Shown here one piece after another: positions 1-64,000 of a stretch of DNA of 64,000 bases. Below the pieces are notes generated by a model that was not told the DNA's origin, did not search any database, and worked only from the letters and a program-made list of their open reading frames with translations. The number at the start of each line of letters is the position of its first letter. Within the stretch, counting starts at the first letter, position 1. The DNA is from an uncultured Eubacteriaceae bacterium (GTDB lineage: Bacteria > Bacillota > Clostridia > Lachnospirales > CAG-274). Made by a program: the position numbers and the translations under genes. The DNA lies in assembly GCA_947086655.1 (NCBI GenBank), contig CAMTZM010000009.1:1-64000 (forward strand), in the 5' to 3' direction.

Positions 1-192
1 GGAGAAGAAATAAAAGTTACAGAAAAAACACTTGTAGAAAATTATAAATATGACCTTATGGGAAATGTAGTAAATATAACAGTAAACGATGGAGTTGATA
101 TAAAATATGAATACGACTTGCCGGGGAATTTAATAAGCGAAACGGATTCTTTGGGAAATAAAATGTTAAGGTTATATAACGATACTTTTTGA
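1..192 (+). pseudogene. C-terminal fragment of an RHS/YD-repeat protein
   Basis: The open frame runs from the window edge to a TGA. It reads as two YD-type repeats, with the motifs YKYDLMGNVVNITV and YEYDLPGNLISETDSLG typical of RHS/YD-repeat wall or toxin proteins. It stops one residue run after the second repeat, with no conserved RHS core end and no toxin domain. I therefore treat it as a truncated remnant, although only its tail is visible. An IS200/IS605 element begins about 120 bases downstream, so transposition may have cut it. The family call is good; intactness upstream cannot be judged. Confidence 0.6.
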
Positions 193-425
193 AAACATAG
201 AAAAATTAAGGTTTTTAAGCAACGATAAGCAAGTATTATACTAAAAATTAAATATAACGTATACACAATTTTAAAGACGTTGAATTATAAGTGTCTTTTG
301 TTGTTGTATAAGAAAACCATCGGTTTTACCAATGATTAAAAAGGCTTAAACTCTGAGAAATAAAAAACTATGATATAGTTATAACGACTGACAATCATGA
401 AAATTATATCATAGGAAGTATCGTT

Positions 426-835
426 ATGAATAACAACTTATCCAGTCTATCACATATAAAACAATATCATATTGTTTTTGCACCAAAATACAGAAGATAT
501 ATGGGAAATATAAGGCAGAAATAGGAAAAATATTAATAACAATATTTGAGAGATACAATGTAGAAATAATAGCGGCAGAAACTTGTCCAGATAATATACA
601 TATGCTGATATCAATACCGCCAAAAATAAGTGTATCAAGATTTATGGGAATATTAAAAGGCAAAATATTTGACAGGTTTGTAAGCTTAAAATGAGGCTAT
701 TATGTATATACAGTTGGACGTAATAAAACAGCAATAACAAAATATATATAAAACCAGTTACAGAAAGACCATCTGTCAGATAAGATAAGTCTGAAAGAGT
801 ACATTTACCCGTTTACGGGTGAACAAAGAAAATAA
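426..835 (+). pseudogene. tnpA: IS200/IS605 Y1 transposase TnpA, broken
   Basis: The start reads MNNNLSSLSHIKQYHIVFAPKY, a classic IS200-type TnpA opening. After about residue 32 the frame shifts (near 503). It then continues as AEIGKILITIFERYNVEII, the metal-site region PDNIHMLISIPPKISV, a TGA, GYYVYTVGRNKTAITKYI, a TAA, and the usual tail SLKEYIYPFTGEQRK. The first His of the HUH pair is Asn (DNIH instead of DHIH). A few residues are missing after LKGK. With a frameshift, two in-frame stops and a lost catalytic residue it cannot be functional. Family identification is firm. Confidence 0.88.
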
Positions 836-842
836 ATAAAAG

Positions 843-861
843 GCTGCCCTTATTGGGCAGC
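843..861 (+). terminator. GC-rich hairpin after the transposase remnant
   Basis: GCTGCCC and GGGCAGC form a seven-base stem with a five-base loop eight bases after the transposase stop. It is part of the right end of the IS200/IS605 element and could serve as its terminator. No clear T-run follows. Confidence 0.5.
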
Positions 862-974
862 AATTAGTAACAGTGTTGTAATTGTAAGTTTTTTCAGTGT
901 GTGAATAGTACAAGCTGGTGCCAAGCCATTATAGGGTTATCTCAAGCCATCGGCTTAGTGGTTCTGACTTTGTG

Positions 975-1224
975 TACTCCCACCTATGATAACACCGTTG
1001 GCATTGATAACTGTGGCAATTTCATCATCTTTAAGCTCAACAAGTTTATTCTGTTCATACCAATATACCGTTTTTTCCATAAAGTTCGCCTATTGCTCTC
1101 ATAGGGAGATATATCGTTCTCTTATAAAGCATAGGGTAGACAACCTCGCCATTTGCATTTTTGAATGTACGCATTTCGCCGTCAATCTTTACGGTAAAAT
1201 CAGGTCGTATTTCCGACTGCACTT
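975..1224 (-). pseudogene. Copper amine oxidase N-terminal-like (stalk) domain remnant
   Basis: On the minus strand, directly after the histidine kinase stop, the frame continues as KVQSEIRPDFTVKIDGEMRT, then FKNANGEVVYPMLYKRTIYL and PMRAIGEL. After a frameshift near 1083 it continues as GKTVYWYEQNKLVELKDDE. This is a typical stalk domain of the copper-amine-oxidase N-terminal type, found in secreted proteins of Clostridia. No start, signal peptide or end is left. Its 3' side stops where the IS200/IS605 element begins, so the insertion probably truncated it. It may once have been a longer secreted protein following the two-component genes. Confidence 0.65.
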
Positions 1225-1225
1225 T

Positions 1226-2608
1226 CTAAATAATTTCTGCAGCAGATTTTTGATTTTTAGACATAATAAATGTAAACTTTGTTCCTTGCCCGACTTCGCT
1301 TTCCACCGTAACTGTACCATTGTGGCTTTCGGCAATCCATTTAACCATTGAAAGACCAAGCCCCATACTTCCATTTGTCCTCGAATTGTCAACCTGATAG
1401 AACCGTTCCCAAATTTTTGGTAAATGCTCTTTTGCAATACCGATATCGCTGTCAGCAACTGAAAATATTATATTGCTCTTATCTTCCTCAAGAATAACTG
1501 TAATAGTTCCGCCATCCTTTCCGTACTGATAAGCATTTGATATTAGATTTATAAATAACCGTGTCAAAAGCAAGTGGTCGGCGTTTGAATGTATGTTGGT
1601 TTCAATGGAGCGGACAAGCGTTTTTGAGTCGTCGTGAATTTCCTTCTGTTCATCGCACACAAAAGATAAAAGTTCGCTTATATTAACATTCTCAAAATTC
1701 AGCTTTTGAGCGTTCCTGTCCATTCTTGTTATTGTCAAAAGCTCGTCAAAGAGCCTTGATATTTTATCTGATTGATGTTTAATTGACTCAACCGACTCGC
1801 GTGTGTCCTCTAAGCTGTCGGCGCAGTTAAGAATATATTCGCATTCGGACATGATTACCGCAACAGGCATTCGTAGTTCATGCGATGCGTCGGAAGTAAA
1901 CTGTTTTTCATTTTCAAGCGTGGTTTCTATTTTATCAAGCATTTCGTCAAATGTTTCGGCAAGTTGATATATTTCATCTTTACCATTTCCGAGCGCAATA
2001 CGCTGCGATAAATCACTGCTTTCGCTTATATTCCTTGCCGTATTGCTTATTCTGTTTACAGGTTTAAATGCCTGCTGTAAAATCCAAAAACCGCCAATTC
2101 CAGATACAATTATCAGAATTATAATCAATATCAGATTGGTTTTTGCAACGCTTTGGAGCATACTGCTCTCATCAGCTATTGAAATTACTCCTACAACCCA
2201 AATATCGTCACCGTTTTGATTATTTCTTTTTCGGACATAAGTTAAAAATCTATCACCGTTATATGACTTTTCTTTTAACTCAAAATCCACAAGCGATATT
2301 TTATCAGCAAATTCAAAAGGTATTAACCCTGTTATTGTGTTATACTCACTGTCAAATACCGCCGTATGAACACCTTGTTCAAAAAAACGAAATGGAGGCA
2401 TTTTTCTGAAATTCATATGTTTGTTATTGGGAGAGGGAGACATATTATTTTGGGGTATAATTGCATTATTTTCTTTTGACGGTTCGGCAAGACTGTTCAC
2501 CGAATGTATAATTTTATTCTTTGCGTCACTTATAAGTACCTTTTCGCTTACGGACATCATTGCGAACAGGCAGTCAAAGATATGACTGCGATAATAAACG
2601 TATACCAT
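1226..2608 (-). pseudogene. OmpR-partner sensor histidine kinase, 5' end lost
   Basis: The remaining frame has an extracytoplasmic part, a membrane segment (LILIIILIIVSGIGGFWIL), a HAMP region, the H-box SHELRMPVAV, an N-box NLISNAYQYG and the G2 box GSMGLGLSMVKWI. The G1 box reads DSDIGI where DNGIGI is normal. The first membrane helix is out of frame: upstream, another frame reads LKVSIWYTFIIAVISLTA, and deletion of one base near 2575 separates it from FAMMSVSEKVL. The first codons are also missing, fused to the truncated response regulator. The family is certain. I call it a pseudogene because the signal-input helix cannot be made. Confidence 0.8.
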
Positions 2609-2623
2609 ATTGAAACTTTTAGC

Positions 2624-3136
2624 TTAATAGATAACTTTTCCTTTATTTCTAATAAGATATTCAAGTATGTCAAATTCCTTTGCTGACAAATTTATACTGT
2701 TACTGCCGCGTTTTACTTGTCTTGTTGCTATGTCCACACTCAAATTTGAAATATTGAAAATATTCGTAGTTTCATTTGCTTGCTTTCTGAGTATTACTCT
2801 TATGCGAGCCAGCAATTCCTCAAAGGCAAACGGCTTTACGAGATAATCTTCTGCGCCTGTGTCTAAACCTGTCACACGGTCTGAAACGCTGTCCTTTGCC
2901 GTTAGGAACAAAACGGGAGTTGTATTTTTCTTTGCACGCATAGTTTTAACAACCTCAATACCATTTAACTTTGGCATCATTATATCTAAAATAATAGTGT
3001 CAAATTCACCTGTATTTATGTAGTCAAGCGCTTCTTCGCCATTATAGCAGCTATCTACACTGTACAACTCTTTCATAAGACGCTTTGATATAACGCGATT
3101 TAAATCTCGTTCGTCCTCAACAACAAATATTCTCAT
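2624..3136 (-). pseudogene. OmpR-family response regulator truncated in its DNA-binding domain
   Basis: The receiver domain is intact: acidic pocket ED near the start, phospho-acceptor in ILDIMMP, T in FLTAKDS, K in LVKPFAFEE. The winged-helix domain stops at LEYLIRNKGKVIY, before the recognition helix and wing. About 55 residues are missing against the usual 220-230. The stop lies a few bases before sequence that belongs to the start of the histidine kinase, so one deletion removed the 3' end of this gene and the 5' end of the next. The protein could still accept phosphate but should not bind DNA normally. It precedes the kinase and follows the CotH gene on the same strand. Confidence 0.85.
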
Positions 3137-3238
3137 ATGTTCTCACCTCTTATTTTACTTATATCTATTACATCCAAACTGTAAATATGAGACGGTTCCT
3201 TAGTTTTTATGTGACAAAACTAAAAAAATGTCCGAAAT

Positions 3239-5206
3239 TTATTTAGAAGTAATCGTAATCAATTTTGAATTACCGTCCCAAACCACTTTCATTCCAAGCT
3301 GCTCCGATACGAAATAAACGGGTATCATTGCGGAATTTTCAACAATTTTAGGGGGCTCCAAAAGCGTTTGAGCCTTGCCGTTTACATATACAATATCTGA
3401 GCCTATTGTTAGCTTTATAGTTGTGTTATCCTTAACAGCCGTTACTATCTGTGTTTCATTGTCCCACATAACTTCTGCGCCTAATGTTTCCATTATCGCT
3501 CTGTAACCGATTAAAGTTGTTCCGTCCTCTAAAAGAGGATTTGTATCGAAACTAATGATATGTCCATTTAGGTGAACACGAATTACGGAATTTTCATTGT
3601 TCCCATTATTTCTGCTGTCGAAACCGTCTCTGTTTTTATGCGGTCTTTGAGACGGTTTGCCGTTATTACCATTTATCTGTGGAATATTGTCGTTGTTTCC
3701 ATTAGGGAAATTCACATCGGGCAGTTTAAATCCATCAGACATTTGCGGCATACGATAGGGTTTAAATTCTCCGTCGGGCATCTGCAGAGATTTGTTGTTA
3801 CCGAAATCGGGCATACCTTTGCCAAAACCGTTTCTGTTGCCGGACTGATTGCTTGTATCTTTATCCATTTCTCCGTTAAACTGCTTTTTGAGATTTTCAA
3901 GTCTGTTTGCAATACAGTCTATGATAGATATGCTTGTTCCGGAACCACTGCTGCGAGGTCTGCCATTATGTCGATTTTTGCCATCTTTATTTTCTGTTGT
4001 GCTTTCTGTGGGAAACGGAATTGCTTGCATGCGGTCGGATTCGATTGACTTTGTTATAGCCTTTTCAAATTCCTCAAAACTGTAAAATGGCGTCGGGTCA
4101 GTTTCCACATATGGCTGTATTACCAATTTAAGTTCTGCAACTCTGGTCTCAAAATCTTCAAGCATTGTCATAAGCTCTTTTATATATCCGTAATAGCGCT
4201 CTTTATATTCGGGAACGGATAATAGATTTTTTATAAGCGGCAGATTGTCTATACTGCCACCGTTTACCGGCGTGTCTATTCCCACAGTCAAGCCTTCACC
4301 CATACCTCCAAATGACATATTAAAGTCCCACGGAATAACCGTAAACTTTCCGTCCTTATCCTCATACAAGTAATAGTTGTGGTGCATATTTCCGCTGTAA
4401 CTGTCATAGTTGCAAAGCACGGTATTTGATGCTATATATTTGAGCGCACTGTCAACATCAAGGTATTTTTCAATATCACTTTTTTCACCTTCGGGCATAT
4501 TATTAAGAGCCTTGATGAACTCTTTTAAGCCTGTTTGTTCTGTGTCCATACCTGTTTTTAAATCGGCATAGGAATAATCTTCGCTTTCTTTGTATGTAAG
4601 ATTGGCGCCTTCTTCCATTTTATATAGATTTCCCATTTCTTCTAAGTCGTCAAAGGTTCTTTCAACAAACGAACTGTCAAGAGCTTCTATTCCAAGATAA
4701 AGACCGACAAGCTCATCGTTGATATATAGATTGCAAAATACCGTTTCGGGTACACTCATACCAAGCCTTCTGAGATATTCATAATGCAGATATTCCCTCA
4801 TATATGACGGGTCGCAGTAGCCGCTGTTTAAAACCATTTCATTAAGTCCCAACAGCTTTTGACCTTTGACATACTTATTGAATTTTACACGATAACTGTA
4901 TCTATCTGAGTCGGAATCAGCGATAGACGACAGAGTCATATTGCCCTTTGTCCGTATACCCGCATTCTCAACGGAAATTTCGTCAATCGTAATATTTGCC
5001 GTGTGGTATTCCTTGTTTTTTGGATATGCCCTCATATCCGCAAGGTCAGCTTCATCAATGGCGATTTTGACATCAATTACTTTATCTTTTTTAAATATAT
5101 CCGAATAGATTTGTTTTTCTGTTTCTTTAGCGGCAAATGAAATACCGCTAAATACTGTTAATATAATAGCAATACAGGATATAACTGCTGTAAATTTTTT
5201 TAACAT
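3239..5206 (-). CDS. Secreted CotH-type protein kinase with C-terminal stalk domain
   Basis: The start at 5206 was chosen because the protein then opens with a signal peptide (MLKKFTAVISCIAIILTVFSG) and has a GGATGG site upstream; a longer frame from 5275 adds an unlikely polar leader. Residues about 35-400 are a CotH kinase-like fold, with the segment TVIPWDFNMSFGG carrying the DxN-type metal motif. A low-complexity region rich in Asn, Gly and Pro follows (about 430-550). The end is a copper-amine-oxidase-type stalk domain (VIRVHLNGHIISFD to the C-terminus). CotH proteins phosphorylate spore coat or surface proteins in Bacillus. The neighbours, DUF4956 and VTC genes, are common companions, but both are broken here. 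This gene appears intact at 655 residues. Confidence 0.85.
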   Translation of the reverse strand: MLKKFTAVISCIAIILTVFSGISFAAKETEKQIYSDIFKKDKVIDVKIAIDEADLADMRAYPKNKEYHTANITIDEISVENAGIRTKGNMTLSSIADSDSDRYSYRVKFNKYVKGQKLLGLNEMVLNSGYCDPSYMREYLHYEYLRRLGMSVPETVFCNLYINDELVGLYLGIEALDSSFVERTFDDLEEMGNLYKMEEGANLTYKESEDYSYADLKTGMDTEQTGLKEFIKALNNMPEGEKSDIEKYLDVDSALKYIASNTVLCNYDSYSGNMHHNYYLYEDKDGKFTVIPWDFNMSFGGMGEGLTVGIDTPVNGGSIDNLPLIKNLLSVPEYKERYYGYIKELMTMLEDFETRVAELKLVIQPYVETDPTPFYSFEEFEKAITKSIESDRMQAIPFPTESTTENKDGKNRHNGRPRSSGSGTSISIIDCIANRLENLKKQFNGEMDKDTSNQSGNRNGFGKGMPDFGNNKSLQMPDGEFKPYRMPQMSDGFKLPDVNFPNGNNDNIPQINGNNGKPSQRPHKNRDGFDSRNNGNNENSVIRVHLNGHIISFDTNPLLEDGTTLIGYRAIMETLGAEVMWDNETQIVTAVKDNTTIKLTIGSDIVYVNGKAQTLLEPPKIVENSAMIPVYFVSEQLGMKVVWDGNSKLITITSK

Positions 5207-5319
5207 ATTAATCCATCCTATTTTACAATTACAGGAGAAACGGAAAGTATTATGCTTAGATTTCCGTTTCTGCACTTGAGTTCGTTTGAAAATTCCTGTT
5301 CGTCCTGTTCAGGAAACAT

Positions 5320-5733
5320 TTACACCGAATATACAAGCTCGAATAAAGAAACCAAATCCGTAGTTTTTATTTTTGTCAGCTTATAGCTTTTTGTATATTT
5401 TTCAATTATATCATCAAAAGCGTGCTGATAATTCAAATCCTTGTATATCATAATTTTAAGCGTTTTCCTAATATTTTTCGGTACAAACGCTTTTCTCTTT
5501 TCAAGCAGAAACAGGATAATATGCAAAATAATTACAAATAACATGCCATAGCCGCACAATCCCACACCGCTGGCAAGTCCAGAGGCAACCGCAAAAAAGA
5601 TAAAGCCAATGTCCTTAACGTCACCCGGCTCGTTTCTGAAACGTATTATTGATAATGTCCTTGCCATACTGAACGCGCGGGCTATATTGCTTCCGACAAA
5701 TAGAATAATAACCGAAAGAATAATTGTTAGCAT
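5320..5733 (-). pseudogene. DUF4956 membrane protein, N-terminally truncated
   Basis: The segment FVGSNIARAFSMARTLSIIRF followed by GDVKDIGFIFFAVASGLASG and two membrane helices is the conserved core of DUF4956 proteins, which normally have about 220 residues. Only 137 follow the first usable start. Upstream, the same frame reads back through KTQDDEYYQRSLAITLT to an in-frame TAA at the position of a residue normally Tyr. Beyond that, AYVLGRVISFA continues straight into the end of the VTC gene. A deletion has therefore joined the two genes and a stop has followed. DUF4956 proteins are usually encoded next to VTC-domain and CotH genes, as here. No function is established. Confidence 0.75.
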
Positions 5734-5806
5734 AGTAAGAGTAATAGCAAGACTTCTCTGATAATATTCATCATCCTGCGTTTTCTTTTATGCAAACGAT
5801 ATCACT

Positions 5807-6272
5807 CTACCCAGAACATATGCCGTCTTGCAAGAGCTGTTTACCGTAATCTCCATCCTCTAAGGCGACATCACATCGGCGTGAGCGAATATTTTGGTCA
5901 AAGGAAATTCTGAGATCCGGATTGCCTTTTTCAAAATATGCAATTCTGTCATAAGCTAAATATACCTTTGGGCTTAAATCATAGCATGTCAGAAAATATG
6001 ATATTTCCTTTATGGTCTGCGCATTCATATAGTCCTTTTCCTGTGGTACATTACCTGTTTGCACAAAGTCATACGCCTCATTCAATCTTAAAGTTGTACG
6101 ACGTTTGTTTACAAGACCGTTAAACTTCTTTTTTATTTTCAAATATACCTTCGTAGTTTCATTTGGAACTCCATAAGCGCAAAGCTTTAGTTTTTCTTTA
6201 TACTTAGGTTTTTCAAGCGAATGACGTATTAAATAATCGTCCTCTGTATCAAAATAAATATTCACTTGCCAT
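5807..6272 (-). pseudogene. VTC-domain (polyphosphate polymerase-like) protein, both ends lost
   Basis: The remaining core (YFDTEDDYLIRHSLEKP, VYLKIKKKFNGLVNKRR, YDRIAYFEKGNPDLRISF, RRCDVALEDGDYGKQLL) is the VTC fold, a tunnel lined with Arg and Lys that binds polyphosphate in yeast Vtc4. The original start is visible: ATG at 6272 behind a good GGAGA site (6281-6285), reading MASE. It is out of frame with the rest, and about 45 residues are missing before YFDTEDD. The 3' end runs out at QDGICSG and lacks the usual MEIKTSS-type ending. Both losses look like deletions. The frame now opens with GTG at 6265. Confidence 0.78.
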
Positions 6273-6347
6273 TAAAATCATCTCCTTTGTCGTTTCAATA
6301 TCTGTATAATACAGAGTCAACATTAAAATAAAATTAGAGGACTTAAT

Positions 6348-7196
6348 TTACTGCAAAATTTTAATTGTTTTTCCATTGCTTACCACCGTAATATCTCCGT
6401 TTCTTGTTTCATAAATCTCGCTGCCGACTCCTTTCAAAACACTTAAAGTTTCATCTTTCGGCGGATTTTTATCGCTGCAAGTTATAACTGTGTATTTAGG
6501 CTTTACACTTTGCACAAATGCATTTGTTCCCTTATTGTAGTTTCCGTGATGCGGCATTTTAAGAAACGTATGCTCTAAATCGAACTGCGAACTAAGTTCT
6601 GCCAATCTATCTTTTTCTGCATCGCCTGCAAACAGGAAACTGTTATCGCCGTGGGTTGCGCTTATAACAAGCGAAAAATCATTGTCACCTTCCGCATATG
6701 AGTTTTTCAGAGGAGGATAAACAGTAAGCGTTACATCATCAAGCGTAATCGTCAAATCTTTAGTTAAAGCGGTTGCGGTAAGGTTTTTAGTCTTTATTGC
6801 GCTTATGTAAGTGTCATATTCGTCAACATTTCCCTCATAATCAGGAGTTATAATCTCACCGACAGGAAAACTGGAAAATATATCGGGTGCACCGCCGACG
6901 TGGTCTTTGTCAAAGTGCGTGATGAACATATAGTCTATTTTTTCTGTTTCGCTTTTTTTTAGATGTTCGATTATTTCAGCACCATCATCTCTTTCTCCGC
7001 AATCAATAATAGCCGTATGATTTTCGGTTTTCAGAACAATTGCGTCAGCTTTTCCGATTTTCGGTATGGAAACTGAAAAATTATCAGCTGCATCTGTTGA
7101 TGAACCCCTGTCCGTTTCTGTATCATGATAGCTGCAGGAGCATAGCAGTAAACACGAGCATATTAATCCTGCTGTAATCAAACTTTTTAATGACAT
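6348..7196 (-). CDS. Secreted metallo-beta-lactamase-fold lipoprotein (ComEC-C-terminal type)
   Basis: ATG at 7196 has an AAAGGAG site eight bases upstream. The N-terminus is a lipoprotein signal with the lipobox LCSC (Cys21). The rest is a metallo-beta-lactamase fold of the ComEC C-terminal type: DCGE near residue 65, THFDKDHVGG with His94, Asp96, Asp98 and His99 as metal ligands, LFAGDAEKDR as the later ligand region and KMPHHGNYN. It is 282 residues with no membrane channel domain, so it is a stand-alone hydrolase tethered outside the membrane. Such proteins are thought to act on nucleic acids or phosphodiesters; the substrate is unknown. It is the only intact gene here besides CotH and is G+C-richer than the chromosome downstream. 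Confidence 0.85.
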   Translation of the reverse strand: MSLKSLITAGLICSCLLLCSCSYHDTETDRGSSTDAADNFSVSIPKIGKADAIVLKTENHTAIIDCGERDDGAEIIEHLKKSETEKIDYMFITHFDKDHVGGAPDIFSSFPVGEIITPDYEGNVDEYDTYISAIKTKNLTATALTKDLTITLDDVTLTVYPPLKNSYAEGDNDFSLVISATHGDNSFLFAGDAEKDRLAELSSQFDLEHTFLKMPHHGNYNKGTNAFVQSVKPKYTVITCSDKNPPKDETLSVLKGVGSEIYETRNGDITVVSNGKTIKILQ

Positions 7197-7301
7197 AATT
7201 TACAACTCCTTTTAGGTTGATTTTTAACAATATTTTACTTGACTTTTATTAAAATAACATTAAAAATGTAAAACATAATTTTATGGAATTTAGTGGTTTT
7301 A

Positions 7302-8396
7302 TTATCGTTCTTGTTTGTGATTTCTGCGCTTATATTCTGCACTGCACTGTCTGATTTTTAATCTTATTTGCATGGACAGCGGCTTTTCGTGCAGTTCCAT
7401 ATTGGTGTTATCAACATCTTTGTATATATTAAAGCTGTACTTGTGTCCGAATTTTTCTTGCAGCTGCTTTATATTCAAAATTGTGTATTCATCACAAATT
7501 GTATAGCGTTCTGATTGCACCGTCTCTATATCTTATGGCAGAATATTTTTTTAAATTATATAATTTCAGCCTTATCATCAGATTATTGTTTTTCTACTCT
7601 GTATTGTTTGCATAAATTTATTTGAAAATATCATCATTTCTTGTGTTCAGAGCTTTATACTGCGAAATATCTTTTTCAGACTTACAAACAATTTTGTAAA
7701 GAAATGCAGATTTGAGATTTTGCAGTTTCTTGATTTCTTTCTCCGTCCTGTCTATCAATTCACTCAACTCTTTATGACGGAAAATGTGTATGGGATTTAG
7801 ATTTTTCTGCTCTACTTTCATTTTCTTTAATTCGGTAATCTTATATATAACTGTTTGACAATTACGTTATACTTTTGAACGGTAAACTTAATAGTGGCGT
7901 TGTCCTGTTTGAGTTCTGCTGATATGTTTTCATTCTGCGTTATTTCATAGCGGTTAAATATAAACCTAAACCTATTTAGCAATTGCTCTAATGTATGTGC
8001 AAAATCTGAAACAGACTTTTTCACTTTATACACAACCGACGATAGCTTTTTGATTTGTTCTTTTATCTTGCGTAAAATAGCGTTATCCTTTTTAATTTAG
8101 AGGTTAATTTCGTACCTGTCCGAAACACTGCCGTGCTGTTTAACTCAGTACAGATAGGGTTTTGTCTGCCGTATTTCGTACTTTTTGGATATTTGCCTGC
8201 CCGTTTATATCCGTATTTTTTGCCAACAAAATATTGATATTGTTTTTCTCAGGCGTCAAGCTGTGCGGACTTAAATTCATCAGAGGTAAATCCATGCTCT
8301 TCATTATCTCGTTTATAAAGGTATTCCTTTTTTGTTTTAGCTTGCCATTTGTCTTTTTCATCAAGCTGGCGAACAGTTAATAATATATGTACATGT
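7302..8396 (-). pseudogene. MobA/MobL-family mobilisation relaxase, decayed
   Basis: Read on the minus strand from 8396 the sequence gives HVHILLTVRQLDEKDKWQAK, with the HxH metal pair and style of MobA/MobL relaxases. It then gives GFTSDEFKSAQLDA, an in-frame TGA, EKQYQYFVGKK and KSTKYGRQNPI. After a gap and shift it reads NAILRKIKEQIKKLSSVV and a coiled coil through 7827, another shift, and NLNPIHIFRHKELSELI to 7618. The last piece (7302-7520, EKFGHKYSFNIYKDVDN) may be a separate small gene and is the least certain. No intact frame exceeds 75 residues. It marks an old mobilisable or conjugative element next to the tRNA-Arg gene. Confidence 0.6.
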
Positions 8397-8777
8397 AAGG
8401 TTTGTCTAAAAACTTTGATTTTTCTGTGTTTTTAAAAATTATCAATGATGCGTATGGCTCTCAAAAGGTTAAAGATACATAGAGAATAGAAATCGGTCTT
8501 AAAAATTTGGTTAATGAGTTTTAAAGCAGAGATCTGTCAGAAAAGATAAAAAAGATTAAAATGTTTCAGATGAAAAATGGTTATACGCTGTGGTATCCAG
8601 CATACGGATGTAAGAAACTCCGAAGTATAAGCATAAAATTATAAATGAATGTTACGAGGATATGGATTGTAAAATTAAGGAGTTTGATGATTTAAAAGAA
8701 AGTATACCCGAAATATAATCAGTTTTAATGAATTCGCTCAGAATATATGAAATTAACTTAAGGCAGTTTTATTATAT
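8397..8777. other. Gene-free stretch between mobile-element remnants
   Basis: All frames are broken by stops every few codons. One plus-strand frame gives a short Lys/Glu-rich helix (ECYEDMDCKIKEFDDLKESI) ending at 8718, which may be the tail of a lost gene. I recognise nothing else. It lies between the decayed relaxase and the Rpn remnant and is probably also element debris. Confidence 0.5.
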
Positions 8778-9020
8778 ATGTTATTTCTGATATATATGTA
8801 TGTTTTGATAAATTTATGCTTTGTTGTTAAAGAACTTATGTTAAATACTAAAGTTAGAAAAGGGTTTTTAAGTGCTGTTTTAAATATAAAAGACACTAAT
8901 ATAAAAGAAATAATACTTGAAAATACTAACCTTAGAGTCAGACATGAATACGAGAAACATTAAACCAATTAATAAAATTAGATTTAAAAATCTCTGAAGA
9001 ACTTCTTAAAAACATTAAGT
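8778..9020 (+). pseudogene. Rpn-family (PD-(D/E)XK) nuclease remnant
   Basis: The frame gives KVRKGFLSAVLNIKDTNIKE, then ILENTNLRVRHEYEKH and a stop. This matches the start of Rpn-family recombination-promoting nucleases, where a line such as LLISFLNAVL is followed by an I-x-N-T-x-L-R segment. The normal N-terminal VFKxVFG motif is missing, and so is the catalytic core. After the stop, another frame gives KISEELLKNIK, like the C-terminal helix of the family. It appears to be a gene with its centre deleted. No ribosome binding site precedes it. Confidence 0.5.
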
Positions 9021-9078
9021 AAATAATAAAATTACCGTTTATTTTTATAAAAAGAAGAAAGGTTTTTGGTATTGTTTC

Positions 9079-9154
9079 TGGCGTCCCGGAGAGGATTTGA
9101 ACCTCCGGTCTACCGCTTAGGAGGCGGTTGCGTTATCCACTACGCTACCGGGAC
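9079..9154 (-). tRNA. tRNA-Arg (anticodon CCT)
   Basis: On the minus strand this folds as a complete cloverleaf: acceptor stem GTCCCGG with CCGGGAC, D arm with GTAGCGTAGTGGATAAC, anticodon stem ACCGC with GCGGT around the loop CTCCTAA (anticodon CCT, reading AGG), and T arm with GGTTCAAATCC. The 3' CCA is encoded. It is one of very few non-coding genes in this window and borders a cluster of mobile-element remnants, a common integration target. Confidence 0.95.
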
Positions 9155-9771
9155 ATTTTAAAAATATTTAGTTCTTTTATTGCTTGCATTTTGATTAAAA
9201 TTAAATGTTTTTTCGTAACCTTAGGAGGTGGTTACTCCATTTAATTAAGTTATAAAGACAAATATTAAACTATATATTACTTTTTTTATAATATTAAAAC
9301 ATTTTCTTGAAATTTATACATTATATATATAATAAAATTCATGATTATTATAAAATATAATCTCTTCTTTGTCAACATTTAAATTTTTATGGGAGTGTCC
9401 AAACAAAGAGTTAAAGAAAATCAATAACAGAAAAAGGTAAATCAGAATTTTTATGATTAAGATTATATTTATATTTTGCTGATCCAAATTTATTATAAGT
9501 ATATACAAATAAATTAACAGCTGTTTCGTTTTTCAATTTTAACCTTTCTTATAGCCCACTTTAAGACTGTTCTTTTATATATGTAAAAAACCAAAATTAC
9601 AACCGACTTCATTTGTAAAAATTAACGATTTAGTAATTTCAACTATTGAACTATAATATACAATTATTATTTTTTGACGTCTCAAAAATAATTATCAAAA
9701 AAACAAATAAGATATTCCATACTCATACCATGTAAATCCTAATAATATTCATTAATTTTGAGATTCTTATA
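9155..9771. other. Gene-free AT-rich stretch with a tRNA-loop-like hairpin
   Basis: No convincing coding frame exists. A minus-strand frame at 9314-9508 lacks a ribosome binding site and is Ile/Leu low-complexity. At 9215-9235 a hairpin (GTAACC with GGTTAC) carries on the minus strand the loop ACCTCCTAA, which includes the anticodon loop of the neighbouring tRNA-Arg. The rest shows nothing I can name. Confidence 0.5.
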
Positions 9772-9801
9772 TTGTATTATAATAGTTTAATATGCTATAA
9801 T
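9772..9801 (+). promoter_or_regulatory. Promoter of the zeta-toxin-like gene
   Basis: TTGTAT at 9772-9777 and TATAAT at 9796-9801 are separated by 18 bases. They lie about 57 bases before the proposed ATA start at 9859, so the gene is expected to have its own sigma-A-type promoter. Confidence 0.55.
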
Positions 9802-9858
9802 TGTAAACAAAAAAAACTTTTTTAATAGCAGTTTTCGCAAATTAGGGAGGTAATTACT

Positions 9859-10422
9859 ATAAATACATATGTAATTATAGCAGGTGTAAATGGAACAGGT
9901 AAATCAAGTTTCAGAGGTGTTTTAGACGGACAAGGATTTAATCTTGGGCATATAATAGACCCTGACGAAATAGCAAAGAAAAATAACGGTAATAATATTC
10001 TTGCTGGAAAAGCCGCTGTTAATGAAATTAGAGAATGTCTGAGCAAAAACATAACTTTTACACAAGAAACAACTCTTTCAGGAAAAACCGTGCTGAATAC
10101 TATAAGACAAGCCAGAAAACAAGGGTACTATATTATATTGTATTATATCGGTCTTAATTCAAGTGAGGAAAGTATTTTAAGAATAGACAACAGAGTAAAA
10201 AAAGGCGGTCATTATATACCGTCAGATACTGTTAAGCGTAGATTCTCAAAAAGATTTGAAGCGTTAAAAGCGGTTTTTGATTATTGTGACGAAGTTATTT
10301 TTTATGATAATGAAAACGGTTTTATAAAAGTAGCTGAAATAAAAAACAATACTTTCAGATATATAAACAGTTATCACCCAAAATGGATTATTGAGCTTGA
10401 AAAAAGTTGTATAAATAATTAA
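9859..10422 (+). CDS. Zeta-toxin-family P-loop kinase, apparent ATA start
   Basis: The frame is open from before 9859 to 10422. It opens with NTYVIIAGVNGTGKSS, a Walker A loop (GVNGTGKSS) that the family carries within the first 20 residues. Later motifs are HIIDPDEIA, FTQETTLSGK and RVKKGGHYIPSDTVKRRF, as in zeta-toxin/PezT-like proteins, which phosphorylate UDP-N-acetylglucosamine or related substrates. No ATG, GTG or TTG lies in frame before residue 78. A GGGAGG site at 9845-9850 is placed eight bases before ATA at 9859, which I take as the start, giving 187 residues. No antitoxin gene precedes it. An RlaP-type nucleotidyltransferase follows after 47 bases and may be its partner. Confidence 0.75.
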   Translation: MNTYVIIAGVNGTGKSSFRGVLDGQGFNLGHIIDPDEIAKKNNGNNILAGKAAVNEIRECLSKNITFTQETTLSGKTVLNTIRQARKQGYYIILYYIGLNSSEESILRIDNRVKKGGHYIPSDTVKRRFSKRFEALKAVFDYCDEVIFYDNENGFIKVAEIKNNTFRYINSYHPKWIIELEKSCINN

Positions 10423-10469
10423 TTACCTTTTTTGAGAAAAAATCATTTATTTTTAAAGGAGTATAGTAT

Positions 10470-11237
10470 ATGAAAGAGATAATTACTCAAAAGCTAAATG
10501 AAATTGAACAAAATGAAAATGTTAAAATCTTATTAGCGATTGAGTCCGGAAGTCGTGCATGGGGATTTAGTTCCCGTAACAGCGATTATGATGTTAGATT
10601 TATTTATTTAAGAGATATTGAATTTTATTTAAAATTAGAAAAAACAAGAGACGTTATAGAATGGCAGCTTGATGAAACTCTTGATATAAATGGCTGGGAC
10701 TTAAAAAAAGCTCTGCGACTTTTATATAAATCAAATCCCACTTTTTTTGAGTGGGCTAATTCTCCCATTATATATAGAACAAGTGAGCAGTGGCAAAAAA
10801 TAAAAGAAAGGGCAGAAGATTATTTTTTGACAAGAGCAGGGTTTTTGCATTATTTTAATATGGCAAAAAGTAATTACAAATTTCTAAAAAATGATATAGT
10901 TAAATTTAAAAAATATTTTTATGTTTTGCGTCCTATACTTGCTTGTAAATGGCTTATTCAAAGACAGTCACCACCTCCTATGGAGTTTGAAAAACTTGTT
11001 GATACACAGATTTATGATAATGAAGTAAAATCTATTGTATTAGATTTAATTGAAATGAAACGAACTTCATTTGAAGATGCGAATATTAAGAAAATCAATA
11101 TTTTAAATGAATATATAGAAAATCATTTTGCAATATTAAATAATATAAGCAATACCGTAAAAGAGTTGCCGAATAGAATAGAAAAATCATATACTGAATT
11201 GGACAAATTATTTTATGATATTTTAATTAATTCCTAA
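10470..11237 (+). CDS. RlaP-type nucleotidyltransferase (DNA polymerase beta superfamily)
   Basis: A good AAAGGAG site precedes the ATG. Residues about 24-45 read ESGSRAWGFSSRNSDYDVRF, the GS...DxD nucleotidyltransferase core in the RlaP/YcgL form, followed by a helical domain with EWQLDETLDINGWDLKKAL and NPTFFEWANSP. The protein is 255 residues, normal for the family. It probably transfers a nucleotide to an unknown target. It follows the zeta-like kinase on the same strand and shares its likely promoter. Pairing of two nucleotide- or phosphate-transferring enzymes hints at a stress or toxin module, but this is inference. Confidence 0.85.
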   Translation: MKEIITQKLNEIEQNENVKILLAIESGSRAWGFSSRNSDYDVRFIYLRDIEFYLKLEKTRDVIEWQLDETLDINGWDLKKALRLLYKSNPTFFEWANSPIIYRTSEQWQKIKERAEDYFLTRAGFLHYFNMAKSNYKFLKNDIVKFKKYFYVLRPILACKWLIQRQSPPPMEFEKLVDTQIYDNEVKSIVLDLIEMKRTSFEDANIKKINILNEYIENHFAILNNISNTVKELPNRIEKSYTELDKLFYDILINS

Positions 11238-11670
11238 CTACGATTTTATTAAACAAATTGGATATTATTAATATTATTAAAAGTTTGTATATAACATAAA
11301 TACAATGGTTTACTCTATATTGGAAAAGGATAGCCTTGATTAGAAAAAAATAGGACTTGAATATGAAATAAATCAAGTATTAAATCATAAACATTTAGGA
11401 AGTGATTCTATAATTTAGTAGCAAACATTGTTATATTTAGTATTGTTACAGGTTAATTTTTTTATCTCAGATTAATGGAATAGACAAATAATGAATTTTC
11501 TGATATAACTCAAAAAACATAAGTTAAAAGTAACGAGAAAGTCAACAATAAATAAAAATAAAAAATTAAATTAAGATTTATAATAAATCGAAAACTCAGA
11601 GATTTAGGTGCAAAAAATATGATATCTAAGTTTTTAATAAGATTATCTTACATATAAAGGAGATGTTAAT
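11238..11670. other. Gene-free stretch holding a deacetylase fragment
   Basis: Apart from the polysaccharide-deacetylase fragment at 11311-11418 the stretch is AT-rich with no frame or motif I can support. An AAAGGAG site near its end serves the small gene at 11671. Confidence 0.5.
11311..11418 (+). pseudogene. Polysaccharide deacetylase fragment (copy of the gene at 45389)
   Basis: The frame reads YSILEKDSLD, a TAG, KKIGLEYEINQVLNHKHLG, SDSII and a TAG. The intact deacetylase at 45389-46204 reads YSIQWDVDSLDWKKLGLEHE then INQVLNHKHLGNGSII at the same place; the TGG for Trp has become TAG here. About 36 codons of the 3' half survive with two stops. It shows that a second, closely related deacetylase gene once stood here, or that a piece was duplicated. 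Confidence 0.8.
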
Positions 11671-11928
11671 ATGATTTATAAAGTTGGTGATTATTGCGCA
11701 TTTAATAACATTGAAAAAGTATTAGATATTGAATATTACAGATTTTTATATTCTTATAAATGTGATAATAAATTAATTATTAATAAACGCTGGCTTTATA
11801 TTTATATCTCCAATAATTGTCAATATACTAATGTTTGTCCATACTATAAAAATAATAACTGCGAAATAATTAATTTAGCACGATATTATTTTAATATAGT
11901 TCTTGAAGATTCTGATAATTTTAAATAA
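11671..11928 (+). CDS. Small Cys/Tyr-rich hypothetical protein
   Basis: An AAAGGAG site seven bases upstream of the ATG supports translation. The 85-residue product has no signal peptide or membrane helix. It opens with MIYKVGDYCAFNN, like small proteins that begin with a short beta-barrel, and has a Cys cluster (NNCQYTNVCPYYKNNNC) that could bind a metal. I do not recognise the family. It stands alone between gene-free stretches. Confidence 0.55.
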   Translation: MIYKVGDYCAFNNIEKVLDIEYYRFLYSYKCDNKLIINKRWLYIYISNNCQYTNVCPYYKNNNCEIINLARYYFNIVLEDSDNFK

Positions 11929-12385
11929 TACTAAGTCTTTTGAATTTTTTTAGTTTATTTTATGTAAATTAACTAAAAATCATATTAAATATTTAGATAT
12001 TTAAGGTTATAAAGTCATAAAGCTGAATTTATTGGATTTTTAGACTTTATAACCTATAAGAATTTATAAAAGTATTACATAAGCAATATACAAACAAGTA
12101 TAGTATAATAAAGACAAAAAGAAAAATCACATATTTACAAGAATTTTTAGGTTTGTCTTTTTTATTTTTCACTCTTTTTCCCAAGAAAAGTTAAGACAAA
12201 ACGATAAATAAATGAATAGATATACTCTTTTTAATGACAAAAACAGGTACTTTAGTTTTATAAAAAATTATATAAAAATTACATAGGTTTTGAAATCGGC
12301 AAAGATTTATATTAAAAAGTTTTTTTACAAACAATGATAACACTTATCAACATAAATTCACAAGTTATCAACAGGGTCGATAAAA
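11929..12385. other. Gene-free stretch with a 13-bp inverted repeat
   Basis: AGGTTATAAAGTC at 12004-12016 pairs perfectly with GACTTTATAACCT at 12043-12055 around a 26-base loop. No T-run follows, so it is not a typical terminator. Nothing else is supported up to the terminator at 12386. Confidence 0.55.
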
Positions 12386-12413
12386 AGGACAGACAATCTA
12401 CCTTGTCTGTCCT
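12378..12413 (-). terminator. Terminator of the membrane protein gene
   Basis: Read on the minus strand, AGGACAGACAA and TTGTCTGTCCT form a perfect 11-bp stem (12386-12413) with a six-base loop, followed at once by a T-run. It lies 30 bases after the stop of the gene at 12443. Confidence 0.85.
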
Positions 12414-12442
12414 ATATACCTCTTATAAATGGTAAAATATCA

Positions 12443-12775
12443 TTATTCTATCTTTTTATCACATTCAATTTTCGTTTGCAAAACCAAATCTGATTTTTTC
12501 TTTCTTTTTCGAAAAAAGAAATAGATAAGTAAGTAAATTATTGTAGGAATATTCCCTCTGCTCAACCCAATCCAAGCAGTAGAAAAATCAGGTGTCATAG
12601 TACATAGTAATAAAATAAAACCAAATGTAATTCCAGGCAAAATCAACCCTGCCCATGGATTTTTCATTTTGCTGAGAAATATCTGTAAAATAAAAGTTCC
12701 GATAAATAACAAAATCATTATACCAATGCCAACCCACATAAAAGCTGCAAGAAACACTACCGAAAAAAATGCCAT
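12443..12775 (-). CDS. Small membrane protein of unknown function
   Basis: AAAAGGAG lies upstream of the ATG and a strong terminator follows the stop, so it is a genuine single-gene transcript. The 110 residues form three membrane helices (about 5-32, 41-62, 75-88) and end in a basic stretch FFFRKRKKKSD, which by the positive-inside rule puts the C-terminus in the cytoplasm. I do not recognise a family beyond small Clostridia membrane proteins. Confidence 0.75.
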   Translation of the reverse strand: MAFFSVVFLAAFMWVGIGIMILLFIGTFILQIFLSKMKNPWAGLILPGITFGFILLLCTMTPDFSTAWIGLSRGNIPTIIYLLIYFFFRKRKKKSDLVLQTKIECDKKIE

Positions 12776-13458
12776 TCATTTCACTCCTTTTCTGCTTTAC
12801 TGATTTTATTATACTTAAAAAGAATGAACAATTCAATCATAGAAAAGAGGTATCAATAATCATGTACTTATACTCAAGACAAGATAGACCAGACAAACCA
12901 AGTCAACCTTGATTGTTTCTTATCATTAACGAAACAAAGTGGGATGCTCTATCGGACGAGCGCATACCGGGATTTAACTATTGACTTACAAGCGGCGCAA
13001 AGCGTGTTTTTAATTGGGCATATCCATTTCAGATATTTTTATACTAATTCCACAGTGTTACCTTAACAGACGAAAAACAAACTACTTTGAGATTTTTTAA
13101 AAAAATGAGAAAAATTTTGTTTATTAATAAGTATCCTAAGCCATTAAAATAATGCAGAAACATTTTTTTAAGTCTCTATGTGTTTGCTGAAATTTTAAAT
13201 ATTAAAATTAATTTCATAATCAAAGACTATTTGCATTTTTGCTTTGCAAAAATACTCATAACCGACGGTTTCTAACAAGACCTTTATAGTAAATGGAATT
13301 AAATCCCGCTTACTCCGCCGGTTAAATTGCAAAGTTAATCAGAAAAATAACATATTGTAAAAAAAATAATTAATTTTTTACAACTTGATAACATTATTAT
13401 GATATTATATTTTAGAGTAGTATAAAAAATATTTTTTAAGTGCTTTGAGGGTGGTAAT
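12776..13458. other. Gene-free stretch before the two-component operon
   Basis: No coding frame is supported. Bases 12930-13020 are more GC-rich than their surroundings and may be debris of a lost gene, but I cannot identify it in any frame. The end must hold the promoter of the response regulator; TTGATA at 13385 is a possible -35 element without a clear -10 at normal spacing. Confidence 0.45.
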
Positions 13459-14106
13459 ATGGCTAATATACTAATTATTGAAGATGAAAAGGCAATAAAT
13501 AATTTAATTCGAAAAAATTTACAGCTTGTCGGACATCAATGTTATTCTATGTATGATGGTATAAATGCGGATAAAACCGCACAAGAAAAAAATATTGATT
13601 TAGTGATATTAGATATAATGCTTCCTAAGATTGATGGTTATCACGTATATGAAAATATAAATTTTATTCCTGTAATTTTTTTAACTGCAAAGGATAGCCT
13701 TCAAGATAAAGTAAAAGGATTAACATTAGGGGCTGACGACTATATTGTAAAACCTTTTGAAATGATAGAACTTATAGCAAGAGTTGAAACTGTTTTAAGG
13801 AGAGTCAAAAAAGACAATAATTTTTTTGAATTTAAAAATATAAAAATTGATTTTGGTAAACATCAAATTTATAAAAATGGAAATAATGTTGAATGTACTC
13901 CGCAAGAATTTGAATTATTTGAAGTTCTTGTAAAAAATAGAAACATTGCTATGTCAAGAGAAAAATTATTGGAACTTGCGTGGGGATTTGACTTTGAAGG
14001 TGATACAAGAACAGTTGACGTTCATATTCAGAAGTTAAGGAAAAAGTTGGACTTAACTGAACAAATTAAAACTGTATATAAACTTGGATACAGATTAGAA
14101 ATATAA
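13459..14106 (+). CDS. OmpR-family response regulator
   Basis: It is intact at 215 residues. Receiver: acidic pair in IIEDEKA, phospho-acceptor in LVILDIMLP, T in FLTAKDS and K in IVKPFEMIE. The winged-helix DNA-binding domain ends with RTVDVHIQKLRKKLD and VYKLGYRLEI. A GAGGGTGG site precedes the ATG. The kinase follows after 23 bases, then a secreted protein, giving a three-gene operon. Targets are unknown. Unlike the broken pair at 1226-3136, both genes here are complete and as AT-rich as the chromosome. Confidence 0.93.
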   Translation: MANILIIEDEKAINNLIRKNLQLVGHQCYSMYDGINADKTAQEKNIDLVILDIMLPKIDGYHVYENINFIPVIFLTAKDSLQDKVKGLTLGADDYIVKPFEMIELIARVETVLRRVKKDNNFFEFKNIKIDFGKHQIYKNGNNVECTPQEFELFEVLVKNRNIAMSREKLLELAWGFDFEGDTRTVDVHIQKLRKKLDLTEQIKTVYKLGYRLEI

Positions 14107-14129
14107 AACTGAAAGGTTTAATATGGTTT

Positions 14130-15542
14130 ATGAGAATAAAAACTTATTTGGGAACACTTTTGATATTTTTAATATTTTTATATGGAGGAATATTATTTAT
14201 ATTGACTTTTAGTTTGAAAGATAATATTTCAAATATAAAAGAAAGAGCTTTGGGAGAACATTATTTTATTATGTCTTCCTATTACAATGATTTAAAACAC
14301 GTTAAATATAGAAAAAACAGTGAAATAGATGATAAAACAAATGCAGAAATGGATGCTGAAGAAAAACTTTTATTTGATTCATATTTCATTTATTATCAAA
14401 AACGGTCGGTTTATCTTGGTCTTTTAAAAAATAATGTTGTATTAAAATCAACGCTTCCAAACTTGAGTTGTGATTTTAATACAAATTTAGATATAAATAA
14501 AAGAAAAATTATTTATGACACAGAAAATGATAAAAATTACTTATTTATTTTAGGTAATTTACCAGAACCATTTAATGATTTAACAATTATATATTGTTAT
14601 GATTTAAGTGTGGAAATTAAAAATTGGAATAGTATATGTAAATTGTTTTTTTTATTTTCTTTGGCTATATCTATAATTTTGGGAATAATATTATATATTG
14701 TTATTCGTTATATATTTAAACCATTAACTGAAATAACTATTGCTGCTGAAAGAATAGCAAAAGGAGATTACAAAAGTATAAATGTAAAAGGCAAAGGAGA
14801 AATAAAAAAAGTTGCTGTTAGCTTTAATTATATGGCTGATGAAATTAAAAAAAATATTAATAAATATATAGAAATTGCAGAACAAAAACAGCAGTTTATC
14901 GATAATCTGGCTCACGAACTTAGAACTCCTCTTACGAATATTTACGGATATGCTGAATACATACAAAAAGCAAAATTAACAGAAGAAGATAAATTTGAGT
15001 CAACAGATATTATAATGTCAGAAAGTGAAAGACTGCATAATATTTCCGAAAGACTGTTGAAATTAGCTATGTATAGAGAGCAGGATATTGAATTTAAGCA
15101 GATAAAATTATCTGATATTATTCAAAAAATTTTAACTGCTTTTAAAATAAGATTGAATGAAAAAAATATTCAAGTCATATTGGAATTAAAGGACTTTATT
15201 ATAAAAGGAGATGAAGTTCTTATAGAATGTTTATTTTCAAATATTATTGATAATGCGGTAAAAGCTTGTTACGATAATGGAAAAATGACTATTAAATTAT
15301 TTGAAGATGATAAAGGATATATAAATGTAACAATTTATGATAATGGCAGGGAAATACCAAAAGACGCTATTGTTCACTTAACAGAAGCGTTTTACAGAAT
15401 TGACAAAAGCAGAAGCAGAGAGGAAGGCGGTGCAGGAATCGGCTTGACACTGTGCAAAGAAATAGCATTAAAACATAACGCTATGCTTGATTTCAGTTCA
15501 GATAACACAGGTACAACGGTTAAAATAACTTTTACAAAATGA
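14130..15542 (+). CDS. Sensor histidine kinase
   Basis: Membrane helix at residues about 5-27, an extracytoplasmic domain of about 150 residues, a second helix (FFLFSLAISIILGIILYIVI), HAMP, then DNLAHELRTPLTNI with the phospho-acceptor His, FSNIIDNAVKAC (N-box), IYDNGREI (G1) and GGAGIGLTLC (G2). The length of 470 is normal. It forms the cognate pair with the upstream response regulator. The ligand is not evident. Confidence 0.93.
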   Translation: MRIKTYLGTLLIFLIFLYGGILFILTFSLKDNISNIKERALGEHYFIMSSYYNDLKHVKYRKNSEIDDKTNAEMDAEEKLLFDSYFIYYQKRSVYLGLLKNNVVLKSTLPNLSCDFNTNLDINKRKIIYDTENDKNYLFILGNLPEPFNDLTIIYCYDLSVEIKNWNSICKLFFLFSLAISIILGIILYIVIRYIFKPLTEITIAAERIAKGDYKSINVKGKGEIKKVAVSFNYMADEIKKNINKYIEIAEQKQQFIDNLAHELRTPLTNIYGYAEYIQKAKLTEEDKFESTDIIMSESERLHNISERLLKLAMYREQDIEFKQIKLSDIIQKILTAFKIRLNEKNIQVILELKDFIIKGDEVLIECLFSNIIDNAVKACYDNGKMTIKLFEDDKGYINVTIYDNGREIPKDAIVHLTEAFYRIDKSRSREEGGAGIGLTLCKEIALKHNAMLDFSSDNTGTTVKITFTK

Positions 15543-15662
15543 TAACAAAATAATTATAACTTTATTATAAAATAGTGTTATTATCATTTTAAGTTAAAAA
15601 TATATCCGGAGAAATTTTAACTATAAACATATCAGGTTAGTAAATAATTAGAGGTGATAATT

Positions 15663-16529
15663 ATGAAGTTTAATGTTTCTGATTTTAAAAAAGAAGTTTT
15701 TGGAGCCGCTGCTATTATTATGTCATTTTCAGCAGCATTGTATGCAGCAGTTCCAGCTATTGAAGCCGCTGAGTTTTCAAAAGTCGAGTATGTTGATACA
15801 CAGCATTCATTTGCTCAAAATACTCAATACGAAACAAATAAAAATTCTAATGATAATTTTGAAGTCAATTATAAAGCCGTTATGGAAGAAGGTTCTCCTC
15901 TGCCGGATAAAGGTATTATATCAATGGAAGAAGCCGCAAAAATAGGCGTTAAAGATTTAATAAGAATATTTAATTTTGATGCAAAAGGCAAAACTGTAAA
16001 TATGTGGTACTGCCCTGTGGGAGAAACCTGTGTCAGTGCCGAATGGATGGGAAATATTGATATCGACAAAAATATAACTTACTATTTTACTGTTGATGCC
16101 GTTACTGGCAAAATTAGCGCTACATGCAGAGACATTACATTAAATAAAAATGTCAATAAAGGATTTGATGAAAGTTTGCCTAATAACTGCGAAGAATATA
16201 AAGAACTTGCGAAAAAAACAATAAAACAGTATAACATTCTTCCAAATGATATAAAATCAATTGAATATGAAGGACAAGGCTATGTAAATGATAACCCTGA
16301 TATTCAGATTAAAGCTATGGATATTGATGGCAACGAGACTCAGCTTTCATTTTCAAGAGATGATAAAAGACTTCTCCAGGTTTGTTATGATAATTGGGTA
16401 AAAGACGCATATATTTTAGAAGAAAAAATGCTTAATGATGACTTTAGTTCTGATACGGAGGCAGAAATAGCAGAGTATGACATCCTTTTTGATGAAGAAA
16501 AAGGAGAGTTTTACGTTAAAGAAAAGTAA
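15663..16529 (+). CDS. Secreted or membrane-anchored protein of the two-component operon
   Basis: The ATG at 15663 is chosen because the AGAGG site at 15650-15654 is well spaced to it; the upstream GTG at 15654 overlaps that site. The 288-residue product has one hydrophobic N-terminal segment (GAAAIIMSFSAALYAAVPA), so it is exported or anchored. The rest has a PepSY-like pattern (ISMEEAAKIGVKDLI, YYFTVDAVTGKISAT). Proteins of this kind often sit beside two-component genes and may adjust the sensor. Family assignment is tentative. It ends in a strong terminator. Confidence 0.7.
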   Translation: MKFNVSDFKKEVFGAAAIIMSFSAALYAAVPAIEAAEFSKVEYVDTQHSFAQNTQYETNKNSNDNFEVNYKAVMEEGSPLPDKGIISMEEAAKIGVKDLIRIFNFDAKGKTVNMWYCPVGETCVSAEWMGNIDIDKNITYYFTVDAVTGKISATCRDITLNKNVNKGFDESLPNNCEEYKELAKKTIKQYNILPNDIKSIEYEGQGYVNDNPDIQIKAMDIDGNETQLSFSRDDKRLLQVCYDNWVKDAYILEEKMLNDDFSSDTEAEIAEYDILFDEEKGEFYVKEK

Positions 16530-16602
16530 TTACTTAAATTCAATATAAAAAATCTTATAAATAGTATTTTAATATTTATATTTACAAATTAAAAAGTGAT
16601 AA

Positions 16603-16640
16603 AAAAAGACTCATTCCATTAAAAGTTTGAGTCTTTTTTT
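16603..16640 (+). terminator. Terminator of the two-component operon
   Basis: AAAAAGACTCA and TGAGTCTTTTT form an 11-bp stem with a T-run, 74 bases after the last stop. It could work in both directions, but the minus-strand gene ends farther away at 16767. Confidence 0.8.
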
Positions 16641-16766
16641 GTTTTTCATAGTGTAATTAATTTATGAAATAATACGTAATAGTTTTTTATGTAATTAAAG
16701 AAGGCTATACACAAATATTTAATGATTTATGACAACTACTTTTTATTTAATTATATTAAGATTAGT

Positions 16767-18242
16767 TTATTTCTCTAAATCAATTATAATAGCGTTATCA
16801 AAGTCAAGTTCAATATAATTTTGACTAAAAACACCAAGTGTTGTAAAATTACGTATAAGATTTTCAGCTTTTACATCATCACCGGCAGGAATTTTTTTAC
16901 CGTTATCGTCATAAGCATCATATTCATAAACTGCGGTATACGAGTTATTAGCATAATTAACTTTAGTATTAAGAAGACAGCCAAGCTTGCCGCCTGGTTC
17001 GGCGTTATTGCCGGAGTTATCTAAAAGTGTAAATCCAGGGTCGAACTGTACAAATCCGTCTTTGTAATAATCTATTTCAATTTTACAGTCTGAAATGCGT
17101 ATATCTGTTACAACAACCTTACCATTTTTACTGACTTGATATGTAATTGGATATGAACCTATTTTTTGTCTAATATCATCAATATTTCCGCAGTGTTCCA
17201 AATATTTTAATGGAACAAATTTAAGTTGTTTTGTATTTAAGTCTGCTTTTAAAAATTCAAGTGAGTTTCTTATTATGCCATCATTGTTATTTGTAGTTAA
17301 GCTCGTATTAAGAATATCAAGCGCTGTATTATTTTCGTCATATAACGCAAAATTATCAACATTTGGGAAAAAATCGTCCTCTTTTCCGTTATTTGTAATT
17401 TCTGTCTTCATTACTAATTGGTTTCCGAAAGGCGAAAAAATAACTTTTTCAAGTTCAGAATCAGTAAAATCAATTTTTTGATTTATGGTTTTTATTGACG
17501 ACTGAACCTTTACTTTTGATTTGTCAATGTCTGCTGATACATATGGAAATTCTTCTTTATCCTCATCTTTAAGTTTTAAAGTTTCAGAATAGGTTTTTGT
17601 TTTATATTCTTTATCTATATAAAGTTCAAGTTTGAAATTATCTGGAATATCCATAGGGGCAATATTATATTTTTTTACCCCCTTGTATGTATCTAAATCA
17701 AGATAATAACCTTCAGTTGAGTTGTGATTGCTTGTTCCAGCCAATTTTCCGTCTAATCTGCAAACTATGCCGATATCAGGGTTTATAGTATCAATTTCTG
17801 ATTTATCCTCTCTGCGGTTTTCCAGATTATCTGCTTTAACTGTATAAAAAACGTGAAGAAAATTATCATCAACAGCTACATTATCTAAAGTTAGAGTACA
17901 ACCGTTTTTAGTATCTGATATGCCGATAGCGATGTTATAATTTCTAAGTTCATCTAAACTTGTAATTTCAACAGCTTTATCATTTTGAAAATAAGAAATG
18001 ATGTTATCAATTAAATCCTGTCCGGTTGGAGTCATAGCAAATACAGATGTTGCCAGTACAGACGTAATTGCAGCCGCTGCTAAAGCTACTTTAAATATTT
18101 TATGTTTCATATAAATCTTCCTTTCATTGAGGTCAGTATTTAAAGAAGCATTTACTCTTTTTTTTATATTTTTTGCATCTATCTTAAAATCTTTTTCGGA
18201 TAATTCAAAATCTTTTATAAGAGAATTAAGTCGCTTGTTCAT
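16767..18242 (-). CDS. DUF4179-type anti-sigma-like membrane protein
   Basis: ATG at 18242 was chosen: an AGGAGG site lies seven bases upstream and the start overlaps the sigma-factor stop by one base (TAATG). A cytoplasmic N-terminus of about 47 residues (MNKRLNSLIKDFELSEKDF) is followed by one membrane helix (KVALAAAAITSVLATSVFA) and a large outer part with a DUF4179 core and a DUF5643-like C-terminal domain, 491 residues in all. Proteins of this kind, encoded after ECF sigma factors, hold the sigma factor at the membrane until an outside signal arrives. The translational coupling supports this. Confidence 0.82.
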   Translation of the reverse strand: MNKRLNSLIKDFELSEKDFKIDAKNIKKRVNASLNTDLNERKIYMKHKIFKVALAAAAITSVLATSVFAMTPTGQDLIDNIISYFQNDKAVEITSLDELRNYNIAIGISDTKNGCTLTLDNVAVDDNFLHVFYTVKADNLENRREDKSEIDTINPDIGIVCRLDGKLAGTSNHNSTEGYYLDLDTYKGVKKYNIAPMDIPDNFKLELYIDKEYKTKTYSETLKLKDEDKEEFPYVSADIDKSKVKVQSSIKTINQKIDFTDSELEKVIFSPFGNQLVMKTEITNNGKEDDFFPNVDNFALYDENNTALDILNTSLTTNNNDGIIRNSLEFLKADLNTKQLKFVPLKYLEHCGNIDDIRQKIGSYPITYQVSKNGKVVVTDIRISDCKIEIDYYKDGFVQFDPGFTLLDNSGNNAEPGGKLGCLLNTKVNYANNSYTAVYEYDAYDDNGKKIPAGDDVKAENLIRNFTTLGVFSQNYIELDFDNAIIIDLEK

Positions 18243-18790
18243 TACTGTACCTCCTTTTTTTGTAATAAAATCTTTTTTAGATGTTTTCTGCCCCTTGCGA
18301 GTTTTGTTTTTACAGTAGAAATACATACACACGTAATTTTGGATATTTGAGATATTTTTTCTTCATAGTAATAATACCTTATAAAAATTTCACTGTCTGG
18401 CTCACCAAGTTCTCTGATAAGATTAATAAAAATTTCCTGTTCTTCCTTAGCTTCAAAAAGTTTATCCGGTTCACTGTCAAACGCAGGAATACTTCCATTA
18501 AGTTCATCGCAGACAATAGCCTTTCTAAGTTTATTTTTAGCAAGATTGCGTGCTGTGGCACCTATATATGTACGAATACAGCCTTTATTATTATCAAGAT
18601 TTTCAGAATGATTCCAAAGAGAGATAAATACATCGGATACGACTTCCTCAATGTCTTCCTTTGTCATAACCGAACCTATAACATTATATACAATTACACT
18701 TACATAGGGAGTATATAAATCAATAATATCTTCAAGGCTTCCTCTTTTTTTCTTTTTTATATTTATTAAAAGTTTCTGTTCATCTTTCAA
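18242..18790 (-). CDS. ECF-type RNA polymerase sigma factor, TTG start
   Basis: A GGAGG site is placed eight bases before TTG at 18790. The longer frame from 18856 would put that ribosome site inside the gene, so I use TTG. The 182-residue product has region 2 (LEDIIDLYTPYVSVIVYNVI, IEEVVSDVFISLWNH) and region 4 (ISQISKITCVCISTVKTKLA with RGRKHLKKIL), the usual sigma-70 ECF layout without region 3. It is co-transcribed and translationally coupled to the DUF4179 protein, its likely inhibitor. Regulon unknown. Confidence 0.88.
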   Translation of the reverse strand: MKDEQKLLINIKKKKRGSLEDIIDLYTPYVSVIVYNVIGSVMTKEDIEEVVSDVFISLWNHSENLDNNKGCIRTYIGATARNLAKNKLRKAIVCDELNGSIPAFDSEPDKLFEAKEEQEIFINLIRELGEPDSEIFIRYYYYEEKISQISKITCVCISTVKTKLARGRKHLKKILLQKKEVQ

Positions 18791-19466
18791 ATTATTAAGA
18801 CCTCCTTCCTGTAAAAAAATAACGTTATTTTTTACATCGTACATTATTATATACACAGAAAATAAAAAAATGGTTTCAAATTCAGATAATTATTTTAATT
18901 TTTATATTATTGTTGATAATCGCATAAGGAAAAACTTACAAGTTGAAACAAACGATATTATTCAATGGTGCAAAGCTCGAATCCAAGAAAAAGATGCTAA
19001 AATTGAACGAATTAATAAGAGTTGGTATATATTTAAGATAATTGCAAAATAACTGTAAACGCACATATCTATACAATTATTACGATACATAGAATAAATT
19101 AACAGTTACTATTCTGATAATTCTTAAATTCAGATAAGTATATATTGAAAAACAGGATTCAATGAGATAGGAATACAAAATTGAATTGGGATTAATTTTA
19201 AAGAAACCGATTTGCAAGTTAAAATTATCTTGTAAATCGGCTACTTTATACCTAATTTTCAATTTAGAAATTTTTTTATTATTTATTATAATAAGGAGTT
19301 TCCTGTATTATTGGTATTGGAAATAATAGGGTATTTAATAGAAGTTTCATAATTTTTTACAAACAAAATGTAGAATATTTAGATAAAAGACTAATTTGTA
19401 ATAGATTAGTCTTTTTTTATGTTTTTTAAAATTAAATGTAACTGTAAAAAAATAATTTTTATAGAT
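18791..19466. other. Gene-free stretch between sigma operon and recombinase switch
   Basis: No convincing gene. A 60-codon frame at 18870-19052 lacks a ribosome binding site. A hairpin (CCGATTTGCAAG with CTTGTAAATCGG, one G-U pair) lies at 19207-19240, and a plus-strand terminator at 19385-19415. An AAGGAG motif near 19292 precedes only a 13-codon frame. Confidence 0.5.
19385..19418 (+). terminator. Terminator insulating the recombinase region
   Basis: AAAAGACTAAT and ATTAGTCTTTT form an 11-bp stem with a run of T. No gene ends just before it, so it may act to shield the switch region from upstream transcription. Confidence 0.75.
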
Positions 19467-19495
19467 TTTTCGTAGACTAAATCAATCTACGAAAG
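19467..19495 (+). repeat. Left inverted recombination site (predicted)
   Basis: Its reverse complement reads CTTTCGTAGAT, TGATTTA, GTCTACGAAAA. It matches the right site at 20865-20893 at 27 of 29 bases, in opposite orientation, with an identical 7-base centre. Arm-spacer-arm symmetry of this size is what tyrosine recombinases bind. Confidence 0.75.
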
Positions 19496-19587
19496 TAAAA
19501 ATCAAACGATTTTGTCTGTTTCTTATTGTATCAGTAATTGTTGAGTTTGTCAATAAGTTACAAAAACTTTTTGGAATTTTAGATATT

Positions 19588-19617
19588 TTGTGTAAATTAT
19601 GTGTTTTTTAATATAAT
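19588..19617 (+). promoter_or_regulatory. Promoter inside the predicted invertible segment
   Basis: TTGTGT at 19588-19593 and TATAAT at 19612-19617, spacing 18. It points toward the recombinase gene and, in the present orientation, toward the operon beginning at 20993. Confidence 0.6.
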
Positions 19618-19649
19618 TTAAGAGGCATAAAAGTATAAAATAAATTTTA

Positions 19650-19673
19650 TAGCCGTCAAAAAAATAGTCAGAA
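19650..19673 (+). repeat. Direct repeat, copy 1 (possible arm-type integrase site)
   Basis: TAGCCGTCAA followed by AAAAATAGTCAGAA. It recurs at 20805-20828 with two differences, in the same orientation. It overlaps the region just before the recombinase ribosome binding site; copy 2 lies inside the last codons of the gene. Confidence 0.65.
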
Positions 19674-19687
19674 AGGGGATATTTAGT

Positions 19688-20845
19688 ATGTCTAAAAGAG
19701 GTGAAAATATTTATAAAAGAAAAGATGGAAGATGGGAAGGTCGTTATATAAAAGAAAAAAATGATAAAAAAATACAATATGGATATGTATATGGAAAATC
19801 TTACAAAGAAACAAAAGAAAAACTTTTATTGACTGTTAATAATTTTAAGGAAGAACAAAATATTAAAGAAAAAAGTCAAGAGAATTTTGAAGTTATAGCT
19901 GAAGAATGGCTTGATGTTTTAAAAACACGTTTAAAAAAATCAAGTATTATTAAATACAGTAATATTATAAAGTTATACCTTATTCCAAAGTTTAAAGGAG
20001 AACTTATAAATAGCATTACTGGCAATGACTTATATAATTTTAATTTAGAATTATTATCTTGCGGAGGTATTGAAAGCAAAGGTCTTTCATCAAATACAGT
20101 ATTATCTGTCTTTTCTGTTTTAAAGAGAATTTTTGAGTATGCAAAGAAACAGAGAAAAATTAATATAGAAGGTTTTGAACGCATAGGGATAAAGCAAAGT
20201 TTTACACCTATGCGAATACTTACAATATCAGAGCAAGAAAGGCTTAACGAGTATTTAAACAAAGACTTAACACCTTGCAATTTAGGAATACTTATGTCAA
20301 TGTATTTGGGTTTGAGAATAGGTGAAGTTTGTGCTTTGAAATGGGGAGATATATATCTTGAAGAACATATTGTTTCTGTTAATAAAACGATGCAAAGACT
20401 GCAAATAAAAGATGGTTCAGATAAAAAAACAAAAGTTATAATTACAAAACCTAAAAGCGCAAGTTCTAACAGAAAAATACCTATACCATATAATATATAC
20501 AATATTTTGGTTAATAAGAAAAGAAATGATAACGCATTTTTGCTTACGAACAAGGAAAGTGAATATTTAGAGCCACGCACTATGCAGAACAGGTTCAAAG
20601 CTATTTTAAAAATTTGTAAAATTGATGATGTGAAATTTCACTCGCTTCGGCATACTTTTGCAACTCGCTGTGTGGAATTAGGTTTTGATGCAAAAAGTTT
20701 AAGTGAGATATTAGGACACTCAAGCGTTAATATAACATTGAATAAATATGTACATCCATCAATGGAACTTAAACAAAAAAATATGAATATGCTTTCAGAT
20801 TTATTAGCCGTCAAATTAATAGTCAGAAGTCAGAAAATGCCTTGA
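19688..20845 (+). CDS. Tn916-type tyrosine recombinase/integrase
   Basis: AAAGGGG precedes the ATG. The N-terminus (GENIYKRKDGRWEGRYI) is an AP2-like arm-binding domain, followed by a SAM-like core-binding domain (about 65-165) and the catalytic domain with all expected residues: R in GLRIGEVCAL, K in the hairpin before SSNRKIPIP, HSLRH, GHSSVN and the nucleophile Tyr in LNKYVHPS. The length of 385 is normal. No excisionase or other element genes are nearby. Instead the gene lies alone between two inverted 29-bp palindromic sites, which suggests it inverts its own segment. No clear terminator separates it from the operon at 20993. Confidence 0.93.
   Translation: MSKRGENIYKRKDGRWEGRYIKEKNDKKIQYGYVYGKSYKETKEKLLLTVNNFKEEQNIKEKSQENFEVIAEEWLDVLKTRLKKSSIIKYSNIIKLYLIPKFKGELINSITGNDLYNFNLELLSCGGIESKGLSSNTVLSVFSVLKRIFEYAKKQRKINIEGFERIGIKQSFTPMRILTISEQERLNEYLNKDLTPCNLGILMSMYLGLRIGEVCALKWGDIYLEEHIVSVNKTMQRLQIKDGSDKKTKVIITKPKSASSNRKIPIPYNIYNILVNKKRNDNAFLLTNKESEYLEPRTMQNRFKAILKICKIDDVKFHSLRHTFATRCVELGFDAKSLSEILGHSSVNITLNKYVHPSMELKQKNMNMLSDLLAVKLIVRSQKMP
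20805..20828 (+). repeat. Direct repeat, copy 2 (possible arm-type integrase site)
   Basis: TAGCCGTCAA followed by ATTAATAGTCAGAA matches copy 1 at 22 of 24 bases and lies within the 3' coding end of the recombinase. A further AGTCAGAA unit follows it. Lambda-type recombinases bind such arm sites with their N-terminal domain. Confidence 0.65.
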
Positions 20846-20864
20846 ATAAGCTAAAAAAGAGTAA

Positions 20865-20893
20865 TTTTCGTAGATTGATTTAATCTACGAAAA
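20865..20893 (+). repeat. Right inverted recombination site (predicted)
   Basis: TTTTCGTAGAT, TGATTTA, ATCTACGAAAA: the 11-base arms are perfect inverted repeats and the centre is asymmetric, giving the site a direction. It points opposite to the left site. It could also fold as a hairpin in RNA and slow transcription into the downstream operon. Confidence 0.75.
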
Positions 20894-20992
20894 TTTAAAA
20901 CCAAAAATAAGTATTATATTTAATATATTCTTTTATTTTTAGAAAAATATACGTACCAAAATAAAGAATATTAATAGAGAGGAAGTTTTTAA

Positions 20993-23900
20993 ATGAATTC
21001 TTTTCAAAAAAATATATTGTATTCGGAAAAAATAAATATGGGTACTGCTGTTTCAAATATAGGCGGTATGATAAAGTTTTCTGTTAATATTTTGTATGAA
21101 CAATTTGAGGAAATAATAACAGAAATAATTTATGCAAATAGTGAAATTCGTTTAAGACTTAACAAGCACAATGAATTATATGAACATAAATGTAAAAAAT
21201 ACAATATTAAAAATATTAAAACAAGCGGAGATTGTTTATCTTTAGCAAAAGAATTTATAAAAACTCCTTTTGATATATATGATAATGATTTATTTGAGTT
21301 TGCATTTGTTGAATATAGCAAAGGTAAAGCAGGATTTTTAAAACTTCATCATTTAATAGGAGATGCTGCAAGCATTGTTCTTATATGTAAAGATATAGAA
21401 AAAGGTTATAAGGAACTGATGGCTAATAAAAATTTTGTTTGTAAACATACTAAAACAGTTTATGAACAGTTATCCAATATAAAAATAAAAAAAGCATCCG
21501 AATATTTTGAAAAAAAACTTTATAATGTGCCTGTTTGCAGCTTAAATACATTATCAAATTATAATGCTGATATTAAAAAATTTTCAATAAAATTGCTTCA
21601 TAAAAATATGTATTCTGATTTTTTAACAGCTTTATATATATATCTGTCAGCGGTTACTGATAATAAAAAAATAATAATAGGAAACGTATTAGCAAACAGA
21701 ACAAAAAAAGAATTTGATATGTTTGGAATGTTTGCTAATAATCTGCCATTTGTTATGGAATTTGAAGATAAAGATTTTTTTGAAATATCAAAAAAAATAA
21801 ATAAAGAATTATTTGTGCTTATGAAATATTCGGGATATTCTTTAATGGATTTAAAAAAATATAACAATTTAAAAGGTAATTTATATAATGTTTCAGTTTC
21901 ATATAAAACAAGCAGGTTTTTACCTAAAATAGATATTGGAGAAGTAATAGAAGTTTTTAATGGATATTGCGATTTACCTATAAGAATTTTTGTAGAAGAA
22001 TACAATAATAGGCTTGACTTTTATATTCATTACAGAAATGAATTGTTTTCAAGCATGCAAATTGAAAGTATGGGAAATTGCATAAAGAATATTTTATTGG
22101 AGAGTAAAAAAAATATAAAAATATCAGAAATATCAGTTTTGTCTGAATACGAAGAAAATATTTATAAAAAATTCAATAATACATATAAAAAACATACTTA
22201 TAACGATGTTATAGAATGCTTTAAAGCGCATATTTCTGAAAACAAAACTGTTGTTTTTGAAGACGATTCAATAAATGGGTATGAACTTGATGAAAAAAGC
22301 AATTATATTGCGGCATCTCTTATAAAAAAGTCCGCAAAACTTGTCGGCATAAAAATTGAAAGAAGTATAGAAATGATTATAGCTGTTATAGCAGTTTTAA
22401 AAAGCGGGGCTGCATTTATTATTGTTTCTGACAAAATTTTAGGTGTTTCAGAAAAATGCAATATTATATTAACAAAAGAGGATGTTTTAAATGCCGAAGA
22501 AGATACTTTTGAGATGCCTATATATAATCCTGAAGATACAGCTTATCTTATATATACGTCAGGTTCGTCGGGGAAACCTAAATGTGTTGAAATAAGCCGC
22601 AAATCACTTATAGCAAGACTTGAATGGGCAAATAGAGTATTTGGACTTAACGGCTCTATACTTCAAAAAACAATAAATACATTTGATGTTTCAATATGGG
22701 AAATGCTTTCAGTAATATATGGAGCAAAACTTTGTATTTTAAAACCAGAAGATGAAAAATTTCCAGATAAAATAGCCGAGGCAATAAATAAATATAAAAT
22801 AGAGAAACTTCATTTTGTTCCGTCAATGCTTGATGTATTTATAAGATATGCAAGAAACAACAATCTTAGATTTCCATCTGTTAAAGCTGTATTTTCAAGC
22901 GGAGAAAAACTTGAAACAAATACCGCTGAAAATTTTTGTAAAGTTTTTGATTCAGAACTTTACAATTTATATGGACCGTCAGAATGTACAATAGATGTTT
23001 CATATCATAAATATGAAAAAAATGAAAAAGAAATACCAATAGGAACTCCGGCTGATAATACACAAATTTATATTATAAATTCTTTCGGTAAAATACTTCC
23101 TATTAATGTTTGCGGAGAAATAGTTATAACAGGAGAATTTGTAGGCAAAGGTTATACAAGCGGAAATAAAGGCGGTTTTTGTGTATTTAACGGCAAAAAA
23201 GCCTATAAAACTGGAGATATAGGCAAAATAGGATATGATGGTAATTTATATATTTATGAAAGAAAAGATTTGCAGGTAAAAATAAGAGGTATGAGAGTTG
23301 ATTTATCAGAAATAAAAAACATTGTATTAAATTGCAAAGATGTAACAGATGCCGTAGTTTTAAAAAACGATAATCGTTTAGAGTGTTTTTACAGCGGCAA
23401 TGCTAAAATTGAAGACATAAAAAAATATATGTTTAACAAAATTCCGTATTACTCTATACCGTCAATATTTCAAAATATTGATGAAATACCGGTAACATCA
23501 GCCGGAAAGGCAGATTTAAAAGCATTACTAAAAATTCCTCAAAATAAATCATATGAGAAATTAAACGAAACTGAAAAAATTATTTTTAAATATGTTAAAA
23601 AACATATAAAAGTAAATCCATACGAAAATTTATTTGAAAAAGGTTTAGATTCTTTGACTGTACTTGATATTGTATGTGAACTTGAAGAAAAAGGTCTTAA
23701 TGTTACGTTTGGAAATTTTTACGAAGGATTGTCTGTAAAAGGCATTGCTTCTGTTATTGATAATAAGAACAAAAATTATACAATATGGCTTAAAAATGAA
23801 AACAATAGAAAACTTTTGATTTGTTTTCCATATGCCGGCGGAGAACCTCAATTTTTTTCAAAATTAGCTGAAAAATTAGATTGTGATACGATTGGAGTAT

Positions 23901-24442
23901 ATATATCATCATTTAATGAAAAACAAAGTATTGAGTATATTGCTGAAAAGGTCTTTTATACAGTACCTTTTAAAAAATATGATGACATATATGTATATGG
24001 ACATTGTATAGGCTGTGCTCCGGCAGCAAAATTTTCTGCGATGCTGAATAATAGATTGAAAGGCATAATATTTGCAGCTCCAGCAGTGAAATTAAAAGAC
24101 AAAGATTCTCCTTGGAAAATAGTTCCAAATAACTTGATAAAAAAATTACTTAAAAAAAGTGGAAGCATGAAATTAAATGATAAAGTTATTTCAAATTTCA
24201 GAAAAGATACAGACAGATACTTTAAATTTAAAAATATGAAAATACAAAATATTAACTGTAAAATAGCTGTTATTTTTGGAACAGATGATATTTTTACTAA
24301 AAATACAGAAAAAATAATGAATAGACTAAAAGAAAATTTAATAGGAGAATATCATCAATATTTTATAAAAAACGGCAAACATTTTTTTGCAGAAACTCAT
24401 ATTAATGAGACTGCTGAAATTATTTCTGATTTTATTAAATAA
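20993..24442 (+). CDS. Single-module NRPS (C-A-T-TE), predicted serine-activating
   Basis: GAGAGG precedes the ATG. Condensation domain: His119-His120 and Asp124 in HHLIGDA keep the catalytic HHxxxD (final Gly is Ala). Adenylation domain: YTSGSSGKPK (about 517), FDVSIWEML, LYGPSEC, YKTGD and SAGKADL. Reading pocket positions against EntF gives D-V-W-H-F-S-L-I-D-K, which matches serine codes. Thiolation Ser is in GLDSLT (about 886). The thioesterase has GHCIG, so its nucleophile is Cys1005 rather than Ser, with Asp near 1097 and His1130. The layout equals EntF, which condenses and cyclises acyl-serine. No donor module or phosphopantetheinyl transferase is in the window. First gene of the large operon. 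Confidence 0.88.
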   Translation: MNSFQKNILYSEKINMGTAVSNIGGMIKFSVNILYEQFEEIITEIIYANSEIRLRLNKHNELYEHKCKKYNIKNIKTSGDCLSLAKEFIKTPFDIYDNDLFEFAFVEYSKGKAGFLKLHHLIGDAASIVLICKDIEKGYKELMANKNFVCKHTKTVYEQLSNIKIKKASEYFEKKLYNVPVCSLNTLSNYNADIKKFSIKLLHKNMYSDFLTALYIYLSAVTDNKKIIIGNVLANRTKKEFDMFGMFANNLPFVMEFEDKDFFEISKKINKELFVLMKYSGYSLMDLKKYNNLKGNLYNVSVSYKTSRFLPKIDIGEVIEVFNGYCDLPIRIFVEEYNNRLDFYIHYRNELFSSMQIESMGNCIKNILLESKKNIKISEISVLSEYEENIYKKFNNTYKKHTYNDVIECFKAHISENKTVVFEDDSINGYELDEKSNYIAASLIKKSAKLVGIKIERSIEMIIAVIAVLKSGAAFIIVSDKILGVSEKCNIILTKEDVLNAEEDTFEMPIYNPEDTAYLIYTSGSSGKPKCVEISRKSLIARLEWANRVFGLNGSILQKTINTFDVSIWEMLSVIYGAKLCILKPEDEKFPDKIAEAINKYKIEKLHFVPSMLDVFIRYARNNNLRFPSVKAVFSSGEKLETNTAENFCKVFDSELYNLYGPSECTIDVSYHKYEKNEKEIPIGTPADNTQIYIINSFGKILPINVCGEIVITGEFVGKGYTSGNKGGFCVFNGKKAYKTGDIGKIGYDGNLYIYERKDLQVKIRGMRVDLSEIKNIVLNCKDVTDAVVLKNDNRLECFYSGNAKIEDIKKYMFNKIPYYSIPSIFQNIDEIPVTSAGKADLKALLKIPQNKSYEKLNETEKIIFKYVKKHIKVNPYENLFEKGLDSLTVLDIVCELEEKGLNVTFGNFYEGLSVKGIASVIDNKNKNYTIWLKNENNRKLLICFPYAGGEPQFFSKLAEKLDCDTIGVYISSFNEKQSIEYIAEKVFYTVPFKKYDDIYVYGHCIGCAPAAKFSAMLNNRLKGIIFAAPAVKLKDKDSPWKIVPNNLIKKLLKKSGSMKLNDKVISNFRKDTDRYFKFKNMKIQNINCKIAVIFGTDDIFTKNTEKIMNRLKENLIGEYHQYFIKNGKHFFAETHINETAEIISDFIK

Positions 24443-24504
24443 TTGCGATAATAATTTTCATAATGAAAGTTGTTATATATTTAATTAAATAAGGAGGTTT
24501 ATAA

Positions 24505-27500
24505 ATGAGAGCAAAAAGAATTATCTCGTCAGTTCTTTCGATTGTACTTATGTTTTCGCAATGTATAAATGTTTTTGCTGAAACTTTAGCACAGGAAAAA
24601 GAAAACGATAAAAAGCTTGAAATGCAGCTTCGAGGCAGCGATGAATTTGCAGCTCTTTATCCAAACGGTAAGTTTGATTTCTTGGCGGCAACAATGAATG
24701 CTTCAGAAAATCTTGATTCTGTTGAAATTGCTGTTGTGAGAAAAGGTGGAACAAAAGGTGAGGCTGAGATTGATTTAAAAGCAATTGATGTTTCTGCTAA
24801 GTATGGTGAGGATTATGTTATTAAGGTTGGAGATTCGTTTTTCAAAACTGAACTTTCCGAAAATCCTGAAGCAAAACCATTAATTGAGGCTTATTACGAT
24901 GTTTCAAAAATCAAAGAAGAAACAGAAAAAGAAGACGACATTATTGAAGTAATTGATTCTCAAACTTCTGACACTTCTGTTACGGTAAATTCCGTATTAG
25001 GTGCAAATCCTTTTGAGGGTTTGGAAGAAGAACAAGAAGAATTAACTGAAACAAATCACAGAAAAGGAAGTTTAAAAAATGCAAGAAATGCTTTTACAGG
25101 TGAAATTTCAGAGCGTAAGGATTGGAATGAAACAGATAAAAAAGATACAAGCAATGAAGACGCTCTTTTCATTGCAAATGAATCTATTCAAAATTGGGCT
25201 GACGAAATTCCCGGTGTATCAACTACTCTTAAATTTGCTGATGGGGAATATATGAAAACTATTACCGTTGATATAATAGACGATAATATTTCAGAAAGCG
25301 ATGAACAAATATTATTTGTTATTTCAGAACCTACAAACGGAGTATTAGGCGATGTTTACAAGGCTTATCTTAATATTGAAGACAATGATAAAAAAGAGAT
25401 TCAGAAATATGAAATGTCACAAGATGAAATATCTGTAAGACGAACTGACGGTACTGCTGAAATAAAGATTATAAGAACTGCTGGTATTGAAAAATTCGGT
25501 TCTGTTTATGTTCAGACGGCAGAAATTACAGCAAAACACGATATAGATTATGAAACTTATTCCGAAGAAGTTGTATTTCCTCAAGGAGTAACCGAAAGGA
25601 CAGTTTCAATTCCTATATTAAAAGAAGAATCAAATCAAGATGGACTTCAATTTAAAGTAACACTGGACAAGTCTTCTGAAATTGTAAATTCATCGAAAGC
25701 AGAGACTATTGTTACTCTTAATAACGATAACAAAGAATTTGCTGCTAAAACAAGAGAATTAAGCCTTTTATCTGAAGGCGAGGAATATGAAGAAATAGTC
25801 GGATTTAAGCACGATGAAAATGGATATTATAAAGAAATTTTATTTGATGAGAAAAATTCTGATAAAATATCACGTGATAATGGAAATTCTGATAAAAATC
25901 TTTATAAAAGCAATACAATATACGTTTCCGAATATAATAAAGAGCAAACGTGGACCATAGATAATATTGACCTTACTATGGTTAAACAAGTTTGTGTTGA
26001 ATGGGAAAACTCGACAAACGGTACATATTGGGAAACAAAAAAATGTAAAAAAGTTACCAATAAAGGATATTATACCGACGGCGACAACTGGGTTACATTT
26101 GGTTCTGACGGTGCTAAATTTAGACCTAATTCTTACAGCAATATAAAGTTTGGAAGACAAACAACAAGTATGAATGTTCCCGAAAATTCCAGTGCTAAAA
26201 ATCAGAAAAGCAATATTAAATTTCATACAAAAACATTAGGCAGCAATAAATATTCAAATTTAAGAATACATTCCGTTAGACTATATTATGCACCTTTTAG
26301 CGTAACAGTGGCTTCTAATACATATTCACAGACAGATAACAACACAGCAAAAAATGCTCTTGTTGATATAAAGGAATGGACTATAAGCAGAAACAATTCA
26401 AGTGGTTACAGTTTCGACAGTGTTAACAATACTTCTTATACTATAACAAGAAAGGCTGTAAATGCAGGAAGTTTAAAATTTAGCAATACAAGCAATACAA
26501 AACAAGATTTTTATTACGGCAAAACAATAAGCTTTACTCCTCAGTATAATTTAGATAAAAACAGAGTATATCTTGCCGGAATATTGATATCAAATGGTTC
26601 AAAGGATATTTTGCTTGAGGGAAAGACAAGTATTACTCTTGATAACAGCTTTTTTTCAACTTACAGAGATTATATTACAAAACCGTATTCTTCAAATCCT
26701 TCATTTACTGTTTATCCTGTATATTATCCGAAACCTTGTTTTATATATTTTCCGCAAACCTCTAACGGATATATGGTTTCGCATAATCAAAAAGATAAAA
26801 CTGATATAATGAAAGTTTCAAGACTTGATACGGTTAAACTTCAAGCTGTTGCAAACAGTGGAAAGTTTGTAAGCGGTTTTAAAGTTTATGGTACTGATTC
26901 GACAGGAATTACTACTGATAAAACTTCGACTAACACAAATGTTAAAGAATTTAGAAAATCATATATTAGCACAGCAAATAGAAATTATAAAATTACAACA
27001 AACAACGTAATGTGGAATCAAAATGACCCTTCATATATAACAATTGCTCCTTCTGTAATGTCTATGAAAATTGAACCGTATTATGATAATCCTTATGTTA
27101 CAGTTAAAGCAAATCCTAAAAACAGTAATAAAGATAAAGGAGCAATATATTATATTGACGGAGATAAAAGTGTTAATGGAGATTATAATAATCCTATTGT
27201 TATAAATCCTATGGTAATGGGTAAAGTATATTCTTTTAATTCAGTGTCAGAAGACGGTTATTCAACTAAATGGCAAGATTTTACAGGAGATAAAAATTTT
27301 GATGGAAAATTTGACAAGACCGAAGCTAAAGAACTTGAAAATTACAAAGTTGACCGTTCGGCTGTTGTAGGTTCTACATATAATTATGTACCGGGAAAAT
27401 TTGCGGCTCCTCTTATATATTATGGATTTTATCCTACATACACAAGCGGTGATAAAGGTACAATTGAGGGAATTTTGAGACTTGTTCAAAAGCCTGTATT

Positions 27501-30500
27501 TTCTACAAAAGAAACAAAAGTACCTATAAAAGGCGCAAAAATTACAATAAGCGATATGACTACTACTACCGATTCATCGGGAAGTTACACAATAGAAAGC
27601 AATACCCTTGCTGATGCTGATAAAGCTATGGTAACAGCAAATTTTGACGGCAATTTTTATACGTTTTCTCAAGATGTCAATGTAGCAAAAATAGTAAATA
27701 TTGACGAATATAATACATTTTCTGTAACGAGCGCTAAATTGTTTAAAGATGGTGCTGAAATAAAAAAAGAAGAACTTGAGACTTTTGATGCAACAGCCAA
27801 AATTGAAATAGGAACAAAATCAGACAGTTCTATTCTTGTATGCTCAAAAGCGCTTTTTAAAACATATGATAAAAACGGAAGCCTTTTATTTAGTGATACA
27901 GTTACAAGTCCAGATGGAAACGGATTTTTCTCTTATGAATTTAATCCGGCAACAAAAGGAATTACGCCGGGTTCAACAATGACGGTTCAGTTTTTTGACC
28001 AAAATGACAAAGGTTATATGGTTCATGATATGGGAGTTACATTTAAAAGATATATTTCTACATCAAGCGTATTTACAAGCTTTAAATCGCCTGTAAAGCC
28101 TGTTTTTGAACTGTTAGGCTCAATCAAGCCTGATTTTGATTTTGGTATTTCCATAAATGGAGGGAATGTTGAATCAAAACGCTCTTTTACTCGTGAGACA
28201 AAAACTGAAAACGGTCAGGTAATGAATTATAAAACATTATCATTAGGTTTTAAAGCAAGTTATAACGATGACAGCAATACAGCAGATGAAGAATCAAAGC
28301 TTGCTAAACTTACAGAATATGTAAAAAATGATATAAACGGCAGCGGAAAATTGAAAGATGAAACAAAAAAACAAGTTAAAGAAGCTACTGATACGTCAGA
28401 TAACGGAAATAAACAAGAAGCTGAGGTAAGTGCTCAAGTCTCTCTTTCTCTTGCGGTTGGCGTTGATATTGTAATGGAAGAAAGTCAGGTTGAAACAGGA
28501 GAATATTTCTTTAAAGACCTTATATTTACAGTGACTTGTGCCGGAGGGTTCGGAATGGAAACGGAATTGCCGACTCCTATATGTGTAAATATAATTATAG
28601 GCTTTGAAGTAAGCGGAGAAGTTACCGGAACTATTGTAATAAGCAGAGGTAAAAATGCAAAGGAAAGTTATTTCAACGAAAACGGAGAAATAAATTTAGG
28701 AAACTTGACAATGCTTACAGAAGATGAAGCAAAATCCGAAAGTTCCGATTTTACATTCTATGGTGCTCTTCAAGTTGTACCGTCAATTAAGCTTAAAGCC
28801 GGAGTATCTATTGCAAAAATACTAAATGTTACAGTTGATGGAACAGTATCCTTTGACCTTAATTTTAATACATTAGGAAAGAGTTCAGGGGCTATAACTA
28901 TGAATGCTGGAATATCTCTTACAGTTTTAATGTTTACAAAAAGATGGGATATGGGAACAGTTACTGAGCCTATATTCGGCAAAAGTCGTTCGTCAGATTT
29001 AGTTAATCTTAAAAGCGGCGGCGATTTTCTTCATGATTCTATAAGTGATATGGAAAAAACAAATATTTCATATATGAAGAACAGGAGCGGATGGAACAGT
29101 GGAGTCTCAAGATTAAGAAATAGCGATTCAGTTGTTGAAAATACTCTTATTAAAGGAGCAAATCCTTATCCGCAAAGCGTTATTAAACAACTTCCGGATG
29201 GAAGATTTATGCTTGTGTTTATTGATGATGATATTTCAAAAGATGAGTATAATTATGCTACGGTTAAATATTCTGTATATTCAAGCGGCGGCTGGTCAGA
29301 ACCTGCTGCAATAGACAATGATAAAACGGCTGATGAGGCTCCTGATTTATTTGTTCTTGATAATGGTATGGTTATGGCTGTATGGTCAAGTGCAGACGAA
29401 AAAATTACTAAAGATGACAATGCTATTGAAGCACTTAATAAAATGAATATAAAATCGGCAATTTACAATGGAAGTTCTTTTGGAGAACCTGTTGAGGTTA
29501 CTCATACAACTGCGGCTGATTACTGCGCTGATACACAGCCTAAACTTGCAAGCGGAACAATTGACGGAAAAGAAATAATAATACTTTATTATACAAAAAC
29601 GGAATATGAAGCCACAGAAGAGGACGGCGTTATAGGTGATTTGGTAAATCCTTATTCTGTTACAGCATATATGTTCTATGACGTTGAAAATGACGAATGG
29701 GTAAATACTTATTCACAAAAAGACAAAGATGAAATTATAAATACAGGTATTGCACATACAAGCAGCGGAGAACTTGTTACAGAGGATAATTTTAATGTAT
29801 ATGAATCAGAGTGGTATGGTCAAGGATTTGTTTCGCTTGGTTCAAATGTTGTTATAAACGATTTTGACAAGACTAATGAAAATGGATTTTGGACGGAAAT
29901 GCCTGAGATTAAAGAGGGAGATAATGACGTTGACCCTATGGTAGTTGACAGCAGTGTTATTTCTTATGAAAATTTGTCAATTTTTGCCTACACAGTTGAT
30001 TTTGATCAAGACCCGGAAACAACATATGATAGAGAAATTTATGTTCAAGTTTATGATTTTAATACAAATGAATTTTTCTATCCTATACAAATTACAAGTA
30101 ATGATGTTAGCGATAGTGCAGTTAAACTTGGAAGATTTGGGGACAGTACATATATTATATGGCTTTCAGAAGGAAAAATTAAATATTTTAATTTTTCAAA
30201 CGCCTATAAAAATTGCCTGTTAGAAAAAGAAATTAACGGCAAAAAGGTTTATATAATTGATAAATCTTCGGAAGAAAACTTTATTCCGGAAGGCATAGTT
30301 ATAGACGCTGGAGAAAATGTTAAAATAAGTGAGTTTGAAGCTGCTGCAGACAGTGAAAATAACGTATATGTTTTATGGACACAGACAGGACTTACATATA
30401 AAGACGGCATAGACCAAACCTCTGAAGAAGCTGTAAAACCTGAAAACCAATATTCAGAAAACCAAATTTATATGGCACGTTACAGCGCTGACAGAAATTC

Positions 30501-32451
30501 ATTTGGAAAATGGTCTGCTCCTGTACAAATTACAGATGAACAGGGTGCTAATTATTCTAATGCTGCATTTGCGGTTGCGGACAATGGAGTTATTGCCGTA
30601 GTAACAAAAGGTATGTCAAAGGTTGACTCTAAATATGGAGCTAAAGAAGATATTTCATCAAGAATACTTGCATTTCTTAATTTTAAAGCAGTTGATAAAG
30701 TATCTATTGCAGATTTAACATTTGCTGAATATTATGCAGACGATATGGTTCTTGTTGAAGCTGCTGTAAAGAACAAAGGCTTTGAAGACCATAATGACAT
30801 TTATGTAGAATTTTATTCAAATGGAGTAAAATCAGAGAATATAGCAATAGATTCTTTGGATTCAGGCAGTGAAACAGTTATTTCAGCCGTTATACCAGTA
30901 GGTATTGCTGAAGTGAAACTTTATACTTCCAAAGGAGAAATTGATACAATAAGTTCTGAAACTGTATCAAAGCCGGATATAGTTATAGATGCTATTTATG
31001 CTGAAATTGCTGAAAGAAATATTATAAACTTTACGGCTGAAATTACAAATAAAGGAACTGCAAATGCCGAAAATACTTTACTTAAAGTTATTTCTGATAC
31101 TACAAAAGAAACGGTTGGAGAATGCAAAATAGAGTCTCTTAATATGGGAGAAAGTCTTATTGTTGATTTTTATGCTGAAATAGATGACAGAGTTTATGAA
31201 AAAATATCGACTGAAGACGATTCATATTTCTTAGAGGAAACGGCTTCATTTACAATTGCCCCTGAATATGGCGATTCTACAAAGACAAGCGTTATAAGGT
31301 ATCTTACTAAGGAAGAAAAAAATCTTATTGATTCTGTTTCTCCAATTATTAATGACGGAGTTTCTTCAATAAATGTTGTACTTAATGATTATGAACTTGT
31401 ATACGACAATGTTACTGAAGAAAATGCAAAACTTAAAGTGGTATGGGAAAGCAGCAATGAAGATATTGCAGAAGTTAATGCAAATGGTCTTGTAAGCGGT
31501 ATTTCAAAAGGTACAGCAGTTATAACCGCAAAAATAATGCCATCAGACAGAACAATATTTGTACTTTCAGACGGTTTAAGTGAATTAGAGGATATTTACA
31601 GTGTAATCCCAGAAGAAGGAATTATTACAAAAACAATTGAAGTAAATGTTATTGACGCATCTGAAATAACTACAAATATTGAGATGTCTACTGAAAATAC
31701 AACTACTGAAGAAACTTCAAAAGAAACAGAAACATCTGATAGAAATACATCATCAAGAGGACATGGAGGCGGTTCTCCATCACGTAAAGCCGCTGTTTTA
31801 AAAACAGAAATTACAAACAATGACGAAAAGAAAAACGATGAAAATATGAACACCAACGATACAGATACTAATAAAAAAGATAAAAATAATATTGAGTATA
31901 AAGTATTTGATGATGTAAAAGGTACTTGGGCAGAAAAGGCAATTATGTATCTTGCAGAAAAAGGAATTGTTTCAGGAATAGGCAATAATATGTTTGCTCC
32001 TGAAAAAAATGTAACAAGGGCTGAATTTATTACTATGCTCATGAGAATGCTTAATGCAGATGCTGATATTTCAAGTGAAACAGCATTTTCAGATGTGCCA
32101 GCTGACGCTTATTATTATGAATATGTGCTTAAAGCTAAAGTTTTAGGAATTGCATTAGGATACAATGATAATACATTTAAACCAAATGAGAATATATCAA
32201 GACAGGATATGTTTGTATTTACAGAGCGAGCATTAAGCTCTCTTGGAAAAATCAAAGCAGACGATTTGTATCTGCTCAGTTATTCTGATATTGATTTAAT
32301 AAGCGAATATGCTAAAGAAAGCATAAGAATTCTTTCTTCAATTGGTATAGTAAATGGCAGTGAAAATCTTGTAAAACCGCTTGACAACGCTAAAAGAAAT
32401 GAATCTGCTCAGATGATTTACAATATTGTTTTACTTTTAGAAACTGAATAA
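24505..32451 (+). CDS. Giant S-layer-anchored surface protein (2648 residues)
   Basis: AAGGAGG precedes the ATG. A signal peptide (residues 1-26) is followed by Calx-beta-like repeats (about 60-130, 225-290, 300-410; for example TVDIIDDNISESDEQILFV). Then come beta-rich regions, a carboxypeptidase-regulatory-like domain (about 1008-1060), a beta-propeller-like stretch (about 1560-2060), CARDB-like domains (about 2068-2270), a Big2 Ig-like domain (about 2290-2350) and a Ser/Thr/Asn-rich linker. Three SLH domains (about 2467-2648: VFDDVKGTW, AFSDVPADA, SYSDIDLIS) bind it to cell-wall polymers. It sits 62 bases after the NRPS and 69 before the peptide gene, so it belongs to the operon. Substrate or partner unknown. 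Confidence 0.9.
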   Translation: MRAKRIISSVLSIVLMFSQCINVFAETLAQEKENDKKLEMQLRGSDEFAALYPNGKFDFLAATMNASENLDSVEIAVVRKGGTKGEAEIDLKAIDVSAKYGEDYVIKVGDSFFKTELSENPEAKPLIEAYYDVSKIKEETEKEDDIIEVIDSQTSDTSVTVNSVLGANPFEGLEEEQEELTETNHRKGSLKNARNAFTGEISERKDWNETDKKDTSNEDALFIANESIQNWADEIPGVSTTLKFADGEYMKTITVDIIDDNISESDEQILFVISEPTNGVLGDVYKAYLNIEDNDKKEIQKYEMSQDEISVRRTDGTAEIKIIRTAGIEKFGSVYVQTAEITAKHDIDYETYSEEVVFPQGVTERTVSIPILKEESNQDGLQFKVTLDKSSEIVNSSKAETIVTLNNDNKEFAAKTRELSLLSEGEEYEEIVGFKHDENGYYKEILFDEKNSDKISRDNGNSDKNLYKSNTIYVSEYNKEQTWTIDNIDLTMVKQVCVEWENSTNGTYWETKKCKKVTNKGYYTDGDNWVTFGSDGAKFRPNSYSNIKFGRQTTSMNVPENSSAKNQKSNIKFHTKTLGSNKYSNLRIHSVRLYYAPFSVTVASNTYSQTDNNTAKNALVDIKEWTISRNNSSGYSFDSVNNTSYTITRKAVNAGSLKFSNTSNTKQDFYYGKTISFTPQYNLDKNRVYLAGILISNGSKDILLEGKTSITLDNSFFSTYRDYITKPYSSNPSFTVYPVYYPKPCFIYFPQTSNGYMVSHNQKDKTDIMKVSRLDTVKLQAVANSGKFVSGFKVYGTDSTGITTDKTSTNTNVKEFRKSYISTANRNYKITTNNVMWNQNDPSYITIAPSVMSMKIEPYYDNPYVTVKANPKNSNKDKGAIYYIDGDKSVNGDYNNPIVINPMVMGKVYSFNSVSEDGYSTKWQDFTGDKNFDGKFDKTEAKELENYKVDRSAVVGSTYNYVPGKFAAPLIYYGFYPTYTSGDKGTIEGILRLVQKPVFSTKETKVPIKGAKITISDMTTTTDSSGSYTIESNTLADADKAMVTANFDGNFYTFSQDVNVAKIVNIDEYNTFSVTSAKLFKDGAEIKKEELETFDATAKIEIGTKSDSSILVCSKALFKTYDKNGSLLFSDTVTSPDGNGFFSYEFNPATKGITPGSTMTVQFFDQNDKGYMVHDMGVTFKRYISTSSVFTSFKSPVKPVFELLGSIKPDFDFGISINGGNVESKRSFTRETKTENGQVMNYKTLSLGFKASYNDDSNTADEESKLAKLTEYVKNDINGSGKLKDETKKQVKEATDTSDNGNKQEAEVSAQVSLSLAVGVDIVMEESQVETGEYFFKDLIFTVTCAGGFGMETELPTPICVNIIIGFEVSGEVTGTIVISRGKNAKESYFNENGEINLGNLTMLTEDEAKSESSDFTFYGALQVVPSIKLKAGVSIAKILNVTVDGTVSFDLNFNTLGKSSGAITMNAGISLTVLMFTKRWDMGTVTEPIFGKSRSSDLVNLKSGGDFLHDSISDMEKTNISYMKNRSGWNSGVSRLRNSDSVVENTLIKGANPYPQSVIKQLPDGRFMLVFIDDDISKDEYNYATVKYSVYSSGGWSEPAAIDNDKTADEAPDLFVLDNGMVMAVWSSADEKITKDDNAIEALNKMNIKSAIYNGSSFGEPVEVTHTTAADYCADTQPKLASGTIDGKEIIILYYTKTEYEATEEDGVIGDLVNPYSVTAYMFYDVENDEWVNTYSQKDKDEIINTGIAHTSSGELVTEDNFNVYESEWYGQGFVSLGSNVVINDFDKTNENGFWTEMPEIKEGDNDVDPMVVDSSVISYENLSIFAYTVDFDQDPETTYDREIYVQVYDFNTNEFFYPIQITSNDVSDSAVKLGRFGDSTYIIWLSEGKIKYFNFSNAYKNCLLEKEINGKKVYIIDKSSEENFIPEGIVIDAGENVKISEFEAAADSENNVYVLWTQTGLTYKDGIDQTSEEAVKPENQYSENQIYMARYSADRNSFGKWSAPVQITDEQGANYSNAAFAVADNGVIAVVTKGMSKVDSKYGAKEDISSRILAFLNFKAVDKVSIADLTFAEYYADDMVLVEAAVKNKGFEDHNDIYVEFYSNGVKSENIAIDSLDSGSETVISAVIPVGIAEVKLYTSKGEIDTISSETVSKPDIVIDAIYAEIAERNIINFTAEITNKGTANAENTLLKVISDTTKETVGECKIESLNMGESLIVDFYAEIDDRVYEKISTEDDSYFLEETASFTIAPEYGDSTKTSVIRYLTKEEKNLIDSVSPIINDGVSSINVVLNDYELVYDNVTEENAKLKVVWESSNEDIAEVNANGLVSGISKGTAVITAKIMPSDRTIFVLSDGLSELEDIYSVIPEEGIITKTIEVNVIDASEITTNIEMSTENTTTEETSKETETSDRNTSSRGHGGGSPSRKAAVLKTEITNNDEKKNDENMNTNDTDTNKKDKNNIEYKVFDDVKGTWAEKAIMYLAEKGIVSGIGNNMFAPEKNVTRAEFITMLMRMLNADADISSETAFSDVPADAYYYEYVLKAKVLGIALGYNDNTFKPNENISRQDMFVFTERALSSLGKIKADDLYLLSYSDIDLISEYAKESIRILSSIGIVNGSENLVKPLDNAKRNESAQMIYNIVLLLETE

Positions 32452-32520
32452 ATAAAAAACAATGCAGGCAGATATGTAAATATTTGTCTGCAAATAAAAA
32501 TTTATTGGAGGATAAAATTT

Positions 32521-32679
32521 ATGGCAGATAATAAGAAAGAAAATGAAAAAAAGATTGAAGAAAATGTACAAGAAGAACTTGATATAGAGGATTTACAAAA
32601 AGTAAGCGGTGGTTCTTTAAAAGATACTCATACAAGAAGGACATCCAAAGCGTCATCGTCTTCAAAAAGCAGAGCATAA
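32521..32679 (+). CDS. Double-glycine peptide precursor (52 residues)
   Basis: A GGAGG site nine bases before the ATG supports translation. The 31-residue leader is acidic and ends in ELDIEDLQKVSGG, the double-glycine pattern cut by C39 peptidase transporters. The 21-residue core starts SLKDTH. It has six Lys/Arg against one Asp, seven Ser, three Thr, one His, no Cys and no aromatic residue. The operon encodes a C39-ABC transporter, HlyD protein and second ABC three genes later, so this is the obvious export substrate. It does not carry the long nitrile-hydratase or Nif11 leader usual for NHLM systems. Whether the core is modified is unknown. Confidence 0.82.
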   Translation: MADNKKENEKKIEENVQEELDIEDLQKVSGGSLKDTHTRRTSKASSSSKSRA

Positions 32680-32717
32680 AATAAAGTATTAAATATAAAT
32701 TTAATACAGTTTTTACA

Positions 32718-32752
32718 TATATAGGAGACTGTAAAAAACGGTCTCCTGTATA
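32718..32752 (+). promoter_or_regulatory. Hairpin between peptide gene and export genes
   Basis: TATATAGGAGAC pairs with GTCTCCTGTATA (12 bp, one G-U) around an 11-base loop, 38 bases after the precursor stop. No T-run follows, so it is a poor terminator. It may be an attenuator or mRNA-stabilising structure that lets the peptide be made in excess over the exporter. Confidence 0.6.
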
Positions 32753-32906
32753 GTCTAAGTGTATGTCATATTCAATTAGTTTAAAAAAACAAAAGAAAAG
32801 TATATGAGAGTTATTTAAAAAAAACATAGTTGATTACACATAAAAACAAAAACTTTATTTATTATAAAAAAACTATGTGTATAAACGTAATGAACAGGAG
32901 ATTTGT

Positions 32907-34736
32907 ATGTTCCCTTCAATTTACATGTTTGGAAAAAGCATATTTTTATATGATATTATAAGAAATACAGGTACGATTGCCGGTTTGTGCATTTTTATGA
33001 TTTTACTATATAGAGAAACAAAATTTTACAAAAAAATATTTTTATCTTTTGCATTGTCTTTTATTTTTTCTTTCCCTTTTTCTTTTTTATTAAGGCGTTT
33101 TATGGAAACGGAAAATATAAACGAGTTTTTAAACGGAACTGGAAGTCATTTTATAGGAATGGTATTTGCTTTTTATTTTATTTTCCCTATTACATATAAA
33201 TTAATTTTAAAAAACAAACCTACTGAAGAAATAAAAGCATATTCGGCAATATTTTTTTTAATACAGCATTTTTTCAGCCGCATAGGATGTTTTACATTGG
33301 GATGTTGTTATGGAAAACCATATAATGGAATATTTTCTATAACATTTCCTTATGGTACAAATCCATATATGGAATACGGCAAAGAAATTTCTGTATTTCC
33401 AACGCAGTTATTTGAAGCTTTTTTTATGGCTGTAATCTTTATGCTGGTTATTTTATGTATAAAAAGAAAAATTAGTTATGCCTATAAGCTGTTTTTAATA
33501 ACATTTTCGGCTGTTATATTTATATCTGAAATTTTTATGTATAAATATGATTATGAAAGAACTTTGTACTTTACGCTGCCTCAGTTATGCGCAATATTTA
33601 TTATTATATGCGAATGTTTTAAAGTATTGCTAAAAAAATTAAAAAAAACAGCTTTTATAATGTGTATATTGATTTTATTAACTTCTTGCAATGTTATTGA
33701 AAAATATGAAAAAACTATAAACAATGGAGATACAATAAAAATTGCAATAATAGGCGATTCTGAATATATTGATACAAACGATATAAAAGCTATGAATTTA
33801 GCTGCTGACGATTTTTTCAGTAAAAATAATATAAAAATTGAAACAGTTATTTTTGACGATTCTTCAGATTATAACAAAGCTGTTGAATGTGCTAAAGACA
33901 TTGCAAATGACAATAGTATATCGGCTGTAATTGTAAAACAGGAGTTAGATTATATAGATACTTCTGCTGAAATTTTTAATAATGCGAGAAAACCTTTTAT
34001 TATTACAAACGGCTGTTATGAACATACAATAGAAAATGGCTATAATTACATGATTGTAGATTGTATTTGTGCTAAATCAGCCGGAAAAATTATGGCGGCG
34101 TGGGTTACTCGGAATAATTATAAAAATATTGCTTTTTGTCATTCAGATACAGAATTTGAAGAAGACGAATTAAAAGGATTTCAGTCTGAAATTAATAATA
34201 CAGATTCAAGACTTGCAGATACGGTTGTAGGGCCATATACGCAGGAGGAATTTGATACGGCTTATTCACGTTGGCAAATATTAGATATTGACGCTGTCTG
34301 CATAAGCAATTATGACATTTTAAACAGTGATATTGTAAGAATGTTAAGAGAAAAAAAGTCAGATATAAGAGTAATAAGTGATTATGTTATGGATACAGAA
34401 GATGATATTGAAAAAAATGGCAAATATCTTGACGGTACGGCAATAGTTGCTATGTATATAAGTGATTTTAATGAAAGTAATGAAGAAATAACTAAAAGAT
34501 ATTTTGAAAGATATAAAACAGAAATGTCTGAAAGTGCTGTTCAGTCCTACGATATTGTAAATATAGTAGGAGAAGCGTTTATATCCGAAAATTTTAGCTT
34601 TATGGAATATATTAAGAAAAAAGACGGTCATAAAGGAATATACGGCAAAATTACTTTTGATGAAAAAGGTCGTCTTATTCCAAATGAAAATGGAGTGCTT
34701 GTTTTCAAGGAAGGAAAATTTATTAAGGCAAAATAA
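32907..34736 (+). CDS. Lgt-like membrane enzyme fused to a lipoprotein-type ligand-binding domain
   Basis: ATG at 32907 has AGGAG six bases upstream; an earlier start at 32877 lacks one. Residues 1-about 235 are a polytopic membrane domain resembling prolipoprotein diacylglyceryl transferase: GSHFIG, SRIGCFTLGCCYGKPYNG and PTQLFEAFF match the Lgt His and Arg regions. Then comes a hydrophobic stretch ending in the lipobox LLTSC (Cys261), followed by a type-1 periplasmic binding fold (IKIAIIGDSEYI to the end, about 350 residues), as in amino-acid binding proteins. The fusion is continuous with no stop or frameshift. It may lipidate itself or operon partners and sense a ligand outside. I know no described protein of this form. 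Confidence 0.82.
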   Translation: MFPSIYMFGKSIFLYDIIRNTGTIAGLCIFMILLYRETKFYKKIFLSFALSFIFSFPFSFLLRRFMETENINEFLNGTGSHFIGMVFAFYFIFPITYKLILKNKPTEEIKAYSAIFFLIQHFFSRIGCFTLGCCYGKPYNGIFSITFPYGTNPYMEYGKEISVFPTQLFEAFFMAVIFMLVILCIKRKISYAYKLFLITFSAVIFISEIFMYKYDYERTLYFTLPQLCAIFIIICECFKVLLKKLKKTAFIMCILILLTSCNVIEKYEKTINNGDTIKIAIIGDSEYIDTNDIKAMNLAADDFFSKNNIKIETVIFDDSSDYNKAVECAKDIANDNSISAVIVKQELDYIDTSAEIFNNARKPFIITNGCYEHTIENGYNYMIVDCICAKSAGKIMAAWVTRNNYKNIAFCHSDTEFEEDELKGFQSEINNTDSRLADTVVGPYTQEEFDTAYSRWQILDIDAVCISNYDILNSDIVRMLREKKSDIRVISDYVMDTEDDIEKNGKYLDGTAIVAMYISDFNESNEEITKRYFERYKTEMSESAVQSYDIVNIVGEAFISENFSFMEYIKKKDGHKGIYGKITFDEKGRLIPNENGVLVFKEGKFIKAK

Positions 34737-34750
34737 AAGGAGCGATAAAT

Positions 34751-35662
34751 ATGGCGGACTTATTTAGAAAAAATGCACTTGATACATTAGCTACTCCGGA
34801 ACAATTAGATAAACATATAGAAATTATTTCAGTTTCGGTTTGGATTATATGTTTAATACTCATAGTTGGAACTGTTACGTTTGTTTTATGGAGTTTTACC
34901 TATCATATTACAAACGGAATTGATTTAAAAGGAATAATTTTTCCAAATAATAAAGTTGTACAAAAAAAAGCTGTAAGAGATTGTATTGTAACAGATGTTC
35001 TTGTATCGGAAGGAGAACATGTTGAAATAGGTGATATTATAGCGGTAATTTCATATAATGAAATGCTTGATGAAATAAATTTCCAAAAATTAGAACTTTC
35101 AAAATTTGAGAATAATTCAGAGAAATATAATATTATACAAAACAATATTAAAGACCTTATTGATGAATATATTGCAATGACTGTAATAAAAAGTAGTTGT
35201 TCTGGATATGTACAAAGTGTTGTAAGCGATGGAACAGCACTTACAACAGGTAATCTTATTTTTTCAGTTATGCCTGATAACGGATATGATGAAGTTGTTT
35301 CTTATGTGCCTATGCAAAAGGCTAAAAGTTTAAGTTTAGGCATGAAGACTCAAATTTCTCCAGTATATGCTCAAAGAGAAGAATATGGCTATATGACAGG
35401 TACAATAACTTCGGTAGGTGTATCTCCGATTTCTGAAGAAAGTATTATAGCTAAAATGGGAACTTTGTCTTACGCTAAAGATATATTGCCAGAAACTTCA
35501 TTTGTTGAAATAAGAATAAGACTTGACCTTAATTCTGAAGCTGAAAATAATTATCACTGGTCGAATGAAAAAGGAGAAAAACTTTCTGTTGGTTTTGGAA
35601 CTCAATGTTCTGTTGTAGCTATAACAAATGAATATCGTCCTATTGAGTTATTACTGAATTAG
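34751..35662 (+). CDS. NHLM-type HlyD secretion (membrane fusion) protein
   Basis: AAAGGAG precedes the ATG, 14 bases after the previous stop. The opening MADLFRKNALDTLATPEQLD is typical of NHLM_micro_HlyD proteins. One membrane helix follows (about 27-51), then two biotinyl-lipoyl-like halves (IVTDVLVSEGEHVEIGD and SSCSGYVQSVVSDGTALTTG) around a short coiled coil. At 303 residues it is normal. It should link the two ABC proteins to the wall side and guide the exported peptide. Confidence 0.9.
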   Translation: MADLFRKNALDTLATPEQLDKHIEIISVSVWIICLILIVGTVTFVLWSFTYHITNGIDLKGIIFPNNKVVQKKAVRDCIVTDVLVSEGEHVEIGDIIAVISYNEMLDEINFQKLELSKFENNSEKYNIIQNNIKDLIDEYIAMTVIKSSCSGYVQSVVSDGTALTTGNLIFSVMPDNGYDEVVSYVPMQKAKSLSLGMKTQISPVYAQREEYGYMTGTITSVGVSPISEESIIAKMGTLSYAKDILPETSFVEIRIRLDLNSEAENNYHWSNEKGEKLSVGFGTQCSVVAITNEYRPIELLLN

Positions 35663-35674
35663 GAGGATTAATAT

Positions 35675-37831
35675 ATGAAAAATACAGTAAAAAAAGTTCC
35701 CGTTATATTGCAAATGGAGGCTTTAGAATGCGGAGCGGCATCTTTAGCTATGATTTTAGCTTATTATAAAAAATATGTTTCCCTTGAAAAATTAAGGCTT
35801 GATTGTAATGTTTCACGAGACGGAAGTACAGCAAAATATATAATACTTGCGGCAAAGCATAATAATATGAACGCAAAAGGTTTTCGTATGAGCGTTGATA
35901 AATTAAAGAAAGAAACAGAATTACCGGTAATTATACATTGGAATTTTAATCATTTTGTAGTGCTTTGTGGTTTTAATAAAGATAATGCAATTATAAACGA
36001 CCCGGCTCAGGGTTGTGTTTCCATAGATATGGAGGAATTTGACTGTTCATTTACAGGGATTGTACTTAAATTTTCACCTTCTGAAAATTTTTTGCCCTCA
36101 GGAAAACCTAAAAATATAATGGCGTTTATAAGAAAACGTATAAAAGGAAATAAAAAGGCATTATCTATTATTGTTTTTATAGGATTTATACTTTCTGTAT
36201 TAGATATTGTTAAATCGGTGTTTTATAAAATATTTACTGATAATATTCTTTTAGGAAATGCAGCAGAATTATTAAAACCGGTTCTTATAGGAATGTTTAT
36301 AGTTCTTATTGCTAAATTTTTAGCTTTAAGTTTAGAAAGAGTTTGCCTTTTAAAACTTAAAGCTAAAATGTGTATTGGTTCTTCTTCAATATTTATGTGG
36401 CATATTTTACGGCTGCCTATTGAGTTTTTTTCTCAGCGTTTTGCAGGAGATATAGCATCAAGGCAGCAAAGTAATAACGATATAGCAGAAATGTTCTGTT
36501 ATTGTTTTGCTCCGGCAATACTTAATATATTAATGATATTTATATATATTCCTATGATATTATATTATGACTTTGCACTTGCGGCAATAGGAATTTTGGC
36601 AGCATTTGTTGATATTTTTATTATAAAAACTGCATCGGCAAAAAGTGAAAACGATGCAAAAACAATGCAGCGTGACAAAGGCAAACTCTCTGGCATTACT
36701 GTATCGGCGGTTTCTATGATTGAAACAATTAAATCAAGCGGTGCAGAATTTGGACTTTTTGAAAAAATTGCAGGTTATCGTGCCAAATATAACAATTCAT
36801 TGCTTCATTTAAGAAAAAGAAATATGTTTACAAGCATTGTTCCAGAAATACTTTCAGGCGTTACAAAAGGCGCTGTACTTATTGTTGGCACTTACTATAT
36901 ACTTAGCGGAAAATTTACAGTCGGTTCTCTTATGGCTTTTCAAGGTTTTATGAACAGTTTTCTTTCTCCGATAAATTCTGTTACTGAAACAATTCAGAAT
37001 ATAAGGGAAATGTCAGGAGATATAGAACGCATAGAAGATGTTATGGCTTATCCAACTGACGCAAGTGAAAATGTTTTTTTGTCTGAAAACAATTCTAAAA
37101 ATTATAAAAAACTTTCGGGAAAACTTGAAATAAAAAAACTTTGTTTTGCTTATAGCCCTCTTGCTCCCAATTTAATAGAAAATTTTTCGCTTAAAGCTGA
37201 AAAAGGGAAAACAATAGCATTAGTTGGAGGAAGCGGAAGCGGTAAATCAACAATAGCAAAGATTGTCTCAGGCTTATATACTCCAAGAAGCGGAGAGATA
37301 TTATTTGACGGTGTTTCTATTAAAGATATTGACAGATATGTTTTTAAAGGTTCAGTTGCAGTTGTTGATCAAAATATATCTCTTTTTGAAGGAACTATAA
37401 AAGACAACATAACAATGTGGGATAATACCATTTCAGAAGAAACGATAATTTCAGCCTGTAAAAACGCTTGCATTCATAATGATATAATGAGCCTTTTAGA
37501 CGGTTACGAATACATAATAAAAGAAGGAGGTTCAAATTTTTCCGGCGGGCAAAGACAAAGACTTGAAATAGCAAGAGCGTTTGCTGTTAATCCATCTATT
37601 ATTATACTTGATGAGGCAACTTCAGCATTAGACCCTATAACAGAAAAACTTATAATAGATTCTGTAAAACGCCAAAAAATTACTTGTTTAATAATAGCTC
37701 ATCGTCTTTCAACAATTCGAGATGCTGATGAAATTATTATGCTTTCTAATGGGGTTGAAGTTGAAAGAGGAAATCACAAAGAATTAATGAAAAAAAACGG
37801 AAAATACGCAGAATTAATAAGAAACGAATAG
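35675..37831 (+). CDS. NHLM-type ABC exporter with C39 peptidase domain
   Basis: AGGAGG precedes the ATG. The N-terminal C39 peptidase is complete: Gln13, Cys19 in ALECGAAS, His93 in NHFVVL and Asp109 in NDPAQG. Six membrane helices (about 160-430) follow. The nucleotide-binding domain has Walker A GGSGSGKST, signature FSGGQRQRL, Walker B IIILDEATSA and the switch His in IIAHRLST. It should cut the precursor at 32521 after Gly-Gly and export the core. Length 718. Confidence 0.94.
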   Translation: MKNTVKKVPVILQMEALECGAASLAMILAYYKKYVSLEKLRLDCNVSRDGSTAKYIILAAKHNNMNAKGFRMSVDKLKKETELPVIIHWNFNHFVVLCGFNKDNAIINDPAQGCVSIDMEEFDCSFTGIVLKFSPSENFLPSGKPKNIMAFIRKRIKGNKKALSIIVFIGFILSVLDIVKSVFYKIFTDNILLGNAAELLKPVLIGMFIVLIAKFLALSLERVCLLKLKAKMCIGSSSIFMWHILRLPIEFFSQRFAGDIASRQQSNNDIAEMFCYCFAPAILNILMIFIYIPMILYYDFALAAIGILAAFVDIFIIKTASAKSENDAKTMQRDKGKLSGITVSAVSMIETIKSSGAEFGLFEKIAGYRAKYNNSLLHLRKRNMFTSIVPEILSGVTKGAVLIVGTYYILSGKFTVGSLMAFQGFMNSFLSPINSVTETIQNIREMSGDIERIEDVMAYPTDASENVFLSENNSKNYKKLSGKLEIKKLCFAYSPLAPNLIENFSLKAEKGKTIALVGGSGSGKSTIAKIVSGLYTPRSGEILFDGVSIKDIDRYVFKGSVAVVDQNISLFEGTIKDNITMWDNTISEETIISACKNACIHNDIMSLLDGYEYIIKEGGSNFSGGQRQRLEIARAFAVNPSIIILDEATSALDPITEKLIIDSVKRQKITCLIIAHRLSTIRDADEIIMLSNGVEVERGNHKELMKKNGKYAELIRNE

Positions 37832-37840
37832 GTGTTTATT

Positions 37841-39985
37841 ATGAATTTTTCTGAAAAAATTAAAAGAAAAAAAGAAATTGATTTAAAAATATTAGAAAAT
37901 GCTTCAAAAACCGTATATAAATCTTTAAGTAATACTGATACAAAATACGAAAATAACAATATTGATATTGCAGCATTAGAAATGCAGCGTATATGCAGTT
38001 TTTTTAAGATTAATAAAATTATATTTCCAAATGGTATGGATATAGAAAATATAATGCAGTTTGCTATGAGTGAAACAGGTATGATGAGAAGAAAAATTGT
38101 ATTGACAGGCAAATGGTGGAAAAATGTTTCAACACCTTTGTTTTGTATTAAAGGCGGTAATCCTTATGCACTTATTCCATGCAGTCAGAATTATATTTAT
38201 TATGAAAAAAACAGTACCGTAAAAGTAACTTCAAAAAACGCATCTGATTTTGACAATACTTGCTATTGTTTTTATAAGCCAATGAAAAATCAAACTTTGG
38301 GCATAAAAGATTTTATAAAATTTGTTTGCGGCGCTCTTAATACATCAGATATAATTTGGCTTACGGCGGTAAGTTTAGCGGCAGTTTTTACAAGTATGAT
38401 AATGCCCGAAATAAATCAGTTTATATTTAATTCATTGATTCCGTCAGGAACATCAAAAGAGATGTTTGGAATAAGTATACTTATAATCGGCGCTGTTTTT
38501 ATACAATCTTTATGCTATTTGGCACGATTAATGTGGGTAATGAGAATAGGAAACAAGGCGGAAATATTGGTTCAAAATGCTGTATGGGCAAGATTGCTTT
38601 TATTGCCGGCAGATTTTTTTAAAAATTATTCTGCCGGAGAAATTTCAGAACGTGCAGATTCAATAGATATGATTTGTTCTATATTAAATGGACAAATAAT
38701 ACCTGTTTTTTTAGGAATGTTGTTTTCATTTTTATATCTGTTTCAGATTGCATTAATAGCACCACATATGTTTTTTATATCTGTTATTATTATTTTGATA
38801 ATGTTATTTATAAATATTATAACAGCAGTATTTGAAATAAAACAAAAAAATTATAATATCAATTTAGAAAGCAAACTTTCAGGAATTGTGTTCCAATTTT
38901 TAAATGGGATTACAAAAATAAAAGCAGCAGGCGCTGAAACACGAGCTTTTGGAAAATGGGCTGAAATTTACTCTAATATAAATATTATGCCATCAAAAAT
39001 ATTGCTGTTTTCAAATGCTTTAAACAGTGCCGTAAATTTTGGAGGAACTATAATATTGTATTATTTGGCGTATAGTTCAAAAATGAGTGTTTCAGATTAT
39101 ATTGCTTTTAATACATCGTTTTCTTTGCTTTTGATTTCTATAATATCTTTTTCCGATATAACGTCGCATATAGCATTAATTAAAGCTGCTGTTAATATGC
39201 TTATGCCTATAATTAGAGAAACGCCGGAAAATTCAGGATATAAAAAACATGTTTTATCTCTTGACGGAGACATTGAAATTAATCGTATCAAATTTAGATA
39301 CAGTGATGAAACACCTTATATTTTAGATGAATTTGAACTTCATATAAGAAAAGGAGAATATATAGGAATAGTCGGTTCTTCAGGCTGTGGAAAATCAACT
39401 CTTGTGCGAATACTCTTAGGTTTTGAAAAACCTCAGTCAGGTTCAGTTTATTACGATTCTTTGGATTTGAGCGGTTTGGATATAAGGAGTGTAAGGCAAA
39501 GAATGGGTGTTGTACTTCAAAACGGAAAATTGTTTTCAGGAGATATATATTCAAATATTGTTGTATGTGCTCCTTATTTGTCAATTGACGAAGCGTGGGA
39601 AGCCGCTGAAAAAGCGGGATTTGCCAATGATATACGCAATATGCCTATGGGTATGTTTACAATGATTTCAGAAAGCGGCGGCGGTCTTTCAGGCGGTCAG
39701 CAGCAAAGACTTCTTATTGCGAGAGCGCTTGCTCCTAATCCTGATGTTATTATATTTGACGAAGCTACTTCCGCTCTCGACAATATAACTCAGTCGATAG
39801 TTGTTGATACTTTAGAAAAAATGAAGTGTACTCGTTTGGTTATTGCTCATAGATTGTCGACAATAAAAAATTGTTCAAAAATAATTTATATAGACAAAGG
39901 CAAAATTATTGAATCAGGTACGTATAACGAACTTATGGAACGTGGAGGCAAATTTGCCGAAACAGCAAAACGTCAAATTATATAA
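37841..39985 (+). CDS. NHLM-type second ABC exporter (no peptidase)
   Basis: The ATG at 37841 has AGGTG seven bases upstream overlapping the previous stop; GTG at 37832 is less well placed. The N-terminal about 150 residues replace the peptidase and contain RKIVLTGKWWKNVSTPL and NPYALIPC, the hallmark of NHLM_micro_ABC2. Membrane helices then lead to an ATPase domain with GSSGCGKST, LSGGQQQRL, VIIFDEATSA and VIAHRLST, all intact. It probably forms a heterodimer with the C39 protein. Length 714. Confidence 0.92.
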   Translation: MNFSEKIKRKKEIDLKILENASKTVYKSLSNTDTKYENNNIDIAALEMQRICSFFKINKIIFPNGMDIENIMQFAMSETGMMRRKIVLTGKWWKNVSTPLFCIKGGNPYALIPCSQNYIYYEKNSTVKVTSKNASDFDNTCYCFYKPMKNQTLGIKDFIKFVCGALNTSDIIWLTAVSLAAVFTSMIMPEINQFIFNSLIPSGTSKEMFGISILIIGAVFIQSLCYLARLMWVMRIGNKAEILVQNAVWARLLLLPADFFKNYSAGEISERADSIDMICSILNGQIIPVFLGMLFSFLYLFQIALIAPHMFFISVIIILIMLFINIITAVFEIKQKNYNINLESKLSGIVFQFLNGITKIKAAGAETRAFGKWAEIYSNINIMPSKILLFSNALNSAVNFGGTIILYYLAYSSKMSVSDYIAFNTSFSLLLISIISFSDITSHIALIKAAVNMLMPIIRETPENSGYKKHVLSLDGDIEINRIKFRYSDETPYILDEFELHIRKGEYIGIVGSSGCGKSTLVRILLGFEKPQSGSVYYDSLDLSGLDIRSVRQRMGVVLQNGKLFSGDIYSNIVVCAPYLSIDEAWEAAEKAGFANDIRNMPMGMFTMISESGGGLSGGQQQRLLIARALAPNPDVIIFDEATSALDNITQSIVVDTLEKMKCTRLVIAHRLSTIKNCSKIIYIDKGKIIESGTYNELMERGGKFAETAKRQII

Positions 39986-39998
39986 AAGGATATTTTTT

Positions 39999-40934
39999 AT
40001 GAAAACTTACGATAAATCAAAAACAAATAATTTATATAAACATTTTAAAATTCCAAATATTTCTGATGTAAAACAATTTCGTCTTTTTGGAAATAATACA
40101 GAATTTGGCGACCGTAGTTTTTCGCTGATTTATGCATGGCAGGAAAGTTTTATGTATGTTTATAGAGTTATTGAAAATACTATTGCGGTTTTGGAATATG
40201 GTATTGATAAAAAATTATCTGTTATACTTCTTCATAAAGAAAATACTGATATATTCCCAGCAGTTTTTAAGCTTTACAAAATATTTTCAGATTTTGAACT
40301 TATACTCAAATTTGAATATGTCAGCGAAAAAAATATATTTGCATATGAAACAGCGGCTAAAAAATTTAATAAAAAAATTAAAGTTTTTTTTAACTCAAAC
40401 GATAGTGATTATTTTTATGAAACGACTGATTTTCTTGTTTTGAAAGGAAAATGCAATAAAAAGAAAAGAGGTGATATTAATTACTTGATTAGAAATTATC
40501 CAGATATTGAGATTGTTTCACATAGCAAAAAAAATAATCTTATAAAAGCAAGCATTAGTATTTTTGATAAATGGTGCAATATACATAATTGTAAAAATTG
40601 TTTTTATGGGTGCGAAAAAAAGGCTTTTTTAAGGTTTATGGAAGTTTTTGACGAAAGGTATAATAAACTATGTGTTTCATATTATAAAGAAACACCTTTA
40701 TCATTTGCTTTAAGCGAATATATAGGAAATGATACTGTTTGCTATTATTTTCAAAAAAACGCTGAAAGAATAAGAGGTCTTACATACTGGCTTAACGCTG
40801 AAATGGCAAAAGAGCATATAAATATAAAATATATTAATTTAGGTGAAGATATGGGAATAGATGGAATAAAAAAAGATAAAGAAAGTCTGCGACCTTCATT
40901 TTTAAAACCTAAATATTTTGTAGAAATATTGTAA
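39999..40934 (+). CDS. DUF2156 protein (MprF C-terminal/GNAT-fold aminoacyltransferase-like)
   Basis: AAAGGA is eight bases before ATG 39999; an earlier frame start at 39909 lies inside the ABC gene. The 311-residue protein matches DUF2156: FGDRSFSLIYAWQESF near the start, and SFALSEYIGNDTVCYYFQK, then YINLGEDMGIDGIKKDKESL near the end, as in the soluble lysyl-transfer domain of phosphatidylglycerol lysyltransferases. No membrane helices. Such domains use aminoacyl-tRNA to acylate a small acceptor. In this operon the peptide, a lipid or the NRPS product are candidates. Confidence 0.85.
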   Translation: MKTYDKSKTNNLYKHFKIPNISDVKQFRLFGNNTEFGDRSFSLIYAWQESFMYVYRVIENTIAVLEYGIDKKLSVILLHKENTDIFPAVFKLYKIFSDFELILKFEYVSEKNIFAYETAAKKFNKKIKVFFNSNDSDYFYETTDFLVLKGKCNKKKRGDINYLIRNYPDIEIVSHSKKNNLIKASISIFDKWCNIHNCKNCFYGCEKKAFLRFMEVFDERYNKLCVSYYKETPLSFALSEYIGNDTVCYYFQKNAERIRGLTYWLNAEMAKEHINIKYINLGEDMGIDGIKKDKESLRPSFLKPKYFVEIL

Positions 40935-40945
40935 AGGAGATATAT

Positions 40946-43900
40946 ATGAAACGAAAGAAAAATCATAATAAAAACAGCATTTTTATTATAATATTATTAC
41001 TTGTTTTGCTTACGGCGTTTATTTCATCTAATTTTGGTTGTCTATTTAATAACCCTTTTGAAAAAGAAAAATTTCTTGTTAATCCTGTTAAATTATGTAC
41101 TTCCAACGACAGTATTGTTTATATTTCTAATTCGTCAAATGAAATTCTTATAACGGATGAAAGTAACCGTTTGTTGAATAAAATTGAAAGTGACGGAGGT
41201 GAAATTTATTTTGATTATGCTGATGAAATAGCAATAGGAGATAATGGAGAAATTTATATTCAAGATAATGTTTTTGCTGAAAACGGTGTTGATATTTTAA
41301 ATGAAAGAATATTAAAATTTAATTCCTTTGGAAAACGGCGAGAAATTGTTTATGAAACAGACATTTCTGAAAAAGATATAAAAAATGTCGTTATTGATAG
41401 TCTTAAAATAATTGACGGAAAAATTTATTTTTCTGAAATATCACAAAAAGGAGTTAAAGTTTTATATTTGAATGGACAAGAAACCATAGAAATTGGTTTT
41501 GTGGAATATGAAAATACAAACAATATAATTTCTGACAGTAGTTTTGATTTAAAAGAAAATGGAGTTGAAATTGCTTTTTCTTTAAAAAACGGAGACGTTT
41601 TTATTTATGATAATGAAGAATTAAAATGTCTGTATTCAGCAAGAAAATACGATAATGAGAATTATTTCAGCATAATTTCTGAATTGGCTTACGGTAATAA
41701 AGGTCTTTATTTATGTGATATAGGGCAAAGAAAAGTTATTTGTATAAATACTGAAACTCTGGAATTTGATACGATAATATCAAAAAAAGAATTTTCTATT
41801 ACAGATTCAAATAAGTTCTCGGATGCTCCTATTTTTTCAGGACTTGAAGTATCAAACAATACAGTATCTGTATTAACAACAGAATATACATATGATGAAA
41901 ACGAAAAGCCTTTGTATTTATATGGTATGGCGGCAGTTTCGGAGGAGGGTGAGGAATTGTTTTATTATGATTCTGTCACTATTTCACCTCAAAGAATAAT
42001 ATTTGTTGTTTCTGTAAATATTGCAGCAATTTTGATACTTGTTATATCGATTTATGCTGTTTTTAAAATTGTTATATTGATAAGAAATTCAAAGTTTGAA
42101 GAAAGTTCTAAAGTACAAATTATAATGATTGTAACAGCGCTTATTGTAACAATGGGAATGTCTTATATTATTTTTGAAAGTTATAATTCAAGAATTGTAA
42201 ATGAGTCAGCTTCAAATTTATGCAATATAGCATATTTAATAGGTGAAAAAATAAATTTTAATGACCTTGAGAAAATAGATAATCCAAATTCTATTTTTGA
42301 AAAAAGCTACAAAAATATAGATAAAGCTGTAAATGAGGTTTTGCAAAGCGCTGTAAATCAAAAAAATAATCTTTACTGTGTAATTTATAAAGTGAAAAAT
42401 AATATTATATACGAAACTTATAGAGACGATTTTTCGCATTGTGCAATGTATCCTATGTCAGGGGGTTTTGCAGGTTCTATTGAAGAAGAAATGGCAGCAA
42501 ATAATAGATATGATATTTCATATGAGTTTGCATTTTCTGAAGGAACATATATGTATGCACTTGTTCCATTATATGATGAAAATGACAAAAATATTGCTTT
42601 TATTGAAACCGGTATGGATTATTCGGCATTTGTAGGAGAAAACAATAGACTTTATACAAAAGTTCTTATGTTTGCCGTTATGGCTGTAATTATATTTATG
42701 CTTTTGCTTTCAGAAATTTTATATAGTGTTGAAGCTGTAAAAGCTGAACGAATTTCAAAAAAGAAAAATACAATAACTTCTCCTGAAGTAATAAGACCTA
42801 TTGCATTTTTATTTTTTGGGATTGCTAATATATCAACAGCGTTTCTTCCTATATATGGAATGAATTTATGCAGCGGCAGCAGTTTTATTTCGCCGGAATT
42901 GGCGGCAGCGTTTCCATTGTCTGCCGAAATGATATTAGCGGCGTTATCAGCTTTTGTCTGTGGGTTTCTTGTAAAGAAAACAGGAATTAAGGCTATATGT
43001 GTAACAGGAGGAATATTTTATATTTTTGGGAATATATTTTCAGCTTTTGCGCCGAATATAATTGTTTTAATATTCGCTAATTCATTATGCGGAATAGGAA
43101 GCGGTTGTTTGTCACTTTCTTTAAATACTTGGGCAGCAGGATTTAATGAAGAAGAAAACAGAAATAAAGGATTTATACATATAAATGCGGCGTATCTTTC
43201 AGGACTTAATTGTGGAACTGTAATAGGTTCTTTAATATGGGAAAATTTTGGAATAGATACGGCATATTTTATGGGAGCGACAGCGGCATTTATATTAATA
43301 GTAATATGTTTTATTATGATAAGCAAAACTGAAGAAGTATCTAATAATGAAACTGAAGAAACAACAGTAAGTATTAAAGAAATTATATCCTTTAATGTAA
43401 TCAGATACTTTGTATGTATTAGTATACCGTATTTAATATGTGCAGCATTTTTGGGATATTTCTTCCCTATTGAAGCTGAAGAAACAGGACTTTCAGCTAC
43501 CCATATTTCAATGGCGTTTTTACTAAGTGGTATGATTTCTATTTATACGGGTTCATCATTGGCTGAAATTATATCCGAAAAGCTTGGTATAAAAAAGGCT
43601 ATGATTTTAGCCTCATTTATATACGCTTTGGCTTTGATTTATCTTTCGGTAAATCCATCTATAACAAGCTGTTATATTGTAGTGGCTTTGTTTGCTGTTG
43701 CAGATAGTTTTGGATTGTCAGCACAGTCGGTTTATTTTTCAGAGCTGCCGGAGGTTGAAAAAGTTGGACAAAGTAAGGCTCTTGGTTTAAACAACACAAT
43801 AGAAAGCATAACAACAGCCTGTGGTTCTCTTGTGTTTGGTGCAGTTCTGACATTAGGAATACAAAAAGGCATATTAATTGTAGCGGTTATATTTTCGGCT

Positions 43901-43954
43901 ATGCTTGGGCTTTTTGTACTTTTTGGGAGAAAGTTATATAATGAGGAGATGTAA
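40946..43954 (+). CDS. Extracytoplasmic beta-propeller and sensor domain fused to an MFS transporter
   Basis: AAAGGAG precedes the ATG. After an N-terminal membrane helix (about 12-30) come about 310 residues of repeated beta segments (for example GDNGEIYIQD, NGDVFIYDN, GNKGLYLCD), like a six- or seven-bladed propeller. Helices at about 352-374 and 394-412 follow, then an outer PAS/Cache-like domain (about 413-570), a helix, and about 12 MFS helices (605-1000; GMISIYTGSSLAEIISEKLG). The length of 1002 is about twice a plain MFS. It could export or import a small molecule under control of an outside signal. Architecture seen; function inferred. Confidence 0.8.
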   Translation: MKRKKNHNKNSIFIIILLLVLLTAFISSNFGCLFNNPFEKEKFLVNPVKLCTSNDSIVYISNSSNEILITDESNRLLNKIESDGGEIYFDYADEIAIGDNGEIYIQDNVFAENGVDILNERILKFNSFGKRREIVYETDISEKDIKNVVIDSLKIIDGKIYFSEISQKGVKVLYLNGQETIEIGFVEYENTNNIISDSSFDLKENGVEIAFSLKNGDVFIYDNEELKCLYSARKYDNENYFSIISELAYGNKGLYLCDIGQRKVICINTETLEFDTIISKKEFSITDSNKFSDAPIFSGLEVSNNTVSVLTTEYTYDENEKPLYLYGMAAVSEEGEELFYYDSVTISPQRIIFVVSVNIAAILILVISIYAVFKIVILIRNSKFEESSKVQIIMIVTALIVTMGMSYIIFESYNSRIVNESASNLCNIAYLIGEKINFNDLEKIDNPNSIFEKSYKNIDKAVNEVLQSAVNQKNNLYCVIYKVKNNIIYETYRDDFSHCAMYPMSGGFAGSIEEEMAANNRYDISYEFAFSEGTYMYALVPLYDENDKNIAFIETGMDYSAFVGENNRLYTKVLMFAVMAVIIFMLLLSEILYSVEAVKAERISKKKNTITSPEVIRPIAFLFFGIANISTAFLPIYGMNLCSGSSFISPELAAAFPLSAEMILAALSAFVCGFLVKKTGIKAICVTGGIFYIFGNIFSAFAPNIIVLIFANSLCGIGSGCLSLSLNTWAAGFNEEENRNKGFIHINAAYLSGLNCGTVIGSLIWENFGIDTAYFMGATAAFILIVICFIMISKTEEVSNNETEETTVSIKEIISFNVIRYFVCISIPYLICAAFLGYFFPIEAEETGLSATHISMAFLLSGMISIYTGSSLAEIISEKLGIKKAMILASFIYALALIYLSVNPSITSCYIVVALFAVADSFGLSAQSVYFSELPEVEKVGQSKALGLNNTIESITTACGSLVFGAVLTLGIQKGILIVAVIFSAMLGLFVLFGRKLYNEEM

Positions 43955-43957
43955 GTA

Positions 43958-44608
43958 ATGTCTGTTTATAAGTTAAATGAAAATAATTTTGAATTTCCGG
44001 AATATGCAGATGATGAAAATGCTATTGCTATCGGAGGAATTTTAAATAGTGAAACTCTTGTTAAAGCTTATTCAAATGGAATATTTCCGTATTATTATGA
44101 TGAAGAAATATCTTGGTGGAGACCTCTTAACAGATATGTTATATTTCCAAAAAATATAAAAGTTTCGCATTCAATGAAAAGTATTTTAAATCAAAAAATT
44201 TTTGAAGTTACTTTTAATAAAAAATTTAGCGAAATTATACACAAATGCAGAAAAAAAAGAGAATATACAGAAGAAGGAACTTGGATTAATGACAATATAG
44301 AATCTGAATATAATAAATTATTTAAAGATGGTTTGGGATTTAGTGTTGAAGTATGGAAAAATAATAAACTTGCCGGGGGTCTTTACGGAGTTAAGTTAGG
44401 AAAATGTTTATTTGCTGAAAGTATGTATTATGATGTTGCAAATGCTTCAAAAATGGCTATGATTTCTCTTGCCAAAAAAGCATTGGCAGAAAATTATATA
44501 TTTATTGATTGTCAGTTTTATACAAAACATCTTGAAAGTATGGGAGGAGAGTTTATACCTCATAATAAATTTTTTTTACTTATTAAAGAAGGTATGAAAT
44601 ATATATAG
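43958..44608 (+). CDS. aat: Leucyl/phenylalanyl-tRNA-protein transferase
   Basis: It starts three bases after the transporter stop, with its ribosome site inside that gene. Conserved Aat motifs are all present: AIAIGGILNSETLVKAYSNG, IFPYYYDEEISWWRP, TWINDNIESEYNKL, GFSVEVWKNNKLAGGLYG, ESMYYDVANASKMA and IDCQFYTKHLESMGG. At 216 residues it is full length. Aat moves Leu or Phe from tRNA to N-terminal Lys or Arg and feeds the ClpS-ClpAP pathway in Proteobacteria. It is uncommon in Clostridia, and no clpS or clpA is near. As last gene of a peptide-export operon it may modify the peptide or a partner instead. Confidence 0.92.
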   Translation: MSVYKLNENNFEFPEYADDENAIAIGGILNSETLVKAYSNGIFPYYYDEEISWWRPLNRYVIFPKNIKVSHSMKSILNQKIFEVTFNKKFSEIIHKCRKKREYTEEGTWINDNIESEYNKLFKDGLGFSVEVWKNNKLAGGLYGVKLGKCLFAESMYYDVANASKMAMISLAKKALAENYIFIDCQFYTKHLESMGGEFIPHNKFFLLIKEGMKYI

Positions 44609-45214
44609 TACTAAATATTGATTTTTTATTAAAAGCAATTCGCCTGCCGCTTAATTTAAAATAAAAAATTCAATAGGAGACGGAATGATAAATATAATTA
44701 GTAATAAAACTATTACATGAAAGTTTGATAGTTATTTATTATTATAATTTGAATTTCGCCGTATTTTACTTATGATTTAATAGAAAAAAGCATTTATTAT
44801 TACATGCAAAAGAGCTATACAAAACAGAAAAATGTACATTAGCATATCAAGTTTTTGTAATAAATTAAATTGAGGTCTAATGGCTGATATAAAAAATCGT
44901 ATTGAAGAACAGTCATAATTAATAAAATTTTTAATTTTTAGTTAATCTATATAAAATAAACTAAAAAAAATTTCCAAAGACTTAGTATTAGAAACATAAA
45001 ATTATAATTTTCCACATTTTTATCTACATTTCCACATAATTTTAATTCTAATAGTTTTATAATATAATTCTTTTATCGTTTCTGTCTATTTTTATAGTTT
45101 TTAAAATAAATCTTTTCAAATTATAAAAACTATATGGCAAAATGAATATTAAGAAATTAGAAATATGACAAAGTGTGTATTGGAAAAGCTAAGAAATAAA
45201 AAATAATAGTTTAA
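44609..45214. other. Gene-free stretch after the large operon
   Basis: The 600 bases are AT-rich and have only tiny frames. Two have ribosome-like sites: an 11-codon frame at 44685 behind GGAGACGG, and a 12-codon frame at 44881 reading MADIKNRIEEQS. Neither is convincing. No terminator directly follows aat; the next one is at 45215. Confidence 0.5.
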
Positions 45215-45255
45215 AATACAGGGTGACTGTTGTAATTCAGTCACCCTGTATTTAT
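45215..45255 (+). terminator. Perfect 15-bp hairpin, bidirectional terminator
   Basis: AATACAGGGTGACTG pairs with CAGTCACCCTGTATT around eight bases. It lies between the converging operon end and the deacetylase end (45389, minus strand) and may end both transcripts. Confidence 0.75.
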
Positions 45256-45388
45256 ATTCCTTGTTATATTACTTTAAAAAAGAATTTAATAAATTAAGTA
45301 TTAGCAATGTTAAAGGCAAAAGCGGAAAAATTATAAAAAAGAAATAGAAATATTGAAACATATATAAAATAAGTATTTTATATATGCG

Positions 45389-46204
45389 TCAATATTGATT
45401 ATCATTAGAACGTTGTCTTCCTTCATGATCAATGTAATAATTATCTTTATATATTAAATCAATAATTGGAACTATTTCGTAACCTTTTTCTTTTATTCCT
45501 TTTATTATTGTATCAAGAGCATCAGGAGTATATTTTGCATCGTTGTGAAATAAAATTATAGAACCATTTCCTAAATGTTTATGATTTAATACTTGATTTA
45601 TTTCATGTTCAAGTCCTAATTTTTTCCAATCAAGGCTGTCAACATCCCATTGAATAGAATAGTAACCGCATGCTTCTGCAGCATTTAAAACTGTATCATT
45701 ATATTCTCCAAAAGGCGGTCTATATAATTTCATTTCATAACCCAATAAATCCTTAATTTTTGTATGTACAGCCATAATTTCTTCTTTATTTTTCTCTAAA
45801 CTTAATTGATTTCCATGAGGATGTGTATTACTGTGATTTCCAATCGTATGTCCTGATTCATATATCTTTTTTACTTCATCTGGATACTTATCTACCCAAT
45901 AACCACATAAAAAAAATGTTGCTAAAACGTCATTATTTTTTAATATTTCTAAAAGGGTATCTGTATCATCGGCTCCCCAAGCAGCGTCAAAACTAATAGC
46001 AACTTTTTTATCTGGTGTATCAACGCAATATATAGGCAATTTTTTCTTTGAAACATTAACTTCTGCTGATTCGTTATAAAATACGTGCATAAATACTGGT
46101 CTAACAATACCTGCACCAGATACAAGTAATATACTTGCTATAAGAAATAATCTTATTGCAAAATTCTTATGCAAAATTATAAAGCTATTTTTTAATTTAT
46201 TCAT
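45389..46204 (-). CDS. Membrane-anchored polysaccharide deacetylase (NodB family)
   Basis: AGGAGG precedes the ATG. A signal-anchor helix (about 17-38) leads to a NodB domain: motif 1 SFDAAWGADD, motif 2 HSNTHPH (zinc His pair), motif 3 RPPFGEYN, and later WDVDSLDW and IILFHN. Sporulation-type PdaB/PdaA-like deacetylases share the AAWG form of motif 1. It should remove acetyl groups from peptidoglycan or a related glycan outside the cell. A pseudogene copy of its middle part lies at 11311. Single-gene unit of 271 residues. Confidence 0.92.
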   Translation of the reverse strand: MNKLKNSFIILHKNFAIRLFLIASILLVSGAGIVRPVFMHVFYNESAEVNVSKKKLPIYCVDTPDKKVAISFDAAWGADDTDTLLEILKNNDVLATFFLCGYWVDKYPDEVKKIYESGHTIGNHSNTHPHGNQLSLEKNKEEIMAVHTKIKDLLGYEMKLYRPPFGEYNDTVLNAAEACGYYSIQWDVDSLDWKKLGLEHEINQVLNHKHLGNGSIILFHNDAKYTPDALDTIIKGIKEKGYEIVPIIDLIYKDNYYIDHEGRQRSNDNQY

Positions 46205-46428
46205 ATAAATACCTCCTTTTTTTTATACTATTCAATTTATGTATACGAAATTACAAAATTTATAAGGTAGATAAAAAATAAATTATAAAATGCCTATAAA
46301 TTTTTAAGAATAGAAAAAAGAGAGTTTTAACAAAATAATAGAAGTAAAGAAAATAGAATTTACAATAAAATTTAGCGAAAAGCATAAAAATTAATAACCA
46401 TAAATTTATACTAATGATATTTGAAATT

Positions 46429-46476
46429 ATTGGACTTTATTTTTATTAAAATTATTTAATAAAAATAAAGTCCAAT
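46429..46476 (-). terminator. Perfect 22-bp inverted repeat after the HxlR gene
   Basis: Two 22-base arms, ATTGGACTTTATTTTTATTA plus AA and its complement, flank a four-base loop. It lies 21 bases after the stop of the regulator gene, so it likely ends that transcript. Length and perfection are unusual for a terminator, and no separate T-run follows. Confidence 0.6.
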
Positions 46477-46496
46477 TGTCAATTATAATTAACTTT

Positions 46497-46853
46497 TTAT
46501 TTTTTGGAATTGCAGCATAGTGTTTGTAAGTCCAATTTATTTAAGTATACTGAACCCCAATCACACATAGCATTTAGTATAGGTATTATGCTTTTTCCAA
46601 AAGATGTAAGAGAGTAGATTGTTTTAGGTGGTTTTTCAGGAATTACTTCTCGAAGAATCATACCACAGTCTTCTAAATCGTGTAGTTGATTAGAAAGCAT
46701 TTTTGGAGTTGCTTTTGGAATAAGGCGTTGTAATTCCATATAATGTAATGAATGTGATTTCAAATGCCACAATATTAAAGGTTTATATTTTCCTCCAATT
46801 AATGACAGTGTAGCTTCTACAGGACAATAAAATTGTTTTTGTTTAACTTTCAT
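46497..46853 (-). CDS. HxlR-family transcriptional regulator
   Basis: ATG at 46853 has AGGAG seven bases upstream; the longer frame from 46904 lacks one. The 118-residue winged-helix protein has the HxlR pattern: Cys10 in FYCPVEATL, GGKYKPLILWHL, RLIPKATPKMLSNQLHDLE and YSLTSFGKSI. Cys10 is where HypR-type members sense disulfide or electrophile stress. The gene is divergent from a nitroreductase gene about 145 bases away, which it probably controls. Confidence 0.92.
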   Translation of the reverse strand: MKVKQKQFYCPVEATLSLIGGKYKPLILWHLKSHSLHYMELQRLIPKATPKMLSNQLHDLEDCGMILREVIPEKPPKTIYSLTSFGKSIIPILNAMCDWGSVYLNKLDLQTLCCNSKK

Positions 46854-46999
46854 ATTAATTCTCCTAACTACAAGTATGCTATCTTTTTTGAAAGTATCTA
46901 TCAAAAAAGTGCAGTCTTGTGGAATTATATTTCAGTAGTAAAATATAGTTGTTAATTAATTTGATATAATAAATATAGCATAAGAAAGGATTTGATACA

Positions 47000-47518
47000 A
47001 TGAATTTTATAAGTATTGCAAAACAGAGATTTTCTGTACGCAGTTACACAACTCAGGCGGTAGAAAATGAAAAACTAAATAAAATTCTGGAAGCTGCCCA
47101 TGTAGCCCCAACGGCTGCAAATCTTCAGCCTGTACATATGATTGTTGTTCAAAGCAAAGAAGGACTTGAAAAAATAGGACAGGCTACAAATCTTTATGGA
47201 GCACCGTTGGCAATTATTGTTTGTGTTGACCATGAAAAAGAGTGGATACGTCCATTTGATAAGAAAAAAATAGGTGATATTGACACTGCTATTTTGACAG
47301 ACCATATGATGCTTCAAGCCACAGAGTTAGGGCTTGGTTCAGTATGGATTTGTTATTTTAAACCTGATGTTATCAGAAAGGAGTTTAGGCTCTCAAAAAA
47401 TCTGGAACCTATAAATATTCTTGCCATTGGTTATTCGAATGAAAAAACTGCTGTTTCAGAGCGTCATATATATACGCGTATTCCTATAAGTCAGTTAGTA
47501 TCTTACGAAAATTTGTAA
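47000..47518 (+). CDS. Nitroreductase-family FMN oxidoreductase
   Basis: AAAGGA precedes the ATG. The 172 residues contain RFSVRSYTTQAVENEKL (FMN phosphate binding), AAHVAPTAANLQPVHMIVV, and LGLGSVWICYF. Small nitroreductases reduce quinones, nitro compounds or flavins with NAD(P)H as dimers. The divergent HxlR gene suggests induction by reactive electrophiles. A terminator hairpin follows. Confidence 0.92.
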   Translation: MNFISIAKQRFSVRSYTTQAVENEKLNKILEAAHVAPTAANLQPVHMIVVQSKEGLEKIGQATNLYGAPLAIIVCVDHEKEWIRPFDKKKIGDIDTAILTDHMMLQATELGLGSVWICYFKPDVIRKEFRLSKNLEPINILAIGYSNEKTAVSERHIYTRIPISQLVSYENL

Positions 47519-47570
47519 TATTATTGATTATAGTGTATTTATTTTTTAATATTGTTATAATTGTTTAATA

Positions 47571-47608
47571 ATAACGGCAATGTGTATAACGTATTGCCGT
47601 TATATTTT
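47571..47608 (+). terminator. Terminator of the nitroreductase gene
   Basis: ATAACGGCAAT and ATTGCCGTTAT form an 11-bp stem with an 11-base loop, 53 bases after the stop, followed by a short T-rich stretch. Confidence 0.7.
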
Positions 47609-47701
47609 ATGTAATGCCTATTTTTAGAAAATATTAAAATAAAAATGGTATTTTATCGTTTGTATTATATAATTATTTCTATAAATTTATTTAATATTAT
47701 T

Positions 47702-47962
47702 TTACCAATTTTTTAAGTTATTTAATCTTTTTCCATTGTCTCCATGTTCAGGGTCGTTGAATAAAGCATTTAATTTATCACATGGCATTTTTAAACATTC
47801 TCCACAATGGTTAAAATCATTTTTTTTACAACATTTTGCTATTTGGCATTCACCCCAAAACATGTCTCCGCAATTTTCTTTACAACCCTTACAATTTACT
47901 TTTTCTTTCCATTCACAATCACCGCAATAATCACCGCAAAAAGCCATTAAATTTTTATCCAT
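47702..47962 (-). CDS. DUF3795 Cys-rich small protein
   Basis: The 86-residue product has 12 Cys, in clusters CGDYCGDC, CKGCKENC, CQIAKCC and CGECLKMPC, as in DUF3795 proteins, which are thought to bind zinc or an iron-sulfur cluster. The GAGG-type site before the ATG is moderate. No operon partner. Function unknown. Confidence 0.82.
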   Translation of the reverse strand: MDKNLMAFCGDYCGDCEWKEKVNCKGCKENCGDMFWGECQIAKCCKKNDFNHCGECLKMPCDKLNALFNDPEHGDNGKRLNNLKNW

Positions 47963-48068
47963 ATTTTTATACCTCTTTAAATATTATTAGATATTTTTGC
48001 TGCAAAATTTATATTTTGTAAATATATTATATAATAAACATATAAAAAAGTATTGTAAAAATTCGACA

Positions 48069-48890
48069 TTATCTATTTTTTATCGCCAATATTGCAGCTT
48101 GATTTGGAGTCATAAGATGACGTTTTTTAAAATCATTTAACAAATGAGACTGGTCAAAATATTTATATTTTTCAACGGCGTCATAAATATTAAAATTATA
48201 ATTAAATAAAATATCCTGCCATAAAAGTTGGTACCTGATAAGAGATGAGAAAGCCTTTGGCGAAATACCAATATTATTATTAAAAATTCTCTCAAGCTGT
48301 CTTTGTGATATTGCAATATGTTCACAAATATCGGTTATTTTAACATTTCCAAAGTTTTTAATTATAAAGAATATTGCATTCATAAAATTATTATTTATTT
48401 GAATTTTATTGACACGTTTTATAAGGATTTTTTCAATTTCCGATATTCTTTCTTTTATATTTTTTGTATTTAAAACAATATATTCCATTTTAGATTTAAT
48501 ACTATCAAAAAATTCTTCTGTTAAAAAAGCTTTATTTTTACTTTCAATAAAATTACGTTCAGCAAATAAGTGAGCTGTCCATGCATAAAAACGAATTGCA
48601 AAAGTTTCTTTTATATCACTTTCAAAACTATTTGATACATAATATGGGTATTCATCAATAGTATAAAATGAACTTGTGCAGCGGCTAAGAGAATTGTTGA
48701 TTTTAAAAATAATATCCATACATGTATCAGGAATAATAATCCTATTATATGTAATTTTGGATAAACAAGATACCCAAAAACATCGAATATATGGTTTTAA
48801 CTCATCACATGGCAATATTTCTGAATATGCTGCATCTTTTTGAAATGGCGTTGAGGTAATTGGATTATAAAATTTTGTTAAACTTAACAT
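48069..48890 (-). CDS. AraC-family transcriptional regulator
   Basis: AAGGAG precedes the ATG. The 273-residue protein has an N-terminal sensing domain (YSEILPCDELKPYIRCFWV) of the kind often paired with AraC. The C-terminal two helix-turn-helix units follow: VKITDICEHIAISQRQLERI with FNNNIGISPKAFSSLIRYQ, and the YFDQSHLLNDFKKRH segment. It stands alone and is divergent from the acetyltransferase at 49078. Confidence 0.88.
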   Translation of the reverse strand: MLSLTKFYNPITSTPFQKDAAYSEILPCDELKPYIRCFWVSCLSKITYNRIIIPDTCMDIIFKINNSLSRCTSSFYTIDEYPYYVSNSFESDIKETFAIRFYAWTAHLFAERNFIESKNKAFLTEEFFDSIKSKMEYIVLNTKNIKERISEIEKILIKRVNKIQINNNFMNAIFFIIKNFGNVKITDICEHIAISQRQLERIFNNNIGISPKAFSSLIRYQLLWQDILFNYNFNIYDAVEKYKYFDQSHLLNDFKKRHLMTPNQAAILAIKNR

Positions 48891-49077
48891 GATTTCTCCT
48901 TAAATAATAAAAGTTTTTTACTTGCTTATTCTATATTCAATTAATTTTTCTAATTTTCATTATATTATTACTTTTTTCATTTTTCAAGAATTTTTGATAT
49001 AGCTTATATAATATTGTTGAATATTTTATGTGAAATGGTATAATACAATGATAAATTAAAATTTAAAGGAGAAAAAA

Positions 49078-49566
49078 ATGGATATTGAATTTAGGAAAAT
49101 AACAGAGTTTCCTCGAGGAGTACTCGCAGCTCTTTTGAAAGATGCTTACTCTTTCGAGCCAAGATTTGAGCATGATTGGTATAAACAATGGCAAGAGTTT
49201 GATGACTTTTTTTATAATAACCCTCATATTGCTGAGTTTAGTGGATTTATGACAGTATTGGAAGAAAAACCTATTGGTTTTGTTTCATGGAATCCGACAA
49301 ATCTGCCTGAATTGACAGAAGTTGGGCATAACTGCATTTTAACAAAATATAAAGGAAATGCTTATGGAAAACGACAAATGCAAGAAGCAGTCAAGCGTAT
49401 AATTGGGCAAGGAGCAAAAAAGATAACTGTTTTTACAAATGAAATTTGTATTCCGGCTCAGCATACATATGAAAGTGCAGGTTTTAAATTTGTAAAAAAA
49501 AGTGAGGAAACATTTTGCCCTCAATATGCAGGACAAAGGATACATTACGAAATTGTAGTAAAATAA
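49078..49566 (+). CDS. GNAT-family N-acetyltransferase
   Basis: AAAGGAG precedes the ATG. GNAT motifs: EEKPIGFVSWNPTNLPE (strand 4), VGHNCILTKYKGNAYGKRQM (acetyl-CoA pyrophosphate loop in the form YKGNAYGK) and YESAGFKFVKKSEE near the end. 162 residues, normal. Substrate unknown. A hairpin followed by T bases ends the transcript. Confidence 0.87.
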   Translation: MDIEFRKITEFPRGVLAALLKDAYSFEPRFEHDWYKQWQEFDDFFYNNPHIAEFSGFMTVLEEKPIGFVSWNPTNLPELTEVGHNCILTKYKGNAYGKRQMQEAVKRIIGQGAKKITVFTNEICIPAQHTYESAGFKFVKKSEETFCPQYAGQRIHYEIVVK

Positions 49567-49958
49567 ATTTAAGTTTATAAAAGATTTTATCTGTGTTATA
49601 GCCGATTTATAGGGTAATTATTATCTTGTAAATCGTTTTTTTATTACTAATTTTATATTTTAATTTGTTAAGTTAGTATAAGAATAAAAATGTTATTATT
49701 TAAACACAATATTATTTAAGTTAAAATTATTTCGTAAAAGTATTGAAAAATAAATTATACAATAATATAATAAAACTATTTATAGGATTTTATAGCTTAT
49801 TATTTATTATAAAAGTATGAATTTTAGGATGTCTTTAAAGATTTTAATTTCAAATACATAAACTGTTACTGCTATCAAGTTGTTACAAAATTATTATCTA
49901 CTTAGTGTATGAGGAGTTGATGTCAAGTACATGAAAAAATATTGCGGAGGTTAATGGT
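49567..49958. other. Intergenic stretch with terminator before the Rrf2 gene
   Basis: A hairpin at 49603-49635 (CGATTTATAG with CTTGTAAATCG) followed by seven T bases ends the acetyltransferase transcript. It shares its right arm with the hairpin at 19207-19240. The rest is AT-rich and should carry the Rrf2 promoter; I see no clear operator. Confidence 0.6.
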
Positions 49959-50396
49959 ATGAAAATTTCTACAAAAGGAAGATATTCTGTAAGGCTTATG
50001 TATGATTTGGCAATTCATAACACCGGAGAATATATAACAATTAAATCAATTGCGAAAAGACAGGAAATATCTGTTAAATACCTTGAGCAGATAATTAGCA
50101 TTTTAAATAAAGCTGGTTTTGTAAAAAGTATACGTGGTGCTCAAGGAGGGTATAAACTCGCACGAGAACCTAAGGATATAACAATAGGCATGATTCTTAG
50201 GCTTACAGAAGGAAGTCTGTCGCCTGTATTATGTTTAGATGATGAGCAAAACCAATGCAAAAGAGCATTAGAATGTCCTACACTGTTTATTTGGCAGAAA
50301 ATAAATGATACTGTTAATAATATAGTTGATAATATTACACTTGAAGATATAATAAATAGAGACAAACAATTAAACGGAAATAATTATATGATTTGA
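49959..50396 (+). CDS. Rrf2-family transcriptional regulator (IscR/CymR type)
   Basis: GCGGAGG precedes the ATG. Winged-helix start MKISTKGRYSVRLMYDLAIH, then ISVKYLEQIISILNKAGFVK and the wing GAQGGYKLARE are typical. Three Cys in LCLDDEQNQCKRALECPT could bind an iron-sulfur cluster as in IscR, though CymR-type members lack that need. No isc or cys genes follow in the window. A terminator follows. Confidence 0.92.
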   Translation: MKISTKGRYSVRLMYDLAIHNTGEYITIKSIAKRQEISVKYLEQIISILNKAGFVKSIRGAQGGYKLAREPKDITIGMILRLTEGSLSPVLCLDDEQNQCKRALECPTLFIWQKINDTVNNIVDNITLEDIINRDKQLNGNNYMI

Positions 50397-50414
50397 TTAG
50401 AATATATAAAAATA

Positions 50415-50455
50415 AAAAAAGCAAGTCTTATAATAAAGAATTGCTTTTTTTATTT
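50415..50455 (+). terminator. Terminator between the Rrf2 and SDR genes
   Basis: AAAAAAGCAA and TTGCTTTTTT form a 10-bp stem flanked by A and T runs, so it can act for both converging genes. Confidence 0.8.
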
Positions 50456-50493
50456 TTAAAAAATTGAGTGATTATTTTGTCTTTTCTTAAAAA

Positions 50494-51282
50494 TTATTTA
50501 GGCTGTTTTCCTATATAAGCAAGAATACCGCCATCTACATATAATACATGCCCATTTACAAAATCAGATGCTTCAGAAGCAAGAAATACTGCTGGACCTA
50601 CTAAATCTTCAGGTGTTCCCCAACGAGCGGCTGGAGTTTTAGCAATTATAAATGAATTAAATGGATGTCCTTCAGTTCTTAAAGGAGCAGTTTGAGGAGT
50701 TGCTATATAACCTGGTCCAATACCATTACATTGAATATTAAATTCACCATATTCAGAAGCAATATTTTTTGTAAGCATTTTAAGTCCGCCTTTTGCAGCA
50801 GCATAGGCTGATACAGTTTCACGACCTAATTCACTCATCATTGAACATATGTTAATTATTTTTCCATGTCCTTTTTTAATCATACTTGGTATAACTGCTT
50901 TTGAAACAATAAAAGGTCCATTAAGGTCAATATCAATAACCTGTCTAAATTCAGCGGCAGTCATTTCACACATAGGAATACGTTTAATTATTCCAGCGTT
51001 GTTTACAAGAATATCAATTACTCCGACTTCTTTTTCAACTGTTGAAACAAGATTGTTTACTTGTTCCTCATTTGTTACATCACAAACGTAGCCGTGAGCC
51101 TCAATATTAGCTTCTTTGTAAGCGGCTAATCCTTTATCAACAAGTTCCTGATTAATATCGTTAAAAACGATTTTAGCACCAGCAGAAGCAAGACCTTTTG
51201 CAATAGCAAAACCAATACCATAGGATGCGCCTGTAACAAGAGCAACCTTACCTGTAAGAGAAAAGTTATCAATAATACTCAT
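50494..51282 (-). CDS. SDR-family gluconate 5-dehydrogenase-like oxidoreductase
   Basis: AGGAGG precedes the ATG. NAD(P)-binding TGASYGIG, NNAGIIKR, catalytic Ser in ICSMMSELGRE, YAAAK with Tyr and Lys, and GPGYIATPQTAPLR match the gluconate 5-dehydrogenase/KduD group, which interconverts keto-gluconates or keto-deoxy-uronates. 262 residues. Divergent from the AraC gene at 51576, which may regulate it. The exact sugar acid is not certain. Confidence 0.88.
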   Translation of the reverse strand: MSIIDNFSLTGKVALVTGASYGIGFAIAKGLASAGAKIVFNDINQELVDKGLAAYKEANIEAHGYVCDVTNEEQVNNLVSTVEKEVGVIDILVNNAGIIKRIPMCEMTAAEFRQVIDIDLNGPFIVSKAVIPSMIKKGHGKIINICSMMSELGRETVSAYAAAKGGLKMLTKNIASEYGEFNIQCNGIGPGYIATPQTAPLRTEGHPFNSFIIAKTPAARWGTPEDLVGPAVFLASEASDFVNGHVLYVDGGILAYIGKQPK

Positions 51283-51575
51283 TTGTTTATTACCTCCTGA
51301 TTATATATTTTAAGTATATTGTAAAGATAGATTTTTCTGTTACGTAATACTTAATTAATATAATGATACTATATTTGGCATAATATTTCAAGGCTGTACA
51401 TGGAAATAAATTATATATCTTTTTTAAATTGTTAATTTTATTGTATATTAATTGGTTATGTTGTTATAATTTTGCTATTGTGATAAGATTATATTTAAGT
51501 AATGAAAATTGTTTGAAAATTAATTTAAGTTACAAAAATAATTTATTAAAAAATTTATAATGAGGAATTAATAGA

Positions 51576-52397
51576 ATGATACCATTTTATGAAGTACAGC
51601 AAAGTGACATAAATGTTTCAAATCTTCATAGAGAATTGTTTTTTCCGGAACATATGCATAGTCATATGGAACTTATATATGTAATAAGAAATAAACAAAA
51701 ATTATGTATAAATAAGAATATGTATGAGATTAGTGAAGGAGAGGCGGCAATTATATTTCCGGATATACTTCATTATTATACAAGAGATAAAGAAATTAAA
51801 AAAAATAATAAAAGTTCGGATTCAATAATTGTTACTTTCAATTTAGGCATTTTTGGAGGAATGTTCTCAGGTCTGCATAATTACTATGCTGAAAACCCTG
51901 TTGTTCCAATTGATAAAATAAATGTATATGTAAAAGATGCTTTTATAAATATATCAAAAAATATAAAAGAAAACGATGCAATATGCGGCTGGATATGTTT
52001 AATACTTAATTATTTACTTAAAGAAATTAATATTAGAAAAAACGATTCTAAAAGGGATAAAAATGTTGTTGAGTTAGTTTTATCTTATATTCAAAATCAT
52101 TTCACTGAAAATATTAAATTAAGTATTATGGCTAAAGAACTTCACATAAATGAATATTATATCTCTCATGTTTTCAACGACAGCATAAAAATAAATTTAA
52201 GAAGTTATTTAGGAATGCTTAGAGCTGAATATGCGGCTAAGCTTATAAGAACTACAAATAATAATATGACTGAAATAAGTGGAATAGTAGGATTTAATTC
52301 TATTCGTACGTTTAATAGGGTATTTGTTAAAATATATGGGGTAACGCCGTCGCAATACAAGAAAAATATTACTGAATATTTGAAAAAACATAGATAG
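51576..52397 (+). CDS. AraC-family regulator with cupin sensing domain
   Basis: An AGGAATT-type site lies before the ATG. N-terminal cupin (FPEHMHSHMELIYV, EGEAAIIFPDILHYY), as in sugar-responsive AraC proteins, and two C-terminal helix-turn-helix units (IKLSIMAKELHINEYYISHV, MTEISGIVGFNSIRTFNRVF). 273 residues. It lies between a sugar-acid dehydrogenase and a secreted GH3 enzyme and is likely to control one or both in response to a glycan breakdown product. Confidence 0.9.
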   Translation: MIPFYEVQQSDINVSNLHRELFFPEHMHSHMELIYVIRNKQKLCINKNMYEISEGEAAIIFPDILHYYTRDKEIKKNNKSSDSIIVTFNLGIFGGMFSGLHNYYAENPVVPIDKINVYVKDAFINISKNIKENDAICGWICLILNYLLKEINIRKNDSKRDKNVVELVLSYIQNHFTENIKLSIMAKELHINEYYISHVFNDSIKINLRSYLGMLRAEYAAKLIRTTNNNMTEISGIVGFNSIRTFNRVFVKIYGVTPSQYKKNITEYLKKHR

Positions 52398-52431
52398 CAA
52401 TTTTTGTCTTGTTTATGTTATATTGTGACTT

Positions 52432-52461
52432 TGAATTTTTTCTTTTTTACGATACAATTAT
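52432..52461 (+). promoter_or_regulatory. Promoter of the GH3 gene
   Basis: TTGAAT and TACAAT with a 16-base spacer lie in the 91-base gap before the GH3 start, upstream of a strong AAAGGAGGAG site. Confidence 0.5.
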
Positions 52462-52488
52462 TATAAATTCGTAAAGGAGGAGATTTGT

Positions 52489-55400
52489 ATGAAACTTAAA
52501 AGAGTTTTTTCTTTATTATCGGTGTTATCTATAATGTTATCATCTATGACATTAAGCCCTTTAAACGCTTATGGCGAAAACGAGGAGGCTTATTTAAAAT
52601 TGAGTGATGTTAATAAAGAAACTCAGGTAATTGAAAATACAGAAGGTGAAATGCCTGATTATATGAATGAGCAGTTGTCATTTGAGGAAAGAGCGGCGGA
52701 CCTTGTTTCAAGAATGACTTTAGAAGAAAAGGCATCTCAGATAGGACATGAGTCAGCAGCGATACCACGTTTAAATGTAAGCGCTTATAATTATTGGAAA
52801 GAAGGACTTCACGGAGTAGCAAGACAAGGAAAAGCAACAAGTTTTCCAACAAGTCTTGCCATGTCAAATACATGGAATAGAGAACTTTTTTTGAAAATGG
52901 CTGATATTACCTCTACAGAAGCAAGGGCTAAAAATTCAAGACTTAATTTGTCTTATTGGTCGCCGACAATAAATATGGCAAGAGACCCACGCTGGGGCAG
53001 AAATGAAGAAACATACGGGGAAGACCCTTACTTAACAGGGCAGCTTGGAATTTCATTTGTAAACGGTATGCAGGGAAATGATGAAAAATATTTAAAAACG
53101 ATAGCAACTGTTAAGCATTTTATCGCTAATAATTGTGAAGCTGAACGACGCGGCGGTACATCTGTTATTGATGAAAGAACTTTTAGGGAATATTATGCCA
53201 AAGTATTTCAAAATGTAGTAGAAGGCGCAAATCCAGCGTCTGCTATGAGTTCATATAACGCTACAACTGTAATAAGAAACGGAAAGAAACTTTATGATTA
53301 TATACCATCATCAGCAAACGAGTATACATTAACACAATTACTTAGAAGGAATTGGGGATTTGATGGTTATGTTACAGGTGACTGCGATGCTGTTGCTGAC
53401 CTTAATAATAAGGCAGCTTATAAACAGGCGTTATTCCCAGGTGAGGATATAAACGAAATACCTCAGTCAGCCACAATTGCTAAATCTATAAAAGCTGGAA
53501 ATGATTTAGATTGCAGAGGACCAGCTCAAAAATATGCTGCGGAGGCTGTTGAAAATGGATATATGTTAGAAAGCGATTTAGATATGGCAGTTTACAGATT
53601 GTTTCTTCAAAGATTTAGAACAGGTGAGTTTGATGAATTAACCCCTTATTCTAATATTTCTTCAAGTGTAATTGAATGCCAGGAACATATCGACGCTGCT
53701 GAAGCGGCAGCGGAGGAAACATGGGTACTTCTTAAAAATGATAATATATTGCCTATAAAAGCCGACAGCGGATACAAAAATGTTATAATTGTTGGAAATT
53801 TAGCCGGAGAAGTATTTTTAGGAGATTATTCAGGGGTTCCTGAAGAAAATATAACGCCTTATGAAGGAGTTAAGTCTGAAATAACAAAAACAATAGACGG
53901 CGCTAATGTTGAATGTTTAGGAAGTGTAACTGATGATACTTTGATTTTTAATTTAAAAAGCATTACTCTTGTTTTGGAAGATGGAAAAACGAGAAAAATT
54001 GATTTAACAAAAGCGTTAGGAGTTTCCGGGATGGAAGTCTCAGAAAATGGTTTTATAAACATAACAAAAAATGGAACAGCATATATTAAAAATATTGATT
54101 TTTCTAATGTAGTGTCAGTTAATGCTGAAATAGCTAAAGGAAGTATGAACGGAGGTTCAATTAAAATTCTTTATGGAAACGGCGGACCAGAAGTAGCTAA
54201 AATTGAGTCAATTGATACAGAAAATGAAAGTACATACGCTTTATGCACTGCAAAATATACAGGAGCAAACGGAGGATATAATCAAACTTCTGATATGTAC
54301 ATTAAGTTTGAGGCTAATAATGGAGAATTTTCAGTTGATGAGTATAAAGAAAAGCTTGATAATGCTGATTTGATTATAGCATATGGCGGAACAATTTTAT
54401 CTGATTCAAAGGAATCAAATGATAGAAAAAATATAAGTCTGCCTGCATCTCAATCTCACGTACAGGCACTTTGTGACGCATATCCTAATAAAACGATTGT
54501 TGCATTATCTACGGTAGGACAAATTGACGTATCACCTTTTATAAATAAAACAAAGGCTTTGTTATGGACTTCATATAACGGACAAACTCAGGGAATGGCT
54601 TTGGGAAAAGTTTTGACTGGTCAAGTTAATCCGTCAGGAAGACTTACAACAACATGGTATAATCCTCAAGACCTTGAGAAAATGCCGCTTAATACTACTG
54701 CTAAAACAGGTGCAGACGGAATAACTCGTTATGAAAACGATTATAGTATAAGACATAGCGATAATTTTATTGGACGTACATACCAGTACTATTCGGGAAC
54801 GCCGCAATATCCTTTTGGTTATGGTTTAAGTTATACTGATTTTGAATATTCAAATATGAAAATTTCTAAAAGCAGTGCTGATGTAAATGATACAATAACA
54901 GTATCAGTAGATGTTAAAAATGTAGGAAATGCTGATGGTAAAGAAGTTGTGCAGTTTTATGTTGCTCCTCCAAAAGCTGACGGAATTAATATGCCTAAAA
55001 AACAATTAAAAGGTTTTGAGAAAGTAGAAATTAAAGCTAACGAGGAAAAACCAACAACAATATCGGTTGATATAAATGTTAAGGATTTAAGTTTTTTTGA
55101 GGAAACATCAGATAATACAGAAGGAAAAATTTACGTTCCAAATGGAACTTATACAATATATGCTGGTAAAAATGCGCATGATGAAAATAATAAAGTTACA
55201 TTAAATGTAACAGGAATGCTTGAATCGTCTTTAAAAACTGTAAAAGCTTGGCCGGACGGTATACAGGTTAATGGTGTATATACAGTTTTGGGAGGAGATA
55301 CGGAAACGGTTACTTCTATAAACCCACGTCTTTCAATAGTGATGACTGACGAAAAAGTTTATGATATCTCAAATGCTGATGTTGTTTACACAAGCAAAGA

Positions 55401-58014
55401 TAAATCAATAGCCGATATTGACGAAAACAAAATGATAATAGCAGGAACAAAAGAAGGTGTAACAACTATAACAGCATCTGTAACCATAGACGGAATAACT
55501 AAAACAGAATCGTTTCCGGTTGTCTGCAAACTTACTCAAAAGGTAACAGAAGAATTAATATCAGCAGCTAAAAAGGAACTTGACGACGAACTTGCATCTT
55601 ACACTCAAGGAGCGTATTCCGAACAAAACTGGAGTAAACTTCTCTATATTATAGAAAACGCTAAATCACAAATGGACAGCGCTTTAGATGTAATTGCTCT
55701 TAATAATTATAAATCAGACGCTCTTAATGAAATGCGTAAAGTAAAAGCTGATTCACTTGAAAATCGTTACAAAATTAAAGCTTTAGATAATGTAAATATA
55801 ACTAACGGAACTATCGGTTATGGTGAAAACGGTATAGCTGTATATACTGCAAGTGAAACCGATATAACAGGTACAATAACTTCTGATAATCCATTTAAGA
55901 TTAAACTTGAGGCATACGACGGAAATACTAAAATTGATAATTCAAAATTAAGATGGAATGTTGAAAAACTTGATTCGTCAAAAAGGCTTCCAGCTGAAAT
56001 AGATTATACTACGGGCGAATTAACATTAAAAGAACATGGACTTATAAGAATAACAGCTATGAATATGGAAGATCTTTTGTGCGGTGAAATGGATTTATAT
56101 GTTAATTTGCAAATTGAGGCAGAGCTTGCCGACGACGGAGACGGGGCAAATTTAAGCGATACAAAAACAGGAGCAAGCGGCGCTTTAAATGGAAATAATG
56201 TAGGAAGTTCAAAATCTTACTGGATTGAATATAAAGGCGTTCGTTTAGATAATTTAAAATCAATAAGTATAAGAAATTCATTAAAATCAGGTTCTGTAAC
56301 TGCCAATATAAGTCTTGATAAAACAACTAAATCAGATAAGCTTATTGCAACAGGCATATTAAATCAAACAGGAGCATGGAATAAGTGGGCTGAAACAGAA
56401 CTTAAGCTTAATAAGGGTGTACTTTCTTCTGCTCAAAAAGATGAATTTGGATTGACAACTATATATGTGCAAACAAATACAGCTAATTTTGATTTTATAA
56501 GACTTGAGTATGAACCTCCTTATGAAGGTAATTTAGTTTATACGTTATCAAATATTCAAAATGAAAATGACGGTAAAATATCAGCGCAGTTAAATTACAG
56601 AGGTACAGGGCAAGAAGATATTAACGGGGTTTTTGTAGCTGCTTTATATTCGGCAAACGGAAAACTTTTGTCAACAGATATAAAAAATATTTCAGGAAGT
56701 GAAAAGTTTACTGTAAATAATTCATTTAAAGAAGGTGACAATGTTAAATTTTTTGTATGGAACAGTGTTGACAAAATGAAACCTATATCGGAAGTATATA
56801 AACATGAATATAAAATTCCGATTGAAAATGAAGTAATTGTATATTCTCCGACATTTTCTGAATACTCTAATATGTTTACAGGAGACGGAGCAGACGGAAC
56901 ATATATTCAAGATGTAAATGGTCTTTCAGGATATGGAACTATAAAAAAAAGAAATGGAAACATATCTTATGAATACAATGGAAAAGACTACCAATTTACA
57001 TCAGGATGGCAGCAAGGAACTGGAGCAGAAAATAAAAGCAGTTTGTTTTTTACACCTAAAGCGCCATGTACTGTAACTGTTGTTTTTAATGGAAACGGAA
57101 CAGCCGGAAGAAATCAATATATTGTACAAGATGGCGTTAAACTTGCAAGCGGAGGCTCAGAAGACCCAAATATAGCAGAAATAAGCTGCCGTATTACAGA
57201 TACAAAAAAACCTGTATATATTTATGGCGGCGGAAGCAATAAAACCGTTTGGGCTATAATTGTTGAATACGACGCAAACGTACTTAATGAAAATGCTGAT
57301 TTACAAGTACAATATGCTAATATTAATTCTCTTAATAAAGATTATAGTTTAAATGAAATAATAGTAAAAGAAATTGAGTTGGACGGAGAAAAAGTTCGTT
57401 TAACAAAAAATACTTTAACGGGAGAAACTAAAATTTCAAAAAGCGTACTTGGAAACGTATGGACTGATATTAGTTTGGATTATTTTGCTTTAAGTGATAT
57501 TGAACTTACAGGCAATGAAAAATTTGTAATTAATGATATTGCTGTTTTAGGTGAGAATATATATGCAGCATGTAATGACGGTATTGTATTAGTAATAACT
57601 CCATGTATGAAGTGTTATAAACTTAAATCAGTATGTGGGTTTGACATTGTAAATATAAATGTTTTAAACGGATATTTTGTACTATCGGGAAATGAGGATA
57701 TTATAAGTGTTCCTGTTTCAAAAATATTTCCTGTAAGTATAGATGCAGCAGAAGCTATAAGTCTTTTGGAAAACGGAGCGATTTTAATTGATGTAAGAGA
57801 TTCGGAGGACTTTTATAAAAATCATTCGGAAAGGTCTGTAAATATACCTTTGTCTGATATTTCAAAAATAGGCCAGTACGCAAAAGATAAAGTTATTGTA
57901 TTTTGCTGCCAAAGTGGAATGAAAGCGTCAGAGGCTGTTGACAAGGCGTATAAAATGGGCTTTGAAAAAGTTTATAATGCTGGCTCATTTGAAAACTTTA
58001 AAATTAATTATTAG
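52489..58014 (+). CDS. Secreted multidomain GH3 glycosidase with C-terminal rhodanese domain
   Basis: AAAGGAGGAG precedes the ATG. Signal peptide (1-27); GH3 N-domain with NYWKEGLHGVARQG, KHFIANN and nucleophile Asp298 in YVTGDCDAV, the form found in beta-xylosidases; GH3 C-domain (about 415-790) with ESNDRKNISLPASQ; a fibronectin-III-like domain (about 810-905). Then a Big2-like domain, a FIVAR-like helix (about 1020-1085), a CBM6-like domain (about 1205-1345) and beta domains. The last about 100 residues are a rhodanese: ILIDVRDSEDFYKNHSE, VFCCQSGMKASEAVDKA. No SLH or sortase signal is seen. The rhodanese is odd on an exported enzyme. Likely target xylan or arabinoxylan fragments. Confidence 0.88.
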   Translation: MKLKRVFSLLSVLSIMLSSMTLSPLNAYGENEEAYLKLSDVNKETQVIENTEGEMPDYMNEQLSFEERAADLVSRMTLEEKASQIGHESAAIPRLNVSAYNYWKEGLHGVARQGKATSFPTSLAMSNTWNRELFLKMADITSTEARAKNSRLNLSYWSPTINMARDPRWGRNEETYGEDPYLTGQLGISFVNGMQGNDEKYLKTIATVKHFIANNCEAERRGGTSVIDERTFREYYAKVFQNVVEGANPASAMSSYNATTVIRNGKKLYDYIPSSANEYTLTQLLRRNWGFDGYVTGDCDAVADLNNKAAYKQALFPGEDINEIPQSATIAKSIKAGNDLDCRGPAQKYAAEAVENGYMLESDLDMAVYRLFLQRFRTGEFDELTPYSNISSSVIECQEHIDAAEAAAEETWVLLKNDNILPIKADSGYKNVIIVGNLAGEVFLGDYSGVPEENITPYEGVKSEITKTIDGANVECLGSVTDDTLIFNLKSITLVLEDGKTRKIDLTKALGVSGMEVSENGFINITKNGTAYIKNIDFSNVVSVNAEIAKGSMNGGSIKILYGNGGPEVAKIESIDTENESTYALCTAKYTGANGGYNQTSDMYIKFEANNGEFSVDEYKEKLDNADLIIAYGGTILSDSKESNDRKNISLPASQSHVQALCDAYPNKTIVALSTVGQIDVSPFINKTKALLWTSYNGQTQGMALGKVLTGQVNPSGRLTTTWYNPQDLEKMPLNTTAKTGADGITRYENDYSIRHSDNFIGRTYQYYSGTPQYPFGYGLSYTDFEYSNMKISKSSADVNDTITVSVDVKNVGNADGKEVVQFYVAPPKADGINMPKKQLKGFEKVEIKANEEKPTTISVDINVKDLSFFEETSDNTEGKIYVPNGTYTIYAGKNAHDENNKVTLNVTGMLESSLKTVKAWPDGIQVNGVYTVLGGDTETVTSINPRLSIVMTDEKVYDISNADVVYTSKDKSIADIDENKMIIAGTKEGVTTITASVTIDGITKTESFPVVCKLTQKVTEELISAAKKELDDELASYTQGAYSEQNWSKLLYIIENAKSQMDSALDVIALNNYKSDALNEMRKVKADSLENRYKIKALDNVNITNGTIGYGENGIAVYTASETDITGTITSDNPFKIKLEAYDGNTKIDNSKLRWNVEKLDSSKRLPAEIDYTTGELTLKEHGLIRITAMNMEDLLCGEMDLYVNLQIEAELADDGDGANLSDTKTGASGALNGNNVGSSKSYWIEYKGVRLDNLKSISIRNSLKSGSVTANISLDKTTKSDKLIATGILNQTGAWNKWAETELKLNKGVLSSAQKDEFGLTTIYVQTNTANFDFIRLEYEPPYEGNLVYTLSNIQNENDGKISAQLNYRGTGQEDINGVFVAALYSANGKLLSTDIKNISGSEKFTVNNSFKEGDNVKFFVWNSVDKMKPISEVYKHEYKIPIENEVIVYSPTFSEYSNMFTGDGADGTYIQDVNGLSGYGTIKKRNGNISYEYNGKDYQFTSGWQQGTGAENKSSLFFTPKAPCTVTVVFNGNGTAGRNQYIVQDGVKLASGGSEDPNIAEISCRITDTKKPVYIYGGGSNKTVWAIIVEYDANVLNENADLQVQYANINSLNKDYSLNEIIVKEIELDGEKVRLTKNTLTGETKISKSVLGNVWTDISLDYFALSDIELTGNEKFVINDIAVLGENIYAACNDGIVLVITPCMKCYKLKSVCGFDIVNINVLNGYFVLSGNEDIISVPVSKIFPVSIDAAEAISLLENGAILIDVRDSEDFYKNHSERSVNIPLSDISKIGQYAKDKVIVFCCQSGMKASEAVDKAYKMGFEKVYNAGSFENFKINY

Positions 58015-58138
58015 AAAATATAAGTATTTATTTTTGGTTTTTATATTTGCACCTCTTTACTTTATATTATAAATAAGTTATAATCTAAAAAATAATATAT
58101 AAGAAAACACTGATTAGTTTATTTCAATTTAACCGGCT

Positions 58139-58176
58139 AAGTAAGTTTGCTGTCTTTTAGGCGGTGAATACAAAGA
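58139..58176 (+). repeat. Palindromic repeat, copy 1 (IS200/IS605-end-like)
   Basis: CTAAGTAAGT, then TTGCTGTCTTTTAGGCGG and TGAATAC. It matches a copy at 63394 at most positions. The central half-palindrome is partly decayed here. Confidence 0.5.
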
Positions 58177-58289
58177 TGTTGTTAATGCAATCGGTTATGA
58201 ATATTTTTTGTGAAATAAAAATATGAGTAGTTTTTGACAAGTTATAATTTTCAAACAGTTTTTAATATAATTTAAAGGGGCGCTTTTTT

Positions 58290-58712
58290 ATGAATATACA
58301 ATGTATAAGCGTTTGCAGTATATGCGGTACAATAAGCTATGAAAATAACGAGTATTGTACAGATAAAGGATTATTTATTAAAACAGATATACCTGTGGAT
58401 GAATATGATATAAAAATAGGCAATGTATATATGCTTACTAAAAGTTTTGAAAAAGTACTTTATTATAGGGAATATATTTTTAGAAAATACGCTTCAAAAT
58501 TGAATGTGTTTAATGAGGAAATAGCTTTGTATGACGATATTGAAGAAACTACCACTCTTTCACATTTATATAAGGAGTATTTTGGGGACGATTATATAAA
58601 TAATTCTGATTATAAAAAATTTAAAAATAGCCCTATTGATAAAAGTATGTTTAATAACGCTTATTTTGGTCTTCCGGAAGATTTTGATTTTACTTATAAT
58701 AACGACAAATAA
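58290..58712 (+). CDS. Hypothetical protein with N-terminal Cys motif
   Basis: AAAGGGGCG precedes the ATG and a strong terminator follows the stop, so it is a real gene. The 140-residue product opens with Cys pairs (CISVCSICGTISYENNEYC) that suggest a small zinc site. It continues as a soluble acidic protein with VLYYREYIFRKYAS and SHLYKEYFGDDY. I do not recognise the family. Confidence 0.7.
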   Translation: MNIQCISVCSICGTISYENNEYCTDKGLFIKTDIPVDEYDIKIGNVYMLTKSFEKVLYYREYIFRKYASKLNVFNEEIALYDDIEETTTLSHLYKEYFGDDYINNSDYKKFKNSPIDKSMFNNAYFGLPEDFDFTYNNDK

Positions 58713-58755
58713 AAAAAGCCTGATTTTATAAATAATGTAAAATCAGGCTTTTTTT
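58711..58755 (+). terminator. Strong bidirectional terminator
   Basis: AAAAAAAGCCTGATTTTA and its exact complement form an 18-bp stem with a nine-base loop. It lies between the converging hypothetical and catalase genes and serves both. Confidence 0.9.
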
Positions 58756-58757
58756 AT

Positions 58758-59435
58758 TTATTTTTCAGGTGAGCAGAAACATGTCGGCTTACATTCCGGA
58801 GAATTAAAATGATTATCAGGAGAAGGCGTTGAAAGATTAAAATAAAGCCTTGAATCCCTTGTTATTCCAAAATCTTCATTTGAACCGCTGTTCTGTACTT
58901 TATTAAAAGCTTCTCTAAATAAAGCGTTATGAGCCTCTTCTCGATTAAGCAAAAAATCAATAGTTTGTCTTACATATTTATCGTTTATTTGCCTGTATAA
59001 ATATTCATAGACTACCTTTGCACGCTGTTCAGAGGCAATATTTGAAAGCAAATCAGCGCATAAGTCACCTGTTACAGTTACATAATCAGCCGTCCATGAA
59101 TGACCGGAGGAGTTAATTAATCCCGGACTTAATCCAAAAATCACATGTGTTTGTATTTCTCCAGAATCAACCTTTGAATAATCGACATCATGTCCATTAA
59201 GAAGGTTTATAGTATTAGAAATCATTTCCATATGACTTAATTCTTCAGCCCCAATATCCATAAATAAATCCTTTATTGCAGGATCTTTTATTCTGAAACT
59301 TTGAGAAATATATTGCATTGCTGCTTTTAACTCTCCGTTGCCGCCGCCCAACTGTTCTTGAAGCAAAACAGCATATTGAGGGTTTGGTCTTTCTACTTTT
59401 ACTTCTTCTAAGAGCGCTTTTTCATGCTTAAAAAT
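58758..59435 (-). CDS. Manganese catalase/spore coat CotJC-like protein, apparent ATT start
   Basis: Di-manganese ligands sit in GELKAAMQYISQSF, GAEELSHMEM and LNREEAHNALF; ERPNPQYAVLLQEQLGG is typical of the family. The C-terminus ends CKPTCFCSPEK. Relatives begin MFKHEK; here the same place reads ATT TTT AAG CAT with GGAGGG six bases before the ATT. I therefore start at 59435. A TTG at 59453 is in frame but would put the ribosome site inside the gene. The enzyme breaks down hydrogen peroxide. In spore formers it is found in the coat. Single gene. Confidence 0.87.
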   Translation of the reverse strand: MFKHEKALLEEVKVERPNPQYAVLLQEQLGGGNGELKAAMQYISQSFRIKDPAIKDLFMDIGAEELSHMEMISNTINLLNGHDVDYSKVDSGEIQTHVIFGLSPGLINSSGHSWTADYVTVTGDLCADLLSNIASEQRAKVVYEYLYRQINDKYVRQTIDFLLNREEAHNALFREAFNKVQNSGSNEDFGITRDSRLYFNLSTPSPDNHFNSPECKPTCFCSPEK

Positions 59436-59571
59436 AATAATCCCTCCTTCCAATTCAATACAGGTATCAGTACAAGGATAAAATTATAAATATTTTTTAA
59501 TTTTATATTAAATCAAATTATCCTTAGTACATAATATATTTTGTATCTTAAATTGAAAAGTATTCAGGTTA

Positions 59572-60141
59572 TTATTGTTTTTTCTTTTCTACGGAATATC
59601 CAAATTTTCCTAAATATTTTCCTAAACCATAATATTCACCATGAGAATAACATATAGGCTTACTTAATTCAAAATTAAAACGACCGCTTTTATCCATATA
59701 TTTTTCATCAGCAGATACTGATACTACTTCTGATATAAACATAAAGTGTGAGCCTAACTCTTTTATATCACTTACTTTACATTCTATATTTATAGGACTT
59801 TCTTTTATTGATGGAGCTTTTACTTTCAATGATTTTTCGGGAGTAAGATTTAATTTTTTAAATTTATCAATATCTCGACCAGAGCGAACTCCGCAAAAAT
59901 CAGTGGCAAATGTTAGTTCTTCAGTTGTAATATTAATTACAAATTCTTTTGTTTTATTTATTATATCAAAAGAATATCGTTCAGGTCTTACAGAAATATA
60001 TGTCATAGGAGGATTAGAATTAATAGTTCCTGTCCAAGCTATTGTTATAATGTTTTTTAATCCGTCTATGTCTCCGCATGATACCATTACAACAGGGAGA
60101 GGATAAAGTGATGTGCCGGGTTTCCAAATTTGTTTTCCCAT
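59572..60141 (-). CDS. Flavin reductase-like FMN-binding split-barrel protein
   Basis: AAAGGAG precedes the ATG. The 189 residues contain YPLPVVMVSCGD, ITIAWTGTINSNPPMTYISV with RPERYS, FVINI and FCGVRSGRDIDKF, the pattern of FMN-binding split-barrel reductases. The Ser/Cys context resembles proteins that reduce flavin or ferric complexes with NAD(P)H. Function beyond the fold is open. Confidence 0.9.
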   Translation of the reverse strand: MGKQIWKPGTSLYPLPVVMVSCGDIDGLKNIITIAWTGTINSNPPMTYISVRPERYSFDIINKTKEFVINITTEELTFATDFCGVRSGRDIDKFKKLNLTPEKSLKVKAPSIKESPINIECKVSDIKELGSHFMFISEVVSVSADEKYMDKSGRFNFELSKPICYSHGEYYGLGKYLGKFGYSVEKKKQ

Positions 60142-60481
60142 AAAATTATCTCCTTTTAGAATGAAGTTTTTTCAAAATTTTATAAAATATTTGAAAACTA
60201 AAATATATACAAAGATTTTAACAAAAATTCAAGTAGTCTTGATACAGTTTTTATTAAATTTTAAAAATAATTTGATTTTTATACAGTTTTAACAATGTAT
60301 ATTGAGTTTTCAGATATATTCTAAATACATATTTTTAGTTTACTATAAATTTTACTTTATATCAACATTAAAATGCGGTTGAAATATATGTTATAGGTGC
60401 TATAATTAAATAATAAATTTGTAATTAGTATTAATAGTATATTATAAATATTTTAAAATTTTAGAAAGGATTATTTTTTTA
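60142..60481 (+). promoter_or_regulatory. Intergenic stretch with promoter of the methyltransferase gene
   Basis: AT-rich with no gene. TTGAAA at 60379-60384 and TATAAT at 60401-60406 are 16 bases apart, about 75 bases before the start at 60482. I see nothing else. Confidence 0.6.
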
Positions 60482-61849
60482 ATGAATTTACCTGAGAAAT
60501 ATATTTCAAAAATGAAAGAACTTTTGAAAGACGAATATAAAGATTATATACTAAGTTTTGAGAGCGGAAGATATTACGGTTTAAGAGCAAATACAATAAA
60601 AATTAATCCATATGACTTAAAAAATAAGCTTAAATTTAATTTACAGCCAATATCATGGTGTAAAGAGGGATTTTATTATGATGAAACTGAAAGACCGGCA
60701 AAGAGTCCGTATTATAATGCCGGATTGTTTTATATTCAAGAGCCTTCAGCTATGTCCACAGCGTCAATTTTAGATATAAGACCAGGTGATAGAGTGCTTG
60801 ATTTATGCGCTGCCCCGGGAGGCAAAAGCACGCAGGCCGGAGCGAAACTTAAAGGATGCGGTATTATAGTTTCAAATGATATAAGTGCAAGCCGATGTAA
60901 GGCACTTTTAAAAAACATAGAGATGTCCGGAATTAAAAATGCTGTTGTTACAAATGAAACTCCAGAAAGACTTGCATTAAAATTTAAAAGATTTTTTAAT
61001 CGCATAATTGTTGACGCTCCATGCTCCGGTGAAGGAATGTTCAGAAAAGATACAGCAGCTATAAAAAGCTGGGAAGAACATAAAAGCGAAATCTGTGCAC
61101 TAATGCAAAAAGACATATTAAAATGTGCTGCTAAAATGCTTTCTGACGGCGGAATAATAGCATATTCAACATGTACTTTTGCACCTGAAGAAAATGAGGA
61201 AATTATAAACGAATTTTTAAACGAGAATACGGAATTTAAACTTTTAGATATAGATAAATCATTAGGTTTTGACAATGGCAGATTTGATTGGGTTAAGCCG
61301 CCAAATTGCCAAATTTCAAAATGCGGAAGACTATGGCCATTTAAAATTAAAGGTGAAGGGCATTTTCTTGCACTTTTGAAAAAAGATGGAGATGATAAGA
61401 CATTTGATTATTCTGAAGATGTTTTAGATTATAGAAATAAAAAACTTTTAGAGGAGTTATATATATTTAATGATAAATACTTAAATATGGATTTAAAAGG
61501 CATATTTGAAATACATGGAAGGTCTGTTATGAAACTTCCTATAAAATTGGATTTAAGCGGTTTAAGAATTGTGAGAAGCGGTTTATATATAGGAGATATA
61601 AAAACAAAACGATTTGAACCATCGCAAGCTTTTGCTATGAGCATAAAAAAAGAAGATGTTAAATTTTCCGTTAATTACTCTATTGACAGTCCTAATTTAT
61701 ACAGATATTTAAAAGGCGAATCATATAAAGAAGATGGTGAGGAAGGATGGAATCTTGTATGTATTGATGATTTTCCTTTAGGCTGGGCAAAAATTCAAAA
61801 TGGAAGATTAAAAAATAAATATTTGCCAAGTTGGAAAATAAATGCTTGA
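60482..61849 (+). CDS. RsmB/RsmF-family rRNA (cytosine-C5)-methyltransferase
   Basis: AGAAAGGA precedes the ATG. SAM site VLDLCAAPGGKST, the two catalytic Cys in DAPCSGEGMF and YSTCTFAPEENEE, and a C-terminal RNA-binding part (FKIKGEGHFLALLKKDGD, FEPSQAFAMS, DDFPLGWAKIQNGRLKNKYLPSW) match RsmF-like enzymes of Firmicutes, which methylate 16S rRNA. 455 residues, normal length. It stands alone before thrC. Confidence 0.92.
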   Translation: MNLPEKYISKMKELLKDEYKDYILSFESGRYYGLRANTIKINPYDLKNKLKFNLQPISWCKEGFYYDETERPAKSPYYNAGLFYIQEPSAMSTASILDIRPGDRVLDLCAAPGGKSTQAGAKLKGCGIIVSNDISASRCKALLKNIEMSGIKNAVVTNETPERLALKFKRFFNRIIVDAPCSGEGMFRKDTAAIKSWEEHKSEICALMQKDILKCAAKMLSDGGIIAYSTCTFAPEENEEIINEFLNENTEFKLLDIDKSLGFDNGRFDWVKPPNCQISKCGRLWPFKIKGEGHFLALLKKDGDDKTFDYSEDVLDYRNKKLLEELYIFNDKYLNMDLKGIFEIHGRSVMKLPIKLDLSGLRIVRSGLYIGDIKTKRFEPSQAFAMSIKKEDVKFSVNYSIDSPNLYRYLKGESYKEDGEEGWNLVCIDDFPLGWAKIQNGRLKNKYLPSWKINA

Positions 61850-61905
61850 CAAAATTAAATAAAACTGTAATCATATAAAAAAGATAATAAAAAGGGTGAT
61901 ATAAT

Positions 61906-63375
61906 ATGAATTTAATGTTTAAAAGCACAAGAAATGAACAAAATAGCGTAACAGCAAGTCAGGCAATAGTCAAAGGTATTGCTGATGATGGAGGTTTATT
62001 TATTCCTGAAAAAATACCTAAAATTGATTTTAAAATTGAAGATATTGTAGATTGGGGTTATCAGGAACTTGCTTATAATGTTTTAAAACTTATTTTAAGC
62101 GATTTTACAAAAGAAGAACTGGAATATTGTATAAATGGAGCTTACGATGAAAAATTTGATACAAACATTATTGCTCCTTTAAAAAGCGTAAAAGATGTAT
62201 TTTTTCTTGAATTATTTCATGGAAAAACTCTTGCTTTTAAAGATATGGCTTTGTCTATACTTCCTTATCTTCTTAAAATAGCTGCAAGAAAAAACGGCGT
62301 TGATGAAGAAATTGTAATATTAACAGCAACAAGCGGAGATACAGGCAAAGCAGCTCTTGAAGGATTTGCGGATGTTGATGGCACAAAAATTATTGTGTTT
62401 TTCCCAGAAGATGGAGTTTCTCCTGTTCAAAAGAGACAAATGATAACTCAAAAAGGTAAAAATACATTTGTTGCTGGTATAAAAGGTAATTTTGATGATG
62501 CTCAAACAGGTGTAAAGAAAATTTTTGCTGATAAATCTTTTTCTGATGAGCTTAAAGAAAAAGGATATATATTTTCTTCTGCTAACTCAATAAATATAGG
62601 ACGACTTGCACCTCAAATTGTATATTATTTTTATTCATATGCGCAAATGCTTAAAAGTGGTAATATAAAAGCCGGAGATAAAATTAATTTTACAGTTCCA
62701 ACAGGAAATTTTGGAAATATTTTAGCCGGATTTTACGCCGAAAAAATGGGACTTCCTATTAATCGTCTCGTTTGTGCTTCAAATGAAAATAAGGTTTTGT
62801 ATGATTTTTTTAAAACAGGAAAATATGATGTAAACAGAAAATTTATAGTTACGGTTTCTCCTTCAATGGATATACTTATATCAAGTAATTTAGAAAGATT
62901 TTTATATCATATGTGTGAAGACGCTGGTAAAACAAGACAGCTTATGGATAGCCTTAATAAAAATGGAAATTATAAATTTGATATAGAAAATGAGTATATA
63001 AGTGCTGAATATGCAGATGTTTCAGAAACATTTAAAGCAATAAAAAATTTATATGATGAGACAGGCTATATTATGGATACACATACGGCTGTGGCTTATG
63101 CTGCATATAATAAATATAAAAATAACTCAAATGATGATACTAAAAATGTTATAGTTTCTACTGCAAGTCCGTTTAAGTTTGCAAAAGATGTCTGCTTTGC
63201 TTTAAATGATGAATATAAAGATATTGACCCATTTGATGCTTTGAAAATTTTAGCAAAACTTAATAAATCAGAAGTGCCAGCGGCAATAAAGAACATAGAT
63301 AAAAGAGAAATTCTTCATAAAGATATTATAGAAAAAGATGGTTTAAAGGATTTTATAATAAGTCGTCTTGTCTGA
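61906..63375 (+). CDS. thrC: Threonine synthase
   Basis: AAAGGGTG precedes the ATG. The pyridoxal-phosphate Lys lies in LAFKDMALSILP, and the phosphate-binding loop is TATSGDTGKAALEG. FPEDGVSPVQKRQMITQKG, NSINIGRLAPQIVYY and TVPTGNFGNILAG are standard. It converts O-phosphohomoserine to threonine. 489 residues, complete. No other thr genes are in the window. Confidence 0.96.
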   Translation: MNLMFKSTRNEQNSVTASQAIVKGIADDGGLFIPEKIPKIDFKIEDIVDWGYQELAYNVLKLILSDFTKEELEYCINGAYDEKFDTNIIAPLKSVKDVFFLELFHGKTLAFKDMALSILPYLLKIAARKNGVDEEIVILTATSGDTGKAALEGFADVDGTKIIVFFPEDGVSPVQKRQMITQKGKNTFVAGIKGNFDDAQTGVKKIFADKSFSDELKEKGYIFSSANSINIGRLAPQIVYYFYSYAQMLKSGNIKAGDKINFTVPTGNFGNILAGFYAEKMGLPINRLVCASNENKVLYDFFKTGKYDVNRKFIVTVSPSMDILISSNLERFLYHMCEDAGKTRQLMDSLNKNGNYKFDIENEYISAEYADVSETFKAIKNLYDETGYIMDTHTAVAYAAYNKYKNNSNDDTKNVIVSTASPFKFAKDVCFALNDEYKDIDPFDALKILAKLNKSEVPAAIKNIDKREILHKDIIEKDGLKDFIISRLV

Positions 63376-63393
63376 ATTTTTATTTAATTTACT

Positions 63394-63435
63394 AAGTAAG
63401 TCTCCCGCCTTTTAGGCGGCGAGTACTTACTTTTG
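63394..63435 (+). repeat. Palindromic repeat, copy 2 (IS200/IS605-end-like)
   Basis: CTAAGTAAGT, CTCCCGCCTTTTAGGCGG, CGAGTACTTACTT. CCGCC and GGCGG form a tight hairpin with loop TTTTA inside an outer AAGTAAGT/ACTTACTT stem. It lies right after thrC and may double as its terminator. Confidence 0.55.
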
Positions 63436-63514
63436 TATTTATTGGAGTGGAAAATATATAAAATTTGATATAAAAAAGTTATTTACATTTGATTACTATT
63501 ATAATTAAGTGATT

Positions 63515-64000
63515 TTAAAAGTATTTATTATTACATATATTTTTAGTTATTTCACATGCAATAGGACCTCTTATGTTCTCGTTATTTTTGTCTCCCATTA
63601 TTCTAAGAGCAAAATAGTACTCATCGTTTGGTGTTTCATATTTTCCAACAAACCATGCTGTTTGATTTCCGTTTTCTAAAAATTCAGTTCCGCTTGTTCC
63701 TGTTTTTCCATATAACTTACCTATGCCGTTATTTTCTACTTTCATGATTTCTTTTATTGTATCTACGTTTTCTTTTTTAAAGTCATATTTATAATTAAAA
63801 AGATTTCTTATAAACTCTATTTGTTCCATAGGAGATATTTTAAGAGATGTTTCCCCATGTGGTATTCCTCCAGTTAAGTCTTTGTTTCCATAATCTATTT
63901 TATTTACAATTTCAATAAGTTTTTCAATTCCAATTTCATTTTCAATTCTTTCAAAATACCAGTTTGCGGATAATTGAAAAGCGTCTTTAAGAGTTAAATC
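63515..64000 (-). CDS. BlaR1 sensor domain or class D beta-lactamase-like transpeptidase fold, partial
   Basis: The 5' part lies beyond the window. The visible 161 residues carry SANWYFERI (second active-site motif), YGKTGTSG (KTG box), TAWFVGKYE and YYFALRIMGD, as in the penicillin-binding sensor of BlaR1 and in class D beta-lactamases. SPMEQIEFIRNLFNYK is shared by both. The first motif (STFK) and any membrane helices lie off the edge, so I cannot choose between them. It ends in a normal stop. Confidence 0.8.
   Translation of the reverse strand, partial: DLTLKDAFQLSANWYFERIENEIGIEKLIEIVNKIDYGNKDLTGGIPHGETSLKISPMEQIEFIRNLFNYKYDFKKENVDTIKEIMKVENNGIGKLYGKTGTSGTEFLENGNQTAWFVGKYETPNDEYYFALRIMGDKNNENIRGPIACEITKNICNNKYF

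Follow-up and report, generated by a model that had tools for sequence, protein, structure and literature searches.

Invertible promoters controlling bacterial operons are known from the RecV flagellar switch of C. difficile (PMC7446863) and from the Bacteroidales (PMC8748976). Among NRPS thioesterases, that of ObiF (obafluorin synthetase) gives an N-acyl-alpha-amino-beta-lactone as its product (PMC6668435). The locus described here lies in a window of 64,000 nucleotides (the whole stretch of DNA analysed) from an uncultured Eubacteriaceae bacterium, and its features are collected in Table 1. Like the invertible promoters of gut bacteria, it has a promoter between inverted repeats, a site-specific recombinase and a surface/export operon downstream. 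It differs from the RecV and Bacteroidales switches in that the predicted invertible segment, beside the operon, contains the recombinase gene as well.

Table 1. Features of the locus, with positions in the window
Feature	Position	Strand	Remarks
Left recombination site, TTTCGTAGACTAAATCAATCTACGAAA	19468..19494	+	palindromic arms, asymmetric AAATC spacer
Sigma70-type promoter, outward-pointing	19525..19553	-	TTGACA-17-TACAAT with TG
Tyrosine recombinase (phage-integrase type), 385 aa	19688..20845	+	between the inverted sites
Right recombination site	20866..20892	-	inverted copy of the left site; spacer GATTT on the + strand
Single-module NRPS, C-A-T-TE, 1149 aa	20993..24442	+	code DVWHFSLIDK; triad Cys1005/Asp1099/His1130
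Giant surface protein, 2648 aa	24505..32451	+	Calx-beta, CARDB, Big_2 and C-terminal SLH domains
Double-glycine (GG) peptide, 52 aa	32521..32679	+	predicted mature core SLKDTHTRRTSKASSSSKSRA; SL[KR]DxHxR conserved
Strong RNA hairpin	32720..32750 (approximate limits)	+	in the 197-bp gap after the peptide gene
Lgt-fold membrane domain fused to LivJ-type substrate-binding protein	32877..34736	+	likely start ATG 32907
NHLM-type HlyD adaptor	34751..35662	+	profile match
NHLM ABC1 exporter with C39 leader peptidase	35675..37831	+	profile match
NHLM ABC2 exporter subunit	37832..39985	+	profile match
DUF2156 / LPG_synthase_C protein, 311 aa	39999..40934	+	aminoacyl-transferase-type GNAT fold
Extracellular sensor-like region fused to MFS transporter, 1002 aa	40946..43954	+	ten-gene clade only
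Aat-type leucyl/phenylalanyl-tRNA-protein transferase, 216 aa	43958..44608	+	active-site motifs intact

The two recombination sites are 27 bp long and stand in inverted orientation on either side of the recombinase gene. With this geometry of sites and promoter, inversion would turn the outward-pointing promoter towards the operon, so that promoter flipping seems to act as its on-off switch. The promoter, near-perfect in the window, is kept between inverted sites in three genomes, that of the window and two of another genus (G018 and G032), where it takes the perfect form TTGACA-18-TATAAT with TG. The orientation is identical (OFF) in all three assemblies, and no alternative junction was found in the window's own assembly. 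Since the sites are in inverted order, inversion fits better than excision. An island integrase acting on attL and attR was also considered and rejected: the right edge of the unit has no second copy of the site, only a weak ACTAAAT-like similarity.

The original prediction, of ten co-directional genes in 23.6 kb with gaps mostly under 15 bases, describes the operon well. All ten reading frames are open, on the plus strand and at the predicted positions between 20993 and 44608; the successive gaps are 62, 69, 197, 14, 12, 0, 13, 11 and 3 bp (below 15 bp in six of nine). Profile matches agree with the domain assignments of the ten genes, including the predicted NHLM peptide export set, and the predicted specificity of the seryl NRPS module is borne out by an EntF-type ten-residue code. 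The same prediction overlooked the recombinase and the invertible promoter, and its start at 20993 is too late: the unit opens further upstream, with the recombinase (19688-20845) and the sites on either side of it. DNA similarity with G018 and G032 is continuous from 19461 to 44604 (the Aat stop). Its left edge coincides with the left recombination site, a 40-bp match (19388-19426) lying just ahead of it, and beyond the Aat stop no nucleotide similarity to either genome was found.

Genome comparison had been proposed as a check on whether these genes ever recur together, and the whole ten-gene set is found again in the two genomes of the other genus. Their proteins are 72-88% identical to those of the window, with dN/dS of 0.1-0.2 for nearly all genes; by this measure the genes are under purifying selection. 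Because the full set recurs, is under such selection and loses its similarity at the edges, it is, on comparative grounds, more than a chance neighbourhood. The sharp edges, together with a moderate dS between genera, indicate that the cluster was probably acquired horizontally. Carriage by a phage or plasmid was discarded, no Lgt relative having been found in IMG/VR or PLSDB and the recombination site being absent from IMG/VR. As had been supposed, no pathway with this set of ten genes was found described in the open-access literature. The unit is a rare one, carried by uncultured gut Clostridia. An older core, composed of the binding protein, NHLM exporter, Lgt-fold protein, seryl NRPS, giant SLH protein and GG peptide, is present in part or completely in seven genomes of one clostridial family. 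The NRPS, Lgt-like protein, binding protein and exporter occur together in all seven, the peptide in 6/7 and the giant in 6/7. Only five Lgt-like loci came out of a pattern scan that covered 84,980 species genomes.

The NRPS resembles EntF (enterobactin synthetase) in its C-A-T-TE order and serine pocket, the aligned A-domain codes differing at one of ten positions (DVWHFSLIDK against DVWHFSLVDK in EntF). Unlike EntF, it has a Cys instead of a Ser nucleophile, an Asp at the RifR-like place and no partner DHB genes. The nucleophile stands in a GHC sequence and the Asp in the place seen in RifR and ObiF; Cys1005, Asp1099 and His1130 are invariant in 6/6 sequences, and in G001 and G006 the GxCxG nucleophile motif ends in Ser. 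By motif, the thioesterase is of the ObiF-like Cys-His-Asp type, sharing with ObiF the GxC sequence and an Asp on beta6, in a class linked to N-acyl-amino-beta-lactone formation. ObiF uses a beta-hydroxy aryl amino acid, whereas the NRPS here would use serine, as predicted, and has neither the second A domain nor the MbtH domain of ObiF. Among PDB profiles the C domain matched LgrA first, with weak matches to 7c1k and 7c1h, a result that does not separate starter from elongation domains. No acyl-donor enzyme was found in the operon. The whole genome gave a single phosphopantetheinyl transferase match, and its ORF size suggests AcpS.

In E. coli Lgt (prolipoprotein diacylglyceryl transferase), Arg143 and Arg239 are essential for diacylglyceryl transfer. 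The AlphaFold model of the Lgt-like protein (pLDDT 78) matches Lgt structure 5azb in Foldseek (E 7.6e-05, probability 1.00), and Arg143 is kept. Unlike Lgt, it has Tyr235 changed to Phe, a GCC motif and, in 6/6 cluster proteins, Ile in place of Arg239, a residue retained in 15 other clostridial paralogues. It also differs in being fused to a lipobox-bearing binding protein, with the internal lipobox (LLTSC) at the junction. The loss of Arg239 rules out canonical Lgt lipidation as the default reading and makes ordinary lipidation by this protein doubtful. An Lgt-fold protein of this kind may instead point to a new activity in a well-studied enzyme family.

The exporter has the C39-ABC1, ABC2 and HlyD set and the GG-type leader of NHLM/NHLP systems. 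ABC1 with C39 exceeds its model's cut-off (895.9 against 853.3 bits, TIGR03796); unlike in those systems, ABC2 (675.4 against 709.4 bits, TIGR03797) and HlyD (144.5 against 156.2 bits, TIGR03794) fall just under theirs, each still having this as its best model. The precursor leader likewise differs, being neither of the nitrile-hydratase nor of the Nif11 type: no family match to either was found, and the peptide matched only a short GG-bacteriocin signal profile (TIGR01847, 16.5 against 15.7 bits, E 0.0098). In addition, the exporter is linked to the binding protein and the giant SLH protein, which has a Sec-type signal as judged by eye, whereas the ordinary NHLM clusters seen in this clostridial family lack both.

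Together with the observed conservation, domain motifs, site geometry and peptide/NRPS correlation (see below), this gene set leads us to a tentative reading, which we rate slightly below an even chance: a phase-variable system for the secretion or display of a short peptide, probably modified by the NRPS. Inversion, export and all chemical steps are what we infer. The recombinase would flip a 1.4-kb segment bearing the outward promoter, the operon being OFF as assembled and ON after inversion. In the ON state the 52-aa precursor would be made, its GG leader would be cut off by the C39 domain, and the SL[KR]DxHxR core would leave through the NHLM ABC1/ABC2/HlyD complex, its partners being a membrane-bound lipoprotein binding protein and, on the wall, the giant SLH-anchored protein. 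The NRPS, if a starter-type acyl donor is assumed, would form an acyl-seryl thioester, which the Cys thioesterase would release as activated acyl-serine, via a beta-lactone or by direct acyl transfer; with the Lgt-fold membrane protein, this could modify or accompany the peptide. DUF2156, Aat and the sensor-MFS protein would be later additions for tailoring, immunity or sensing. Ribosomal GG-peptide export and NRPS synthesis, normally separate routes, would thus be coupled to each other, to a cell-surface protein and to a built-in switch. A fully specified form, in which an acyl-serine (or beta-lactone) is conjugated to the ribosomal GG peptide, exported, held at the S-layer by the giant and switched by the recombinase, is, taken as a whole, improbable.

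A rather unlikely alternative is that the locus makes two products, the NRPS, alone or together with the Lgt-like protein, producing a stand-alone N-acyl-serine or beta-lactone, and the peptide being exported unmodified as partner of the surface protein. C-A-T-TE is indeed a complete stand-alone module, ObiF-like thioesterases release free beta-lactones, and four clusters (G002, G038, G007 and G010) have the peptide, exporter and giant and lack the NRPS and Lgt. However, the peptide core changes with the presence of the pair: SL[KR]DxHxR is found in 6/6 clusters with it and in 0/4 without it, a comparison of ten non-independent clusters that share the exporter and binding protein. In those without the pair, where exporter, binding protein and giant are again present, the cores are LNPxRVDIHPYDDDVKxRM and ETVIGxDNxIKS. 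A pattern search of 392 genomes of the order found SL[KR]DxHxR peptides in exactly six genomes, which carry NRPS and Lgt-like genes; the other six matches were not GG-peptide ORFs. Moreover, no orthologues of the NRPS and Lgt-like protein were found away from the peptide-export core in these 392 genomes.

Apart from the NRPS-modified peptide that we prefer, one could think of a bacteriocin cluster, with a peptide lethal to neighbours and with DUF2156, Aat and MFS as self-protection, for example by membrane-lipid aminoacylation or efflux. NHLM exporters and GG leaders are characteristic features of bacteriocin loci, lipid-aminoacylating enzymes have DUF2156 as their catalytic domain and the window peptide is cationic; we nevertheless regard this as very unlikely. 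The would-be protective genes are absent from G001, G006 and G031, Aat and the sensor-MFS protein being confined to the ten-gene clade; by their distribution all three are later additions, DUF2156 being younger than the older core. The DUF2156 protein carries no added membrane domain, and neither a giant SLH partner nor a short hydrophilic core resembles what is seen in pore-forming bacteriocins. Only the four clusters with the long Ser/Lys/Arg tail have a basic peptide; the peptides of G001 and G006 are neither basic nor cationic.

The Aat protein exceeds its family cut-off (155.3 against 143.55 bits), and its WW, EEGTW, ES and DCQ motifs align to the E. coli enzyme. Aat prefers N-terminal Arg or Lys; since the predicted mature peptide begins with Ser-Leu, Aat is unlikely to act there, and the absence of Aat, sensor-MFS and DUF2156 from three clusters further counts against it. 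The theme originally proposed, a secreted peptide together with a surface protein, is supported as regards NHLM peptide export and the SLH giant, and is not supported for a peptide that is basic throughout its family (cores SLKDVHVRPPQPKDS and SLKDVHTRPTQSVDN), lipidated (Arg239 being Ile in all six Lgt-like proteins) or aminoacylated by Aat.

Cell-cell signalling, with the peptide as signal, the lipoprotein binding protein capturing it and the sensor-MFS protein (structure model pLDDT 32) reading it, is the least likely reading: every cluster has a LivJ-type binding protein within its exporter gene block and the sensor-MFS protein is coupled in three genomes, but the unit contains neither a response regulator nor a kinase nor a transcription factor, most clusters lack the sensor-MFS protein, and an NRPS together with a 2648-aa wall protein would be an unusual requirement for a signal.

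Finally, the gap after the peptide gene contains an RNA hairpin (z -4.95 in the window) in 6/6 related clusters.

The ten genes proposed to form one operon lie on a single strand at the positions predicted, with unbroken frames when the ORFs are re-read, and the gaps are mostly under 15 bases, as claimed (6/9 gaps). Pfam and NCBIfam bear out the domain calls: C-A-T-TE in the NRPS, SLH/Calx-beta/CARDB in the giant surface protein, Lgt plus binding protein, NHLM HlyD, ABC1 and ABC2, LPG_synthase_C (DUF2156), MFS and Aat. For the Lgt fusion, the probable start codon is the one used in its orthologues.

Coordinates of features and peptide cores
Feature	Position	Detail
Ten-gene set	20993-44608 (+)
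Predicted invertible promoter	19468-20892	recombinase gene within inverted 27-bp sites, outward promoter
Left site	19468-19494
Recombinase gene	19688-20845 (+)
Right site	20866-20892
Lgt fusion, likely start	32907	ATG
DUF2156, likely start	39999	ATG
Post-GG peptide core, window		SLKDTHTRRTSKASSSSKSRA
Post-GG peptide cores, five relatives' clusters		SLRDTHTRRTSSASSSSKSRI, SLRDTHTRRTSSASSSSKSRV, SLRDAHVRNTSSASSSSKDRI, SLKDVHVRPPQPKDS, SLKDVHTRPTQSVDN
Tandem GG peptides, genome G001	L044:4358-5801	MTKINDDDLNNVSGG...
NHLM block, genome G178	L048:7169-15926	core RRRGKVEAGKGFIS
CotH-kinase-like protein	3239-5275
Glycoside hydrolase-like protein	52489-58014	1841 aa
KTGTSG ORF	63515-63829	104 aa

A whole-genome search with the Lgt-binding-protein fusion, followed by reading of the neighbourhoods, sorted the relatives into three layers. 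The first shows that the gene set does recur elsewhere: it is complete in two genomes of a genus different from that of the window, G018, which also has the upstream recombinase, and G032, where it is spread over two contigs. Protein identities with the window are ~72-88%, no frame of the set is broken in any of the three, and dN/dS is 0.10-0.22 for every gene but that of the peptide, which is very short (0.13 and 0.48); continuous DNA similarity runs from 19461 to the Aat stop. A fragmentary and possibly decayed relative, G047, belongs to the same layer; in its divergent cluster (loci L042 and L159) the ABC1/ABC2 frames are split and a stop lies inside the NRPS, through either decay or assembly errors. 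In the second layer, G001, G006 and G031 retain the binding protein, HlyD, ABC1, ABC2, the Lgt-like protein, the NRPS and the peptide; DUF2156, sensor-MFS and Aat are missing from these clusters, and the giant is present at those of G006 and G031, with none on the G001 contig. In the third layer (G002, G007, G010, G038 and another locus of G006) only the binding protein and exporter remain, together with a related giant; where a peptide was seen, it is of another kind. Binding protein and giant are absent from the family's ordinary NHLM clusters.

The unit of the original prediction is real and rare, but the ten genes contain a smaller, older core; as far as the searched open-access literature shows, it is undescribed. 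The Lgt-like orthologue occurs in 6/48 family genomes and in no further genome among 392 of the order. When 84,980 species genomes were scanned with a sequence pattern, those five relatives came up again; all are uncultured Clostridia/Bacillota, and rumen is the source of at least two. NRPS orthologues score >1300 bits in seven genomes, the next-best NRPS 403. Aat and DUF2156, the aminoacyl TRANSFERASES, are part of the unit, outside its core. The cluster Aat is a true family member with active-site motifs present; the window genome has a second Aat, on contig C1, and the G018 and G032 genomes have none besides the cluster copy. The cluster DUF2156 is distant (22-29%) from the family's common DUF2156 proteins. 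The binding-protein/NHLM pairing is more widespread than the window's system, since an HlyD-ABC1-ABC2 block with binding protein and GG peptide also occurs in G178, from another family of the order; a giant SLH protein was not recognised within the stretch read.

A basic peptide had been taken as part of the likely theme; its defining feature is SL[KR]DxHxR, directly after GG in 6/6 peptides, rather than charge, and simple lipidation or aminoacylation is weakly supported. The corresponding DNA pattern matches in 12/392 genomes, six being the NRPS genomes and six having matches outside GG-peptide ORFs; the reversed pattern, as a control, matched in 3. The core accompanies NRPS/Lgt in 6/6 clusters vs 0/4 without them (one-sided exact probability 1/210, the clusters being related), the latter carrying LNP[PQ]RVDIHPYDDDVK[SG]RM (G038, G007) or ETVIGxDNxIKS (G002, G010). 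A strong hairpin in the gap 3' of the peptide gene (6/6 clusters) would be consistent with peptide level being controlled separately. G001 carries a tandem array of about six small GG peptides ahead of its binding-protein/NHLM block, and a single exporter may therefore serve several peptides.

The NRPS has condensation HHxxGD and carrier motifs, and its A-domain pocket, DVWHFSLIDK, nearly matches EntF (DVWHFSLVDK in the alignment), which identifies serine as the predicted substrate. The thioesterase nucleophile is a Cys, in GHC[IV][GS], within an invariant Cys1005-Asp1099-His1130 triad whose Asp occupies the RifR-like place. ObiF, which shares both features, makes N-acyl-alpha-amino-beta-lactones, whereas hydrolysis is its main reaction once the Cys is changed to Ser (PMC6668435); by this analogy, release as an acyl-serine beta-lactone or by acyl transfer would be likeliest. 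One phosphopantetheinyl transferase match, an AcpS-sized 131-aa ORF, was found in the window genome.

An AlphaFold model compared by Foldseek assigns the Lgt fold to the Lgt-like protein. Arg143 is kept; Arg239 is replaced by Ile in 6/6 cluster proteins, whereas 15 other clostridial paralogues retain this Arg, a residue essential to the E. coli enzyme (PMC4728403). The protein may bind lipid or perform another transfer. In the ten-gene clade its domain continues as a KKLKK-hydrophobic-LLTSC segment, which may allow the binding protein to be set free as a lipoprotein.

An invertible promoter is predicted to control the operon, a new element absent from the original prediction. Two 27-bp copies of TTTCGTAGATTAAATCAATCTACGAAA, one inverted, flank the recombinase gene in the window genome, G018 and G032, and no further copy exists anywhere in the window genome. 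Just inside the left site, facing outward, is the region's strongest promoter: TTGACA-17-TACAAT with TG in the window, a match expected in 0.05% of 200-bp stretches of random sequence of like composition, and TTGACA-18-TATAAT with TG in G018 and G032. The stretch from the right site to the NRPS has no + strand promoter of comparable strength; after inversion the outward promoter would sit 187-189 bp upstream of the NRPS start. Among the precedents in gut bacteria for promoter inversion driven by a recombinase are the flagellar switch by RecV in C. difficile (PMC7446863) and the invertible promoters of Bacteroidales (PMC8748976).

Elsewhere in the window, the KTGTSG ORF, close to the edge and possibly incomplete, resembles the C-terminal portion of either a class D beta-lactamase or a penicillin-binding protein. 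The glycoside hydrolase family 3-like protein oddly combines, by eye, an apparent Big_2-like stretch with a C-terminal rhodanese-like domain. The CotH-kinase-like protein ends in a copper-amine-oxidase-type domain, and BLAST matches place similar C-terminal domains near several NHLM loci of relatives.
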